Shown: one piece after another, positions 1 through 64,000 of the stretch | Position numbering within the stretch: position 1 is the first letter of the stretch | Layout of the letters: every line of letters starts with the position of its first letter | Assembly: GCA_964019135.1 (NCBI GenBank) | Contig: OZ025265.1 | Coordinates: forward strand, 21,861,143-21,925,142 | DNA length: 64,000 bases | Direction: 5' to 3' | Source of the DNA: Arenicola marina | Taxonomy: Eukaryota; Annelida; Polychaeta; Arenicolidae | Program-made: the position numbers and the translations under genes | Notes under the pieces: generated by a model | Databases searched by the model: none | What the model was told of the DNA's origin: nothing | What the model saw: only the letters and a program-made list of their open reading frames with translations

Positions 1-350
1 GCTACGTTACTACATCGCATATTTTCGCCTGTTTAAAGATATGTAATATCATTATAATGGAGAGGCGTTTACAAATTTACAAATACGGCTTGGCATTCGA
101 ATCGCTTACTTGGGTGTCATAGTTTGTGTTTTAGGCTACCTTTTTGCAATAAATCAACAGTAAATCTTAATTGAGTCAATAAAATCCGGGGCATGAACGG
201 ATGCCAGAGGCCCACTACACACACAGGTGGTTTCATGCCAGCGATTATAAATCATAATGGAGGTTTCGACCTGGGACCACTCTCAATTGTATGTATTATT
301 ATAACGGGGCCGATTCAGAACATTTGAACGGGGTCGGGGGGGCTGTTTCA

Positions 351-496
351 GGGTCGGATCCAGATTTGCTGGATAGAGGGGCGGGGCGGGGGGGGGCTGG
401 TTTCGGTTTTGATATGTTAAATGGTATAAATGTCGGCTCTAAAAGGGGAGGCCGGGGCTGGGTCGCCCCCCCACCCTCCACTGGATCCGCCCCTGA
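351..496. repeat. G-rich element with GGATCC-containing inverted ends
   Basis: It begins near GGGTCGGATCCAG and ends CTGGATCCGCCCCTG, with long G runs and then C runs between. The same pair of ends recurs at 1313-1486, 1658-1785 and 13391-13515. This looks like a short non-autonomous inverted-repeat element or a repeat tail; no coding capacity is seen. Confidence 0.5.
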
Positions 497-1312
497 TTAT
501 TGTATGCTGGTAAAAATGAAGGAATATTACTAATTTTCCCTATTTAACTGCTGTCTGCAGGCAACCTCGCGACCACGTGGTCATGGATATCAAAGCTATT
601 AGTACACCAAGATAGGTCATACGGCGATATCCTTGTAATCGTTCACCGCGGTGAGCGCGTAGTGTTGCACAGAACCGCCGTCGACAGGCATCACCTTCAA
701 GTTTGTTCTGCCATAAATTGCGCGAATTCACGAAAGAAATGTCCAAGAAAGTCATTTTGCAGATTCCCCAAGGAAAAGGAAAGGTAAGACCGGCTTCTTG
801 CTTTAATTTATCAGTCAATGATATCGTGCATCGTTTATCACGGCCACAATTTCTGATAATTCTCTATTATCGCTCACATCGAAGCGGGCGGCTCATGTGA
901 GCAAACCAAATCAAAAATCTATCGTTGCCACTATCTATTACTCAACAATTACCAGAAGACAACAAGCTCTAAGTGCCGGCTAATGCCTAACGAATGTGTA
1001 ATGAGGTGTCCTAATCGATGTCCTAGGGTTTGAACAAAAATTGGTTGAACTCAGATCATATAGTATGATCATGGACCTACTGCCTTGGCCATGGTGTCCG
1101 GCTCCCGGGGTCTGGTTACATTTGACAGAGCTAGCCAGACCGGGAGAAAAACCAAGCCTTTGTCTGTATTCCTACTGAACGCTTGTCGAGTAATTTATTT
1201 ATATTTTTATGTAAATTTTATTTATAACATTTTTTTTTTATTATTACCTTTTAGAGGCCAGAGATTGGTGGTCAATGCAAGAAGAAAAGACTTGTTCAAT
1301 AAGTCCAGTAGG

Positions 1313-1486
1313 CCAGGGGTGGATTCGGCGGAAAAGGGGGGCCCGGGCCGCGTCGGACCCCCCTTTTAGGACCGAAATGTATACCATTTAACATATAAAA
1401 ACCCAAACTGCCCCCCCCTATCCAACATATCTAGCTCCGCCCCTGAAAGCGGCCCCGCCTATCCAGATTTTCTGGATCCGCCCCTG
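1313..1486. repeat. G-rich element, second copy
   Basis: It starts at CCAGGGGTGGATTCGG and ends at GGATCCGCCCCTG, with G and C runs inside and an internal partial end (CTCCGCCCCTG) near 1434. The internal end suggests two nested or tandem copies. Confidence 0.4.
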
Positions 1487-1657
1487 TAGGCCTATCCCTA
1501 TCAGCTGACGTAGTTTATATTCACAAGCGCCGCTCATGTCTGAGAGTTTCTGTAGAAATGAAATCTTGTTGATGTTCGTATTTTTGTATTAAAAATATCG
1601 ATTGGTTGAGCATGGCTTTGTTGGTTTCATTCATATATAGGCTTAGAATATATCTCT

Positions 1658-1785
1658 GGGCGGATCTAGGAATTTTGGAGCGGAAGGGGAGGAGGGGGGG
1701 GGGGGGGTGCGTAATGGAACAATTTTTACAACCGGTGTCGACTTAAACATCCCTGAATAACCCCTCTTCCCTTGGATCCGCCTCT
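1658..1785. repeat. G-rich element, third copy
   Basis: It runs from GGGCGGATCTAGGAATTTT to TTGGATCCGCCTCTG and contains a G run of about 14. This is the clearest compact copy of the family in the window, about 130 bp long. Confidence 0.5.
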
Positions 1786-2446
1786 GGATTTCATCTACAA
1801 AATGTCTCTTTCAAGTGTATTTAATCGGAAAGCCCGAGTTTTACTTCTGAGACGGAACTTCGGGCGTCGTTGTGTTTGTTGTACACTTATTGGGAAACTG
1901 TTTGCAGTGGCGTTGAAGCTTGGGGAGACGAATCTATTGTCCAACGAAATCTGTCAATCAAACAAAGACAGGAGACCGCTAAATGCTAAATAATTATGAA
2001 GTTGTTGTGTTTTATAATCCATCAGTCAAGGGTACATCATAGTTTTCAACCAGCAAAGTTATCAGCGAATTAGGGAAGCCACACTGGTGACTGCCAGTCA
2101 ATGACGTTCTCGAAATATGGCGCCTTGATGACACAAACAACTATTTATTGCCGCATAAAAAAATAAAAAATAATATATATTTAATGTAAAATATACCTGA
2201 AAGCATGAAAGAACACCACCAGGCTTTATATCACCCGAATTAATAGCGCTAAAATCCAATTTGTAGTTCACAGGGCGCCGCTTATCACGCAGTCTGCGTT
2301 ATCGTCAGCGGGGTGGCAGCCGAACGTTACGCGCTCGCCGCCTAGCGGCGCCACTACTCGCCGTATTACACATTTTACACTTGGCTTTTGCCGTATGACC
2401 TATCTTGGTGTACTAATATCTTTGTGGATATATATATATATCTTAC

Positions 2447-2587
2447 CTTCCGGAGATCGGTGACTTCTAGCTCCAGAGGCTGCAGCTTGTCGTTGGCCCA
2501 GTTGGTGAAGGTGTGTTGTTGTATGCGGACCCAGGGCTCGGCATGTGTAGCACGGGTCTCGCCGTCTGAATCACTGCCGTCCGACAT
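2447..2587 (-). CDS. First coding exon of a filamin-like, calponin-homology (CH) actin-binding protein (partial gene)
   Basis: 47 codons run from ATG at 2587 down to 2447 and end exactly in phase 0 at a donor read on the minus strand as AAG|GTAAGA. After a short acidic Ser/Asp-rich start (residues 1-10), residues 19-35 read WVRIQQHTFTNWANDKL. This matches the first helix of a type-1 CH domain, the actin-binding site 1 region of filamins, alpha-actinins, spectrins and dystrophins. The combination of W..IQQ.TFT.W.N..L closely resembles filamin-type proteins. CH domains bind F-actin in the cytoskeleton. The remaining exons must lie at lower coordinates; none was found in 1-2446, so the gene continues out of the window. 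Family level is fairly sure; filamin rather than another CH protein is an inference. Confidence 0.72.
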
Positions 2588-2629
2588 CGTCTCGACGACA
2601 CGTGACTAGGTGATGTTACCGCGGGACGT

Positions 2630-4234
2630 CGCAACGCGTGAAGCGTCTCGGTGACCTTCATGAAAGAAATGAAATATTGAAGCGTGAAGCATCTCGGTGA
2701 CCTTAATGGAGAAATGAATAAAATATAGAAGCATTAAGCTTCTCGGTGACCTTTATGGAAGAAATGAATGAAATATTGTAAGCGTGAAGCGTCCCGGTGA
2801 CCTCCATGGAAGAAATGAATGAAATATTAAAGTGTGAAGCTTCTCGGTGATCTTCATGGAAGAAATGAATGAAATATTGAGGCGTGAAGCGTCTCGATAA
2901 CCTTCATGAAAGAAATGAATGAAATATTGTAAGCGTGAAGCGTCTGGGTGACCTTCATGGACGAAATGAATGAAATATTGAAGCGTGAAGCGTCTCGATA
3001 ACCTTCATGAAAGAAATGAATGAAATATTGTAAGCGTGAAGCGTCTGGGTGACCTTCATGGACGAAATGAATGAAATATTGAAGCGGGAAGCGTCTCGAT
3101 AACTTTCATGAAAGAAATGAATGAAATATTGTAAGCGTGAAGCGTCTGGGTGACCTTCATGGACGAAATGAATGAAATATTGAAGCGTGAAGCGTCTCGA
3201 TAACCTTCATGAAAGAAATGAATGAAATATTGTAATCGTGAAGCGTCTGGGTGACCTTCATGGAAGAAATGAATGAAATATTGAAGCGTGAAGCGTCTCG
3301 ATAACCTTCATGAAAGAAATGAATGAAATATTGTAAGCGTGAAGCGTCTGGGTGACCTTCATGGACGAAATGAATGAAATATTGAAGCGTGAAGCGTCTC
3401 GGTGACCTTCATGGACGAAATGAATGAACTATTGAAGCGTGAAGCGTCTCGGTGACCTTCATGGAAGAAATGAATGAAATATTGAAGCGTGAAGCTTCTC
3501 GGTGACCTTCATGGAAGAAATGAATGAAATATTGAGGCGTGAAGCTTAAGGTGATCTTCATGGAAAAAATGAATGGAATATTGAAGCGTGAAGCATCTCG
3601 GTGACCTTCGTGGAAGACATGAATGAAGTATTGAAGCGTGAAGCGTTTCGTTGACCTTCATGGTAGAAATTAATGAAATATTGCAGTGTGAAGCGTCTCG
3701 GTGACCTCCATGGAAGAAATGAATGAAATATTGAAGTGTGAAGCTTCTCGGTGACCTTCATGGAAGAAATTAATGAAATATTGAAGCGTGAAGCGTCTCG
3801 GTGACCTTCATGGAAGAAATGAATGAAATATTGTAAGCGTGAAGCGTCTCGGTGACCTTCATGGAAGAAATGAATGAAATATTGAAGCGTGAAGCGTCTC
3901 GATAACCTTCATGAAAGAAATGAATGAAATATTGTAAGTGTGAAGCGTCTGGGTGACCTTCATGGACGAAATGAATGAAATATTGAAGCGTGAAGCGTCT
4001 CGGTGACCTTCATGGACGAAATGAATGAACTATTGAAGCGTGAAGCGTCTCGGGGACCTTCAAGGAAGAAATTATTGAAATATTGAGGCGTGAAGCGTCT
4101 CGGTGTCCTTCATGGAAAAAATGAATGGAATATTGAAGCGTGAAGCATCTCGGTGACCTTCGTGGAAGACATGAAGAAAGTATTGAAGCGTGAAGCGTTT
4201 CGTTGACCTTCATAGAAGAAATGAATGAAATATT
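2630..4234. repeat. Minisatellite of about 50 bp, roughly 32 copies
   Basis: The unit is about 50 bp with the core GAAGCGTCTCGGTGACCTTC followed by ATGGAAGAAATGAATGAAATATTG. From about 2885 to 3390 the units alternate between a CTCGATAACC/TGAAAG form and a CTGGGTGACC/GGACG form, giving a dimer of 100-101 bp repeated about five times. A longer block (3410-3660) is largely copied at 3990-4215. The array begins about 40 bp upstream of the start codon of the CH-domain exon, so it occupies that gene's promoter side. Short reading frames inside it follow from the repeat and are not called as genes. Confidence 0.95.
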
Positions 4235-4570
4235 GGAGTTTTATGCCGTGTTTGTGCACGTGAAGGCCAAATAGACCGATCCAGGCTGTCAATTGTTCAC
4301 TGACGTCACTGTTGCTTTTATCCAATCATGTGGTGAACAAATCGTTCACGTGCGTTATGTCGGACAAACAAGTCGGACAAACAAAGCAGCAGGTCAATTT
4401 GTTCGTCAGTTTCAGAGAGGAGTACTTCTCACTGGTTCTTACCATCAGCTACGATTGTCAATTTCATACTTACGATTAAAGAAAAAGGACTCAAGCGTGG
4501 GCGGGGCTTAGTGTCGGAGTATGGATCGGTCTATTGCCCCAGGAAACTTTCCGGTACAATGAAAGGAGGT
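4235..4570. other. Unique spacer between the two minisatellites
   Basis: About 340 bp of apparently single-copy sequence separates the 50-bp and 66-bp arrays. It holds short direct repeats of the kind GTCGGACAAACAA near 4359-4384. No gene or RNA feature is seen. Confidence 0.5.
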
Positions 4571-6976
4571 GCGATAAAACGTGCCCCAGATGTTGGTGCC
4601 AGGGTTGGTACCCATGACGTGTTTGGCTATGAGCTGTTGATAAAACGTGCCCCAGATGTTGGTGCCAGGGTTGGTACCCATGACGTGTTTGGCTATGAGC
4701 TGTTGATAAAACGTGCCCCAGATGTTGGTGCCAGGGTTGGTACCCATGACGTGTTTGGATATGAGCTGTTGATAAAACGTGCCCCAGATGTTGGTGCCAG
4801 GGTTGGTACCCATGACGTGTTTGGCTAAGAGCTGTTGATAAAACGTGCCCCAGATGTTGGTGCCAGGGTTGGTACCCATGACGTGTTTGGCTATGAGCTG
4901 TTGATAAAACGTGCCCCAGATGTTGGTGCTAGGGTTGGTACCCATGACGTGTTTGGCTATGAGCTGTTGATAAAACGTGCCCCAGATGCTGGTGCCAGGG
5001 TTGGTACCCATGACGTGTTTGGCTATGAGCTGTTGATAAAACGTGCCCCAGATGTTGGTGCCAGGGTTGGTACCCATGACGTGTTTGGATATGAGCTGTT
5101 GATAAAACGTGCCCAAGATGTTGGTGCCAGGGTTGGTACCCATGACGTGTTTGGCTATGAGCTGTTGATAAAACGTGCCCCAGATGTTGGTGCCAGGGTT
5201 GGTACCCATGACGTGTTTGGATATGAGCTGTTGATAAAACGTGCCCCAGATGTTGGTGCCAGGGTTGGTACCCATGACGTGTTTGGCTATGAGCTGTTGA
5301 TAAAACGTGCCCCAGATGTTGGTGCCAGGGTTGGTACCCATGACGTGTTTGGCTAGGAGCTGTTGATAAAACGTGCCCCAGATGTTGGTGCTAGGGTTGG
5401 TGCCCATGACGTGTTTGGCTATGAGCTGTTGATAAAACGTGCCCCAGATGCTGGTGCCAGGGTTGGTACCCATGACGTGTTTGGCTATGAGCTGTTGATA
5501 AAACGTGCCCCAGATGTTGGTGCCAGGGTTGGTACCCATGACGTGTTTGGATATGAGCTGTTGATAAAACGTGCCCCAGATGTTGGTGCCAGGGTTGGTA
5601 CCCATGACGTGTTTGGCTATGAGCTGTTGATAAAACGTGCCCCAGATGTTGGTGCCAGGGTTGGTACCCATGACGTGTTTGGATATGAGCTGTTGATAAA
5701 ACGTGCCCCAGATGTTGGTGCTAGGGTTGGTACCCATGACGTGTTTGGCTATGAGCTGTTGATAAAACGTGCCCCAGATGCTGGTGCCAGGGTTGGTACC
5801 CATGACGTGTTTGGCTATGAGCTGTTGATAAAACGTGCCCCAGATGTTGGTGCCAGGGTTGGTACCCATGACGTGTTTGGATATGAGCTGTTGATAAAAC
5901 GTGCCCCAGATGTTGGTGCCAGGGTTGGTACCCATGACGTGTTTGGCTATGAGCTGTTGATAAAACGTGCCCCAGATGTTGGTGCCAGGGTTGGTACCCA
6001 TGACGTGTTTGGATAGGAGCTGTTGATAAAACGTGCCCCAGATGTTGGTGCCAGGGTTGGTACCCATGACGTGTTTGGATAGGAGCTGTTGATAAAACGT
6101 GCCCCAGATGTTGGTGCCAGGGTTGGTACCCATGACGTGTTTGGATAGGAGCTGTTGATAAAACGTGCCCCAGATGTTGGTGCCAGGGTTGGTACCCATG
6201 ACGTGTTTGGATAGGAGCTGTTGATAAAACGTGCCCCAGATGTTGGTGCCAGGGTTGGTACCCATGACGTGTTGGATAGGAGCTGTTGATAAAACGTGCC
6301 CCAGATGCTGGTGCCAGGGTTGGTACCCATGACGTGTTTGGCTATGAGCTGTTGATAAAACGTGCCCCAGATGTTGGTGCTAGGGTTGGTACCCATGACG
6401 TGTTTGGATATGAGCTGTTGATAAAACGTGCCCCAGATGTTGGTGCCAGGGTTGGTACCCATGACGTGTTTGGCTATGAGCTGTTGATAAAACGTGCCCC
6501 AGATGTTGGTGCCAGGGTTGGTACCCATGACGTGTTTGGCTATGAGCTGTTGATAAAACGTGCCCCATATGTTGGTGCCAGGGTTGGTACCCATGACGTG
6601 TTTGGCTATGAGCTGTTGATAAAACGTGCCCCAGATGTTGGTGCCAGGGTTGGTACCCATGACGTGTTTGGATATGAGCTGTTGATAAAACGTGCGCCAG
6701 ATGTTGGTGCCAGGGTTGGTACCCATGACGTGTTTGGATATGAGCTGTTGATAAAACGTGCCCCAGATGATGGTGCCAGGGTTGGTACCCATGACGTGTT
6801 TGGATATGAGCTGTTGATAAAACGTGCGCCATATGCTGGTGCCAGGGTTGGTACCCATGACGTGTTTGGATATGAGCTGTTGATAAAACGTGCCCCAGAT
6901 GATGGTGCCAGGGTTGGTACCCATGACGTGTTTGGATATGAGCTGTTGATAAAACGTGCGATACTGGTGCCAGGGT
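4571..6976. repeat. 66-bp minisatellite, about 36 copies, with higher-order variants
   Basis: The unit starts GATAAAACGTGCCCCAGATG and ends TTTGGCTATGAGCTGTT; it is 66 bp long, that is 22 codons. Because 66 is a multiple of three, several frames stay open on both strands for hundreds of codons. Variant units (GGTGCTAGGG followed one unit later by GATGCTGGTG) recur together at about 4927, 5389 and 5719, which is 7 and 5 units apart. Five consecutive units at about 6012-6280 share the GGATAGGAG variant. One T is missing at about 6270 (GTGTTGG for GTGTTTGG), which breaks the long frame. The last units at 6700-6960 carry private changes (GTGCGCC, ATGATGG). Confidence 0.97.
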
Positions 6977-7529
6977 TGGTAAATGCATTACTCAATACGC
7001 AAAGGCTGTGAGGCGAAATTGACAAGAATATACTTATCGTAAGACGTTGAGGCAAAGCACAGGTCTCCAGTCATTCCCTTGAGGGCAGTACAGCTCAACG
7101 TGTATTTGAAAGTCTGTCTCTGAGGGAGAGTTCAGGTATGCTAGAAGAGTAGTCGGACTCCGTCAAATACAACACCGAGCATGTACTCGATTGATTACAT
7201 TTTACTCCCATACCTTACACCCCACCCCGGTAAGGATCACGAGGATATGGCGTCCAGGCTTCACAATACGTTAAATATATATTAAAAGTAGTATTTCGAC
7301 CTGCACAAAAGCTATAAATAATATTATAACAACGAGAATAAAATAATAAACGCAACACGTATTCACTGATTCATTTTATGATAATGTTTAACGATCTTCA
7401 TGATTTGTGCAGTGCAGCAAGTGCGGATTTTGCGTTCGGTTTTTCTTTAACCGCACAAGAGCGGCAAGTATGAGTGCGCATGCTCCAAATATCTGCGCCG
7501 ATTATACTTCGGGGGCATATCCAACCTCC
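6977..7529. other. Spacer after the 66-bp array
   Basis: About 550 bp of AT-rich sequence with no recognisable gene, RNA or repeat copy. It runs into the SINE at 7530. Confidence 0.4.
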
Positions 7530-7800
7530 GAACCGATCGGTGGTTTGCGCCCCGCTGTGGCCATGTCTGTGTGGTCTCAGGTTAAAGATCCCATGTCATT
7601 CTTCGCAAAGAGTAGGAGGTTACCCCCGGTGACATGGCTCCACTCTCCCTTCCTTCTCCCATTGACGAGATATGACTACAAGTTGTTAAAGCGTCCTGAG
7701 TATACAAGCAACCAACCAAACTTCTTCTTCTTCGCAAAGAGTGGGGGGTCACTTCCCGAGACATGGCTCCTCTCTTCCTTGGCCGTTGGGTTGGCCTTGG
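7530..7800 (+). mobile_element. tRNA-derived SINE, headless copy plus partial tandem tail
   Basis: The B-box-like GGTTTGCGCCCC at about 7542 is followed by the body shared with 22079-22310 and 23770-23945 (GCTGTGGCCATGTCTGTGTG, TTCGCAAAGAGTAGG, CACTCTCCCTTCCTTCTCCC, AAGCGTCCTGAGTATACAA). A second partial copy of the TTCGCAAAGAGT segment follows at 7733. The A-box part present at 22090 is absent here, so the copy is truncated at its 5' end. Confidence 0.7.
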
Positions 7801-8732
7801 CCGTTGTCGCGATGTGACCTACAGAAGCTTAAGCTGGCTGGCGGGTTAAACGACTGTGCGGATCGTAGCATAGATAAACATAGGGACACACGCACATGCA
7901 GCATGTATGCCTGTATATGGGGCGTGTGCTATATTCGCTGAGGGCCGCTCTTGCTCAGGTTTTTAAGCAGGGTGAAAGTTCAGATCAACGCGACGTGGAT
8001 TCGTGTCATGACACCTGACATCTGTGTCATCCAACCTCACATCACTTCACAAGAAGGTTTAAATTGACCCACGCTAGCGTTAATATACACAAAAGGCGAC
8101 CTAAACACAAGCAGCTCATTTCATTTCATAAATCTGCATGACATACAACCAACAATTACAACAATTTGCGATAGTTCGAGCTCAGATGGCAGCATAATAG
8201 TTCATCAGGCAGCCTATAATCAGAAAACTTGCAATCTATGTAATCTACTCTGGACATATACGGACAATAATGGACCTATACGGACAATAATAATGTATAT
8301 TATATATACAGCTAGAGGACATTCATAGCACAGGTACTTGGCGAACATTTATAAACTATAGTGGAATGGTTTGGAATCCTAGGCTAAGCGTGAGCGTTGG
8401 TCGAAACACCTATTTGCATGTCATAGACATGGTTGGTTGGCATGACATAATTTCAGCTTCAGAGTAGACCCTGGGTATACAGGCCTAGTTTTCGCAGCGG
8501 CCTACCTTAGCAGTCGTGTATCATGCGGCGAAGTTGCGAGTGCTCATAGCTGGGGACTTCAACTGCCGGATGTACTTTGAGATAACTCCCAGTCTCAGGT
8601 ATTCTTGCAGATACTCCGGACCTATGCCGACAATAATAGAGCTAACATGCATGCATTCTTCCTGGTTACTCACGGCATGATGTCCCCACCCAGGAGCCCG
8701 GCATACAACGATGGTGTGTGCATGTGTGTGTG

Positions 8733-8772
<40 letters not shown>

Positions 8773-11377
8773 ATGCTGCTTAAGCATCTCGTCACGGGTG
8801 ATGACGCCGGAGCGTTGTAGTAAGGCCAATCCCATATTTCTGCATGAGCGAGGCGCGCGCTCAGGGTAAACTGAGTCACCAAAGACTATATTATTGCCAG
8901 TCACCGCATGCGTACGACCGCAGGCGAAAAGGAAAACACCCCTTAGATGTTTTAGCTACGTCTCTCGCCTTCGAATCGGTCCATCTCCCATGTAAGAACC
9001 CACGAATGTAGTATTGTAGTAAACGTTCGGCGTGAGTAATACGTGAGCCATGCTGAAACAATGGTTCGCCCTTACATGGAAGAACGACCCTCGAATCGAA
9101 TGATTGATCTCGTGAATGCGAATCATATGGCTGGATATGTCCCAGGGATCGACGGATCTAGGTTTGTTTGTCTTCATTTCTAGGCGAAGTGGGGATAGGG
9201 GTAGGGGGGGGGGGCAGAGGGCTAGGACGCTATGTTTTGTATGAAAACTTCAATGCCCCCCCCCCTTCCCCCGACCCGATCCCGGTTCTAACCTCCTCAC
9301 TCACTGGCTCACACCGCTTGAGCAGCGGCACCGCTATACCAAAAAAACAATGCATTTACGCGGCACTGCCTGAGTCCACCCCTACGCATGTTCCTTTTAT
9401 GATGTCTACCTATCTTGCCGCTCGTTGCTCGAGCCAGGTCGAAAGGGGGTCCCCTCCCCTTAAAGCCGAGTGACTTTCATGCGCACAGAGATTCAGTGAA
9501 GTGTATCCTTCGCCCAAGCATCGTTATAAATCTGAACGCCTACAAACAAAGACTATGACGTCAGGATACATATATGCATGGCCAGTGGATCTTTAGAGTG
9601 AGACGTCGGTCGCCTACCGGTAAAACGGACTGTCGCGTATATATATATGCAGATGTAGTTAAAGTATGCGTTATTATACGAACCCTCTTGCACATCGACG
9701 CTCGGCGATTTGTATTCGACACGCCCTCCTCTTGGCCCTTAACACTGCACTTGTATCGTAAATGTCTTCATCTTTTTCTTCAAAATCGCAACTGTGTTAG
9801 GTGGCGAAAAGTAAATATGTTGCAACATCTGCATTATTCGAAGGAGCTTGCGGCGAGGGGTGAAAATAATGACAAATTCATCTTAGTGTGTAATAGCTAA
9901 AACTATAATAATGTTGAATATATGTGTATACAATAGAGGACCTGACGATTCAAAGATATATTCTCGTGTGGCGGAGGGTGGGAGAGAAAATGGGAGGGTC
10001 CGCACGGTCTGGTACTTGAAGGAGTGAGCGGTGGCGTCTGGATCCAGTGTCTGCCTGCGTGGTCGGTCGGCTGAGCCGGTCAGTTTCTGCTATAATCGGA
10101 GGGTTCGATCACGGGACATGGCTATTGCACCGCAAAGGGCACGCGAGGTGCAAGCCGTGATCAGGACGCAGCCAGGGGTTCGGGGTCATGCGAGGAAGCT
10201 CGGAGAGGAGGTGGGGTTGGGAGGAGCAGGGGTGAGAAACACCGCTTGCCTTCATAATGCCCTCTAATTACTGCAGGAGTAGCAATTAGTACGTAATTAA
10301 CCCCAAGCCGAATTATCACTAGGGTCAGTTTGGTGTTGCTCGAGTGAATTATATATCTATATAAAGAGTAATTCTTTCGTGGTTAAATACAAATCATCCG
10401 GTATGATGTGCATGAATGGACGTGATAATCGTGATAGAAAGACTGGATGGTAGGCCTATGCCTATGCCAGGGGGGGGGGGGGGGGCATTATTATACAAAT
10501 TTGTAGGGGGGGGGGGGGGTTTAAGTTAATGATGTGCGAATTAAATTAATGACTTGCGAATTAAATTAATCGACACCTGGGATAGGTGAGTGACTTAATC
10601 TGCGTATCGTGATCTTAGTGTGCGAAAGCCACAATATTAATTCACATAACTGTGCCTCTACTGTCCTGTGCCTCTACTGCCCAACGATAGACAACACAAT
10701 TCCTTGAAACTATATTTATTAGTCTTATCACACGGGCAGTCAAAATTATGTTACAACACGTTTGAATATTAGTTTACGTCAGAATATGAGGAAGCAGGGC
10801 CAGACAGTTACTGTTGCATGTAATTGTAACTATCAACTGCTAAAACAATGACATATTTTTATAACATATATTGTACGAAAATTATTATAAATTACGAGGG
10901 CATCGAGGTTCCACGGCGAAGGTCGTGAAAACGGGGTAACCTCAATCTCTCCAAAGGTTAAGATCGATCTGGGGAAGAACTGTCATATATGATGTCACAC
11001 CCGTTGTAAACATCGTCCTCTGTTACTTTTTATTATAAAATGAGTTCTTATGTTAATCAGGCATACTGCCTGTCTTTGAAACTCATGTAAGCCTTACCTT
11101 AACTTTTGAGACAAGTTGCACAAGCTGTTAATGTACGTATATCTAAGCTTATAGGGTATTTATTTATTTAATTCAAATCAGATAAAAAACATCCATACGT
11201 ATAATCCAGCGAATCTGTGTCCAGTTATCAGGGGTATTCCCAAGATTGTGATCGAAAAATCAATTTGGCGAAAAAATATCGATTAGTGACTTTATCAACA
11301 AACAAACAAATTTACCCAAGGATCGAAATTAGCCCTCTATACATGTGTGCAAATATTTAGAGAAATGTATAATACGT
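7801..11377. other. Intergenic stretch with simple repeats
   Basis: No exon or RNA gene could be supported. It contains a GT microsatellite (8739-8770), G/C-run elements at about 9190-9280 and 10470-10520, and two tandem copies of ATACGGACAATAAT near 8258-8293. The open frames here are GT-run or G-run translations, or lack any domain signature. Confidence 0.4.
8739..8770. repeat. (GT)n microsatellite
   Basis: About 16 uninterrupted GT units, with interrupted GT-rich sequence just before from 8714. Apparent His/Thr-repeat and Cys/Val-repeat frames over it are artefacts. Confidence 0.95.
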
Positions 11378-11699
<322 letters not shown>

Positions 11700-12175
11700 T
11701 AGTTATGAAAAAAGGGGGGCTTTTTATGAAAAATGTCCGCTGTATAGGCCGGGCCTATGGGTATCGTTTTCGCAAGAAATTGACGCTCTTTCAGGTGCTA
11801 CTGGGTCCAGTAAACCCCACCAGATTTTTCTAATAGGGAAAATATTTTTTTCTGGCATTTAAGGGCAGCTAAAGGCATCTAACGGCTAAACTGGCATCCG
11901 TTTACAACTTGTCTGCTGTTCAAGTTACTTGAACAGCAGACTCGATCGCCTCAGGAATAGCAAGGTCAGCCATGTTTTAAATTTAGGTGGCACAGCACTG
12001 CACCTTTACGGTTGCAGCGGAGCGCGTTATGATAATTGTTAAAATTAGTGTTTCGGGGGATGAAAACGGTATAAGATTGTTTTCACAATTCCCCGCGAAA
12101 TAAAACCGGTTACTATGCCAGTTAACACCAATCATGACATAATATGACATCAGAAAAAGAAAAAAAATAGTAACC

Positions 12176-12269
12176 AGCCCGATAAGGGACTCGAACCCTT
12201 GACCCTCAGATCACTCCGAGTTATTTCAGCTGTAAAAGTCTGATGCTCTACCGACTGAGCTAACCGGGC
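12176..12269 (-). tRNA. tRNA-Lys (anticodon UUU) with a 21-nt intron
   Basis: Read on the minus strand, all parts of a tRNA are present. The acceptor stem GCCCGGT pairs with ATCGGGC. The D arm is GCTC/GAGC with AGTCGGTA. The anticodon stem is TCAGA/TCTGA with loop CTTTTAA, and the T arm is AAGGG/CCCTT with TTCGAGT. The anticodon TTT is at 12234-12236. Positions 12212-12232 interrupt the anticodon loop exactly after nucleotide 37, the usual place for nuclear tRNA introns. The mature length is 73 nt. A run of seven Ts follows the 3' end on the minus strand and fits a Pol III terminator. Paired stems and internal promoter boxes argue for a functional gene, not a SINE head. Confidence 0.9.
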
Positions 12270-14358
12270 CTCGAAGTTTCGACTGTCTAATATCGTATAT
12301 ACTAAACCAGAAAGTCCTTAAATTCATCCGCGAAGACCATATTATTGCCATTAATTTACTTTACATTGGTTCACTTTTCTACTTAGGCCCTTTTATCAGA
12401 TGTTGATATCCAGCCTCTGATTTGACAAATTGCGCAATCTGACAAACACCTTAAACGGCAAAGTTAACCTGGTTCCCCCCCTCTGTGGATGTGGCACTCT
12501 CTGCCTTCGACTCCCTCCGCTAGGGCTCCATTATAGCGGTAAAAGCTAGCTTGCGTGGCGCTACCGTGCGGGGAGCTTGTGGAAGTGGCCGCGGTACCAG
12601 CTTAATGCCAGCTCAGATGGCGCCACCGTCAGACTGAATGCAAAAGCGCGCGTTCGTTGGTCTACAACCCCGGGGGCATTGCCCATCTGAAACTGAATAA
12701 TTCGAGTCTCTATCCTCAAATTGCAGGTCTCAGCCACATACATGTACTTCTGCATATACCGCATGTGTTAAAATAATTAAAATAAGTTACTCATCCACCA
12801 ATATTTTTCTTGAAAAATGTAAAAACTATTGATTGGAAATTATGTAGATCTATTTAGATCTATATTCCTATAGCATAGAAGTACACCTATTGTATGCAAT
12901 AAAAACCCAGATAGGTTTTTAAGCCTATTTTTTGGCGAAATTAGTGTATCCCATGTGAAAAAGTGTGGCTTTCTTGTGTACTACGTCATCAAAATATGCA
13001 CATTGCGGCAGTTTTATATCGTCCATCATACGATGACAGATCTATTTCTCATGAAGGTTACATTTATACAGTCAGACAATGTGTTTCCAAAATATTTCGA
13101 AAACCACAATTTAAGTAAAAAATTGCTGCATGAGCAGCTTTAACTTACATATCCTTTGCCATGCCTGTAGGAAGAAGGTGGTGGGGGGGGATTTTTGAGG
13201 AAAAGTGCAGTTTCTCAATGCAAACTTTAAGCCATCTGAGGCATGGATCGCACCCCCTTTTTGAGGAAGTATGCTATCAGAGGCGGTGTGGAGCCCCCCC
13301 AGTCGCAAGTATTCAGTGGACCCCCCAGTCGCAAGTATTCAGTGGACCCCCCCCCCCCGCCCCCCAGTCGCAGGTATGCAGTGGACCCCCAGGGACGGAT
13401 CTAGACATTTGCCAAGGAAGGGGGGGGGGGGTGCCTTCTGAAACTCAGGTTCAGGTTCCCAAGGGGGGGGGGGGGGGCATCCCCCCCTTTCAAAAAATTC
13501 CTGGATCCGCCCCAGCTTGGTATTCTGTAATATTATCATTTAAGCTTGATTCTATTTTATTGTAACCGTCAAAATGTTTTAGCATCATGCATTGTAGTTT
13601 TAATCAATATTGCATACAGTCGATTCGTTTAGATATAGCCTATGGGGGCCTACATGCCTGGACTAGCTAGCAAACACTAAAACTGGCGGTTGGAGGGTGG
13701 GGGGGGTATATATGGTATATATCATTTCACCGTGAACTGGAAATAAGGAAAACAATTGTATCCGCCCCTCCTTTATGTGCAGGGATTTCTTCATTTCATT
13801 TATTTTCACCAGAGAATAAAGAAATTCATTCTTTGTAACCTGAGAATACGACCCCCCCTTGCCACCCCTCCCCCTAAAACAGATCAAATGATTTGTCCAG
13901 TTGCTTAAGAGAGAAGAATACCGTGTGAACAACTTAATATCTAAAACATACAGGTCTGAATATATTATGTTACCAGGTCTAATTAACTAATGGAATACTT
14001 ACGTTTGAAAAGATACAGTTGGCTAGCATTTTATTGTCACAACAAATACATCACACACGATACATTCATTTTAGGCTACAGTTATTAGGCTTAGGCGTTA
14101 TAGTTACAGATGCTTTCAAAGAAGAAGGTTCACATAGATCAATAACAATTTCATGTTCCAACTGATAAATATGAAAATTGAACCCTGATGCTTGACCATC
14201 GATCAATGTTATATAGGGTTAGGCCCACGTTATGTCATCGGCAATGTCCACCAGAAGGAACGCCGGACACACGCGGGATACACTACAGAAAGCAGAACCA
14301 TTCTGAGTGCCACCGTATACGGAGCTTGAGGGTCATGTCGGACCACGTGACCTTGCCA
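12270..14358. other. Intergenic stretch between tRNA-Lys and the RJL-like gene
   Basis: No exon is supported apart from the repeat at 13391. The segment at about 12500-12590 (AAGCTAGCTTGCGTGGCGC...) resembles one at 26655-26705, so it is a dispersed repeat. AATAAA on the minus strand at 14030-14035, about 325 bp past the stop of the RJL-like gene, is a candidate poly(A) signal for that gene. Confidence 0.4.
13391..13515. repeat. G-rich element with GGATC-containing inverted ends, fourth copy
   Basis: It runs from AGGGACGGATCTAG to CTGGATCCGCCCC with two long G runs, like the copies in the first 2 kb. Just before it lie three short tandem pieces of CCCCAGTCGCAGGTATTCAG type (about 13298-13390). 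Confidence 0.5.
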
Positions 14359-17300
14359 TCATGCCTCAGAGACCTTTCTGTTCTTCATGACGTCCTCAAG
14401 TAAGTCTATAAACACCTGGTTGACGCCATCTCCCGTCACGCAAGAAGTCTCGTGGTATCTGGAACATGACAAACCCATGTCAGGCCAGGGTACTATAGCC
14501 AGAGACCCGCCGACCAGTTTAAATTTTGGCGGGTAGATTTTCATTTTGGCGGGCACTCCGGTGCTGCTTACAAGGCCAAAAAGGGCCTTTTGGTCAGGAG
14601 GTTTAGAAGAAAATCTTAGCGTTCACCATATTATGTTTATAGAACTGTCAATTGCAGGCTCAAAATGCGACCTGATCGGCTGGCGCCATATGTTATATGT
14701 GTACACTGAACACTTCTTGAAAAATCGGACTGATTAATACCCTGTGTCAGGTGGTACGCGTTGCGGCCTCGGCACCGAATGTCGACTAACCCGAGGAGAT
14801 TCCAGACCGAACTCTATCCAAAAAAATGACACTGGGGCTATCAAACATGTACTGTGGCCTGAAAACGACATATATATATATATACATGTGACAGATCTTT
14901 ACCTCCATTTCTTGGCGATGGCCAATTTTTTTCCTTGAGTGGTTGAAATGAGTCTTTTGCAATGTAGATCAACCTTGAAGCGAAAAATGACATTAAATTT
15001 CATTGATATCATTATATATCATATCTAACATACTCTTTCTTAACCCCTAAAAACTGTAACATGAATAACGATCAGCACAATTTTACAGCTGTCCTTCTAA
15101 TATTGAGGTGGTATTTTAAACTTAAACAAATTCTGTTTTGCATCTACTAACTATTGTGCTTGATAATTATATAAGTTATATTTCATTGACAATATGTACT
15201 GGTACATAATGACCATTAACCTTATTCGCCACAAGTGAGATCCTTGACTTCGGATTGCTATATTTAAATAGCTCTTTCGTCCACATGTCGAGCATTTCAA
15301 ACGATGCAGCATTAGTGACGTCATACACCAGGAATACGGCGTCTGTGGAACCGTACAGCTCATTGCGTACTTCGCTGTATTCTGCACCCCCTGATAGATC
15401 CCACAGGTGAACTCTCACTGGAGAAGTAAATACCAAGCATATATGCGTGTAACCTGCATTGCTACTACCGTAAACTGCCTATTTGAAGCCGCATACATAT
15501 TAGAAGCCGCACCCCAACTTTGGCCTCAAAACCGGGTTAGCATGCACCCAGAACCATTTCCGGAAAAATACATGTTATAAGCCGCACCCAGACTTTGGCC
15601 TCTCAAACCCCCCCACCCCCCCCCCCACCCCAACCTGTACCCCTGCTTAATCCCGTCCCGCCAACCAAACCAATTAATTGTTTATACAAGCAGTCGCGAC
15701 CACTAACAACAGTCACATCTCCCTCTCCGATTGCACCTCTTATCAAGTGGCACGCCAGTAGTATGATTTGTTCTGTAAGATAACCACACTTTTCTCTGTC
15801 ACATGCTCATAATATCAGGGTTAATTATTATAATATATCTCATATATTATTGACCCTACATGATCTACCTGAACAATTAGTGCTTTCAAATTGTCAGGAC
15901 ATATATTTTTCTCCTAGCAAGTAGTTTCACAGTGACTTCACAGAAAACACATATAGTTACCATCTTTGTCATGAATTTCTTGTATCTTGAATCCATAGTC
16001 CACTCCAACTGTAGGTTGATATCCAGAACTGTACTGAGGAAAAGACAAATTAAGGCAGTTCATACTTGAGAAAATATTGCATGACTTGTAAGTAAAGCAT
16101 AGATTGTACACCATGTTAACATGAAATTATCTACAATATTGTAATATATATGATCCAAAAGATGTAGTTACATATATGATCCAAAAGATGTAGTTACATA
16201 TATGATCCAAAAGATGTAGTTACATATATTTATTACATGAAGGAATATTAAGGCAAGAAACATATTGTAACAAACAAGGTCTCAATCTAAATGTGATATG
16301 CTATTATTATTAATTCATTGATGCGAAGCATAATTATTTGACAAAATATATACATGCATTACTGGAACAGCATCCTTACCTTGCCTTCACAAAAGTGTTT
16401 TATCAAACAAGTCTTGCCAACCCCATTATGCCCTAGGCCGACAACCTGAAATATGATAAATAATGTAATGTTCAAGACAATATTATCTGTTACAAGTATT
16501 CAGTTTATTTTGTCATTGAGATTATGTACTCCTCAAAGAAATTAATAACTTTAAGAACAGCTAATTTAAACTAAATTTAGGCAACCATTGTTAGTGGTCT
16601 ATAGATGGTCAGAAAAGCCAATTTTAGTTAAGATAAGATAACAATTTATTTAGTGGTAGTACAAAGGGTTGACAGGGTAAAATTAACACATGCTCGATCA
16701 CTGTACTGGCAGTGAGATCAGAATAAAACCGTATGGATAGGCCTAAATATATACAACGGATAATACTGATCAACAAGGTTATACCAAATATGGATCTACA
16801 GTTTTGACCATACTGTTAATTTATCTATTTCCCCCTCCTCTAAACCTCTGAGATATCTATAGCTATACATCACAGCAGAGGTGCATGCATGGGTACTATA
16901 TGATGCAAATGTACATGGTAGGGTACATATAGTTCCTCTGAATGTTGAGTACCTATAAGGTGAAAGGCGGTTGGTACTATTCTGTAAAATCAACTATTGC
17001 ATGTTTTATTGACAGCCATATCCGGGGGGGCACACAACCACAAGCACTCAATCCACTAAAAAAAAAAAACTAACATTTTTAGAGCAGATTCTGTGAAAAA
17101 TGGGAGGCTTTTCCTCTGAACCCAGCCATGCATGTATTAATGAAGACTAGCTAGTATAGTAGTATATATTAATTGTGTCACAATTAATTAATATATATAT
17201 ATTATTAATTAAGTTATAGTGTAGTATCTTGGTACCGGTCCGGTGCAACATAAAGAGACCAAAAACAACCTGCGCTAACAGGATTATCCCTTTGGCGCAT

Positions 17301-17775
17301 CGCGTTTGACGTTACGCTCATGAAACGTCCTGGGAAGCAAGAGGTTGGTGGTTCGAGCCTGAACCATGGCGGGAACCAAAAAAACTTTCTGGGTCAGTTC
17401 GTGACCCTTGATCCCCGCATACAGGGGTAGGTCCTTGGAGGGGTCCACAGAGGGCCGGGCCGAGAGATATCACAATACCATGCAGCCAGTCACAATTAAC
17501 TCCTCCATTTTGAGATGTACAGCACAGTTCATTGTGTGAGATCAATGACTGGTATCATATTTCAAGATTGTATAGTTGATTTTAGAATAGTGAGTGTATC
17601 ATGATAAATACGCTAAATACATAAATATAGTTCACACAAATTTAGCCGCCCCCGTGGGAATAAATTAATGCATCGACGGCGAGCCATAGGTAGCCTATTG
17701 GCAAACCTTTATCCAAGACAGCTTGTCCACGGCATCACTGGGATTGAAAGGCAAGTGTCCCGTTTCACGATCCAT
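14359..17775 (-). CDS. Rab-like small GTPase of the RJL/DNAJC27 type, six exons, no J domain (191 aa)
   Basis: Exons on the minus strand are 17775-17707, 16445-16380, 16033-15961, 15417-15221, 14973-14903 and 14458-14359. All junctions are GT-AG and keep frame; one acceptor (before 14973) is AAG. The 576 nt give 191 residues and a TGA. Visible GTPase motifs are the P-loop GHNGVGKT (28-35), switch I PTVGVDYG with T53, DLSGGAEY for the DxxG region (76-83), NKVD (134-137) and ETSCVTG (162-168). The sequence most resembles DNAJC27 (EVRNE, LVYDV, FEML). That protein normally carries a C-terminal J domain; here a stop follows shortly after the last helix and no J domain was found downstream. Gly80 stands where Ras has Gln61, so GTP hydrolysis is probably weak, as inferred for RJL proteins. 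There are no C-terminal cysteines, so prenylation is not expected. It lies head to head with the DNAJC22 homologue. Confidence 0.85.
15465..15600. repeat. Dispersed repeat with GAAGCCGCACCC half-copies, in an intron
   Basis: Two related halves (AGAAGCCGCACCCCAACTTT and ATAAGCCGCACCCAGACTTT, each followed by GGCCTC) lie about 75 bp apart between exons 3 and 4 of the RJL-like gene. A C-rich run follows at 15607. It is probably part of a transposon-derived repeat; only weak evidence. Confidence 0.35.
16145..16228. repeat. 26-bp tandem repeat, 3 copies, in an intron
   Basis: The unit TATATGATCCAAAAGATGTA plus GTTACA is repeated three times almost perfectly between exons 2 and 3 of the RJL-like gene. 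Confidence 0.9.
17300..17470 (+). repeat. tRNA-like SINE fragment, different family
   Basis: A B-box-like GGTTCGAGCCT at about 17350 is followed by GAACCATGGCGGGAACC, CTTTCTGGGTCAG and GGTCCTTGGAGGGGTCC. No clear A box or tRNA fold precedes it. It sits in the first intron of the RJL-like gene. Confidence 0.35.
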
Positions 17776-18699
17776 TGCCTGGAAGCATATCGCAACACAG
17801 TGTTCGGAAATATTGATCTTGCAAATTTAACTGTTTAAGCTCGAGCTCTACCGGTAACAAGCAACATTCGTAAACAAACTTGAGCGTCAAGGAGCCAATC
17901 TGGCCCAGGAACCTGCATTATTAATAACGTGTGTTGGTCAGGTGCGCGGGGGTATTGCTTAAAGAAAACACTTTACTATGAAAATTGCAACAAAGGTTAG
18001 GACAATTGCACATCCATATCACTGCCACTGGAGTATCGATCAAAAATTATTATTGTTAATCTACATTTAGTGATTGCAATTTAGAATTTCATAGCCTTAA
18101 TTAGATCGATGAAAATCAAAATCGATAAATATGAAAACTGATCGATTACTCATTGATTGATCGGGTATGTCCAGGTAAAAAATGCTGTGCGGAATTTCGC
18201 CAAGAAACATCTGGCCTAGACAAAACTTGGTAAATCTACATGTTTTAGCCACTGTAAGAATATAAGTTACATAATTAAACTTTAATTACTTCTTCATTTA
18301 AGACGAAGCAGCGCAGGTGCGCGTATTCCAGCCGACTATGCTTAATTAAGCGCCATAGCCTCTCACTCTCTTTATTTCCGACCAAATAAGAAATGCAGTC
18401 TCTTGTAGGCCACTCGATCGCTGAGGTAGGAATAAATATCATGAGCACTCGGCAAGCCTGATAGTATTTAAAGTGACCCCCCTTCGCCAAGTTTGCGAAA
18501 CCGCGCATGCGCCGCTGCCATTTCCTGCCTTATGTCAAGAATAGTGTACGCCGCATGAATACGGAAAAACAAGGCTTTATGAACGTAGTTTCCTGGCCTA
18601 ATTCCTAATTAACACTGCCCACTGAATACGCCACTCGTTTATATATAAAGTAGAATTTTTGTTATGTTATTGTGAAGGTCCAACGGAAAAACGATAACG
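17776..18699. promoter_or_regulatory. Shared head-to-head promoter region of the RJL-like GTPase and DNAJC22 genes
   Basis: The 924 bp between the two start codons must hold both promoters and 5' UTRs, unless an untranslated exon lies elsewhere. A TATA-like TATATAAAG lies at 18641-18650, about 55 bp before the DNAJC22 start, so the transcription start is probably near 18670. No TATA is obvious on the other side. AT-rich sequence with ATCGAT-type repeats fills about 18040-18160. Confidence 0.5.
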
Positions 18700-21600
18700 A
18701 TGGGCGACGGGCAAAAAAGTTTGTTCGTAGCTTACGTTCTGTGGCTGTTCGGTGGATTTTGGGGGCTCCACCATCTGTACTTAGGCCGGGAACGCCACGC
18801 TTTTGTGTGGTGGGCAACCCTTGGGGGGTGCCTGGGCCTAGGCTGGTTCCGTGACCTCTGGAGGCTCCCAGATTATGTGGAAGAAGCAAACTTGGGCAAG
18901 GACTGGATGGAATGGAAGAGTAGTGTGATGAGAAGGGTTCCACAGTTCGCAATCCTGCGTTTTATAGGCCAACTTATATTAGGCACATCATGTGGGGTAG
19001 CGCTGGTTGCAGGGATTCCAGCGGATTTTGATGCTCACTCCTCTGCACTGAGTCTTCTTACACCCCTGGCAATTGCCATAGGTAAAGTTACTAAATAAAG
19101 ATTAAATAATTTCTGTATTTACTAAGCTTGCTTACTGAATTTCTGAAACAAGCGAGGAGGGTGGGAGCCTGATGGGGAGGTATTATTATATAAATCTAAT
19201 GGTATTATGTATTATTATATGTTACCATATAAATGCCTGGGTGCCGTATGATATCTATAAGAGAGCTAGCAGATATTTCTGATGACATTTAATTGGGATA
19301 AAAAAGATAAGTGATATTTTAACCTTGCGACTGAGGAGGTGGGGGTGGGGACTGAAAATTTGTATCTATAGAGTAGGTTTGCTAGGGAAAAAAAATCAAC
19401 CTAGCTTGTCTGCATGGAGCGGGACAACAGCAGCTTTTGGATGTGAAAAGGATTTACTGCAGAACCCTCCTAAACCCAATATTGTACCAATACCCCCTCC
19501 AAAGATATAAGTTAGGCAGGGGGGTCAGGGTGTATGCACTGGATGTGGAGGATCAGATATGCAGTAATTAAGATAGGGTATGAAGATATGTTTAAGGTTA
19601 AAAATGGGGGTATAACATATATGCTCTCTACTCTAGACCTTTACCCCCTCGATGTACCTTCTGGATAAAATTTGATATCTGTCAGGACCATAACCCATTA
19701 TTCATGCCTCATCAGAGGCCTGGGTTCATATCCCACCGCTGCCACCATGTAATCAGTTTGTTTTATAAAGTGTGGAATTCGATTATTGCAGTGATGTTCT
19801 AATTATAGCTTCATATGCACATGAATATTCCTTGTATGACAGTCACCAGTTTAGCAAGAGGATACACACCCCCAAGACTAGGTGATAGTCTGCAGTTTTA
19901 CATGCCAGTTGAAACAAATTGCAGGTCTTTCATTTCAGGCTCCAGAATAAAAAAGCTTGTTTAACTGACCTCAGTTATTACCTATTAATAAGGCTTTTTT
20001 TGTCATTTTAGTAGTTGTACAGCTTTTGACCTTGTCTATACTGTCCACTCGTAAATCTTAAGTCAGGCTTATAGATCTTACTATATTACCGGTATGTCCA
20101 ATTTGCTAGGCAAGGATTTTGTGAGTTCACATAGCTCACAAATATGAGATCAGTTGTTAGAATATTTACATGGATATAGCTGTGATAACCTATATTCCTG
20201 TGTAAACGTATGCACCAATATAGCCTTAAACAATGCTTCCAGTAAAATTGTAAACGTGTACCATAATTTCCGGTATTTTGAAACTTATTATTTGAGGTGA
20301 AAATCACTATTAGCAGTTTTAAGCTGTGTTAAGTGTGTATTCAGTTTCAATAAACTAAATAACCTGTAATATGAACAAGGTCATATACGATGGGAATGGT
20401 AGGCTTTGATTTCAAATGCGCGTTCCATTTGAAATGAGAGACAGAAAATAATTTTTTTTAGTGAAATTTTGATTGAAATACTGATCATATGAAAGACAGG
20501 TGACAAGTGTTTTTTCAACATATAATGTTATTGTAATCATCTAATAGTGTATATATGTATAGCATATTATTGTAATCATCTAATAGTGTATATGTGTATA
20601 GCATATGATTGTAATCATCTAATAATATATATATATAGAATATTATTGTAATCATCTAATAATGTATATATATATAGCATATGAGTAATGTAATGTACTA
20701 GTAACAATCATACTATAGTATACTATAGTTTTACACTAAATATAATATACTAGTATTACAATATATTAATATTGCACTAAGTCAGTATTACATCATGACA
20801 AAAGGAAATACTCCATTGATAATGAACATTAGATGAGACATTGGGCATGCCTAGAGGCTGAGATTTGTGTGTGAAATGAAGGGGCATAATCGTGTCTATG
20901 CTTTCAAATGCTGTATGATAATTCTCTTCTTTTTTTCCAGGAGTTCATACCGTTGGCAACATTGGCTTGGAGAAGGCGTCGTTTCGGACGGCTGTCCTCA
21001 GCGCTTACCTCGTCTCTCCGATGTTCTTCTTCAAAAATAGCAACGTTGCCAGTGCCATTAGCCAATCAGCGCTCGCCTCCTCCATCGCTGTCCAATGGAA
21101 AGGCAGGACGTGGCGATCGCTGATTGGCCGACCGCGGCGTCATTTCGTCTGGCGTCTGATGGTGCTGTGCGTCTGCTGCTTCCTCTACTCGTCCCTCTGG
21201 TTCTCTGCCTTCTACAACAACGCTTACGTCACGACACGTGACGGTCAGAAAGTCCGGGTCAAGGACGCCTTGGGTCACTTCTTCGATTCCCCCGCGTGGC
21301 AGGAAACCAAGGCGACCACACGCCGTCTCTGGGATTACTACTGGCAGCACGGATTTTCTAAAACCTGGACCGAACTCGTGCGGACGTTGGATCCAGAAGG
21401 GGAGGACCGTGCATGCAAGGTGAGAACTATCCTTGGCCGCTAAAAACCACCTCTGTTATCCAGTTCAATGCTTTTTACTTATTATTTAACCACGTTTATT
21501 TGCTACTCAACTTGAGCCTTTATGTGCACAAAAGTGGCTTAGAACAATATTAGAAATTATTTCAATTTAATCATTTCCCTTCCTGATCGTAATTGAACGT

Positions 21601-22624
21601 CCGTCTTTTTCCGAAGCGTGCATGGCGCAGCCTGCATATGTAATTATGATAATTATACAACAAGCAAACAATGGAACCTCTGTCAATGGTTAGACTTTAA
21701 TACTATGGACTAAATATTAAATATATTTTTAATTATTACTGACAGAAGAAATCAGTATGTTGCTAGGTTCGTTTTGTAAATTAGTTAATTAATTAGTATC
21801 AATGTTTCTACACTGCACTAATATTTTTTTCACAATAATTCCTGGCTGGGTGACGATTTTATTCTTGCTTCCCATGTTTAAGACCTTGAACCTCGCTGGT
21901 GACTTTAATAAATCGATTATTTACTTACTGTGCGAAATCTAAATACCAACAGGCTGGGCTGCCGATCAACAGGTCGTTGGTTCGAACCCTGGCACCTGCA
22001 CATGAGAAAGTTCATCCAAGCCAAGCGGGAGGCTTCTTTACCCAATTTAACCTTCACGTTCACCAAGGCAACCGGGGCCGCTTCGATAGCTCAGTGGGTT
22101 AAAGCGCTGGCCTTGAGTGCTCTGGCCACCTGAGAGCCTAACGGCACGTGGATCGGTGGTTCGCGCCCCGCTGTGGCCATATCTGTGTGGTCGCAGGATA
22201 AAGATCCCATGTCCTTCGCAAAGAAGGGGTCATGGCTCCACTCTCCCTTCCTTCTCCCATTGGCGCGATATGACCAAAGGTGGTTAAAGTATCCTGAATA
22301 TACAACCAATCACCAAAGCGACCTAAAACACCAGGCATTTTTTGGCATATCACACTAAAAATCTGGGAACTTTTTTTTTCGCACATTTAGATCCTTGGTA
22401 TTCCGCCCGGATCCTCTGAGAGCCAGATCTCCTCCGCCTACCGCTCCCTGGTGAAGCAGTGGCATCCAGACCGAGTGTCGGATCCAGGCATGAAGCAGAC
22501 TGCCGAGAGGCGCTTCATGGAGATCCAGAAAGCCTACGAGACGCTGTCGTCTATCAAGGGACGCCGGGTCGCCCAAAACCGGAAACAGCGACCGGCGGAC
22601 CAGAGATCCAGAGAAGAGTTGTAA
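18700..22624 (+). CDS. DNAJC22: DNAJC22 homologue: TM2-domain multipass membrane protein with C-terminal J domain (364 aa, three exons)
   Basis: Exons are 18700-19081, 20941-21419 and 22391-22624, all with GT-AG junctions; the joins are in phase 1 and phase 0. The 1095 nt give 364 residues against about 341 in vertebrates. Residues 8-45 form a TM2-type segment (GGFWGLHHLYLGR) with two hydrophobic helices. More hydrophobic stretches follow in residues 80-215, ending in WRLMVLCVCCFLYSSLWFSA. Residues 288-350 are the J domain: YRSLVKQWHPDRV with HPD at 312-314, then FMEIQKAYETLSS. The HPD tripeptide stimulates Hsp70 ATPase activity, and the C-terminal J domain would face the cytosol. The fly orthologue (wurst) acts in clathrin-mediated endocytosis; that role is carried over by homology. 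The start follows a TATA box by about 55 bp and matches the conserved N-terminus. Intron 2 holds a tRNA-derived SINE. No AATAAA was seen close after the stop. Confidence 0.93.
20524..20690. repeat. Tandem repeat of about 42 bp, 4 copies, in an intron
   Basis: ATTGTAATCATCTAATA followed by TATA/TGTA-rich sequence recurs four times at about 38-44 bp spacing in intron 1 of the DNAJC22 gene. Confidence 0.85.
21948..22078 (+). repeat. tRNA-like repeat fragment in an intron
   Basis: GGTTCGAACCCTGGCACC at about 21979 looks like a tRNA T-arm/B box. It is followed by AT-poor sequence that runs directly into the SINE at 22079. It may be a second, older SINE. Confidence 0.35.
22079..22310 (+). mobile_element. 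tRNA-derived SINE with intact Pol III boxes, in an intron
   Basis: The head contains an A-box-like TAGCTCAGTGGGTT at about 22088 and a B-box-like GGTTCGCGCCCC at about 22158, then the body shared with the copies at 7530 and 23770, ending near CCTGAATATACAACCAATCA. This is the most complete copy in the window. It lies in intron 2 of the DNAJC22 gene, in sense orientation, just upstream of the J-domain exon. Confidence 0.8.
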
Positions 22625-25600
22625 TCAGACATTCCCGATAAGCTCTCCAAGAAGTTTTTGTTTTATTTGCGTGGGAAGTAAGGTGAGGTGTTGGTGGACA
22701 AGATAGGTCGATCAGCCAGCAACTCAAGTGAAGTAATGAGAGATCCAGACAGAGACCAGCTGTGATGAGACATCCCTTACTCTCCAAGTATTTTTTTTTT
22801 TTGGGGTGGGGTGGGGGGACGGAGGAGGGAACGGGATAAGTCGATTTGATATTTGAACGCAGCAAATCAATTGTCGTTATCAGAGAGTCAAGCACCAATA
22901 ATTATCACCTCCCCTACAGATCAGTATCACCCGCTTGCCCTATTCAATTAGATAACACTTGTTAATCCCAGATTCTATTCAGAGGGCGGGCTTATGCCGT
23001 AGGTGAGTTTTATGCATGAGATTTGATGAGATTACTTTTACAACATCGCTTTGATGATATTGCCCTACCAGCTCTTACTGTTACAACATCGTTGTGATGA
23101 TAGTACTCAATCAACCCTTACTGACAGACAAGCTGAAATACTAAGGATGGAAGTATATTCTCGCATACCATAGAATGCTCAAGCATATCCGTCCAAGGAC
23201 CCATATACATATATACCGTAATTATACACTCATCCACATGGCACGTCACATGAAAGCATTGCGACATATTTTGGTTAATGTGGATCATTCAACCGCATAT
23301 CTGCACTGTTTCTGTACTGTGGGTCCTGTAATTACAAAATAATATTACATTATGGAAGATATTATGATTCAAAATATGTAAATATGTGCAACCTTAAATA
23401 CATATTGACAGTCGGGTCAACCGGTATCAATGATGTAAACTGCATTTGAACTGCAGCATTCTGGACCTACACAGAGCGAGGGATGACACAGTTACCACCA
23501 GATTGATGAACAAGTTACTTGTGAAATCCGTTTTTCAAGGTGTTTTGCGGGGTTTTTGTTGCAAATATCGTATATATATGAAATAATTCGCCATCGTGTA
23601 TGTCAATATGTTGTGTAAGATATGTAGTTTATACGTTCTATTCCATCAGCGATGTGTGCTCTCTTTTTTTCTTGATTCAATATCCAATGTAATAATTGTC
23701 GCTCATTATCCTTTGTGTCTTGAAAGTTATCTTCACTGTCTGTACGCGATTTGTTTTAATTACGAATTGCGGGATCGGTGGTTGGCGCCCCGCTGTGGCG
23801 ATGTCTGTGTGGTGGCAGGATAAAGATGCTATGTCTTTCTTCGCAAAGAGTAGAGGGTTACCCCCGGGGACATGACTTCACTCTTCCTTCCTTCTATTGA
23901 GGCGATATGACCAAAAGTGGATAAAACGTCCTGAATATACAACTAACCAATCAAATGTTGATTATCGCTTATCGTTTCGTGGCCGAATGCCACAGTTTTT
24001 TCAACATTAATGTCTTATGATATCAGATTTGTTCACGAATGGTGTTATTTACGTATAATATGCATTTTTTTCATGTTAATGTCCTAAGATATATCAGATT
24101 TGTTCACAAATGGTGTTCTTTACTTGTAATATGACTTAGGCCGACAATTAAGCATCAAAATTATGTTCACAGCTGATTATTTTCATTGGATGAAATAAAT
24201 ATCAACAAGCTTAACAGAAATATCAACAAACTGTGTATGCAGCACAGGCTCTGAACACTGCCCTTAACACTGATTAACACGAGGTTTGTTTCCGTGTCTT
24301 GTGTCTGATTGAGCACCGTTTTCGCAGGTACCGCGTGGCGACTGCCTTCGACCGAGGTGCGCTTCCGGATCTATGGGTTTGCACCATATGTTGCTACCGG
24401 ACGATACTTGTGTATTAATCCACCATTTGTCGATCTTGTTGTTCATACCATTTGCAGAGGTTACAGAAGTGAAATGTTAATCAACTATTGTTGTGTCGTT
24501 TCAAATTATGCTCTACATACTTATATCATGCAACAGGCCAAGTGTGTCAGAAAGCAGCGTTGCTGTAAAAATGACCGTTAATGACCTGATAGACGCTGTT
24601 TTGTTAGCATCACTAAGCCTACTAGGCCAGCCCTAGCGGCCGGTGCGTGGTTCGAATCAAATGCAAATATATGCTTTACTCCCGGCGACATTGCTTCTCT
24701 CTACAGGGGTTATAACCTCCTTCCTAAATAAAAACAAATCATTGAACATGTTGTAAAAGGATATGTTTATATTACTGTGCGATTACATAGCACATAGCTT
24801 GGTTTTTCGTTTATTATAACTTCAATTTGTTGCTGCCCATGATAAAAGCTAAAATATTGGTTTTTCGTTTATTGTATTATATATTGTTCAAGGCACGGTT
24901 GCTTATCTATGTTCATTAATTAATATTCCTAATGAAGAGAATGGATCAAAGGTGACTTCATCAGACTTGTTTACTGCAACAGTTTTAGCCATTGTTCGAA
25001 TTGGTCTCTAAGGGTTATATTGTGTTCTTTATGACCGTTTACACGAAGGTCAAAGGCTTAACCAGGATGTTATCTGTTGTTTTGTTTATCTGTAATTGCT
25101 TGGTTGTTGCTGAAGTGTGAGGTTCACGGTCTCATTATTTATATGATGTTCGCTCACTGATAACTTAGATAAGCCCCAATCTAAACTATAATGTTTCATT
25201 TTGTCTAGAAGGTTTACTTTCGTTGCGCAAATTGATCGAAAACTGTGAAGCGAATGGTGTTCGTACTGCTTACAGGGCGGACGAAAGATGCTTCCCTCAA
25301 AGAGTAAATTATATTTGAGCTGTGTTGATATTCCTTAATGATATTGGAACTATACTGTCGTTTCACCGAGTAAGTGTATAATAGGCTGAAGAAATCGTGT
25401 CCTTCGAAAATACGGGGCAGTTATTATCCTTATAATCTTTATGGCTGTGAGTGTCCGTCTCAGACCAACCAACCAACACAGTCGACATTCATGAAATAGA
25501 GTGAAAACCCTTATCGGAAAATGAATTGACGAGCATCCTTGGCAACAAGACATGTACCTCCAAGAAACTTCACCTATCTTATGCATGGAGTTTGGCAGGC

Positions 25601-28600
25601 CAATCGTACAGTTACTGACTTTGTGACGATGGCGTGTGTTATTGGAATGGTTCGTAGAACACCCTCAGTTCGTGCTCCAGTAGCTGTTAAACTGACTGCT
25701 GTAATTGTGATGCGTAAACTATGAATAGTTCCTGAATACCGGCCATTAATTCATGAATATGCATGTATCTGCAAGCGTCCGTCACTCAAGTAGGCCGTGT
25801 TCTACCAAGATAATTTAGTCTAGCATTGGCTAGTCACGCACTTTGTTTACAAAGCTAAAAAATCAAATCCAACATGTTTGGTACATCTCGTATATATAGG
25901 CATCATCGGCCACGGATTGACATAATGTTGTATATATATGTTACAAGCGAAAAGAGGCTTAAACAAAGTATATTTCTGTTTCCACATATCCGAGATCTCA
26001 CCTGTTATGCTGTTGTCGTCTTGTAACTTCTACATTATATATGCACATCGTTCTGGTAGAATTTGCTGGTATTATGGTCGATATAAATGTGTTGTTGATG
26101 TTAAGTGTTGTTTTGCCTTAATATCGCTCACCTCGGGATAATGTAGCCTGCTATAAAACTACTTCATAAAATGGCCCCAATTTTCTATCTATCGTATCTT
26201 CCCCGCCAAAATTAATTATATATATATTATGTCTTTATACCAAACTTTCAATTAAATGGCCTTTGGTCCCATTGTACAAATAAACACAGGAGTCAAACTA
26301 GCGATAATGGAACGAAAAATGACATTGCCTGATAAAACAAGGCTGCCATATTGGTTTGGATTCGCTAACTGGTAGACACTCCATGCCTTCGACTCACTTT
26401 GCTAGGAGGGATCCATTATATCTCTTGTCGTCTAATTCCTCAATGCATTTTAATACTCCCTCGCCAGGGCGGCGATGCGCCATCCTAAGCCTAACAACAT
26501 ACGGTATCAGGTGATGAAAAGAGTCACAATTATAACTTTTTCGAAAGGGTACAAGATGTTATTTTGCTGTATTAAATACACAAAATTATAATGTTGCGAG
26601 AAATTACAGCTGATTGGACCGTTTTTCAAGAATCTTGTGATTTGCCCCCGGCCGACAGCAGCGGTAAAAGCTGAGCTTGCGTAGCGCCCCCGTGCGGGGA
26701 ACTTTTGTAAAACTCTTTAATTCAATAAGGTAGACCACTGAGGAACACTGGTAACTCAAGATATGTTATTCCTAAATGTGTGAATGTAAATGACAAATTA
26801 GTAGGAAGTGTTACTTGAGTTATAATTACTGGTATAATATTAATATTCAACGCCACTCTAAGGTAATGGGAACAATCTAGCAAGCGAGACTGAGATCATG
26901 CGATCAGACTTTAAGCAGTAATTAAAGGTGTTAGGCGGGATGTAGGCAAGTGTCTAGAGAATAGTGACCGTCTGTGAACGCTTAGCTGATTTTGATACAT
27001 AACGAGCGGCTATTCCAAATTTCTAATATCCACCACATCACAAATATATGCACATGTATTATATATATATGACTAAAGGGAATTACGCTGCAAGCTGCAC
27101 TGTTTTCGGTTTACGAAAGTTCGCGATTTTTCTTCGGCTAAGCATGGTCCACAGTGCTTACCTATGGATTTCGAGTAAGAAATGACGTCACAGGAAATTT
27201 GCCCAGTTTTGAAAGGTACCGATTTTTGGTGCTAATAGGGGCTCCCATCGACGTCCTATTCAAGCCATCACCCTTGCCTTCAACTGTAGATGGATAATAC
27301 TAAGCTGAGTCATCAACTATCAACGTGATGACATAAGCGTATTCTCGTCTATAAATACAATGTCTCTAGGTTTCTTGCCAGCGAAAAAACGGAATCGGGA
27401 AGGCTGGTAGTTCGTTCGATTATATCTAAACCGTTCACATCATTGCATAACAAAACAAGAGACCAAATTTAGGCATATTTAACTGAGTAGAGTGGGATCC
27501 TTTCAACCGAACTCGGCCTCCTAGGGATGATACTCACACAGACCAGGCGATATTAGAAGGAAAACACACTGAGGAAAGATTACAACGGATCCGGCAAGAT
27601 TTAATTTCAAGTATTCACGGACAAATACTAAGATAAAAAAAAGGGGGGGCAAGGAGCAGGTCTATTTCCGTTCGCCGGAACGAACTATGGGAGCCTGGCA
27701 AGTAATTCTTCGTGAACTGGGAATAGGATATTAGCCGATCGTCGAGATCAAGGATGTGCATTAATCGCGAATTGGAATGTCAATATTAGATACCGTAAAT
27801 CGGAAACTCGCCAATGTTATCATATGTATTCGCCCTTCCTTTGTATGCGGGGAGTTAATTTATTTATCCTATTAATTTATCGCGACCTGGGAACAAAGAA
27901 ATTTGATCTTCGTGATAAGGGAACACGATCCCCCATTGCGACCCAGCGCCAGCGATTAAGCCCCTGCCTTTGCAAAGAAAGACATGGAGCCTTTTTCCTG
28001 CACAAACGTACACACTTGCACAAGTGGCGCTCGAACCACTAACCGGCCGCTTGAACTGACGTAGTATATAGCAGAGCAAAATGGACAATTATTAAATTTA
28101 TAACCAAAATTGTTTTCTACCGGGCCATCGGGTGACCCCGAAACTTAATTACTGCATTTAATTACACAATGTGGCATTACATTGTACGGCGTATACAGTG
28201 TTCTGCAACGTTTATATTACCAATCTATTTCCATGTATATTCTGTATTGAATTCAATTCCTGAAAGCCTGAGGGCTATCCGGAGAGAAATTAATTTGGTC
28301 ACAGGAGCAGCAATTGGTGGCCGGCTTTATATCCCTGCGCGCCTGTTCGCCCTATGGTATTCTGTATGATCAATGTATACAGTTGTAGAGCTGATCTCTA
28401 CAAACAACGAGCAAGTTATGCTTAATTTATGTACATTTGTAGGTGTGGCCAAGTACAGTTATGGACTGAACTAAAACCACAACCGGTGAAACTTCCGTTG
28501 TTTATTAATGCGGTGGAAAACGGTGACCCTGCAACATGGTGAACCAAAATAAACACTCATGCAGGCAACCACTAATATACAATGGGTTGTACACAATCAA

Positions 28601-28816
28601 ACACTATCGCTCAGTGATCGTCACAATGACAATTCCCATAGCCATGCGTCAAACTAGATAAATATATATAATACAATCTAGGGATGAGCTTAATATATAA
28701 CATATAAGCTTGGTACGAGACAAGTAAAACAATGTAATTAGAACTTAAAATATAAACACACGTTGTGTAGCCAACTGTGTAGGTGCAGAGTGTTAGACAA
28801 AGCAACGTAATCCCTC
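22625..28816. other. Long intergenic stretch
   Basis: No gene could be supported over about 6.2 kb. It holds a SINE (23770-23945), a fragment with a GGTTCGAATC B-box-like site at about 24650, a dispersed piece at 26655-26705 shared with 12535-12590, and a piece around 27690-27960 that resembles 13700-13870. Open frames at 24309-24581, 25350-25586 and 27824-28042 show no recognisable domain. Confidence 0.4.
23770..23945 (+). mobile_element. tRNA-derived SINE, headless copy
   Basis: It starts at GGGATCGGTGGTTGGCGCCC (a damaged B box) and continues with GCTGTGGCGATGTCTGTGTG, TTCGCAAAGAGTAGAGGGTT and CGTCCTGAATATACAACTAA. Same family as the copies at 7530 and 22079. Confidence 0.7.
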
Positions 28817-28879
28817 GGCACAATAACAATGAAATAGCCGCCGCCCTCTAGGCGGCGGCCATTTCATTGATATTGTGCC
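28817..28879. repeat. Near-perfect 29-bp inverted repeat with 5-nt loop
   Basis: The left arm (28817-28845) and right arm (28851-28879) pair at 27 of 29 positions around the loop CTCTA. The inner 9 bp are all G/C (GCCGCCGCC / GGCGGCGGC), while the outer parts are AT-rich. It is isolated in otherwise plain sequence and has no obvious target-site duplication. It could be a small foldback element, an RNA hairpin or a cruciform site. Confidence 0.85.
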
Positions 28880-30149
28880 CCTTCAGACCATGCAATAGCC
28901 AAAGTACGTGGACAACAACAACCACCGACTCAAACGGGTAAACCAACACAAGATACGACAGATTAAACCAATTTAGCACCAGCTCGCCAATAAAGAATTA
29001 AACTGTAATATAGCCTCACTATACGTGGGAGTAGATATAAATCAATCTCAACGCGGTGTAACGGCCGCCACAGCCTGTACTAACGGACCGCGCAAAGACA
29101 ATACAAAGATGGCGGCCCATAACGGTTGAAGGTGATGTTCAAATATACTGACCGTTAAGCGACGGTAAAACGTGTACACCTCCTACTTATCAAATACATC
29201 ATCTTCAAATAAAACTAATGCAACTGGAGGTTTACCTATACAAGAAACCGAACCAACCAATGTAACTGGAGGTTCAAACCTTGATAAAGAACCAGCTATA
29301 ATAGAGAACCGTTACAGGCCTATATTCAAACAGGGAATATCAGACAGACCGGTACATCGGCTTAAACCGCTCCCCCCACGACAGTAATAAGCTTCATGCA
29401 AACAATATTTAAAACTCTCAACATATAAGCAACTCTCACTGGATAAAACCAAGATCGAGATATACAGGCTAAGGCAAAACCCTTACCGGCAATCTAAGTA
29501 AATATCGCTCCTCTGGTGATCCACCGTAAGTCGTCTCGTCGCTATCCAGCCGATTCAGAAACCGCAGGCAAACTGACGTTGCAGTTCAAACCGCGCGGTT
29601 TTGTCTGGATCGCTAAGGATTGTGGGTAACGGGACTACCTGAGTCGGCGGACCACCACAGAGGCGGGCTATACCGCGCGAGCATATAACTACGCGGCGAA
29701 TACCTGTCCGGAGCTGTCCGGAATCTCCCGACATACCTCGAACCTACCAGGTCACATAGGCTTGGAAACACCGGAATGGTTACTGAAGTTTCCAAACATG
29801 CACTTTTGATGTAGTTTGTATGTACTGCCATGACTGTGTGTTTGTTGTTGTTATTCTTGTTTTGTTTATGTACATTGGCGGGTATATAGAGGCCCGTCTA
29901 TAGTACGAAATAAACCATCTATATATCAATAAAATAATCTTTCCTCCAAGTGGCTTGAGAGGGGTTGGTGCACCAGCGTCCATTTGTTGTCGGGAGCGTT
30001 ATTCTTTAGATTTTGCTCTGGATTCAACTATAATTAATACAGCGAAGCATTTGTAGACCCCCGTAGTTATACTAGAACGCGCGATGTTTTCTAACCAAGC
30101 ATCACGAGCAAGTGACGCCCGCAAACAAAGAAGCGTTAACCTACTGATT
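28880..30149. other. Intergenic stretch, locally GC-richer
   Basis: The stretch 29040-29170 and 29500-29760 is richer in CpG than its surroundings (for example AACCGCGCGG at 29590) and could hold a promoter. The frame at 29172-29387 contains a short duplicated AACTGGAGGTT motif and is not convincing as a gene. Nothing else is recognised. Confidence 0.35.
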
Positions 30150-30480
30150 GGCTGAGGGACGAACGGATTTATGGGCCAGATTGCCGCTTACACTAAGCAG
30201 CAAACCAGGGATTGGGGTCAGATGCAGAAAGGAAGCCAGGTCCGTTGAGAGGTCCGTCCCTACCGCTCCCTCACACACAACCTTCCTATGGAAGCCAAAT
30301 CCGTCATCTGATAAAGATCATTCGAACTGATGACTGACGGATTACACCTAGGAAGTCATGAAAGCCCACATCAAGGTGACCAATATCAATCGCGCGTAAA
30401 TGTCTTAACCTTAGAATTGGTGGCGCAGTGATTGACCAATGCACAGCATTTTAGGATATTATGACGTAACAGTTTTCAGA
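30150..30480 (+). promoter_or_regulatory. Orphan copy of the gamma-type upstream module
   Basis: It carries the sequence that precedes gamma genes elsewhere: GGAAGCCAGGTCCGTTGAG at about 30232, TATGGAAGCCAAATCCGTC at about 30286 and CACATCAAGGTGACC at about 30368. No gamma coding sequence follows. The next 60 bp (GGTGGCGCAGTGATTGACCA) recur at about 42953. It looks like a relic left when a gamma gene was lost. Confidence 0.6.
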
Positions 30481-31439
30481 CAAGCTTAGATTGAAAGTCG
30501 TCATTTAAATGCTGAAATCATACTTTGATGTAAGTGTGAGTAAACGGCGGTGGCAAACGGCAGAACGTAAATAAAATCATGCAAGTAACATTACCAAAAT
30601 ATTACTATTTCAGTAGTCAGTAATATGAAATTGGCAATCGATCGTTAGAGATGTAGGAAACAAACTGATAATTGTTGTTCTGTTGGCCAGCATTACGGTC
30701 TGTCTGAACTCCTCGCGTTGCGATTGTTAACAATCCTTTGTTTTAATTGCAATTACATTGATATCTAATCGCTTTAAACAAAATATCAGCAGAAACAGTG
30801 TTCTAGGAATAAGTGTTAACATATTAGCTGGCGCTCACGTGACTGTTTGTGTCCAACAATTAGCTAATATAAATGTACTTCTTTGCGGACAGTTACTTTG
30901 ATATTTTGCAATGCCCCATGCCACATTCATACGGTCACGGTGCTTGTCTTGTTTAGCACAATGCCTGAACAAATGTCTGAAAAAGTTTCTGAGATATAAC
31001 CAACCCTCTTGATAACAGTGCCCCAACAAATGCATATAATGCAAATGCGCATTTGGCTCAATGCTTGCTAACCAATTAGATCTGCCTTCCCTTCCTAAAT
31101 AACGACGTATAATTCTTCACCTAATCATACAATATTAACTGATTACGCATAACTTGTTGATGGTCATTATCACGGCGTTTAGCGTTTAGCAGATTAAGGA
31201 TAAAAGAGATCGATTATATAAACATGAATTATATCTGAACATGAAGTGTTTGAATCAGACACTTTGTTAAATCACAGTCAAACTGCGTCAGTCGAGTAGG
31301 CATGTTTTTTGTCAATAATTAGAATTACAACAACAGAATAACTCTCGCACCTGATTTTTATTATCAGATGAGAAAGACATACCATCAACGCACATATTGC
31401 ACAAAGGTTTGCAGGTTCAGATATGAATTGCACGCGCTG

Positions 31440-31703
31440 TGTTTTGCAGCTTGTAGTTGAGCCAAGGCGACAGGCGTATTCACAGAACACGTGACGCAGC
31501 TCATCCGGTGTGACCAGCTCCAGACGCAGCGAGTAGCGGAAGGAGCGCTGGGCGCGATCATAGCGCCTCTGAAGGTCGTCAATACGGTTGTTGAGCAGAG
31601 TGATCTGGTGACAGGCCGATTGGTGCTGGTTGTACTTCTGGTTGTCAAACGCCAACATGTCCTCCAGTGTCTCAAATCCCATCATCGCCGATTCTGAGGT
31701 CAT
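31440..31703 (-). pseudogene. Alpha-subfamily member, broken
   Basis: It starts MTSESAMMGFETLEDM at 31703 and reads through the shared core, but four core residues (VVAD) are missing (RRYDRAQRSFRYSL). A further deletion of about 48 bp removes the segment that encodes GDELDTLQISVFIAL in intact alpha members, and the frame then runs into unrelated sequence down to 31278. A minus-strand TATA box (31846-31851) and the upstream GAAGCCA motif at about 31975 remain. It is the left partner of the beta copy at 32912. Confidence 0.75.
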
Positions 31704-32911
31704 TATACAGTGGTGCTTCCGTTTATCTTGCTAATGACTGTTTAGCGAAGCAACAGGTTTCAACGCATAGACGATATGCTATTAAGTCGCTTTGCTCTGT
31801 CAAAGAAGCAATACTTTTGTGTTCATTAATACCCCGCCAACCCACTTTATAGGACACAAACGCACATTGTGCGGTCGGCTTTTGACCGCTGACTAACCAA
31901 TCAGAATCCTCGTGATACAACACCCATTATCAAATAGCTACCCCTTTAGGGATTAATTTGTTAATCCTGTCGCATGGCTTCCACGCCACAAAACAGTCAC
32001 GTGACTTCACCGATAACGCGAAAAAGAAAGTAAGGATGCGCTCATGTTGTTTGCGCCATGATCAAATTGACAAATAGCGAAAATATACGACAGACTGAAA
32101 AATGAAAATTCCAGCAAATTAAGGCAGGACGCAATGGGACATTATAAGGATGGAACGTCGGAAAGGCTATCAAGTTATATTTTCACATTACCATATGCCA
32201 GAAGTCATACATCTATGTAAGATGTGCAGATTTTCTTCCTCCCCACGATATCGTCAGCAACTCATAAAGCAACGCCCACCCAAGCCGTCATACAGCATGT
32301 TCAAGCATGATTGCCATTTTCATTCATTGTTGCGTCTAATATCATATCCATTTCATTATCTTTTCTTTTAGCACGATCACGCCCATCACGCGCTGTCACA
32401 CTAGTGCTTTGCCTCTTTTCTCAAAGTGACAACCATCACTTAAACTAATCTTTTGGGCGTAGCATGAAGTGACAGGCAAGAAACCAGCCCGATTGCGTCC
32501 TTAAAGTAAACGGGGTCGTCGGCCAGAAGTGAAGCCATGTGTTGCTTGGATCAATTAACATCGCGCGTCTCTTCTCATCGACCTAAACAGCGAAGAAGCC
32601 AATCGTCATAATATCACTTTGTGAGAAACATTCCTTTGATTCCGATTTGTTAATATGTTTGGAATCTCTCCCTATTGGTTGTGCATGTTTAGTACGCCGA
32701 AGGACAAAGCGGGATAGATGACAAGCCAAGGGCGATAAAAGGTGGGGGAATTTCCTATCAATTCAATATTGTTGGAGACCAGTCGTCTTAAAGCGAGTTT
32801 TTGGATTCAAATATTGCCGGACACCAACCGTCTTACAGTGATTCTTACGCTACCAATTCTATTTAAGACCAGCCAAAGCTGCATTGGAGCGGTCACTTCT
32901 GTATAATAAAT
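31704..32911. promoter_or_regulatory. Alpha/beta divergent promoter interval, copy 1
   Basis: This 1208-bp interval separates the alpha start (31703, minus) from the beta start (32912, plus). It contains the alpha TATA at 31846-31851, CCAAT at 31898 and the beta-side block around 32470-32620 (ACGGGGTCGTCGGCCAG, GTGAAGCCATGTG, AGAAGCCAATCG), plus leader repeats from 32766. The beta TATA is degenerate (GCGATAAAAGG at about 32732). Both flanking genes are broken. Confidence 0.65.
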
Positions 32912-33287
32912 ATGTCGTCATCGACGATACTGACAGAGCGGCCGATCATCCAAGAACTCGTCGACTCGCACCAGATAATTCATTCCAAGTTCCGTCTTTC
33001 CTGTCGCAAGATCCAGGTGCTCAACAATCGCATAGATGGCCTACAGAGACGCTACGATCGTGCCGTTGTGGCCGACCAGCGCTCCTTCCGCTACTCGCTG
33101 CGTCTGGAGTTGGCTACGCTGGAAGGTGTACGCCACATGTTCTTCATGTATGCCAATCGGTGCGGGAACCACATGGACGCCCTTGAAGATATTCATTGTA
33201 GAATTGATGGCTGTGCTGGAGGTGGGCGAGGCTGTGAGCGAGATCGATGGCGAGGAAGTGTGTAATGATGCCACAATCAACACGTAG
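32912..33287 (+). pseudogene. Beta-subfamily member, frameshifted by a 5-bp deletion
   Basis: The first 92 or so codons are intact and match intact beta genes (start MSSSTILTER, QELVDSHQ, QRRYDRAVVADQRSFRYSL). At about 33190 five bases are missing (GAAGATATTCAT for GAAGATCGAGTATTCAT). The normal ending EVGEAVSEIDGEEV... is therefore lost; the shifted frame stops at about 33265 and the original stop is at 33285-33287. The 3' flank with AATAAA at about 33462 is kept. Confidence 0.85.
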
Positions 33288-34359
33288 CAGCGTCATTGAG
33301 AGAGAAATTCCCTTTCGACACTTCGCTTTGAACAAGTTTGTGCGTGTTGATCATGTCTATATTCCACTGTTCCTCTCCCGATATCGCTAAATGTCACTTC
33401 AATGCAGTGCCATTTTGTAAAAGCATTTGTCCCATTTCATTTTGCTCTCTACGTTTCATAATAAAACAATATTCGATTCATATTTGTTCTTCTCATATGC
33501 ATATCCGTTTCCGCCGTGGCACATGCAAAGGGATCTTGCATTTACTTAAAATATTATTACGGAACCAATCGCTTAACTGCCTCAGTAGCATAACTTGTTT
33601 TTTTATACTTCTCGGGCGTTAACTGACGCAATATGCACAGGAGTATAAGCGATCAATATATGTGTTCTTTATTGCGTCATTCCAGCTCAAATGATACTTA
33701 CTCGTTATTATTATTTATAATATATGACAATATAACCAGAGCGCGAGTTGGAGGGGTATTATGTAATTGCATTGGCTCTACTTGGGACCTCGGGCACATA
33801 TTAATTGCCCCAGAGAAGTACACATCAATTAAGCCGTTGCGTCTTTGCGACCCTGTTAAACATTTCAATGTATTCTGAGTTCAGTACACTATTATGTAAA
33901 TGATCTTATTGTGTCAATCTGACGAATAAACTGAGATTACAAGCAGGTTCTAATTGTAGTGATAGTTTCACATCTTCAAGACGTTTGCAATGCGACAGTT
34001 TGGCTTTATTTCCGTGTAACCGTGTAATGCGTTATCTCAAATGAATAAGACCGTTGCCATCTTTTTCGCACCTCTTTAAGTCTAATTAATATCTCATGGC
34101 AACCGGTTTTCTCTCGTTCAGCAGCTATGCCATGAAATAAGTTAACAGTCCATTCGATAGGCACGGCACACTGCTTCACTTATCCTGCGCTAGCAATCTC
34201 ACTTCACGCTTGCTCAGATAGACAGTACCTTATAATCAGTGTGAACCAATAGCTGAGTTTGACATGAATACAAAAGTAATCGGATAAATCGCATTGCAAA
34301 TAAATCACAGGCGGAAAGTTAATTACATTGAAAGCCCTAAGCGATAATTTCATTTTATT
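33288..34359. other. Beta 3' flank and spacer
   Basis: The 3' flank of the beta gene resembles that of the beta copy at 51991-52371 (CCCATTTCAT, AATAAAA). The part at 34150-34290 recurs inverted at about 39230-39330. No gene is seen. Confidence 0.5.
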
Positions 34360-34796
34360 TCATTCCAGTTTACACCTTGGTGCAGCAATCTTTTACGCCA
34401 ACATCACAAACCCCGAAGCATACAATCTGCGGGCTATCCGAACATACTAAAGCAGATTTAGGGCCGGCTTGTGGCAAATTCACGCCAGCCCAAAACAACG
34501 GGTTGAGGTCAGATGGAGGGAGGAAGCCAGGTCCGTTGAGACTTTGTTGTTGACTCAGTCGCTTCCATCCACAACCATACACAAACACAGGCCATTTAGC
34601 ATGGGATGATGTACGATGCCATCAAAGTCCACATCAAGGTGAGGATAAATCTAAGCGGGCTGTTGGCTCATTATCTAATACTAGGCGTACGATATTTTTC
34701 AGCCACTATATAAGGGACAAACATCATTGTTGTGTTACATCCCACTCGTAATTAATTCGCTGGTGATGGATTTTAAACGAGAACCCGTTATTCAAA
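34360..34796 (+). promoter_or_regulatory. Gamma-type upstream module with TATA box
   Basis: GGAAGCCAGGTCCGTTGAG lies at about 34530 and TATATAAGG at 34707-34714. The same order of sequences precedes the gamma genes at 48467, 54626 and 59832, and in reverse before 38614. Here it leads into a gene with most of its coding part deleted. Confidence 0.6.
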
Positions 34797-34920
34797 GACT
34801 TGGTGACGTTTCATGCGCGATTCGTCTTAGAATCTGGTAGAATTCATGACCGAGACGGAGTCGGTTGCCGACATGGAGCAAAACTTGCGGGATTCGGGAG
34901 GAGCTTCCTCTGTCTGCTAG
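34797..34920 (+). pseudogene. Gamma-subfamily remnant: 5' two-thirds deleted
   Basis: The gamma leader (GAGAACCCGTTATTCA, ending about 34795) is joined directly to the 3' end of a gamma gene. What is left encodes approximately ...EFMTETESVADMEQ followed by the DSGGASSVC ending and TAG at 34918-34920. The start codon and the whole core are gone. The ending is of the same type as in the gamma copies at 38231 and 59832. Confidence 0.75.
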
Positions 34921-35947
34921 GATGCATGTAGAGCCGGGTGTCCACGTCATGAAGCATGCTTCATCCAATACACTTCGCTCTCCCATGCCTGTGTAAATGT
35001 CGACAACTGTCAGCTATGACACCTTTCATATCCGCAAGTGCTTTCTAACCGTTGTTATTCGTTTGCCGGCAAACTTTGGCATCCGTAAAATAGTCCGATA
35101 TGTTAATAAAATTAAAATCTATCTTAATCAATATTGTTGTATTCGCTTTTATTCGTTCTATTTATTCGGTTGATGTCAAACTTCTCATGTACAAAGTCTC
35201 TGATGGCCAAAACTATGTAATCTATATTAGATGTATACATATTATGAGATGTTTTGCTTAAATAATTTTCAAATTTCTATTGCGTTTCATCTTTACATGA
35301 TACTTCTCATTCCATACGGCCATCCGTCTCTCCCCACCTGACCCATATACACCCAAATGCGCAGAGTTGGGCAGACCAATTTACATCGACTGGCTTAAAC
35401 GGTCATCACACATCGTGGACGCATCCATTCAGACCACACAAGCTTCATTAAAAGTCGGCATTTAAACATTGGACGTTGACCTCAGTGCTATAGATAGGCG
35501 ATGATAAAGTGATGTGAAGTTTAGCAGCCTGTATTGCAGAGCTCTTCCAAATTGAAGCTATTTTACACGAGCGTAGGCGAATGTTGCATCCTCTTCACCC
35601 TGGTATTGCCCACATTATCTGTTTGATATAGTAGTCACGTCGCGAATGTGAACAATCGTCATGCATGTTAATTGAAATTAATCAAACTTTTCCAATTCTC
35701 CCTGAATATAAATAACGACAAACGGTTCATTTCGGTAAGTGCGATTGCATAGTCCCCCCGCAAATTATTATGCATGTCATATCAGGTAATTTCTATTTAT
35801 TATATTATCCAAACCATATGGCACCAAATTTTAATTTACGTTCACGAACTTCCACGAAGAATTGTCTTTCACAAGCGGTTTAGTCTGTGGTCATAGCATC
35901 CACTTTCCTTGAACATTGACAATACCACCCGGCGTCACAGGCCACTG
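34921..35947. other. Gamma and delta 3' flanks
   Basis: The gamma 3' flank has AATAAA at about 35105. From about 35340 the sequence resembles 62620-63190, the 3' flank of the other delta copy (GTCGGCATTTAAACATTGGA, TTAATTGAAATTAA). No gene is seen. Confidence 0.5.
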
Positions 35948-36274
35948 TTACTGTTCCGCGCCAGGTTCTCTCGTCTGTTGATGAGCCAATATCGTGAATA
36001 CGGGGGTCTGTAAAGTATCTAGCTGGCCTTCCTTACGATCGACGTATTCACAGAACATGTTACGTAACTGTTGCATCGTTGTAAGCTGAAGGCGCAGCGA
36101 GTAGCGTTGATCAGCCACAACAGCGCGATCGTAGCGCCTCTGGAGGTCGTCTATGCGGTTGTTGAGTAGAGCGATTTGGCGACATGCCATTTGATACTTG
36201 TGGTACTGCTGAACGTAAAACAACAAAATGTTGTGAGGTGTCGTTAAACGGTCCGCTACGCAGGCTGATGCCAT
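35948..36274 (-). CDS. Delta-subfamily short helical protein, intact (108 aa)
   Basis: From the ATG at 36274 it encodes MASACVADRLTTPHNI, then a helical segment (YHKYQMACRQIALLNNRIDD), the family core in a shortened form (DRAVVADQRYSLRLQL, three residues fewer than in the other copy) and a C-terminal part with CEYVDRKEGQLDTLQ, ending PGAEQ. Two upstream in-frame ATGs at 36280 and 36301 would add residues. 36274 is chosen because the second delta copy (63533) starts at the matching position. TATAAA on the minus strand lies at 36418-36423, about 145 bp upstream. There is no signal peptide, no membrane segment and no known domain. Function unknown. Confidence 0.65.
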   Translation of the reverse strand: MASACVADRLTTPHNILLFYVQQYHKYQMACRQIALLNNRIDDLQRRYDRAVVADQRYSLRLQLTTMQQLRNMFCEYVDRKEGQLDTLQTPVFTILAHQQTREPGAEQ

Positions 36275-36580
36275 AGCCATGTGGTACCAGAGATAACGCA
36301 TAAAACAAGGATTAACACTAGCGTTGAATGCAATGCAGCAGTCTCCTCGTATGTGAGGGCGAATGCATACACTGACAATGGATGCAGAAACTGTATCGCA
36401 AAGCCGTCTTAGTCGCCTTTATACGACACCATTTCAGTATCAGCCGTAGCGCTAGCCAATGAAATTCAAGCACAGTAACCCATAGGCCGTAAATGCTAAA
36501 TATATCTGCTTTCCTGGCTTCCGACCTTGTTATTTTACCACGAGTCTCCATGGCATGGCTTCCGTATTACACCGGCGACT
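36275..36580 (-). promoter_or_regulatory. Delta promoter region
   Basis: TATAAAGGCG on the minus strand lies at 36418-36423. The paired motifs CCTGGCTTCC (about 36511) and CATGGCTTCC (about 36551) lie further upstream, 40 bp apart. The same layout precedes the delta copy at 63198-63533. Confidence 0.65.
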
Positions 36581-36736
36581 GCAAAGTCAAAATGGACCTG
36601 TCGAGTCGGTGTGTGTTTTGTCCATAATTAGAATTACAAGAACAGAATAAGTTTCGCACCTGGTTTTTATTATCCGATGAGAAAAACATATGTTCAACGC
36701 ACACATTGCACACACAACGTCGTTCGCAGGTTCAGC

Positions 36737-36893
36737 TATGACTTTCCCGTGCCGCCTTCCGCAGCTTCTTGTTGAGCCAACGTGATGAACACCGAGGTCT
36801 GTAGAGTGTCTAACTCGTCTCCTCTCCGACAAACGTATTCACAGAACACGTGACGCAGCTCTCAAATCCCATCATCGTCGATTCTGACGTCAT
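36737..36893 (-). pseudogene. Alpha-subfamily remnant with the core deleted
   Basis: The start (MTSESTMMGFE, from 36893) is joined directly to the 3' third (GAGCTGCGTCACGTG...). About 180 bp are lost, including the whole shared core. The join also shifts the frame, giving a stop about 27 codons in. The alpha promoter (minus-strand TATAAA at 37036-37041) is kept and then runs at about 37175 into the gamma-type module. Confidence 0.8.
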
Positions 36894-37169
36894 CATACAG
36901 TGGTGCTACTGTTTCTGTTGATAATGACTGTTTAGCGAAGCAACAGGTTCCAACGCCTAGAAGATGTGATATAAAGTCGATTCGCTGTATCACAGAACCA
37001 ATGCTTGTGTGGTCATCAATACGCAGCCAACCCCCTTTATAAGGCAAAACGACACTTGATACGGTCGGCTAGTGGCCGATGACTAGCCAATCAGATTCCT
37101 CATGACATAACACCCATTATCAAAGGCCAACACCTTCGTGATTCATTACGCCATTGCAACTCCTGTCGC

Positions 37170-37425
37170 ATGGCTTCCGAATCTACTAAAGCAGATTTAG
37201 GGCCGGATCACGCCAGCCCAAAGCAACGAGCTGAGGTCAGATGGAGGGAGGAAGCCAGGTCCGCTGATACATACATCAATTTTGCCGTGGTCACACTGGA
37301 TGAACTGCGTCACGTGTTCTGGGAATACGTCTGTGGGAGAGAAGACGAGTTAGACACTCTACAGATCTCGGTGTTCATCGCCTTGGCTCCACTACAAGCT
37401 ACAGAAGACGGCTCCGGAAACTGTG
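37170..37425 (+). pseudogene. Alpha 3' fragment fused to a gamma upstream module
   Basis: A 90-codon open frame starting MASESTKADLG is chimeric. Its first 31 codons come from the gamma upstream module (the part with GGAGGAAGCCAGGTCC). From about 37287 it encodes the alpha C-terminal part (VTLDELRHVFWEYVCGRED, then LDTLQISVFIAL). The join ATCAATTTTGCCGTGGTCAC also occurs, inverted, in the alpha fragment at 61030-61183. It is probably a remnant; it would have no family core if translated. Confidence 0.7.
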
Positions 37426-38230
37426 TGCAATGGGTGCGTTGATCTCGCTTCATTAGTAATCTCGCATTATTGCATGTTCTTTTTGAAACAAGGCTTTATT
37501 AGAAAATAATTGGGTGAAGTAATTATATATCAGTATAATTGCAATTAGTGCGAACGATTAATAACAATCACGACGCTATCGTTCGAGCAAAAACGTATTG
37601 ATGGCGTTTTGAACAGTGAACCGAGAAGTGTGGCAGGCCGCAATAGGCCGGAATAATTGTCCCTAATAATCGATTGCTACAATTCATATCGGAGACAGGT
37701 GCAATAATTGCATTTCAGTTATGACGTTTTCACGTATCTTATCCACCCTTTGCTAGTTGGTCTCGTCGTTTAATCAGACTGATACAAATGTATAATTTTA
37801 GCCCTTAAAAACATTCTCGCAATCTATTCTCGCCTGTAACATTATTATATATCAAAATGCTGTTCAAGTGGTCTCGCCGCCAATATAAAAGATTAAATAT
37901 AGATGAAAACCTGGCAAACAATAATTAATATTCAAGGGAATTAATATCGGTTGCTAGACCATGCTCTCCAACAAAATTCAAATATAAGAAAGAAGAAACA
38001 GAAAACAACGATATTGATTAATTTGGATTTTAATTTTATTAACAAAGCGGACTAATTCACGGTTGCCAAAGTTTGCCGGTAAAGAAATAACAAAGGTTAC
38101 AAAGCACTTGCGGATATAAAAGATTTAATAACTGGCGGGTGCCGACATTACTCAGCGTCCTAATTGCTCATGGGAGAGCAAAGTGTATTGGATGAAGGAT
38201 GATCTGTTCACACGCGGCTCAACCTGCAAC
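37426..38230. other. Alpha 3' flank, inverted duplicate of 60.2-61.0 kb
   Basis: This stretch reads in reverse complement against about 60250-60960 (for example GTTCAAGTGGTCTCGCCGCC at 37862 against 60593). No gene is seen. Confidence 0.55.
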
Positions 38231-38614
38231 CTAGCAGGCCGAGGAAGCTCCTCCCGAATCCCACAGGTGTTGTTCCATATCGCAAAACGACTCCGTCTCG
38301 TCTGGAGCGGTCATGAATTCTACGAAGACGAATCGCTCTTGAAAAGTCACCAAGTCGTTCCCGCGTTGATTGGCGTACTCGAAGAACATGTCGCGCACTC
38401 CTTCTAGAGTTGCAAGCCTGAGGCGTAGCGAATAGCGAAAGGATCGCTGATTGGTCACGACGGCGCGATCGTAGCGCCTCTGGAGGTCATATATTCCGTT
38501 GTCGAGAAGGCGAACTTGGTGACAAGCGCGGAGGAACTTATAATGGAGCTTCTGATAATAATGGACGAGGTCTGCTGCCAGCTGGCTGTCTTCCAATACC
38601 ACGGATGACGGCAT
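38231..38614 (-). CDS. Gamma-subfamily protein, intact, long C-terminal variant (127 aa)
   Basis: The start ATG at 38614 matches the start in other gamma copies (MPSSVVLEDSQLAADL). Then come YQKLHYKFLRACHQVRLLDN, the core RRYDRAVVTNQRSFRYSL, and LATLEGVRDMFFEYANQRGN. The C-terminus is DMEQHLWDSGGASSAC, unlike the IQEELP ending of the copies at 48467 and 54626. The frame is open further upstream to 38758, but that part is the leader in other copies. The TATA element is degenerate (minus-strand TAAATAAGG near 38770). CATGGCTTCC (38905) and CCTGGCTTCC (about 38967) lie upstream. All helical in appearance; function unknown. Confidence 0.7.
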   Translation of the reverse strand: MPSSVVLEDSQLAADLVHYYQKLHYKFLRACHQVRLLDNGIYDLQRRYDRAVVTNQRSFRYSLRLRLATLEGVRDMFFEYANQRGNDLVTFQERFVFVEFMTAPDETESFCDMEQHLWDSGGASSAC

Positions 38615-39130
38615 TGTTAGGCGATAATGACGACAAGTATATCGCAATAGAGATATTCTATGATGGTATTTGACGGTAAGCGGCGTTCCGTGAATAACGG
38701 GTTCTCGTTTAAAGTCCAACACCAGCGAATGATCTACAAGTGTGATGTAACACAGCAATGATGCTTGTCCCTTATTTAGTGGCTGAAAAATATCGTACTC
38801 GTAGCATTAAATAAACAGCCAATAGAATGCTTAGATTTTATCATCACCTTGGTGTGGACTTTGATGGCTTCGTACATCATCCCGTTCTAAATGGTGTTTG
38901 ATGGCTGACATGGCTTCCATAAGATGGTTGTGGGTAGGCGCGACTGAGTCAACAACAAAGTCTCAACGGCCCTGGCTTCCTTTCTCCATCATACCTCAAC
39001 CCGTTGTTTTGGGCTGGCCATGCCACAAGCCGGCCCTAAATCTGTTTAAGTATGTTCCGATTGCCCGCAGATTGTGTGCGTCAGGTCTTTATAATGTTGG
39101 CGTAAGAGTTTGCTGCACCAAAGTGTAAAC
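38615..39130 (-). promoter_or_regulatory. Gamma upstream module (inverted copy)
   Basis: The leader, a degenerate TATA and the two GAAGCCA-type motifs lie in the usual order, read on the minus strand. On the plus strand a 76-codon frame (38898-39128) is open, and its counterpart at 59318-59548 is open too. This is explained by the recent duplication and is not called as a gene. Confidence 0.6.
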
Positions 39131-40718
39131 TGGAATGGAATAAAATAAAGTTATCGTTTAGGGCTTTCAACGTAATTCGCTTCCGGCTGTGATATGTTTG
39201 CAATGCGATTTGTCCGATTACTTTAGTATTAATGTCAAAATTCGCTATTGGTTCACACTCTTTAGAACGTACTGTCTATCCGAGCAATCGTGAAGTGAGA
39301 TTACTAGCGCAGGATTATTGAAGCTACATTAGCAGTGTGCGTCGCGTATCAAATGCACAGTTAAGTTATTGCATAGCATGGCTTATGGACGAGAGAAATG
39401 CAGAGTGGCCGTGAGATAGTAATTAGACTCAGAGGGATGAAAAAGCTGGAAACCGTCTTAATCACTTAAGATAACGCATTACACCGTAAAACGGAAACAA
39501 GACCAAAATGTCGCATTGTAAATATTGTGAAGATGTTACACCGTTGCTACAATCAGAACTTGCATGTAATCTCAACGATTAATTCGTCAAAATGACGCAA
39601 TTAATTTTTTTAAATGATTTTGTACTGAATTAAGAAATTCATTAACGGAGCCACAAAAGGCAACGGCTTAATTGATGTGCATTTCTCTGTAGCAGAAAAA
39701 AACATATTAACTAATGAGGACCCATTGCAATTGAACGGCCTGTGATTGCAAACTTGTACCATCATTTCCTTTAAGTAGTATGATTTATTGTCACATGATA
39801 TAAATGATACTAGAAATCGATCTTTCAAATTGATAATATACGATTTGAAGCTGTGAAAATAATTGTTGTCCCTCAAAATATCAAAATTATAGGTGTGCTC
39901 GCATCGCAGGTTGTCTGATGCCTGTTATGGATATGGCCAGTCGCTGGTGTAAGATGGTGACGACATGTTAGGGAAACTGGTGAAATAACCGAACCGAAAT
40001 AACAGGGAGGCAACCCAGGATTGCTGATCCATTTTCCTTATTGACCCGAATTCTTTTGGTTGCCTAACGATCCAGCTGACAATGAAATAATGCTGCTATG
40101 AAAAGCGATTGGCTCCCATGATATCAGTTAATCAGATCTATGCATCCTAAATCCGCCACATATAATTCCATCATCGCCACGCAAACCAACATTGCGAAGC
40201 TGATCTTAAGCCCAAATAGCCGTATTTTCCAACAAATTAACTAATATGTTTGTCCTTTGCAATATATTGCTGCCATTGCAAGAAACCGCTCGTCTTATGT
40301 AATTAATCACAAGGGTTCGTGGTTAGTTGGTAATGATTTGAGCTGAAATGCTGATCAAAACACCAGTTTTGATCACTTATACTCATATTGCGTCAGTTAA
40401 GTCACGATATGTATAAAGAAACACGAGTTTTGTTACTGATTTGTTCCGTATTAATATTGATGGTACTAAATGCAAGATCCCGTTGTATGTGCCACAGCGT
40501 AAATGAGTATGTATGTATGAGATAAAATAATACATGCATTTAATACTGTTTTATTAAAAGCAACATGAAATGGGATAAATGGATTCGCAAAAAGTTTGAA
40601 GTTTATTAATGCTCTTTAGCAATATCGCTAGAGAAGCCTTGGAATATAGTCGTGGTCAACACGACGTAAATTGTTCAAGGCGAAGTGTCGAAAGGGAATT
40701 TCTCTCTCACTGACGCTG
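39131..40718. other. Spacer of the inverted segment, with a block absent from the other arm
   Basis: 39131-39210 and 40020-40718 match, inverted, the spacer between the beta and gamma copies at 58143 and 59832. About 0.8 kb (39210-40020) is missing from that arm. Part of it resembles 33.9-34.3 kb inverted. No gene is seen. Confidence 0.5.
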
Positions 40719-41099
40719 CTACGTGTTGATTGTGGCATCATTGCACACTTCCTCGCCATCGACCTCGCTCACAGCCTCGCCCACCTCCAGCACAGCCATC
40801 AACTCAACGATGAATACTCGATCCTCTAGGGCGGCCATGTGGTTCCCGCACCGATTGGCATACATGAAGAACATGTCGCGTACACCTTCCAGCGTAGCCA
40901 ACTCCAGACGCAGTGAGTAGCGGAAGGAGCGCTGGTCGGCCACCACGGCGCGATGGAAGCGTCTCTGTAGGTCATCTATACGAATACTGAGCATCTGGAT
41001 CTGGCGACAGGAAAGACGGAACTTGGAATGGATCATCTGGTGAGAGTCGACGAGTTCTTGGATGATCTGCCGCTCTGTCATTTTCATCGATGACGTCAT
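40719..41099 (-). CDS. Beta-subfamily protein, intact (126 aa)
   Basis: It starts MTSSMKMTERQIIQELVDSH at 41099. The core reads LQRRFHRAVVADQRSFRYSL (with FH in place of YD), then LATLEGVRDMFFMYANRCGN, and the end has EVGEAVSEVDGEEV and DATINT. The start codon lies inside the palindrome TGACGTCA. The leader repeats of beta genes precede it (about 41110-41250). The usual TATA is replaced by a weak AATAAAAGG (minus strand, about 41271-41279). Its alpha partner is missing upstream; only alpha 3' flank-like sequence is left from about 41690. No known domain. Confidence 0.7.
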   Translation of the reverse strand: MTSSMKMTERQIIQELVDSHQMIHSKFRLSCRQIQMLSIRIDDLQRRFHRAVVADQRSFRYSLRLELATLEGVRDMFFMYANRCGNHMAALEDRVFIVELMAVLEVGEAVSEVDGEEVCNDATINT

Positions 41100-41109
41100 A
41101 TTTACTTGA

Positions 41110-41250
41110 CGAAAGTGACCGTTTCAATGCAGCTTTGACTGGTCTCCAACAATATGTTGTACCAGAAGAATCGATTTAAGGCGATTGGCCTCAAACAATA
41201 TTTGTACCCAGAGAATCGCTTTGAAACGGCTGGTCTGCAACAATATTGAT
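41110..41250 (-). repeat. Beta leader repeats (inverted copy)
   Basis: Two to three degenerate units of about 43 bp with the pattern TTGT(T/A)...GACCAG and CGATTC lie just upstream of the beta start at 41099. One unit boundary is at about 41160 and another at about 41205. Confidence 0.5.
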
Positions 41251-42599
41251 TTAATAGGAAATATCCTGACCCTTTTATTGCTCTCTGATTGTCTCCCGTT
41301 CCGTTTTGGCGTTTGGCGTACTTGCCATTTACAACCAATAGGGAGATATTCGAAGTATATTAACCAATGGGTGGCAAGGGAGGGTTTCTCACAAAATGAT
41401 ATGATGACGATTGGCATGTTTGCTGCTTAAGTCGATGAGAAGAGGCACACAATGTTAATTGATCCAACCAACGCCTGGCTTCACTTCTGGCCGACGACCC
41501 CGTTTACTTGAATGACACAATTGTGCTGGCTTCTTGCCTGTCTCTTTATGGTAGGGGCCAAGAACTAGTGCAGGTCATGGGCGTGTGTATCTATGTCATT
41601 GGTGGGTGGTGGTCTGGGTGGTTGTTGTGTGAAATAAAATAATATATAGAAAATCATAACTGAACCTGCAAATACCCTGACGTGCGCAATTTGTGCGTTG
41701 ATCGTCATTGGTCTTTCTTACCGGATACTAAAGATTGGGTGCGAAACTTATTCTGTTGGTGTAATTCTGATATAAACATGCCGACTCGATAATCGTAGTT
41801 TTCGTTTGATTCGACAAGCTTTCATTGCAAACACACATATTGCTATCAAATTGATACATTTATAATGAAGAGAAAACATAAAACATTTTGCCAGATAGAT
41901 AGATGAAATCTGTTTTGAGGCATCTGTGCTGGTATAGACAAAAGAAAACAAAGTAACCTGACAGTATGAGTGTGCTATGTGGTCAAACATAATTACGAAA
42001 TGTCAGACAAGATGTTCATCATGAATTTTATTTCTGTTTAATAATTGTGATAGATTTTATTTAATTATAATTTTTTACTACATATATCGTGTAATTTGTA
42101 ATCACCTATTATTGCATGTCCTTTTTGAAATAAGGCTCTGTAAAAATATAAAGTATTGTGTGAGGTAAAAAGAGACTGCAGTGCAGTGCAATTGCATTTA
42201 GTGCAAACAATTAATAACAATCACGACGCGATTGTTTAAGAAAAACCGTAATAGTGGCTTTTTAAACAGGGAAGCGAGAATTGTAGCAGGCTGCAGTAAG
42301 CCAATCACACTGATACTCAATAATGTTAGTCCTTAAATGAGGGCTTTCAATTTTATCTTGATTTAAGCTTGAAATATTATGATATGTCAAAATGCTGTTC
42401 AAGTGCATTGGTCATCACTTGCGTCTCCAATTAAAAAGATAAAGTGTAGACTAATAACAGGCAAACAATAATTAATATGCAACGAAATTAATATTGATTG
42501 CTAGACCATGTGTTCCAACGAAATGCGATAACAGGATGTGTTGTCGGCGACATGATGAATCATAAAATGCAACGACTAGAACGCAGAAAAACGAATACA
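41251..42599. other. Beta promoter block and alpha 3' flank without an alpha gene
   Basis: The conserved beta block (GGCTTCACTTCTGGCCGACG, about 41473) and GCTGGCTTCTTGCC (about 41540) are present in inverted orientation. The alpha gene expected next to them is missing. From about 41690 sequence like the alpha 3' flank appears. No coding sequence is recognised. Confidence 0.45.
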
Positions 42600-43020
42600 A
42601 AAATATTTGCTTATCCACACTAAGCAGCAAACCAGAGATTGAGGTCAGAGCCGCAACGGAAACCAGGTCCGTTGAGACTTTGTTGTTGACTCTACGCCCC
42701 CCCCCCCACCTCCACACACACACCGCATCATCATAAACAACCATCCTATGCAAGCCATATCATTCATCGGGTGAAGATCATTTAGACTGAGTTACATAAG
42801 AAGCCATAAAAGTCCACATCGAGGTGATCATTATCAATTGCGCAATAGTCATTGGCTGGTGTCATTAAATTTGTTGATATTATGGGTCGTTATGTCCTTT
42901 CATATTACAGGATGTTGGCTGGTTATTCATCTATATCTTATTGTTAGAACTGGTGGCGCAGATGATTGACCAATGCACAGCATTTTAAGATATTATGACG
43001 TTACAGTCTTAAGACCAGAT
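42600..43020 (+). promoter_or_regulatory. Second orphan gamma-type upstream module
   Basis: AACCAGGTCCGTTGAGACTT at about 42663 and CACATCGAGGTGATC at about 42817 follow the gamma upstream order. No gamma gene follows. GGTGGCGCAGATGATTGACC at 42953 recurs at 30420. A C-run (about 42697) interrupts the module. Confidence 0.55.
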
Positions 43021-43755
43021 TAGATTACGAGTCGTCATTTAAAAGCTATATAATCCTACTCTGATGTAAGTGTGATTAAACGGCGGTGGCAAACGGCACA
43101 ACGTAAACAAAATACATTTAATTAACATTACCGACATATTACTATTTCAGCAGCCTCGAATATCAAATGTGGTAATCGATCATTGGAGATGTCGTACGAA
43201 TCAAACTAATAATAGTTTCAGCCTATTGCGGCCCTCTACCCTTCCCTGTTCACTTTTCTGTTTACCAGCATTACGGCCTTAAATCGTCGCGTTGCGATTG
43301 TTAACAATCGTTTGCTTTAATTGCAATTATAGTTATATCTAATCGCTTTTGAAAAAGTATTTCAGCAGAAACAGTATTCTGTGAATGAGTGTCGAAATAT
43401 ACATTTCGACAGTGTTAGCATATAAGCTGTCGCTCAAGCGACTGCCTTCTACCTACCCTTCCTAAATAAAACGTATAATCCTTCACACATAATTCAACGT
43501 CATAAAATGTATTACGTTATAACGGAGTTTAGCGTTTGGCAGATTAACAATAATAGAGATTAATTATATCTGAACATGAATTTGATGAACACACTTTGTT
43601 AAATCAAAGTCAGACTGCGCCTGTCGACTCGGCATGTTTTATGCATAATTGGAATTACAACAGAATATAAGTCTCGTATTTGTTTTTTATTATCAGATGA
43701 GAAAAACATACGATCAACACACACATTGCACACACGAGTTTGTTTACGGGTTCAA

Positions 43756-44094
43756 CTAGGACTTTCCGGCGCAGTCTTCTGCAGCTTGTAGTTGAGCCAA
43801 GGCAATGAACACCGAGATCTGTAGAGTGTCTAACTCGTCTCCTCTCCGACAAACGTATTCACAGAACACGTGACGCAGCTCACCTAATGTGACCAGCTCC
43901 AGACGCAGCGAGTAGCGGAAAGAGCGCTGGTCGGCCACCACGGCGCGATCGTAGCGCCTCTGGAGGTCGTCAATGCGGTTGTTGAGTAGAGTGATCTGGT
44001 GACAGGCCGCTTGGTACTTGTTGTACTTCTGGTTGTAAAAAAACAACATGGCGTCCGGTGTCTGAAATCCCATCATCGCCGATTCTGACGTCAT
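43756..44094 (-). CDS. Alpha-subfamily protein, intact (112 aa)
   Basis: It starts MTSESAMMGFQTPDAML at 44094, within TGACGTCA. Then come a helical part (YNQKYNKYQAACHQITLLNN), the core RRYDRAVVADQRSFRYSL, and LRHVFCEYVCRRGDELDTLQ, ending AEDCAGKS. TATAAA on the minus strand lies at 44237-44242, about 143 bp upstream. CATGGCTTCC (about 44369) and CCTGGCTTCA (about 44398) lie beyond it. AATAAA follows about 65-70 bp after the stop. It is paired divergently with the beta gene at 45282. Intronless and cytoplasmic or nuclear by default (no targeting signal). Function unknown. Confidence 0.72.
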   Translation of the reverse strand: MTSESAMMGFQTPDAMLFFYNQKYNKYQAACHQITLLNNRIDDLQRRYDRAVVADQRSFRYSLRLELVTLGELRHVFCEYVCRRGDELDTLQISVFIALAQLQAAEDCAGKS

Positions 44095-45281
44095 TATACA
44101 GTGGTGCTACCGTTCCTCTTGATAATGACTGTTTAGCGAAGCAACAGGTTCCAACGCCTAGAAGATATGATATAAAGTCGCTTCGCTGTATCACAGAACC
44201 AATGCTTGTGTGGTCATCAATACCCAGCCAACCCCATTTATAAGGCAAAAGGGCACTTGATACGGTCGGCTAGCGGCCTATGACTAGCCAATCCGATTCC
44301 TCGTGACACAACACCCATTATCAAAGGCCCACACCCTCGTGATTCATTACGCAATTGCAACTCTTGTCGCATGGCTTCCGTGCCACAAAACAGTCAACCT
44401 GGCTTCACCGATCACACGTAAAAATAAATTGAGATACTATCATATTTTTATTTTGCGCCGCAACGATAAAATTTACAAATAGAGATTGAGAAATGAAACC
44501 GTTAATATACAGCACAAATCAAACATGACATTAGAAGAATAAAATGTCAGAAATATTGATTTTCAAATTACCAGATGCCACACATTTTATATGGGATGTA
44601 CATATTGTTGCCATGCCAATAACACCGTGAGACACCCAAAAACATCGCCTACCCTAAAACCGTCTAACAGCATACCCATCCATTACTGTCATCTCTATGT
44701 CATTTCAGTATGGCGTCTAATATCAGATCCAATCCGGAATTTTTATCATTTCACACAACGACAATCTCGCCCACCACCCACCCATAACTTACATACACAC
44801 GCCCATCGCCTACACTAATCGTTTGCCCATATCACGAAGTGACAGACAAGAAGCCAGCACGTTTGTGTCATTCAAGTCAACGGGGTCGTCGGCCAGAAGT
44901 GAAGCCAGGTGTTGATTGGATCAATTAACATCGCGCGTCTCGTCTTGTCGACTTAAACCGCCAAGAAGCCAATCGTCATAATATCATTTTGTGACAAACA
45001 TTACTTTGCCTCCCATTGGTTAATATGTTTCGCACCTCTCCCATTGGCTGTAAATGGCCACTACGCCAAACGACAAAACGGAATGGATGACAATCTAAGG
45101 GCTATAAAGGGTTAAGATATTTCCTGTCAAGTCAATGTTGTTGCAGACCAGCCGTCTCGAAGCGATTCTCTGGGTACAAATATTGTTTTAAGCCAATCGC
45201 CTTCAATCGATGCTTGTGGTACAACATATTGTTGGAGACCAGTCAAAGCTGCATTGAAACGGTCATTTCCGTCAAGTAAAT
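44095..45281. promoter_or_regulatory. Alpha/beta divergent promoter interval, copy 2
   Basis: 1187 bp between two intact genes. The alpha side has TATAAA (minus, 44237-44242). The beta side has AGAAGCCAGCACG (about 44850), GTGAAGCCAGGTG (about 44901), AGAAGCCAATCG (about 44964) and TATAAA at 45103-45108. Leader repeats run from about 45126. Confidence 0.7.
45126..45255 (+). repeat. Beta leader repeats
   Basis: Three degenerate units of about 40-45 bp lie between the TATA box (45103) and the start codon (45282), so they are probably transcribed. They follow the scheme TTGTTG.AGACCAG.CGTCT, then AAGCGATTCT, then GGTACAA. Confidence 0.65.
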
Positions 45282-45662
45282 ATGGCGTCTTCGATGAAAA
45301 TGACAGAGCGGCTGATCATTCAAGAACTCGTCGACTCTCACCAGATGATCCATTCCAAGTTCCGTCTTTCCTGTCGCCAGATACAGATGCTCAGTATCCG
45401 TATAGATGACCTACAGAGACGCTTCCATCGCGCCGTGGCGGCCGACCAGCGCTCCTTCCGATACTCACTGCGTCTGGAGTTGGCTACGCTGGAAGGTGTA
45501 CGCGACATGTTCTTCGTGTATGCCAATCGGTGCGGGAACCACATGGCCGCCCTCGAAGATCGAGTATTCATCGTAGAATTGATGGCTGTGCTTGAGGTGG
45601 GAGAGGCTGTGAGCGAGATCGATGGCGAGGAAGTGTATAATGATGCCACAATCAACACGTAG
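45282..45662 (+). CDS. Beta-subfamily protein, intact (126 aa)
   Basis: It starts MASSMKMTERLIIQELVDS. The core LQRRFHRAVAADQRSFRYSL is followed by LATLEGVRDMFFVYANRCGN and an acidic C-terminal part (EVGEAVSEIDGEEV, then NDATINT). It is closest to the copy at 40719-41099: both have MKMTER, LSIRIDD and RRFHRA. It therefore represents a beta variant distinct from the copies at 51991 and 58143. AATAAA lies at 45774-45779, about 112 bp after the stop. It is driven from the divergent interval shared with the alpha gene at 44094. Confidence 0.72.
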   Translation: MASSMKMTERLIIQELVDSHQMIHSKFRLSCRQIQMLSIRIDDLQRRFHRAVAADQRSFRYSLRLELATLEGVRDMFFVYANRCGNHMAALEDRVFIVELMAVLEVGEAVSEIDGEEVYNDATINT

Positions 45663-46500
45663 CAGCGTCATTGAGAGAGAAATTGCCTTTCGACACTTCG
45701 CTTTGAACAATGTTTTGCGTGTTGACCACATCTATATGTCAGTGTTCCTCTCGCCATGCTGCTAAATGTCACGAATAAACTTCAAACTATGCCATTCGGT
45801 GCATTCATTTGTCCTATTTCATCTTGCATTGAAGTTTAGCAATAAAACAGTGTTCAATTCATATATGCCTTTCTCTCATGCATAAATCTAAAGATCGTAA
45901 TCCTGATCTCACACAATAACAGACATTTCGGGAATAGCTGGCGCTCACATGACTACTTGTGTCACACAATTAGTCATTATGGATATGCTTCCTTGAGGAA
46001 AGTTTGTTTGATATTATGCAATGATGCTGGACCACATAATCACATTTTCAATGGCGCTTAGTCACATAACACATTCATACCATCAGGTTGCTTGTCTTTT
46101 TTGCAAAAAAGTCCCAACCAATGTCAGACAATAGCCATTCATATATCTTGTAACTGCTTTATGTTTTCAATTGATGCGTGTCAATTTGACAGCTAAATGC
46201 GTCTTTGGAATGGAAGCTTGACATTGCTTTAGCGCAGCAGCAAAGCTTTTCTAATATCTAACCGACACTCTTCATAACAAAGCCACAATCAATGCATATT
46301 ACTGGGCTCGCTTGCTAACCAATTGAATCTGCCTTCCCTTGGTAAATAACGACGCTTATTTCATCACATAATTCAACTTATTATATCATTACCCATTAGC
46401 GTTTGGAAAATTACAGAATATATAGATTGATTATAAAAAAAAGTATTTTGACACGAATTTGATGAAAATGACACATTGTCAAATAAAACGAAATATCAAT
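45663..46500. other. Beta 3' flank fused to an alpha 3' flank
   Basis: The beta 3' flank runs to about 45880. From 45888 the sequence equals the alpha 3' flank found at 49698 and 55858 (AAAGATCGTAATCCTGATCT). At about 46490 it jumps straight into the beta leader of the next locus, so an alpha gene and its divergent promoter have been deleted. No gamma gene is present. Confidence 0.6.
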
Positions 46501-46519
46501 GGTTGGGGAATCTACTATC

Positions 46520-46690
46520 GAATTCATATTGTTGGAGATCTGCCGTCTTCAAGCGATTCTTTAGCTACAAATATTTCTGAAGACAAGCCGTCGTAAAACG
46601 ATTCTGCTGGCACAAATATTGTTGGAGACCAACCGTCTTATAACGATTCTTACGGTACAAAATTTTGTTGGAGATCAGCCAAAGCTGCAT
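46520..46690 (+). repeat. Beta leader repeats without a promoter
   Basis: Four units (ATTGTTGGAGA...CCGTCTT...CGATTCTT) match those before 51991 closely, but the TATA segment that should precede them is replaced by ACGAAATATCAATGGTTGGG. Confidence 0.65.
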
Positions 46691-46717
46691 AGGACCGGTT
46701 ACTTCTATTTAGTAAAT

Positions 46718-47014
46718 ATGACGTCATCGACGATAATGGCAGAGCGGTAGATCACCCAAGAACTCGTCGACTCGCATCAGATGATTCATTCCAAGTTCCG
46801 TCTCTCTCGCTGTCAGATCCAGATGCTCAACAACCGCATAGACGACCTCCAGAGGCGCTACGATCGAGCCGTGGTGGCCGACCAGCGCTCCTTCCGCTAC
46901 TCGCTGCGTCTCGAGTTGGCTACGGTGGAAGGTGTACGCGACATGTTCTTCATGTATGCCAATCGGTGCGGGAACCACATGGCCGTCATTGAGAGAGAAA
47001 TTCTCATTCGATAG
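46718..47014 (+). pseudogene. Beta-subfamily member with early stop and truncated end
   Basis: Codon 11 is TAG (46748-46750) where intact copies have CAG (MAERQITQELV). The rest of the frame is open through the core RRYDRAVVADQRSFRYSL to CGNHMA. There about 95 bp are deleted and the 3' UTR (GTCATTGAGAGAGAAATTC) is joined on, giving a false end at 47014. It also lacks its TATA box and alpha partner. Its 3' flank is nearly identical to that of the intact copy at 58143. Confidence 0.88.
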
Positions 47015-47949
47015 TTTGCCTTGAACAATTTGCGTCGTGTTGACCACGACTATATTCCAAGGCTTCTCTAGCGATATTGCTAAGGGGTATTAATAAACTT
47101 CAAACTTTTTGTGAATCGATTTATCCCATTTTATGTTGCTTTTAATAAAACGGAACTAAATGCATATATTCTTTTATCTTATACATACATGCTCATTTAC
47201 GCTGTGGCACATACAAACGGGATCATACATTTAGTACTAACAATATTAATACGGAACAAATCAGTAACACAACTTACTTTTTTATAAATATCGTGACTTA
47301 ACTGACGCAATATAAGTATAATTGATCAATACTGTTGTTTATTGCGTCTAGAATGCATTTCGGCTCAAATCATTACCAACTAACCACGAACCCTTGCGAA
47401 TAATTATATAAAACGAGCTGTTTCTTGCAATGGCAGCAACATGTTGGAAAGGGCAAACATATTGGTTAATTTGTGGGAACATACGGCTATTTGGGCTTAA
47501 GATCAGCTTCGCAATGTTGATGCATAGGTCTGATTAACTGATATCATGGGATCCAATCGTTTTTCATAGCAGCATTATCAGCTGCATCGTTAGCCAACCA
47601 ACAGAATTCGGGTCAATAAGGAAAATGGATCAGCAATCGTCGACTATGTCGTTTGCTGTTAGTATTTAAAATATCCCGCAAGTAAAGTATTGATGTACAC
47701 AGGATTCATGGCCATTTTAAAAGCCACCGAATATTAGCCTTTTTAAACAATATAAGCTTAACGCTTAGCTCTAGATTTCGAAGAGAAATCAAATGAATCC
47801 GTACAAAATGTCATATGTAAAATGAGAAGCCTAGTTAGCTCAGTCGGTAGGGCATCAGACTTTTGCGCCACATGAATAAACTAAGCAGACAATTGGGACA
47901 CTGGAAGCCCCAAACGACATTGCCGTTTTATAGCATCGCTGTTAACACT
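47015..47949. other. Beta 3' flank and start of the tandem duplicate
   Basis: 47015-47640 matches 58550-59230, except that about 46 bp are missing near 47520. From about 47645 the sequence matches 53806 onward. It includes a partial tRNA-Lys copy at 47829-47862, listed separately. No protein gene is seen. Confidence 0.6.
47829..47862 (+). pseudogene. tRNA-Lys 5'-half relic
   Basis: The 34 nt match the 5' half of the tRNA-Lys gene at 12176-12269: GTTAGCTCAGTCGGTAG, then the CATCAGACTTTT stretch. They stop exactly after the anticodon. The anticodon 3' stem, the T arm and the acceptor 3' strand are absent. A second copy lies at 53990-54020. Confidence 0.7.
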
Positions 47950-48466
47950 TCGACGTGACAACCCGTTGAACCAACATTACAAACCCCGAAGCATACAACC
48001 TGCGTGTAACCTAAACACACTAAACACATCTATTGCTGTCCTTATAGGGCATCTTGCAGCAAATCCACCCGACACCACATTTGAGGTAGAAGCCAGATGT
48101 GGAAAGGAAGCCAGGTCCTTTGAGACTTTGTTGTTGACTCAATCGCGCTCTCAACCAACCGTCTTATGGAAGCCATGGCCGTCATCAAACACAAACCATT
48201 TTAGTCGGGATGATGCATGGAAGTCCACATCAAGGTGACCATAAACCTAAGTCTGCTATTGGCTGATTGTCTCATCTTATGCGCGCGATACTGTTCAGCC
48301 CCTATATATCGAAAACACTTCCCGGCTGCATCATATTACGCTCAGGTCAATTGTGGGTGATAGTCATTGGCTGGTGTTTTACTGAACCACGATCCTTTAC
48401 TGAAGGATCAAATACGATCATACAATATTTCCATTGTATTATACTTGTCGTTATTGTTACGTGACA
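47950..48466 (+). promoter_or_regulatory. Gamma promoter module
   Basis: GGAAGCCAGGTCCTTTGAG lies at about 48109, TATGGAAGCCATGGCCGTC at about 48166, CACATCAAGGTGACC at about 48227 and TATATAT at 48303-48309, about 160 bp before the start codon. The order is the same as at 54110-54625. Confidence 0.7.
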
Positions 48467-48835
48467 ATGCCGTCATCCGTGATACTAGAAGACAGCCAGT
48501 TGGCGGGAGAGCTCGTAAACTTTTACCAGAAGCTACATTCCAAGTTCCTTCGAGCCTGTCATCAAGTTCGCCTTCTCGACAACGGAATATATGACCTCCA
48601 GATGCGCTACGATCGCGCCGTGGTAACCAATCAGCGATCCTTCCGCTATTCACTGCGCCTCAAGCTTGCTACGCTAGAAGGAGTGCGCGACATGTTCTTC
48701 GAGTACGCCAATCAACGCGGCAACGACTTGGTAGCATTTCAAGAGCGATTTGTCTTCGTAGAATTCCTGACTGCTCCGGACGAGATGGAATCGGTTGCCG
48801 ACATTGAACAAGAGATTCAAGAAGAACTTCCCTAA
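48467..48835 (+). CDS. Gamma-subfamily protein, intact, short C-terminal variant (122 aa)
   Basis: It starts MPSSVILEDSQLAGELV; the frame is open 11 codons upstream, but this ATG is conserved in all gamma copies. Then come YQKLHSKFLRACHQVRLLDN, a core with Met for Arg (MRYDRAVVTNQRSFRYSL), and LATLEGVRDMFFEYANQRGN. The acidic C-terminus ends in DIEQEIQEELP. AATAAA lies at 49032-49037, about 197 bp after the stop. It differs from the copy at 54626 by only a few residues (G14/A, S/L and I/M near the end). No known domain, signal or membrane segment. Confidence 0.73.
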   Translation: MPSSVILEDSQLAGELVNFYQKLHSKFLRACHQVRLLDNGIYDLQMRYDRAVVTNQRSFRYSLRLKLATLEGVRDMFFEYANQRGNDLVAFQERFVFVEFLTAPDEMESVADIEQEIQEELP

Positions 48836-50453
48836 CGTTGGAAGACTGAGCGTATCCACATGTCATGGGACATGCTTCATCCAATGCACTTCGTTGTCCC
48901 ATGAACAATTAGGACGCTGCTTAATGTCGACAACTGTCACTTATTAAATAACATACATCCGCAAGTGCTATGTAACCATTGTTGGCTTCTTTCAGATTAA
49001 CTTTAGAATTCATGTAATATTCCGATTTGTTAATAAAATTAAAATGCAACAATTTGTATATGTTTCATTTCGTTCTATAAGATGCACTTCATAACCATTT
49101 ATGTCGCCACCAATTTATGTTAACTAACTTATTCATAAAATCGATATTTTCATTGTTCCTTGTCTAATTTCTTGCTATTAATCAGTATCTTATCCTTTGA
49201 GTTGGTGGACCAAATAGCTTATTAAGATACTACATAACAGTAACAACGCTACGTTCTTCATATAAGATTGTATTAAGACTCGTAATTTGAAAGAAACCTC
49301 CTACATTAGTAGGAGTGTGATTAAACGACGAGAGTAATTGGCACAACGTCGATAATATATGTGCAAATAACACAACGGAAATATATGTATTAAAGCATCG
49401 TCAAATACCAACTGTCGCCATCGAACATTAGCGATGTCGTAAAAAACTATTATGGTCTATTGCGGTCTCGAAACAATCCCGGTCTTTCGTAAATCGACCC
49501 GCCGTGATTATCTGTCACTTTAATTGCAATTACGCTGATCTCTAAACCTTTAAATTTGTTTTCAATCAGCAGAAATGTTTGGTTCTGAATATATGTTAAA
49601 TATCATGCATACACAAAAGGAACTGAATTAATGATATTTATAGTAACAATTAACCATAATTGTCTATGTTCATCGGCGAGTGAATCAATAAATAAATCTA
49701 AAGATCGTAATCCTGATCTCGCACAATAACAGACATTTCGGGAATAGCTGGCGCTCACATGACGACTTGTGTCACACAATTAGTCAATATGAATATGCTT
49801 CGTTGAGGAAAGTTTGTTTTGATATTATGCAATGCTGCTGGACCGCATAATCACATTTTCAATGGCGCTTAGTCACATAACACATTCATACCATCAGGTT
49901 GCTTGTCTTGTTTGCCAAAAAGTCCCAACCAATATCAGAAAATAGCCATTCATATATCTTGTAACTGCTTTATGTTTTCAGTTGATGCGTGTCAATTTGA
50001 CAGCTAAATGTGTCTTTGGAATGGAAGCTTGGTATTGCTTTAGCACAGCAGTAAAGCTTTTCTAATATCTAACCAACACTCTTGATAACAAAGCCACAAC
50101 CAATGCATATTACTGGGCCTAATTGGCTTACCGCTTGCTAACCAATTGGATCTGCCTTCCCTTGGTAAATAACGACACTTATTTCATCACATAATTCAAT
50201 TTTATTATATCATTACCCATTAGCGTTTGGAAAATTACAGAATATATATCGATTATAAAAAAAGTCCAAGTATTTGTACACGAATTTGATGAAAATGACA
50301 CATTGTCAAATAAAACGAAAACTGGACTGGGCCTTTCGAATTAGTATGTTTGGTTAAAACAACAGAATAAGTTTGGCCCTTGATTTTTATTATCCGATGA
50401 GAATGACATGATCTCAACGCCCGCACTGCACAACACACACAAGGGCTGCAGGT
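48836..50453. other. Gamma and alpha 3' flanks
   Basis: Convergent 3' flanks of the gamma gene (plus) and the alpha gene at 50454 (minus). The stretch is duplicated at 54995-56602. GTGATTAAACGACG (49317) recurs at 30538, 43074 and 60690 in related form. No gene is seen. Confidence 0.55.
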
Positions 50454-50798
50454 TCAGCTTATCTTTCCGGCGCCATCTTCTGCAGCTTGTAGTTGAGCCA
50501 AGGCGATAAACACAGATATCTGTAGATTGTCTAACTCGTCTCCTCTTCGACAGACGTATTCATAGAACACGTGACGCAGCTCATCCAGTGTGACCAGTTC
50601 CATACGCAGCGAGTATCGGAAGGAGCGCTGGTCGGCCACCACGGCGCGATCGTAGCGCCTCTGGAGGTCGTCAATACGGTTGTTGAGTAGAGTGATCTGG
50701 TAACAGGCCGCTTGGTACTTGTCGTACTTCTGATTGTAAAACGCCAACATGGCGTCCGGTGTCTCAAATCCCATCATCGCCGATTCTGACGTCATCAT
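50454..50798 (-). CDS. Alpha-subfamily protein, intact (113-114 aa)
   Basis: Two adjacent ATGs (50798 and 50795) begin the frame; the second matches the single start of the copy at 44094. The protein reads MTSESAMMGFETPDAMLAF, then YNQKYDKYQAACYQITLLNN, the core RRYDRAVVADQRSFRYSL, and LRHVFYEYVCRRGDELDNLQ, ending DGAGKIS. TATAAA (minus) lies at 50938-50943. It forms a divergent pair with the beta gene at 51991 and is the duplicate of the gene at 56603-56947. Function unknown. Confidence 0.73.
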   Translation of the reverse strand: MMTSESAMMGFETPDAMLAFYNQKYDKYQAACYQITLLNNRIDDLQRRYDRAVVADQRSFRYSLRMELVTLDELRHVFYEYVCRRGDELDNLQISVFIALAQLQAAEDGAGKIS

Positions 50799-51990
50799 AC
50801 AGTGATGCTACCGTTTTTGCTGAAAATGATTGCAACAGGTTCCAACGCCTGGAAGATATGATTTCAAGTCGCTTTGCTGTATCACAGAACCAATCCTTGT
50901 GTGGTCATCAATACGCAGCCAACCACCTTTATATGGCACACAATCACATGATACGGTCGGCTTGTGACCGATGACTAGCCAATCAGATTCCTCGTGACAC
51001 AACACCCATTATCAAAGGCCCACACCTTCGGGATTCATTACGCATTTGTAAAACCTGGCGCATGGCTTCCGTGCTACAGAGCAAACCTGGCGTCACCGAT
51101 CACACGGGAAAACAATTGATGTGCGATCATGTTTTTTTTGCTCCGCAACGATACAATTTACAAATCGAGATTGAGAAATGAAACCGTAAAGCAAAAATTA
51201 AACATGTCTGAAAGATTTATTTTCGAATTACCAGATGCCACAGGTTCTTTATAGGATGTACATATTGTTGTTATACCCATGACATTGTCAGACACCAAAA
51301 TAACATCGCCTACCCAAAACCGTCAAACAGCATGCCCATGCTTGATTGTCATCTCCATGTCACTTCAGTTTTGCGTCTAATATCAGATCAAATTCGTAAT
51401 TTTTAATTTCAAACAACGACAACCCCGCCCGCAACCAACACCCACTCATAACATCATACACATGCCCATCACATACAGTAATCTTTTTCCCATATCATCA
51501 AGTGACAGGCAAGAAGCCAGCCGGATTGCGTCTTTCAAGTAAACGGGGTCGTCGGCCAGAAGTGAAGCCAGGTGTTGGTTGGATCAATTAACATCGCGCG
51601 TCTCTTCTCATCGACTTAAACAGCCAAGAAGCCAATTGTCATAATATCGTTTTGCGAGAAACCCTCCTGTGCGTCCTATTGGTTAATATATTTCGAGCTT
51701 CTCCCCATTGGTTGTGAGTGTCTAGTACGCCTAAAGCTAAAACGGAACAGATGACAAGCTGAGGGATATAAATGGTTGGGGAATCTCCTATCGAATTCAT
51801 ATTGTTGGAGATTTGCCGTTTTAAAGCGATTCTTTAGCTACAAATATTTCTAAAGACAAGCCGTCGTAAAACGATTCTTCTGGCACAAATATTGTTGGAG
51901 ACCAACCGTCTTATAGCGATTCTTACGGTACAAAATTTTGTTGGAGATCAGCCAAAGCTGCATAGGACCGGTTACTTCTATTTAGTAAAT
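50799..51990. promoter_or_regulatory. Alpha/beta divergent promoter interval, copy 3
   Basis: 1192 bp between intact genes. The alpha side has minus-strand TATAAA at 50938-50943, CCAAT at 50979 and CATGGCTTCC at about 51061. The beta side has AGAAGCCAGCCGG (about 51511), GTGAAGCCAGGTG (about 51562), AGAAGCCAATTG (about 51627) and TATAAA at 51767-51772. Nearly identical to copy 4. Confidence 0.72.
51796..51962 (+). repeat. Beta leader repeats, clearest copy
   Basis: Four units of about 43 bp lie between the TATA box and the start codon. Each has (T/A)TTGTTGGAGA or TTTCTAAAGACAAG, then CCGT, then CGATTCTT and ACAAA. The last unit is cut short at CAGCCAAAGCTGCATAG. Confidence 0.75.
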
Positions 51991-52371
51991 ATGACGTCAT
52001 CGACGATAATGGCAGAGCGGCAGATCACCCAAGAACTCGTCGACTCGCATCAGATGATTCATTCCAAGTTCCGTCTCTCCTGCTGCCAGATCCAGATGCT
52101 CAACAACCGCATAGATGACCTCCAGAGGCGCTACGATCGAGCCGCGGTGGCCGACCAGCGCTCCTTCCGCTACTCGCTGCGTCTGGAGTTGGCTACGCTG
52201 GATGGTGTACGCGACATGTTCTTCATGTATGCCAATCGGTGCGAGAACCACATGGCCGCCCTTGAGAATCGAGTATTCATCGTAGAATTGATGGCTGTGC
52301 TGGAGGTGGGAGAGGCTGTGAGCGAGATCGATGACGAGGAAGTGTGTAATGATGCGACAATCAGCACGTAG
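51991..52371 (+). CDS. Beta-subfamily protein, intact (126 aa)
   Basis: It starts MTSSTIMAERQITQELVDSH, with the ATG inside TGACGTCA. IHSKFRLSCCQIQMLNNRID leads into the core RRYDRAAVADQRSFRYSL, then LATLDGVRDMFFMYANRCEN, VFIVELMAVLEVGEAVSEID and the end DATIST. The frame is open back to 51892 across the leader repeats, which is not taken as coding. AATAAA lies at 52551-52556. Its 3' flank resembles those of the copies at 32912 and 45282, unlike its near-twin at 58143. Confidence 0.75.
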   Translation: MTSSTIMAERQITQELVDSHQMIHSKFRLSCCQIQMLNNRIDDLQRRYDRAAVADQRSFRYSLRLELATLDGVRDMFFMYANRCENHMAALENRVFIVELMAVLEVGEAVSEIDDEEVCNDATIST

Positions 52372-53805
52372 CAGCGTCATTGAGAGAAAAATTCTCATTC
52401 GGCACTTCTCCTTGAACAACTCGCGGCGCTGTGACCAGGACTGTATTCCAATGTTTCACTGGGGATATCGCTAAATGTCACTAATAACCTTCAAATCAGT
52501 GCCATGTCGTGAATACATTTGTCCCATTTCATCTTGCTTTTAAATTTCATAATAAAATAGTATTCACTTCATATAGTTTTCTCTATGCATATTCGTACTT
52601 GGCGTGTCACTTACTTCTTGCCTTTATTAACAATGTTAATACGGAACAAATCACTCAAGTAGATATCCAACTAAACATATCCAACGAAAACCCAAGCTGG
52701 GTCAGTGGCGTTAGATATATTTAATAGAAGAAAATTGCGGCATTTAAACTTGAAATTTTGAACATTCTTCTAAACTTGAAATTTTGAACATTCTTCTAAA
52801 CTTGAAATTTTGAACATTCTTCTAAACTTGAAATTTTGAACATTCTTCTAAACTATGGGTATGTACCTTTGGAACAAATTGGCTTAGTTTAGTATTAATG
52901 ATTTCAACAAGACTATATCGTACACATTTGGTAACACATTCATGCCGGGCTCTAACGGTGCGAACATAATTTGGTTAGCGAGTATAATGATAACGCAATT
53001 TGTCATTGCGGACAACGGACAGTCTCTTAAAATATTCAGGTGTTATTATTTTGTGATTAATTGTGATTAATTCGTGATTAACAATAACAGGCTGTCGATT
53101 TGCAATACGCCTCATTCATTAATATGTTTCCCTGCCACAGAGATGTACTCATCAATTAAGCCGTAGAGTCTTGCAGCTCCGTTAAGCATTTTTATGCTTT
53201 CTAAATTCAGTAAAAAGAGTCTATGTGTTAATTTTGCCCTCGCAGTTCGTTGTTTTGGAACACCACAGAGTTTTCGCGCGGCAAATAGTCAAATAGCCTT
53301 TGCTGACCAGTGCTGCCTTTGCTACCTTTGAAGCATGTTATTGCTGTCTTGGTTCAGTAAAATTGACTCTAATCATCATGACTCTGATTTTGTCATTCCG
53401 GCGAATAAACTTTCAGCATTACATGCAGGTCCTATTGGTGATTGCAGCGTCAAATCTTGAGCCCGCTGGTATTGCAATTACACGCGACAAGTTGACCCGA
53501 GTTGCCGTCTAACAAATTACCGTTATCGTTATAGATAATTCTATTATGTAATTACAATCTTTCGGCCACTGTTGTTTTTTCTCGCTTGGCATCTGTACTA
53601 GAACCAACAATAACTATTATTCGATAAGCGACGGTAGGTTTCAATGTAGTTTCAATACTTCTGTGATTTTGCTTCACCTTTAGTCGATTAGAAAGTAATC
53701 ATCATAAGTGTGAACAAAATTAGTCCTGTAGACATAAATACCACAAGAATCAATATACATGACTGCAAGTAGATGTAAGCCTTTCTACCTATCGGTAATG
53801 TAATA
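52372..53805. other. Beta 3' flank and unique spacer
   Basis: The flank after 52380 differs from that of the duplicate at 58524. It carries a 26-bp tandem repeat (52746-52850). The frame at 53300-53512 has no domain signature. No gene is seen. Confidence 0.5.
52746..52850. repeat. 26-bp tandem repeat, 4 copies
   Basis: The unit AAACTTGAAATTTTGAACAT plus TCTTCT is repeated four times without visible change, so it is young. Confidence 0.95.
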
Positions 53806-53989
53806 CTATGTCGTTTGTTGTTAGTGTTTAAAATATCCCGCAAGTAAAGTATTGATGTACACAGGATTCATGGCCATTTTAAAAGCCACCGAGTATTAGA
53901 CTTTTTAAACAATATAAGCTTAACGCTTAGCCCTAGATTTCGAAGAAAAATCAAATGAATCCGTACAAAGTGTCATATGTAAAATGAGA

Positions 53990-54020
53990 AGCCTAGTTAG
54001 CTCAGTCGGTAGGGCAGACT
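53990..54020 (+). pseudogene. tRNA-Lys 5'-half relic, second copy
   Basis: Duplicate of 47829-47862, with three bases (ATC) lost before CAGACTTTT; the D arm is still recognisable as TAGCTCAGTCGGTAG. It shows the relic was present before the 6.15-kb duplication. Confidence 0.65.
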
Positions 54021-54109
54021 TTTGCGCCACATGAATAAACTAAGCAGACAATTGGGACACTGGAAGCCCCAAACGACATTGCCGTTTTATAGCATCGCTG
54101 TTAACACTT

Positions 54110-54625
54110 TGACGTGACAACCCGTTGAACCAACATTACAAACCCCGAAGCATACAACCTGCGTGTAACCTAAACACACTAAACACATCTATTGCTGTCC
54201 TTATAGGGCATCTTGCAGCAAATCCACCCGACACCACATTTGAGGTAGAAGCCAGATGAGGAAAGGAAGCCAGGTCCTTTGAGACTTTGTTGTTGACTCA
54301 ATCGCGCTCTCAACCAACCGTCTTATGGAAGCCATGGCCGTCATCAAACACAAACCATTTTGGTCGGGATGATGCATGGAAGTCCACATCAAGGTGACCA
54401 TAAACATAAGTCTGCTATTGGCTGATTGTCTCATCTTATGCGCGCGATACTGTTCAGCCCCTATATATCGAAAACACTTCCCTGCTGCATCATATTACGC
54501 TCAGGTCAATTGTGGGTGATAGTCATTGGCTGGTGTTTTACTGAACCAAGATCCTTTACTGAAGGATCAAATACGATCATACAATATTTCCATTGTATTA
54601 TACTTGTCGTTATTGTTACGTGACA
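54110..54625 (+). promoter_or_regulatory. Gamma promoter module, duplicate
   Basis: GGAAGCCAGGTCCTTTGAG lies at about 54267, TATGGAAGCCATGGCCGTC at about 54324 and TATATAT at 54462-54468. Nearly identical to 47950-48466. Confidence 0.7.
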
Positions 54626-54994
54626 ATGCCGTCATCCGTGATACTAGAAGACAGCCAGTTGGCGGCAGAGCTCGTTAACTTTTACCAGAAGCTACATTCC
54701 AAGTTCCTTCGAGCCTGTCATCAAGTTCGCCTTCTCGACAACGGAATATATGACCTCCAGATGCGCTACGATCGCGCCGTGGTAACCAATCAGCGATCCT
54801 TCCGCTATTCACTGCGCCTGAAGCTTGCTACGCTAGAAGGAGTGCGCGACATGTTCTTCGAGTACGCCAATCAACGCGGCAACGACTTGGTAGCATTTCA
54901 AGAGCGATTTGTCTTCGTAGAATTCCTGACTGCTCCGGACGAGATGGAATTGGTTGCCGACATGGAACAAGAGATTCAAGAAGAACTTCCCTAA
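54626..54994 (+). CDS. Gamma-subfamily protein, intact, short C-terminal variant (122 aa)
   Basis: Duplicate of the gene at 48467-48835. It starts MPSSVILEDSQLAAELV, keeps MRYDRAVVTNQRSFRYSL and LATLEGVRDMFFEYANQRGN, and ends DMEQEIQEELP. The Met in the core (MRYDRA for RRYDRA) is shared only with its twin, so the change predates the duplication. AATAAA follows at about 55193. Function unknown. Confidence 0.73.
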   Translation: MPSSVILEDSQLAAELVNFYQKLHSKFLRACHQVRLLDNGIYDLQMRYDRAVVTNQRSFRYSLRLKLATLEGVRDMFFEYANQRGNDLVAFQERFVFVEFLTAPDEMELVADMEQEIQEELP

Positions 54995-56602
54995 CGTTGG
55001 AAGACTGAGCGTATCCACATGTCATGGGACATGCTTCATCCAATACACTTCGTTGTCCCATGAACAATTAGGACGCTGCTTAATGTCGACAACTGTCACT
55101 TATTAAATAACATATATTCGCAAGTGCTATGTAACCATTGTTGGCTTCTTTCAGATTAACTTTAGAATTCATGTAATATTCCGATTTGTTAATAAAATTA
55201 AAATGCAACATTTTTGTATATGTTTCATTTCGTTCTTTTAGATGCACTTCATAACCATTTATGTCGCCACCAATTTATGTCAACTAACTTATTCATAAAA
55301 TCGATATTTTAATTGTTCCTTGTCTAATTTCTTGCTATTAATCAGAATCTTATCCTTTGAGTTGGTGGACCAAATAGCTTATTAAGATACTACATCACAG
55401 TAACAACGCTACGTTCTTCATAGAAGATTGTATTAACACTCGTAATTTGAAAGAAACCTCCTATATTAGTAGGAGTGTGATTAAACGACGAGAGTAATTG
55501 GCACAACGTCGATAATATATGTGCAAATAACACAACGGAAATATATGTACTAAAGCATCGTCGAATACCAACTGTCGCCATCGAACATTAGCGATGTCGT
55601 AAAAAACTATTATGGTCTATTGCGGTCTCGAAACAATCCCGGTCTTTCGTAAATCGACCCGCCGTGATTATCTGTCACTCTAATTGCAATTACGCTGATC
55701 TCTAAACCTTTAAATTTGTTTTCAATCAGCAGAAATGTTTGGTTCTGAATATATGTTAAATATCATGCATACACAAAAGGAACTGAATTAATGATATTTA
55801 CAGTAACAATTAACCATAATTGTCTATGTTCATCGGCGAGTGAATCAATAAATAAATCTAAAGATCGTAATCCTGATCTCGCACAATAACAGACATTTCG
55901 GGAATAGCTGGCGCTCACATGACTACTTGTGTCACACAATTAGTCATTATGGATATGCTTCGTTGAGGAAAGTTTGTTTGATATTATGCAATGATGCTGG
56001 ACCACATAATCACATTTTCAATGGCGCTTAGTCACATAACACATTCATACCATCAGGTTGCTTGTCTTTTTTGCAAAAAAGTCCCAACCAATGTCAGAAA
56101 ATAGCCATTCATATATCTTGTAACTGCTTTATGTTTTCAATTGATGCGTGTCAATTTGACAGCTAAATGCGTCTTTGGAATGGAAGCTTGACATTGCTTT
56201 AGCTCAGCAGCAAAGCTTTTCTAATATGTAACCGACACTCTTCATAACAAAGCCACAACCAATGCATATTACTGGGCTCGCTTGCTAACCAATTGGATCT
56301 GCCTTCCCTTGGTAAATAACGACGCTTATTTCATCACATAATTCAACTTTATTATATCATTACCCATTAGCGTTTGGAAAATTACAGAATATATAGATTG
56401 ATTATAAAAAAAAGTATTTTGACACGAATTTGATGAAAATGACACATTGTCAAATAAAACGAAAACTGGGCCTTTCGAATTAGTATGTTTGGTCAAAACA
56501 ACAAAAAACAACAGAATAAGTTTGGCCCTTGATTTTTATCATCCGATGAGAATGACATGATCTCAACGCACGCACTGCAAAACACACACAAGGACTGCAG
56601 GT
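54995..56602. other. Gamma and alpha 3' flanks, duplicate
   Basis: Counterpart of 48836-50453, with scattered substitutions. From 55888 to 56460 it is even closer to 45918-46490. No gene is seen. Confidence 0.55.
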
Positions 56603-56947
56603 TCAGCTTATCTTTCCGGCGCCGTCTTCTGCAGCTTGTAGTTGAGCCAAGGCGATGAACACCGATATCTGTAGATTGTCTAACTCGTCTCCTCTTCGGC
56701 AGACGTATTCACAGAACACGTGACGCAGCTCATCCAGTGTGACCAGTTCCATACGCAGCAAGTAGCGGAAGGAGCGCTGGTCGGCCACCACGGCGCGATC
56801 GTAGCGCCTCTGGAGGTCGTCAATACGGTTGTTGAGTAGAGTGATCTGGTGACAGGCCGCTTGGTACTTGTTGTACTTCCGATTGTAAAACGCCAACATG
56901 GCGTCCGGTGTCTCAAATCCCATCATCGCCGATTCTGACGTCATCAT
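56603..56947 (-). CDS. Alpha-subfamily protein, intact (113-114 aa)
   Basis: Two adjacent ATGs at 56947 and 56944. The protein reads MTSESAMMGFETPDAMLAF, then YNRKYNKYQAACHQITLLNN, the core RRYDRAVVADQRSFRYLL (Leu for Ser near the end), and LRHVFCEYVCRRGDELDNLQ, ending DGAGKIS. TATAAA (minus) lies at 57092-57097. The leader or promoter edge carries a (CCAACG)n run at about 57065-57088 that the twin at 50454 lacks. Divergent partner of the beta gene at 58143. Confidence 0.72.
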   Translation of the reverse strand: MMTSESAMMGFETPDAMLAFYNRKYNKYQAACHQITLLNNRIDDLQRRYDRAVVADQRSFRYLLRMELVTLDELRHVFCEYVCRRGDELDNLQISVFIALAQLQAAEDGAGKIS

Positions 56948-58142
56948 GCAGTGATGCTCCCGATTTTGCTAAAAATGACTGCAACAGTTTCCAACGCCTG
57001 GAAGATATGGTTTCAAGTCGCTTTGCTGTATCACAGAACCAATTCTTGTGTGAACATCAATACGCCAACGCCAACGCCAACGCCAACCCCCTTTATAAGG
57101 CACAAAATCACATTATACGGTCGGCTTGTGACCGATGACTAGCCAATCAGATTTTTCGTGACACACCACCCATTATCAAAGGCCCACACCTTCGGGATTC
57201 ATTACGCATTTGTAACACCTGGCGTATGGCTTCCGCGCTACAGAGCAAACCTGGCTTCACCGATCACACGGGGAAAACAATTGATGTGCGATCATGTTTT
57301 TTTTGCGCCGCAACGATACAATTGACAAAGCGAGATTGAGAAATGAAACTGTAAAGCAAAAATGAAACATCTCTGAAAGATTTATTTTCAAATTAGCAGA
57401 TGCCACAAGTTCTATATAGGATGTATATATTGTTGCTATACCCATTACATTGTCCGACCCCCAAATAACATCGCCTACCCAAAACCGTCAAACAGCATGC
57501 CCATGCATGATTGTCATCTCCATGTCACTTCAGTTTTGCGTCTAATATCAGATCAAATTCGTAAACAATGACAACCCTGCCCGCAACCACCACCCACCCA
57601 TAAAATCATACACAGGCCCATCACATACAGTAATCTTTTGCCCATATCATGAAGTGACAGGCAAGAAGCCAGCCCGATTGCGTCTTTCAAGTAAACGGGG
57701 TCGTCAGCCAGAAGTGAAGCCAGGTGTTGGTTGGATCAATTAACATCGCGCGTCTCTTCTCATCGACCTAAACAGCCAAGAAGCCAATTGTCATAATATC
57801 GTTTTGCGAGAAACCCTCCTGTGCGTCCTATTGGTTAATATATTTCGAGCTTCTCCCCATTGGTTGTGAGTGTCTAGTACGCCTAAAGCTAAAACGGAAC
57901 AGATGACAAGCAGAGGGATATAAATGGTTGGGGAATCTCCTATCGAATTCATATTGTTGGAGATTTGCCGTTTTAAAGCGATTCTTTAGCTACAAATATT
58001 TCTAAAGACAAGCCGTCGTAAAACGATTCTTCTGGCACAAATATTGTTGGAGACCAACCGTCTTATAGCGATTCTTACGGTACAAAATTTTGTTGGAGAT
58101 CAGCCAAAGCTGCATAGGACCGGTTACTTCTATTTAGTAAAT
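56948..58142. promoter_or_regulatory. Alpha/beta divergent promoter interval, copy 4
   Basis: 1195 bp. The alpha side has TATAAA (minus, 57092-57097), TATGGCTTCC (about 57226) and CCTGGCTTCACCG (about 57249). The beta side has AGAAGCCAGCCCG (about 57667), GTGAAGCCAGGTG (about 57714), AGAAGCCAATTG (about 57779) and TATAAA at 57919-57924. Leader repeats run 57948-58114. Confidence 0.72.
57948..58114 (+). repeat. Beta leader repeats, duplicate
   Basis: Same four units as at 51796-51962, with almost no differences. Confidence 0.75.
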
Positions 58143-58523
58143 ATGACGTCAACGACGATAATGGCAGAGCGGCAGATCACCCAAGAACTCGTCGACTCGC
58201 ATCAGATGATTCATTCCAAGTTCCGTCTCTCCTGCTGCCAGATCCAGATGCTCAACAACCGCATAGACGACCTCCAGAGGCGCTACGATCGAGCCGTGGT
58301 GGCCGACCAGCGCTCCTTCCCCTACGCTCTGCGTCTGGAGTTGGCTACGCTGGAAGGTGTACGCGACATGTTCTTCATGTATGCCAATCGGTGCGAGAAC
58401 CACATGGCCGCCCTTGAGAATCGACTATTCATCGTAGAACTGATGGCTGTGCTGGAGGTGGGAGAGGCTGTGAGCGAGATCGATGGCGCGGAAGTGGGTA
58501 ATGATGCCACAATCAACACGTAG
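58143..58523 (+). CDS. Beta-subfamily protein, intact (126 aa)
   Basis: It starts MTSTTIMAERQITQELVDSH. The core RRYDRAVVADQRSFPYALRL carries two changes (R to P and S to A) in an otherwise nearly fixed segment. It continues LATLEGVRDMFFMYANRCEN, LFIVELMAVLEVGEAVSEID and GAEVGNDATINT. The proline in the core helix is unusual in the family and could mark loss of function despite the open frame. Upstream it matches the copy at 51991; downstream it matches the pseudogene at 46718, which shows exchange between units. Confidence 0.7.
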   Translation: MTSTTIMAERQITQELVDSHQMIHSKFRLSCCQIQMLNNRIDDLQRRYDRAVVADQRSFPYALRLELATLEGVRDMFFMYANRCENHMAALENRLFIVELMAVLEVGEAVSEIDGAEVGNDATINT

Positions 58524-59299
58524 CAACGTCAGTGAGAGAGAAATTCCCATTCGATAGTTTGCCTTGAACAATTTGGGTCGTGTTGACCACGACTATATTC
58601 CAAGGCTTCTCTAGCGATATTGCTAAGGGGTATTAATAAACTTCAAACTTTTTGTGAATCGATTTATCCCATTTTATGTTGCTTTTAATAAAACGGAACT
58701 AAATGCATATATTCTTTTATCTTATACATACATGCTGATTTACGCTGTGGCACATACAAACGGGATCATGCATTTAGTACTAACAATATTAATACGGAAC
58801 AAATCAGTAACACAACTAACTTTTTTATAAATATATAAATATATGACTTAACTGACGCAATATAAGTATAATTGATCAATACTGTTGTTTATTGCGTCTA
58901 GAATGCATTTCGGCTCAAATCATTACCAACTAACCACGAACCCTTGCGAATAATTATATAAAACGAGCGGTTTCTTGCAATGGCAGCAACATGTTGGAAA
59001 GGGCAAACATATTGGTTAATTTGTGGGAACATACGGCTATTTGGGCTTAAGATCAGCTTCGCAATGTTGGTTTGCGTGGCGATGACGGAATTATATGTGG
59101 CGGATATAGGATGCATAGGTCTGATTAACTGATATCATGGGATCCAATCGCTTTTCATAGCAGCATTATCAGCTGCATCGTTAGCCAACCAACAGAATTC
59201 GGGTCAATAAGGAAAATGGATCAGCAATCCTGGCAAATCGAATTGCAAACATATCACAGCCGGAAGCTCATTACGTTGAAAGCCCTAAACGATAACTTT
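58524..59299. other. Beta 3' flank
   Basis: Nearly identical to 46985-47640 up to about 59230. The same spacer appears inverted at about 40020-40718. AATAAA lies at about 58635. No gene is seen. Confidence 0.55.
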
Positions 59300-59831
59300 A
59301 TTTTATTCAATTCCAGTTTACACCTTGGTGCAGCAAACTCTTACGCCAACATTATAAAGATCTGACGCACACAATCTGCGGGCAATCGGAACATACTTAA
59401 ACAGATTTAGGGCCGGTTTGTGGCATGGCCAGCCCAAAACAACGGGTTGAGGTATGATGGAGAAAGGAAGCCAGGGCCGTCGAGACTTTGTTGTTGACTC
59501 AGTCGCGCCTACCCACAACCATCCTATGGAAGCCATGTCAGCTATCAAACACCATTTAGAACGGGATGATGTACGAAGCCATTAAAGTCCACACCAAGGT
59601 GATGATAAATCTAAGCATTTCTATTGGCTGTTTATTTAATGCTACGAGTACGATATTTTTCAGCCAATATATAAGGGACAAACATCGTTGCTGCGTTACA
59701 TCACACTGGTAGATCACTCGCTGGTGTTGGACTTTAAACGAGAACCCGTTATTCACGGAACGCCGCTTATCGTCGAATAACATCACTGAATATCTCTATT
59801 GCGATATACTTGTCGTTATTATCGCCTAACA
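59300..59831 (+). promoter_or_regulatory. Gamma promoter module
   Basis: GGAAGCCAGGGCCGTCGAG lies at about 59466, TATGGAAGCCATGTCAGC at about 59525 and TATATAAGG at about 59668-59676. It is the inverted counterpart of 38615-39130. Confidence 0.65.
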
Positions 59832-60193
59832 ATGCCGTCATCCGTGGTATTGGAAGACAGCCAGTTGGCAGCAGACCTCGTCCATTATTATCAGAAGCTC
59901 CATTATAAGTTCCTCCGCGCTTGTCACCAAGTTCGCCTTCTCGACAACGGAATATATGACCTCCAGAGGCGCTACGATCGCGCCGTCGTGACCAATCAGC
60001 GATCCTTTCGCTATTCGCTACGCCTCAAGCTTGCAACGCTAGAAGGAGTGCGCGACATGTTCTTCGAGTACGCCAATCAACGCGGGAACGACTTGGTGAC
60101 ATTCAAGAGCGATTCGTCTTCGTAGAATTCTTGACCGTTCCAGACGAGAAACAAAACCTGTGGGATTCGGGAGGAGCTTCCTCGGCCTGCTAG
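59832..60193 (+). pseudogene. Gamma-subfamily member, frameshifted
   Basis: The first 90 or so codons are intact (MPSSVVLEDSQLAADLV, core RRYDRAVVTNQRSFRYSL). At about 60100 one base is missing (ACATTCAAGAG for ACTTTTCAAGAG), so the frame stops at 60125. The old ending is still readable downstream (DSGGASSAC, then TAG at 60191-60193). About 40 bp before it are also lost. It is the inverted counterpart of the intact gene at 38231. Confidence 0.85.
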
Positions 60194-61029
60194 GTTGCAG
60201 GTTGAGCCGCGTGTGAACAGATCATCCTCCATCCAATACACTTTGCTCTCCCATGAGCAATTAGGACGCTGAGTAATGTCGGCACCCGCCAGTTATTAAG
60301 TCTTTTATATCCGCAAGTGCTTTCTGACCTTTGTTGTTTCTTTTCCGGCAAACTTTGGCAACCGTGAATTAGTCCGCTTTGTTAATAAAATTAAAATCCA
60401 ACTTAATCAATATCGTTCTTTTCTGTTTCTTCTTTCTAATATTTGAATTGTATGATCATTTAGGTCGCCGACAACGCATTCCCTTATCGCGTTTTGTTGA
60501 AGAACATGGTCTAGCAACCGATATTAATTCCCTTGAATATTAATTATTGTTTGCCAGGTTTTCATCTATATTTTATTTTTTATATTGGCGGCGAGACCAC
60601 TTGAACAGCATTTTGATATATAATAATGTTACAGGCGAGAATAGATTGTGAGTCTTTTTTAAGGGCTAAAATTATACATTAGCATCAGTGTGATTAAACG
60701 ACGAGACCAACTAGCAAAGGGTTGATAAGCTATGTGGAAACGTCATAACTGAAATGCAATTATTGCACCTGTTTAGGGATAATTATTCCGGCCTATTGCG
60801 GCCTGCCACACCTCACGGTTTACTGTTCAAAACGCCATCAATACGTTTTTGCTCGAACGATCGCGTCTTGATTGTTATTAATCGTTCGCACTAGTTGCAA
60901 TTATACTGATATCTAATTACTTCGCCCAATTATTTTTTATGAAGCTTTATTTCAAAAAGAACATGCAACAATACGAGAGTACAAATGAAGCCAGATCAAC
61001 GCACTCGTTGCACACAGTTGCAGGTTCAG
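60194..61029. other. Gamma 3' flank, inverted duplicate of 37.4-38.2 kb
   Basis: AATAAA lies at about 60382. The sequence reads inverted against 37430-38200. No gene is seen. Confidence 0.55.
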
Positions 61030-61183
61030 CTGTAACTTTCCGGCGCCGTCTTCTGTGGCTGGTAGTTCAGCCAAGGCGATGAACACCGAGATCTGTAGAG
61101 TGTCAAACTCGTCTGCTCTCCCACAAACGTATTCACAGAACACACTGACGCAGCTCGTCCTGCGTGACGACGGCAAAATTGAT
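61030..61183 (-). pseudogene. Alpha 3' fragment
   Basis: It encodes the alpha C-terminal third (FCEYVCGRADEFDTLQ, then ISVFIALAEL) with no core and no start. One extra base at about 61145 breaks the frame (CGTCAGTGTGTTCTG). It begins at the same join (minus strand ATCAATTTTGCCGTCGTCAC) as the fragment at 37287. Confidence 0.75.
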
Positions 61184-61734
61184 ATATTCGAATGCATTTT
61201 ATGCAACCGTTTCACTTGAAAGCTTTTCACAATAACCTAAACAACTATCTTTTTTTAAGCTTATCGACAGACACCCATTCCTGTGCTCATCGTCTAACAC
61301 GTAACATTGCAACAACTTTCCGCGGCCAAACCTTGTGCTGTTGGCCTTTGAAGTCGACTGGCTCGTCGCGAGAATGTGAATCCATGGGTTGGGCTCATAG
61401 ATTAACGCTGCACGCCTTGCCTCATTGCTTAAAGCGGTAATGAAGCCAGGGAGCCGACTATGCATCAGATAGAAGCGCTATCCCGTTTCTAATTGGTGAA
61501 GGCATATTGAGCCTCTTTCCCATTTGTCATTTTCCAAGCAAGGCTTCACGCAGAGAATGTGAGTTAGATAATCTATTCGCTTATAAAGGTTAAACAAGTT
61601 GTTGACCAGTTATATTCAGCTAGGAGCTGTACTGCCGTTAATGGTTACAACGTACTCCTGGTCTATAAGGTAGGAACGGGGTAACAACAGGAATAAAATA
61701 CAACTGTTTGGTTTATTTCCTGATATTGACGCCA

Positions 61735-62030
61735 ATGACGGCTATGGCGTGGCGACAATTCGTGGACAACCTCATGGACTCTTACCAGACAGCGTCCGTC
61801 CAGACAGCAGTTCCATCTTTGCTGTCGCCAGATCCAGATGCTCAACAATCGCATAATCCACCTCCAGAGGCGCTACGATCGCGCCGTGGTGGCCGACCAG
61901 CCCTCCTTCCGTTACTCGCTGCACCTGGAGCTTATGGCTACGCTGAAAGGAATACGCGGCATGTTCTTTACGTAGGTACGCCCATTGGTGCGGGAATCAC
62001 ATGGACGCCCTTGAGGATCGAGTATTCCTT
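61735..62030 (+). pseudogene. Beta-like member, degraded
   Basis: It starts MTAMAWRQFVDNLMDSYQTA, then shifts out of frame before the core. The core DNA is still clear (CCAGAGGCGCTACGATCGCG, then CGACCAGCCCTCCTTCCG), as is MFFT followed by a stop at about 61974. Homology ends near 62030 (GATCGAGTATTCC). A TATAAA at 61582-61587 lies 150 bp upstream. The N-terminus differs from other beta copies, so this may be an old, separate lineage. The open frame at 61708-62055 reads mostly out of the family frame. Confidence 0.75.
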
Positions 62031-63197
62031 TACCCTTTGTCAGGAAGTGAAATAAGCGAGCGCCCTGTAGTCTTTAATTTTAAAGTAAACGTGCTCGTCG
62101 GCCGGAAGGAAAGCAATGTGACGTATATTTGCCTTTTTCAAAAATCGACGTTATCTTTGGCATACCATTTCATAATAATGTTTTGATGTACTCTCTGAAT
62201 TATGTTATATTATGTGCAAAATGGTACATTTACCGTTCAAAGCCAAATGGAAGAAAAGTATATCTCTGGGAATTTACGGTTAAAAAATCCTATAGAATAT
62301 ATTATAGAAAAACTAAAACAGAATTATTGTGAAAATGCAATATAGCATTTGTATCAGGCATTGTGATATATTAAGTGTTTGTTATATATTTGACAGATTT
62401 TTATATTTCCTTAATCAAATGTTACTCATCTTAGTGAAGCTATTTCCCGGAGCACCAAAAAGTGTTGTGATTGTATGAACGGATATTCTTGTATTCATCA
62501 CCTATGAAGATGTGTGAAGCCTATGTACTCTGGATTGATGCAAATAAAAAATAAAAATAAAAAAAAGCAATGTGATGGGCGGACCAATTTACAATCATGC
62601 GATTCTCTATCCGATTGAAATTGGGAAGATGCATATCGCCATAATAGCAATTACGACTTGTGCAAAAAACGAAATGCATCAATTTCCTGGGCTTCCGACT
62701 TGCTATTTTGCCACAAACCTTCCACGCATGTCTTTCATATTACTTCAGCGACTGGCTTAAACGATAACAGACATCCTGGAAGCATTCGTTAAGTACAGAA
62801 ATATCATACTAGCTTTATTGAAGTCGGCATTTAACCATTGGACGTTGAATAATAGTCATGTATCCAATGTTAACAAACATCATGCTTTTTAATTGAAATT
62901 AACCCAACATTGCCAATAACCCATGAATATAAACGACAAACAGTTTATTTCGGGAAGTGCGATTACAGTCACAGAGACACCCCAGGCAAATTTTAATGTA
63001 AGTCATGTCAGGCAATTTTAATTTTATTATATTATCCGAAACATATGGCACCAAATTATAGTCCACATCCACGAACTTCCACAAAAAGAATTGTCTTTCA
63101 GAAGAGGTTTTACAGTCTGTGGCCTTAAACTCCACACATCGTAATCAGCCATGTTTCCTTGAAAATAGACAATACCTCCCGACATCACAGGCGACTG
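62031..63197. other. Spacer and delta 3' flank
   Basis: A piece of the beta promoter block appears at about 62083-62110 (GTAAACGTGCTCGTCGGCCGG). AATAAA occurs at about 62542. From 62820 the sequence resembles the delta 3' flank at 35450-35760. A 78-codon frame (62899-63135, minus) has many stops in its counterpart near 35.8 kb and is not called. Confidence 0.5.
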
Positions 63198-63533
63198 TCA
63201 CTGTTCCGCGCCAGGTTCTGTCGTCTGTTGATGAGCCAGGATCATGAATACCGAGTTCTGTAGAGTATCTAGCTGGCCTTCTTTGCGACAGACGTATTCA
63301 CAGAACATGTTACACAACTGTTGCATCGTTGTAAGCTGAAGGCGCAGTGAATAGCGGAAGGAGCGTTGATCGGCCGCCACGGCGCGATCCTATCGCCTCT
63401 GGAGGTCCTCTATGCGGTTGTTGAGTAAAGGGATTTGACGACAGGCCACTTGGTACTTGTTGTACTGCTGAACGTAAAACCACAAAATGTCGTGAGGTGT
63501 CGTTAAACGGTCCGCCACGAAGGCTGATGCCAT
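63198..63533 (-). pseudogene. Delta-subfamily member with one nonsense codon
   Basis: The frame runs from ATG at 63533 (MASAFVADRLTTPHDILW) over 112 codons to a stop at 63198 without frameshift. Codon 48 is TAG (63390-63392) where the family has TAC for Tyr in RRYDRA. Past it, DRAVAADQRSFRYSLRLQL and CEYVCRKEGQLDTLQ are intact, ending PGAEQ. The rest of the gene and its TATA box (minus, 63680-63685) are sound, so the break is recent, or the base may be a sequencing error. Confidence 0.8.
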
Positions 63534-63850
63534 AGCCGAGTGGTGTAACCAGAGATAATGCGTAAAACAAAGGTTAACACTGACGCGGAATGCAATGCAG
63601 CTGTCTCCTCGTATGTAAGGTCCAATGTATTTACGGTTAAGGGATGCAGAAACGCTATCGCAAAGCCATCTTACTCGCCTTTATACGACACCATTTCAGT
63701 ATCAGCCGTAGCGCTAGCCAATGAAATTCAAGCATTCAAGCCCATAGGCCGTATCGGCTAAATATATCAGCTTTCCTGGCTTTCGACCTTGTTATTTTAC
63801 CACGAGTCTTCATAGCATGGCTTCCGTATTACACCAGAGACTGGCTTCGC
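63534..63850 (-). promoter_or_regulatory. Delta promoter region, second copy
   Basis: TATAAAGGCG (minus) lies at 63680-63685. CCTGGCTTTC (about 63776) and CATGGCTTCC (about 63817) are 40 bp apart as in the first copy. CTGGCTTCGCCGAT follows at about 63840. Confidence 0.65.
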
Positions 63851-64000
63851 CGATAGCCGACATCAAGGATAACTGCCACAACGCCACGAACCCCGACCTA
63901 GAGACGGACGGATTGATGGGCCAGGGGTCGTATTCACAATCCCCTCTTAAGTTACGCACGAAACGTGCATTTTCGTCTTAGTCTCCCCAGCTCGCTTTGG

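Follow-up and report, generated by a model that had tools for sequence, protein, structure and literature searches.

A family of small intronless genes in Arenicola marina with putative histone-type 3' ends in two sister arrays

The window, a stretch of 64,000 nucleotides from Arenicola marina (assembly GCA_964019135.1, contig OZ025265.1, positions 21,861,143 to 21,925,142 of the forward strand), contains a cluster of short related genes. A tblastn comparison of 13 window proteins with the window (E<=1e-2) separated 21 loci at 31386-63557, with the best E-value by locus lying between 4.5e-8 and 2.7e-86 (self-matches counted). Alignment of the window proteins resolved four subfamilies (A, A', B and C). 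In the list below, the 11 entries called genes are full-length open frames and the 10 called loci, fragments or pseudogene are broken. The loci at 31386 and 32912 are classed as broken although their frames are open, because each has its C-terminal part in a different frame.

31278-31715, minus strand: subfamily A locus; 141-residue frame open at 31278-31703, four core residues absent, C-terminal part out of frame, counted as broken (tblastn locus start 31386)
32912-33284, plus strand: subfamily B locus; frame open up to 33265, C-terminal part frame-shifted
34834-34917, plus strand: subfamily C fragment, C-terminus only (tblastn)
35948-36301, minus strand: subfamily A' gene, 117 residues, open; core without RSF
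36739-36861, minus strand: subfamily A fragment (tblastn)
37251-37421, plus strand: subfamily A fragment, inverted (tblastn)
38231-38614, minus strand: subfamily C gene, 127 residues
40719-41099, minus strand: subfamily B gene, 126 residues
43756-44094, minus strand: subfamily A gene, 112 residues; predicted structure a helical hairpin
45282-45662, plus strand: subfamily B gene, 126 residues
46718-47008, plus strand: subfamily B locus, broken by one internal TAG
48467-48835, plus strand: subfamily C gene, 122 residues
50454-50798, minus strand: subfamily A gene, 114 residues; query for the genome search
51991-52371, plus strand: subfamily B gene, 126 residues
54626-54994, plus strand: subfamily C gene, 122 residues
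56603-56947, minus strand: subfamily A gene, 114 residues
58143-58523, plus strand: subfamily B gene, 126 residues
59832-60184, plus strand: subfamily C locus, truncated, 97 residues
61033-61146, minus strand: subfamily A fragment (tblastn)
61769-62039, plus strand: subfamily B-like pseudogene, broken frame
63174-63557, minus strand: subfamily A' locus, one internal TAG
49693-55851: duplication unit of about 6.15 kb, A (minus), B (plus), C (plus); sister unit starts at 55852
30232-63848: 38 copies of GAAGCCAK, where shuffling expects 3.5 in the window

A sequence-only reading of the window had proposed at least 21 loci in four subfamilies, about 11 open and 10 broken, all intronless and most intact ones with TATA boxes and AATAAA signals, and the analysis agrees with it on each of these points. 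Every window locus can be read as one exon, and in the C20 cluster (window and L046-L050) a TATA-like box accompanies 27 of 32 promoters by a loose pattern, and 24 of 34 frames have AATAAA no more than 250 nt from the stop. Duplication of the 6.15-kb unit accounts for much of the layout. The GAAGCCAK motif is placed within 450 bp upstream of 16 loci in 29 of its 38 window copies, all of them gene-oriented. None of the 26 window pairs reaches a dN/dS of 1, and 18 of them lie at 0.13-0.34, the exceptions being 51991/58143 (0.71), 48467/54626 (0.43), a B-C pair (0.47), an A-B pair (0.39) and four pairs involving the broken 32912 (0.61-0.70), and purifying selection between most window copies is thereby supported.

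The window truncates the cluster, as matches extend to C20:22,098,886 (22.10 Mb) in this 867-Mb animal genome. A genome search with the 50454 protein gave 719 first-look candidates, and all of the 150 that were scored matched, on five chromosomes. Outside this cluster, the family occurs in another C20 cluster, at loci on C9 and C14, in a C5 array that starts about 5.2 kb past a histone array, and in a C7 array that is a tandem repeat of roughly 440 copies of a 1,328-bp unit, 51 of whose frames were read. Within and between arrays and subfamilies, dN/dS was 0.13-0.51 in 16 of 18 pairs, the other two being saturated and giving no ratio, and third codon positions concentrate the differences in the six pairs counted. 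Inside the C7 array, 9 synonymous and 25 non-synonymous variants (possible: 210 and 735) look nearly neutral. The refuting conditions set by the earlier reading, dN/dS near 1 and a transposon match, did not overturn it, apart from this near neutrality among the homogenised C7 variants.

Family proteins are small, about 105-150 residues. The one window protein modelled (43756) is predicted to form a two-helix hairpin, and acidic tails are present on proteins of the branches outside the window. Window proteins and their relatives found nothing above cut-off in Pfam, NCBIfam, PHROGs or PDB sequences, and the prokaryote and virus libraries searched gave no relative. The 21 window genes belong to an animal gene family absent from the libraries searched. 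A clear match to a transposon protein had been named as evidence against such a family; the Pfam scan of 12 family proteins gave no domain above cut-off, transposase, integrase and capsid included, an absent match being weak evidence. The IER immediate-early genes (PF05760) are short and intronless, and their core motif bears a loose resemblance to the core of this family. Membership was rejected, as the profile matches one gene on C19 (92.9 bits) and no family locus at E<=10 in the genome, and hmmscan of 12 family proteins likewise gave none.

In the C5 and C7 arrays, the 3' end consists of a hairpin of six base pairs and a four-nucleotide loop (AGCUCU-UYUC-AGAGCU as RNA), followed by ACA in most copies and, farther on, by a purine element. 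By pattern, a hairpin is present downstream of the stop in 61 of 64 C5/C7 frames (C7 49/49, C5 12/15) versus 0 of 42 elsewhere, with 0 of 34 in frames of the C20 cluster, the window branch. Its distance from the stop is 20-24 nt in 56 of these 61 genes. AATAAA shows the opposite distribution: 3 of 64 C5/C7 frames have it no more than 250 nt from the stop, versus 29 of 42 others. The three pattern-negative genes among the 15 of C5 are two in which the reading frame crosses the hairpin and one with a mismatched stem. Because copies picked by pattern bias the comparison of C7 with C5, hairpins were also searched with the stem sequence left free: 14 of 15 C5 frames carry a 6-bp/4-nt hairpin close to the stop, with AGCTCT/AGAGCT as the stem in every case, the fifteenth has a hairpin with one mismatch, and any hairpin near the stop is found in 7 of 42 frames outside C5 and C7. 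The purine element lies 11-13 nt beyond the stem in 49 of the 61 genes (C7 44/49, C5 5/12; loose pattern). In six C5 genes, some of which have an additional imperfect hairpin, the distance is 29-31 nt, and six of the 61 genes are unscored. Between C7 and C5 the stem is kept and 11-14 of 55 flanking bases are identical, which is the chance level, in an ungapped comparison of copies picked by a pattern fixing 10 of the 12 stem bases. The C7 copies are homogenised, so that their hairpins amount to few independent events. Four hairpins also occur on the opposite strand in C5, and the three of them that were inspected have no family frame ahead.

With Rfam RF00032 the C7 hairpin scores 28.0 bits (E 2.1e-6) and, like the C5 hairpins, falls under the gathering score of 34; the histone 3' ends of this genome score 26.2-36.5 bits. 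A covariance model (R1) trained solely on five histone 3' ends from this genome gave 67 matches with E<=1 over 263 kb, including 59 with E<0.01 (best E 3.7e-6), all of them confined to C5/C7 loci, with the window and the C20, C9 and C14 loci giving none. Genome-wide, the family-type hairpin pattern has 467 matches versus 188 for the exact histone type, with none in the reversed control of either. Four of the six stem pairs are changed on both sides relative to the histone stem with pairing preserved, and the histones of this genome have a similar purine element at about the C5/C7 distance. One SLBP gene is present, matched in two exons. For the U7 snRNA, candidate partner of CCAAAAAGAAAACC and the C5/C7 elements, RF00066 had no match anywhere, controls included, and a U7-like pattern stayed at chance (33 matches versus 44 in the reversed control).

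The family, its arrays, their 3' signals, the conserved stem and the nearby histone array can be read from the DNA itself. It is probable that the window loci represent the polyadenylated branch of one large animal gene family, and that the C5/C7 sister arrays, which carry replication-dependent histone cis-signals, would share the corresponding coupled expression. The C5/C7 3' ends point to replication-coupled, histone-like expression, which would suit proliferation in embryo or germline more than immunity. SLBP and U7 snRNP would process the C5/C7 mRNAs, and such processing would lead to bulk synthesis of the protein during S phase alongside histones, for which cleavage-stage embryos or the germline are the likeliest setting. 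As these signals are absent from the window branch, which instead has poly(A) signals and the GAAGCCA promoter motif of its own, this branch may have escaped replication coupling in the manner of replacement histone genes.

The sequence-only reading had tentatively suggested a lineage-specific role, such as in embryo, germline or immunity. Its unrecognised, intronless and duplicating family stands, but extends well past the window, onto five chromosomes. A lineage-specific family of this kind, expanded in tandem for dosage or in an arms race and with replication coupling functionally irrelevant, would fit the fast turnover (10 of 21 window loci broken) and the poly(A) signals and own promoter motif of the window branch. 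It is nevertheless rather unlikely, as positive selection is unseen (dN/dS below 1 in 26/26 window pairs and 16/18 wider pairs) and the histone-type 3' ends would be left unexplained. Alternatively, C5 could have gained a histone 3' end by duplication beside the histone array, with C7 derived from it and the hairpin now idle. The distance of about 5 kb to the histone array, the opposite-strand C5 hairpins without a family frame and the homogenised C7 copies are all compatible with such an origin. However, the 3' flanks of C7 and C5 are no more alike than chance (ungapped), yet the stem, mostly the ACA and the purine element beyond are kept, and as 61 of 64 C5/C7 genes are without AATAAA, an idle hairpin would leave them no obvious end signal, which makes this origin improbable.

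The C7 array, with its hundreds of 1,328-bp units, could also be taken for satellite or transposon DNA with open frames inside it. This is very improbable in view of the third-position differences in six pairs, the dN/dS of 0.13-0.51 in 16 of 18 pairs, the TATA-like promoters, the gene-like 3' ends and the failure to find a transposon domain. Divergent histones or histone-fold proteins would explain why gene anatomy and 3' ends match those of histone genes, yet hardly any credence can be given to them: PF00125 was unmatched by five window proteins (E<=1) and seven relatives (E<=10), none of the 149 histone matches listed (150 of 203 candidates scored) lies at a family locus, and the model predicts a two-helix hairpin as opposed to the three-helix histone fold. 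Nothing at the protein level ties the family to histones, and based on the missing PF00125 match and the helical hairpin model it is not classed as a histone gene family.

With replication-dependent core histone genes, C5/C7 genes share the lack of introns, a TATA-like promoter and clustered arrays, and also a hairpin mostly 20-24 nt past the stop, mostly an ACA, a purine element and the usual absence of AATAAA. They differ from them in a protein that is not a histone and in four of six stem pairs, and the window branch differs further by having AATAAA and no hairpin. Replacement histone variants usually contain introns. They are similar in that polyadenylated and stem-loop members occur within one family, whereas the window genes are intronless and still duplicating. 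Two-exon and multi-intron cases are among the replacement variant genes in one account (PMC5011920). A SpyCLIP study found an SLBP-bound non-histone RNA, printed as PPP1R5B, which resembles the C5/C7 genes in having structures like the histone stem-loop although it encodes no histone (PMC6451120). Unlike C5/C7, this is one CLIP transcript, which that study leaves to later work, and a gene family, an array or a downstream element go unmentioned in the accessible portion of that report.

Replication-dependent histone mRNAs are described in PMC12803260 as uniquely non-polyadenylated in metazoans. A non-histone family with histone 3' signals, matched by pattern at 467 places in a single genome, would breach that histone-only rule. 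Hundreds of copies with a histone-type hairpin suggest that a second protein may be made in step with DNA replication. Perhaps, and only tentatively, the family forms a second replication-coupled class of animal protein besides histones, using SLBP/U7 in several hundred copies, more than the histones, and supplying a helical, acid-tailed histone companion in rapid S phases, with the polyadenylated window branch serving outside S phase. That the protein is a histone companion or a chaperone-like chromatin factor is a guess, and a doubtful one. If true, this reading would name a protein needed by cells in step with DNA replication, and the family would be a natural system having stem-loop and poly(A) branches together. 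The wider family places the orphan cluster of the window in a testable context.

The cluster of short intronless genes is real, and the sequence-only reading was right in its locus count, coordinates and main description, as the loci, frames and subfamilies show. A tblastn search with 13 window proteins gave 21 loci between 31386 and 63557, 11 with full open frames and 10 fragmentary or broken. Alignment sorts them into four subfamilies with a common core (A, A', B and C), and a copied block of ~6.15 kb, A(-) B(+) C(+), makes up much of the cluster. dN/dS (Nei-Gojobori, own script; loci named by start position) was 0.13-0.34 in 18 of 26 window pairs, 0.47 for B-C, 0.39 for A-B, 0.71 for 51991/58143 (14 changes), 0.43 for 48467/54626 (5 changes) and 0.61-0.70 in four pairs with the broken locus 32912.

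The claim that these proteins carry no recognised domain also held, as nothing in Pfam, NCBIfam, PHROGs or PDB sequences exceeded cut-off or noise for window proteins. Pfam was likewise silent for seven relatives from outside the window, and no relative was confirmed in viral and prokaryote collections; "new family" means new to these collections as searched. AlphaFold, given the 13-sequence alignment, modelled protein 43756 of subfamily A with two long helices that span residues 13-53 and 57-110 (mean pLDDT 87.6). Structure searches returned assorted coiled-coil arms and named no relative, which is what a predicted helical hairpin would be expected to give. Tails are acidic in five proteins from other parts of the genome (C7, C9, C14, the second C20 cluster and C5), with net charges of -5 to -14 over the last 35 residues.

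The window lies at C20:21861143-21925142 in a genome of 867 Mb and 762 contigs. Of 719 first-look candidates from a genome search with a single window protein, 150 were scored, and all 150 matched, in six places:

C20:21.89-22.10 Mb, window cluster, 62 of the 150 scored matches (own count)
C20:25.38-25.40 Mb, second C20 cluster (C20b), 5 of the 150
C9, one family gene among the matches listed
C14, one family gene among the matches listed, and a weak second frame in the fetched locus L042
C5, array
C7:3.89-4.49 Mb, array with a 1,328-bp unit

A search with the C9 protein placed C9, C20b, C14, C5 and C7 among the 150 matches listed and the window cluster outside them; weaker relatives may exist beyond the matches listed in both searches. 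In a tree of 21 representatives, C5 and C7 were joined (84/78), next by C14 (100/99) and next by C9 (93/87), with the C20 clusters on the opposite side (midpoint-rooted; long branches on some rows). Across the family, dN/dS was 0.13-0.51 in 16 of 18 chosen pairs, two pairs being saturated and one having a dS of 2.8, and third codon positions held most differences in the six pairs counted.

The two branches differ at their 3' ends. About 20 nt past the stop, the C7 genes and most of those in C5 carry AGCTCT-TYTC-AGAGCT, with a few other loops in C5. Behind the hairpin come ACACA, exact or nearly so, and then a purine element, for example AAAAGA or AGAAAGAA. The fetched loci hold 66 C5/C7 frames, 15 from C5 and 51 of roughly 440 C7 copies, a number partly estimated from array length because only the first RGCTCTTYTCAGAGCYAC places were listed. 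That string occurs 467 times genome-wide (reversed control 0), the first sites listed being 23 on C5 and then C7 copies spaced ~1,328 bp. Excluding two frames with too little flank, the hairpin pattern followed the stop in 61 of 64 (C7 49/49, C5 12/15), and in none of the 42 C20, C9 and C14 frames, while AATAAA lay within 250 nt in 3/64 versus 29/42. The pattern fixes most of the stem and was therefore replaced by any 6-bp/4-nt hairpin near the stop, which was found in 14 of 15 C5 frames, always with the stem AGCTCT/AGAGCT (the 15th has one mismatch), and in 7 of the 42 others.

The Rfam histone stem-loop RF00032 scored 28.0 bits against C7 (E 2.1e-6, 161-base search) and 18.1 against one C5 gene, both short of the curated threshold of 34 bits; scanning ten loci at gathering level listed nothing. 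Five histone 3' ends of the same genome scored 36.5, 35.5, 34.2, 32.9 and 26.2, the last cut short. A covariance model built from those five alone and run on 263 kb (the window plus 20 loci) gave 67 matches at E<=1, of which 59 reach E<0.01. Every one of the 67 lies in a C7 or C5 locus; the window and the C20, C9 and C14 loci have none. The histone stem here is GGTCTT/AAGACC (five read in the histone loci L051-L055), and GGTCTTTTTCAAGACCACC, the histone hairpin string, was counted 188 times genome-wide (control 0). This stem is unlike the Rfam consensus GGCUCU/AGAGCC, to which the family stem AGCUCU is closer. Histone arrays among the matches listed are:

C5:30.585-30.730 Mb
C5:43.53-43.58 Mb
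C5:44.6375-44.6914 Mb
C9:15.553-15.565 Mb

The first C5 family hairpin (44,696,539) lies about 5.2 kb beyond the last H3-like match (44,691,375). SLBP was found once, matched in two exons on C17. U7 snRNA was not found, RF00066 being silent, controls included, and a U7-like pattern occurring at chance numbers.

Could the hairpin be a passive relic? Between family and histone stems, four of six pairs have changed on both sides with pairing kept, and RNAfold gave a hairpin of -6.9 kcal/mol for all three strings folded. C7 and six C5 copies agree at all 12 stem bases, of which the search pattern itself fixes 10, while ungapped flanks match at chance level (11-14/55 bases upstream, 12-17/50 downstream); loops vary (TCTC, TTTC, TTTT, CCTG). 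A stem kept amid such flanks argues against a relic. The C7 copies are homogenised, and their hairpins represent few independent events; variation within the array is nearly neutral, with 9 synonymous variants out of 210 possible and 25 non-synonymous out of 735. In the C7 locus L032, a change common to three of eight frames ends the protein early (EVCRPI), and the hairpin is present in all eight units. On its opposite strand the C5 array also carries 3' ends of histone type (L038:68-116, L038:7565-7613, L039:9314-9362 and L040:6271-6319, +), four of the 59 E<0.01 matches. The last three, which were inspected, have no family frame in front, and these ends are either remnants of genes since lost or copies in inverted orientation. 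A second, imperfect hairpin lies beyond the first, beside the purine element, at L040:5118-5182 (-) and in similar C5 genes.

In the polyadenylated branch, most C20 genes have poly(A) signals, with CCAAT and TATA-like elements upstream. GAAGCCA occurs in gene orientation at 1.94 per promoter and 0 in reverse (32 C20 promoters, related copies included). The window holds 38 GAAGCCAK sites against 3.5 expected, 29 of them within 450 bp before 16 loci, none reversed there; the 450 bp before B46718 have none. C7, C9 and C14 promoters showed no copy of the motif, and in those of C20b and C5 it is rare or reversed; it is a candidate element for joint regulation of subfamilies A, B and C. The C9 promoter (L043, upstream of 4982) contains TGACGTCA twice, along with repeats of TGACAACG. 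Other features of the window are:

2636-4235, 50/101-bp tandem array, 16 x 101 bp
4573-6981, 66-bp tandem repeat, 36.6 copies, 97% match, with a minus-strand frame open over 585 codons (MGTNPGTNIWGTFYQQLLSKHV), probably a minisatellite
11382-11698, ATA microsatellite, 317 bp
About 15179-15478, minus, frame that we take to resemble a Rab-like/DNAJC27-like GTPase
18700-19098, TM2 domain, part of a DNAJC22-like gene, which shares the region 15154-22621 with the GTPase-like frame
22391-22621, presumably J-domain-like frame, which with the TM2 domain we take to form the DNAJC22-like gene
52745-52854, 26-bp repeat TAAACTTGAAATTTTGAACATTCTTC, 4.2 perfect copies, downstream of B gene 51991, resembling heat-shock elements

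Gene anatomy, array structure, 3' signals and constraint of the family are read directly from the genome. Histone mRNA, according to PMC5011920, is non-polyadenylated, has a stem-loop and purine-rich element and is linked to S phase; PMC2781718 is cited with it for this established pathway. By analogy, histone machinery would cleave C5/C7 mRNAs after the hairpin, and their synthesis would fall in S phase. With hundreds of copies, the family could deliver a protein in large amounts, much as early histone arrays do in the embryos of certain animals. Having one branch with poly(A) and another with stem-loops also repeats the split seen in histone genes, where the replacement variants form the polyadenylated side. 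Because of the acidic tails and histone-like regulation, a histone-companion role is our best single guess, tentative and well short of even confidence. If its signals work as they look, the family is an exception to the rule that only histones use the histone 3' end, and these 3' ends of the wider family matter more than the window cluster itself.
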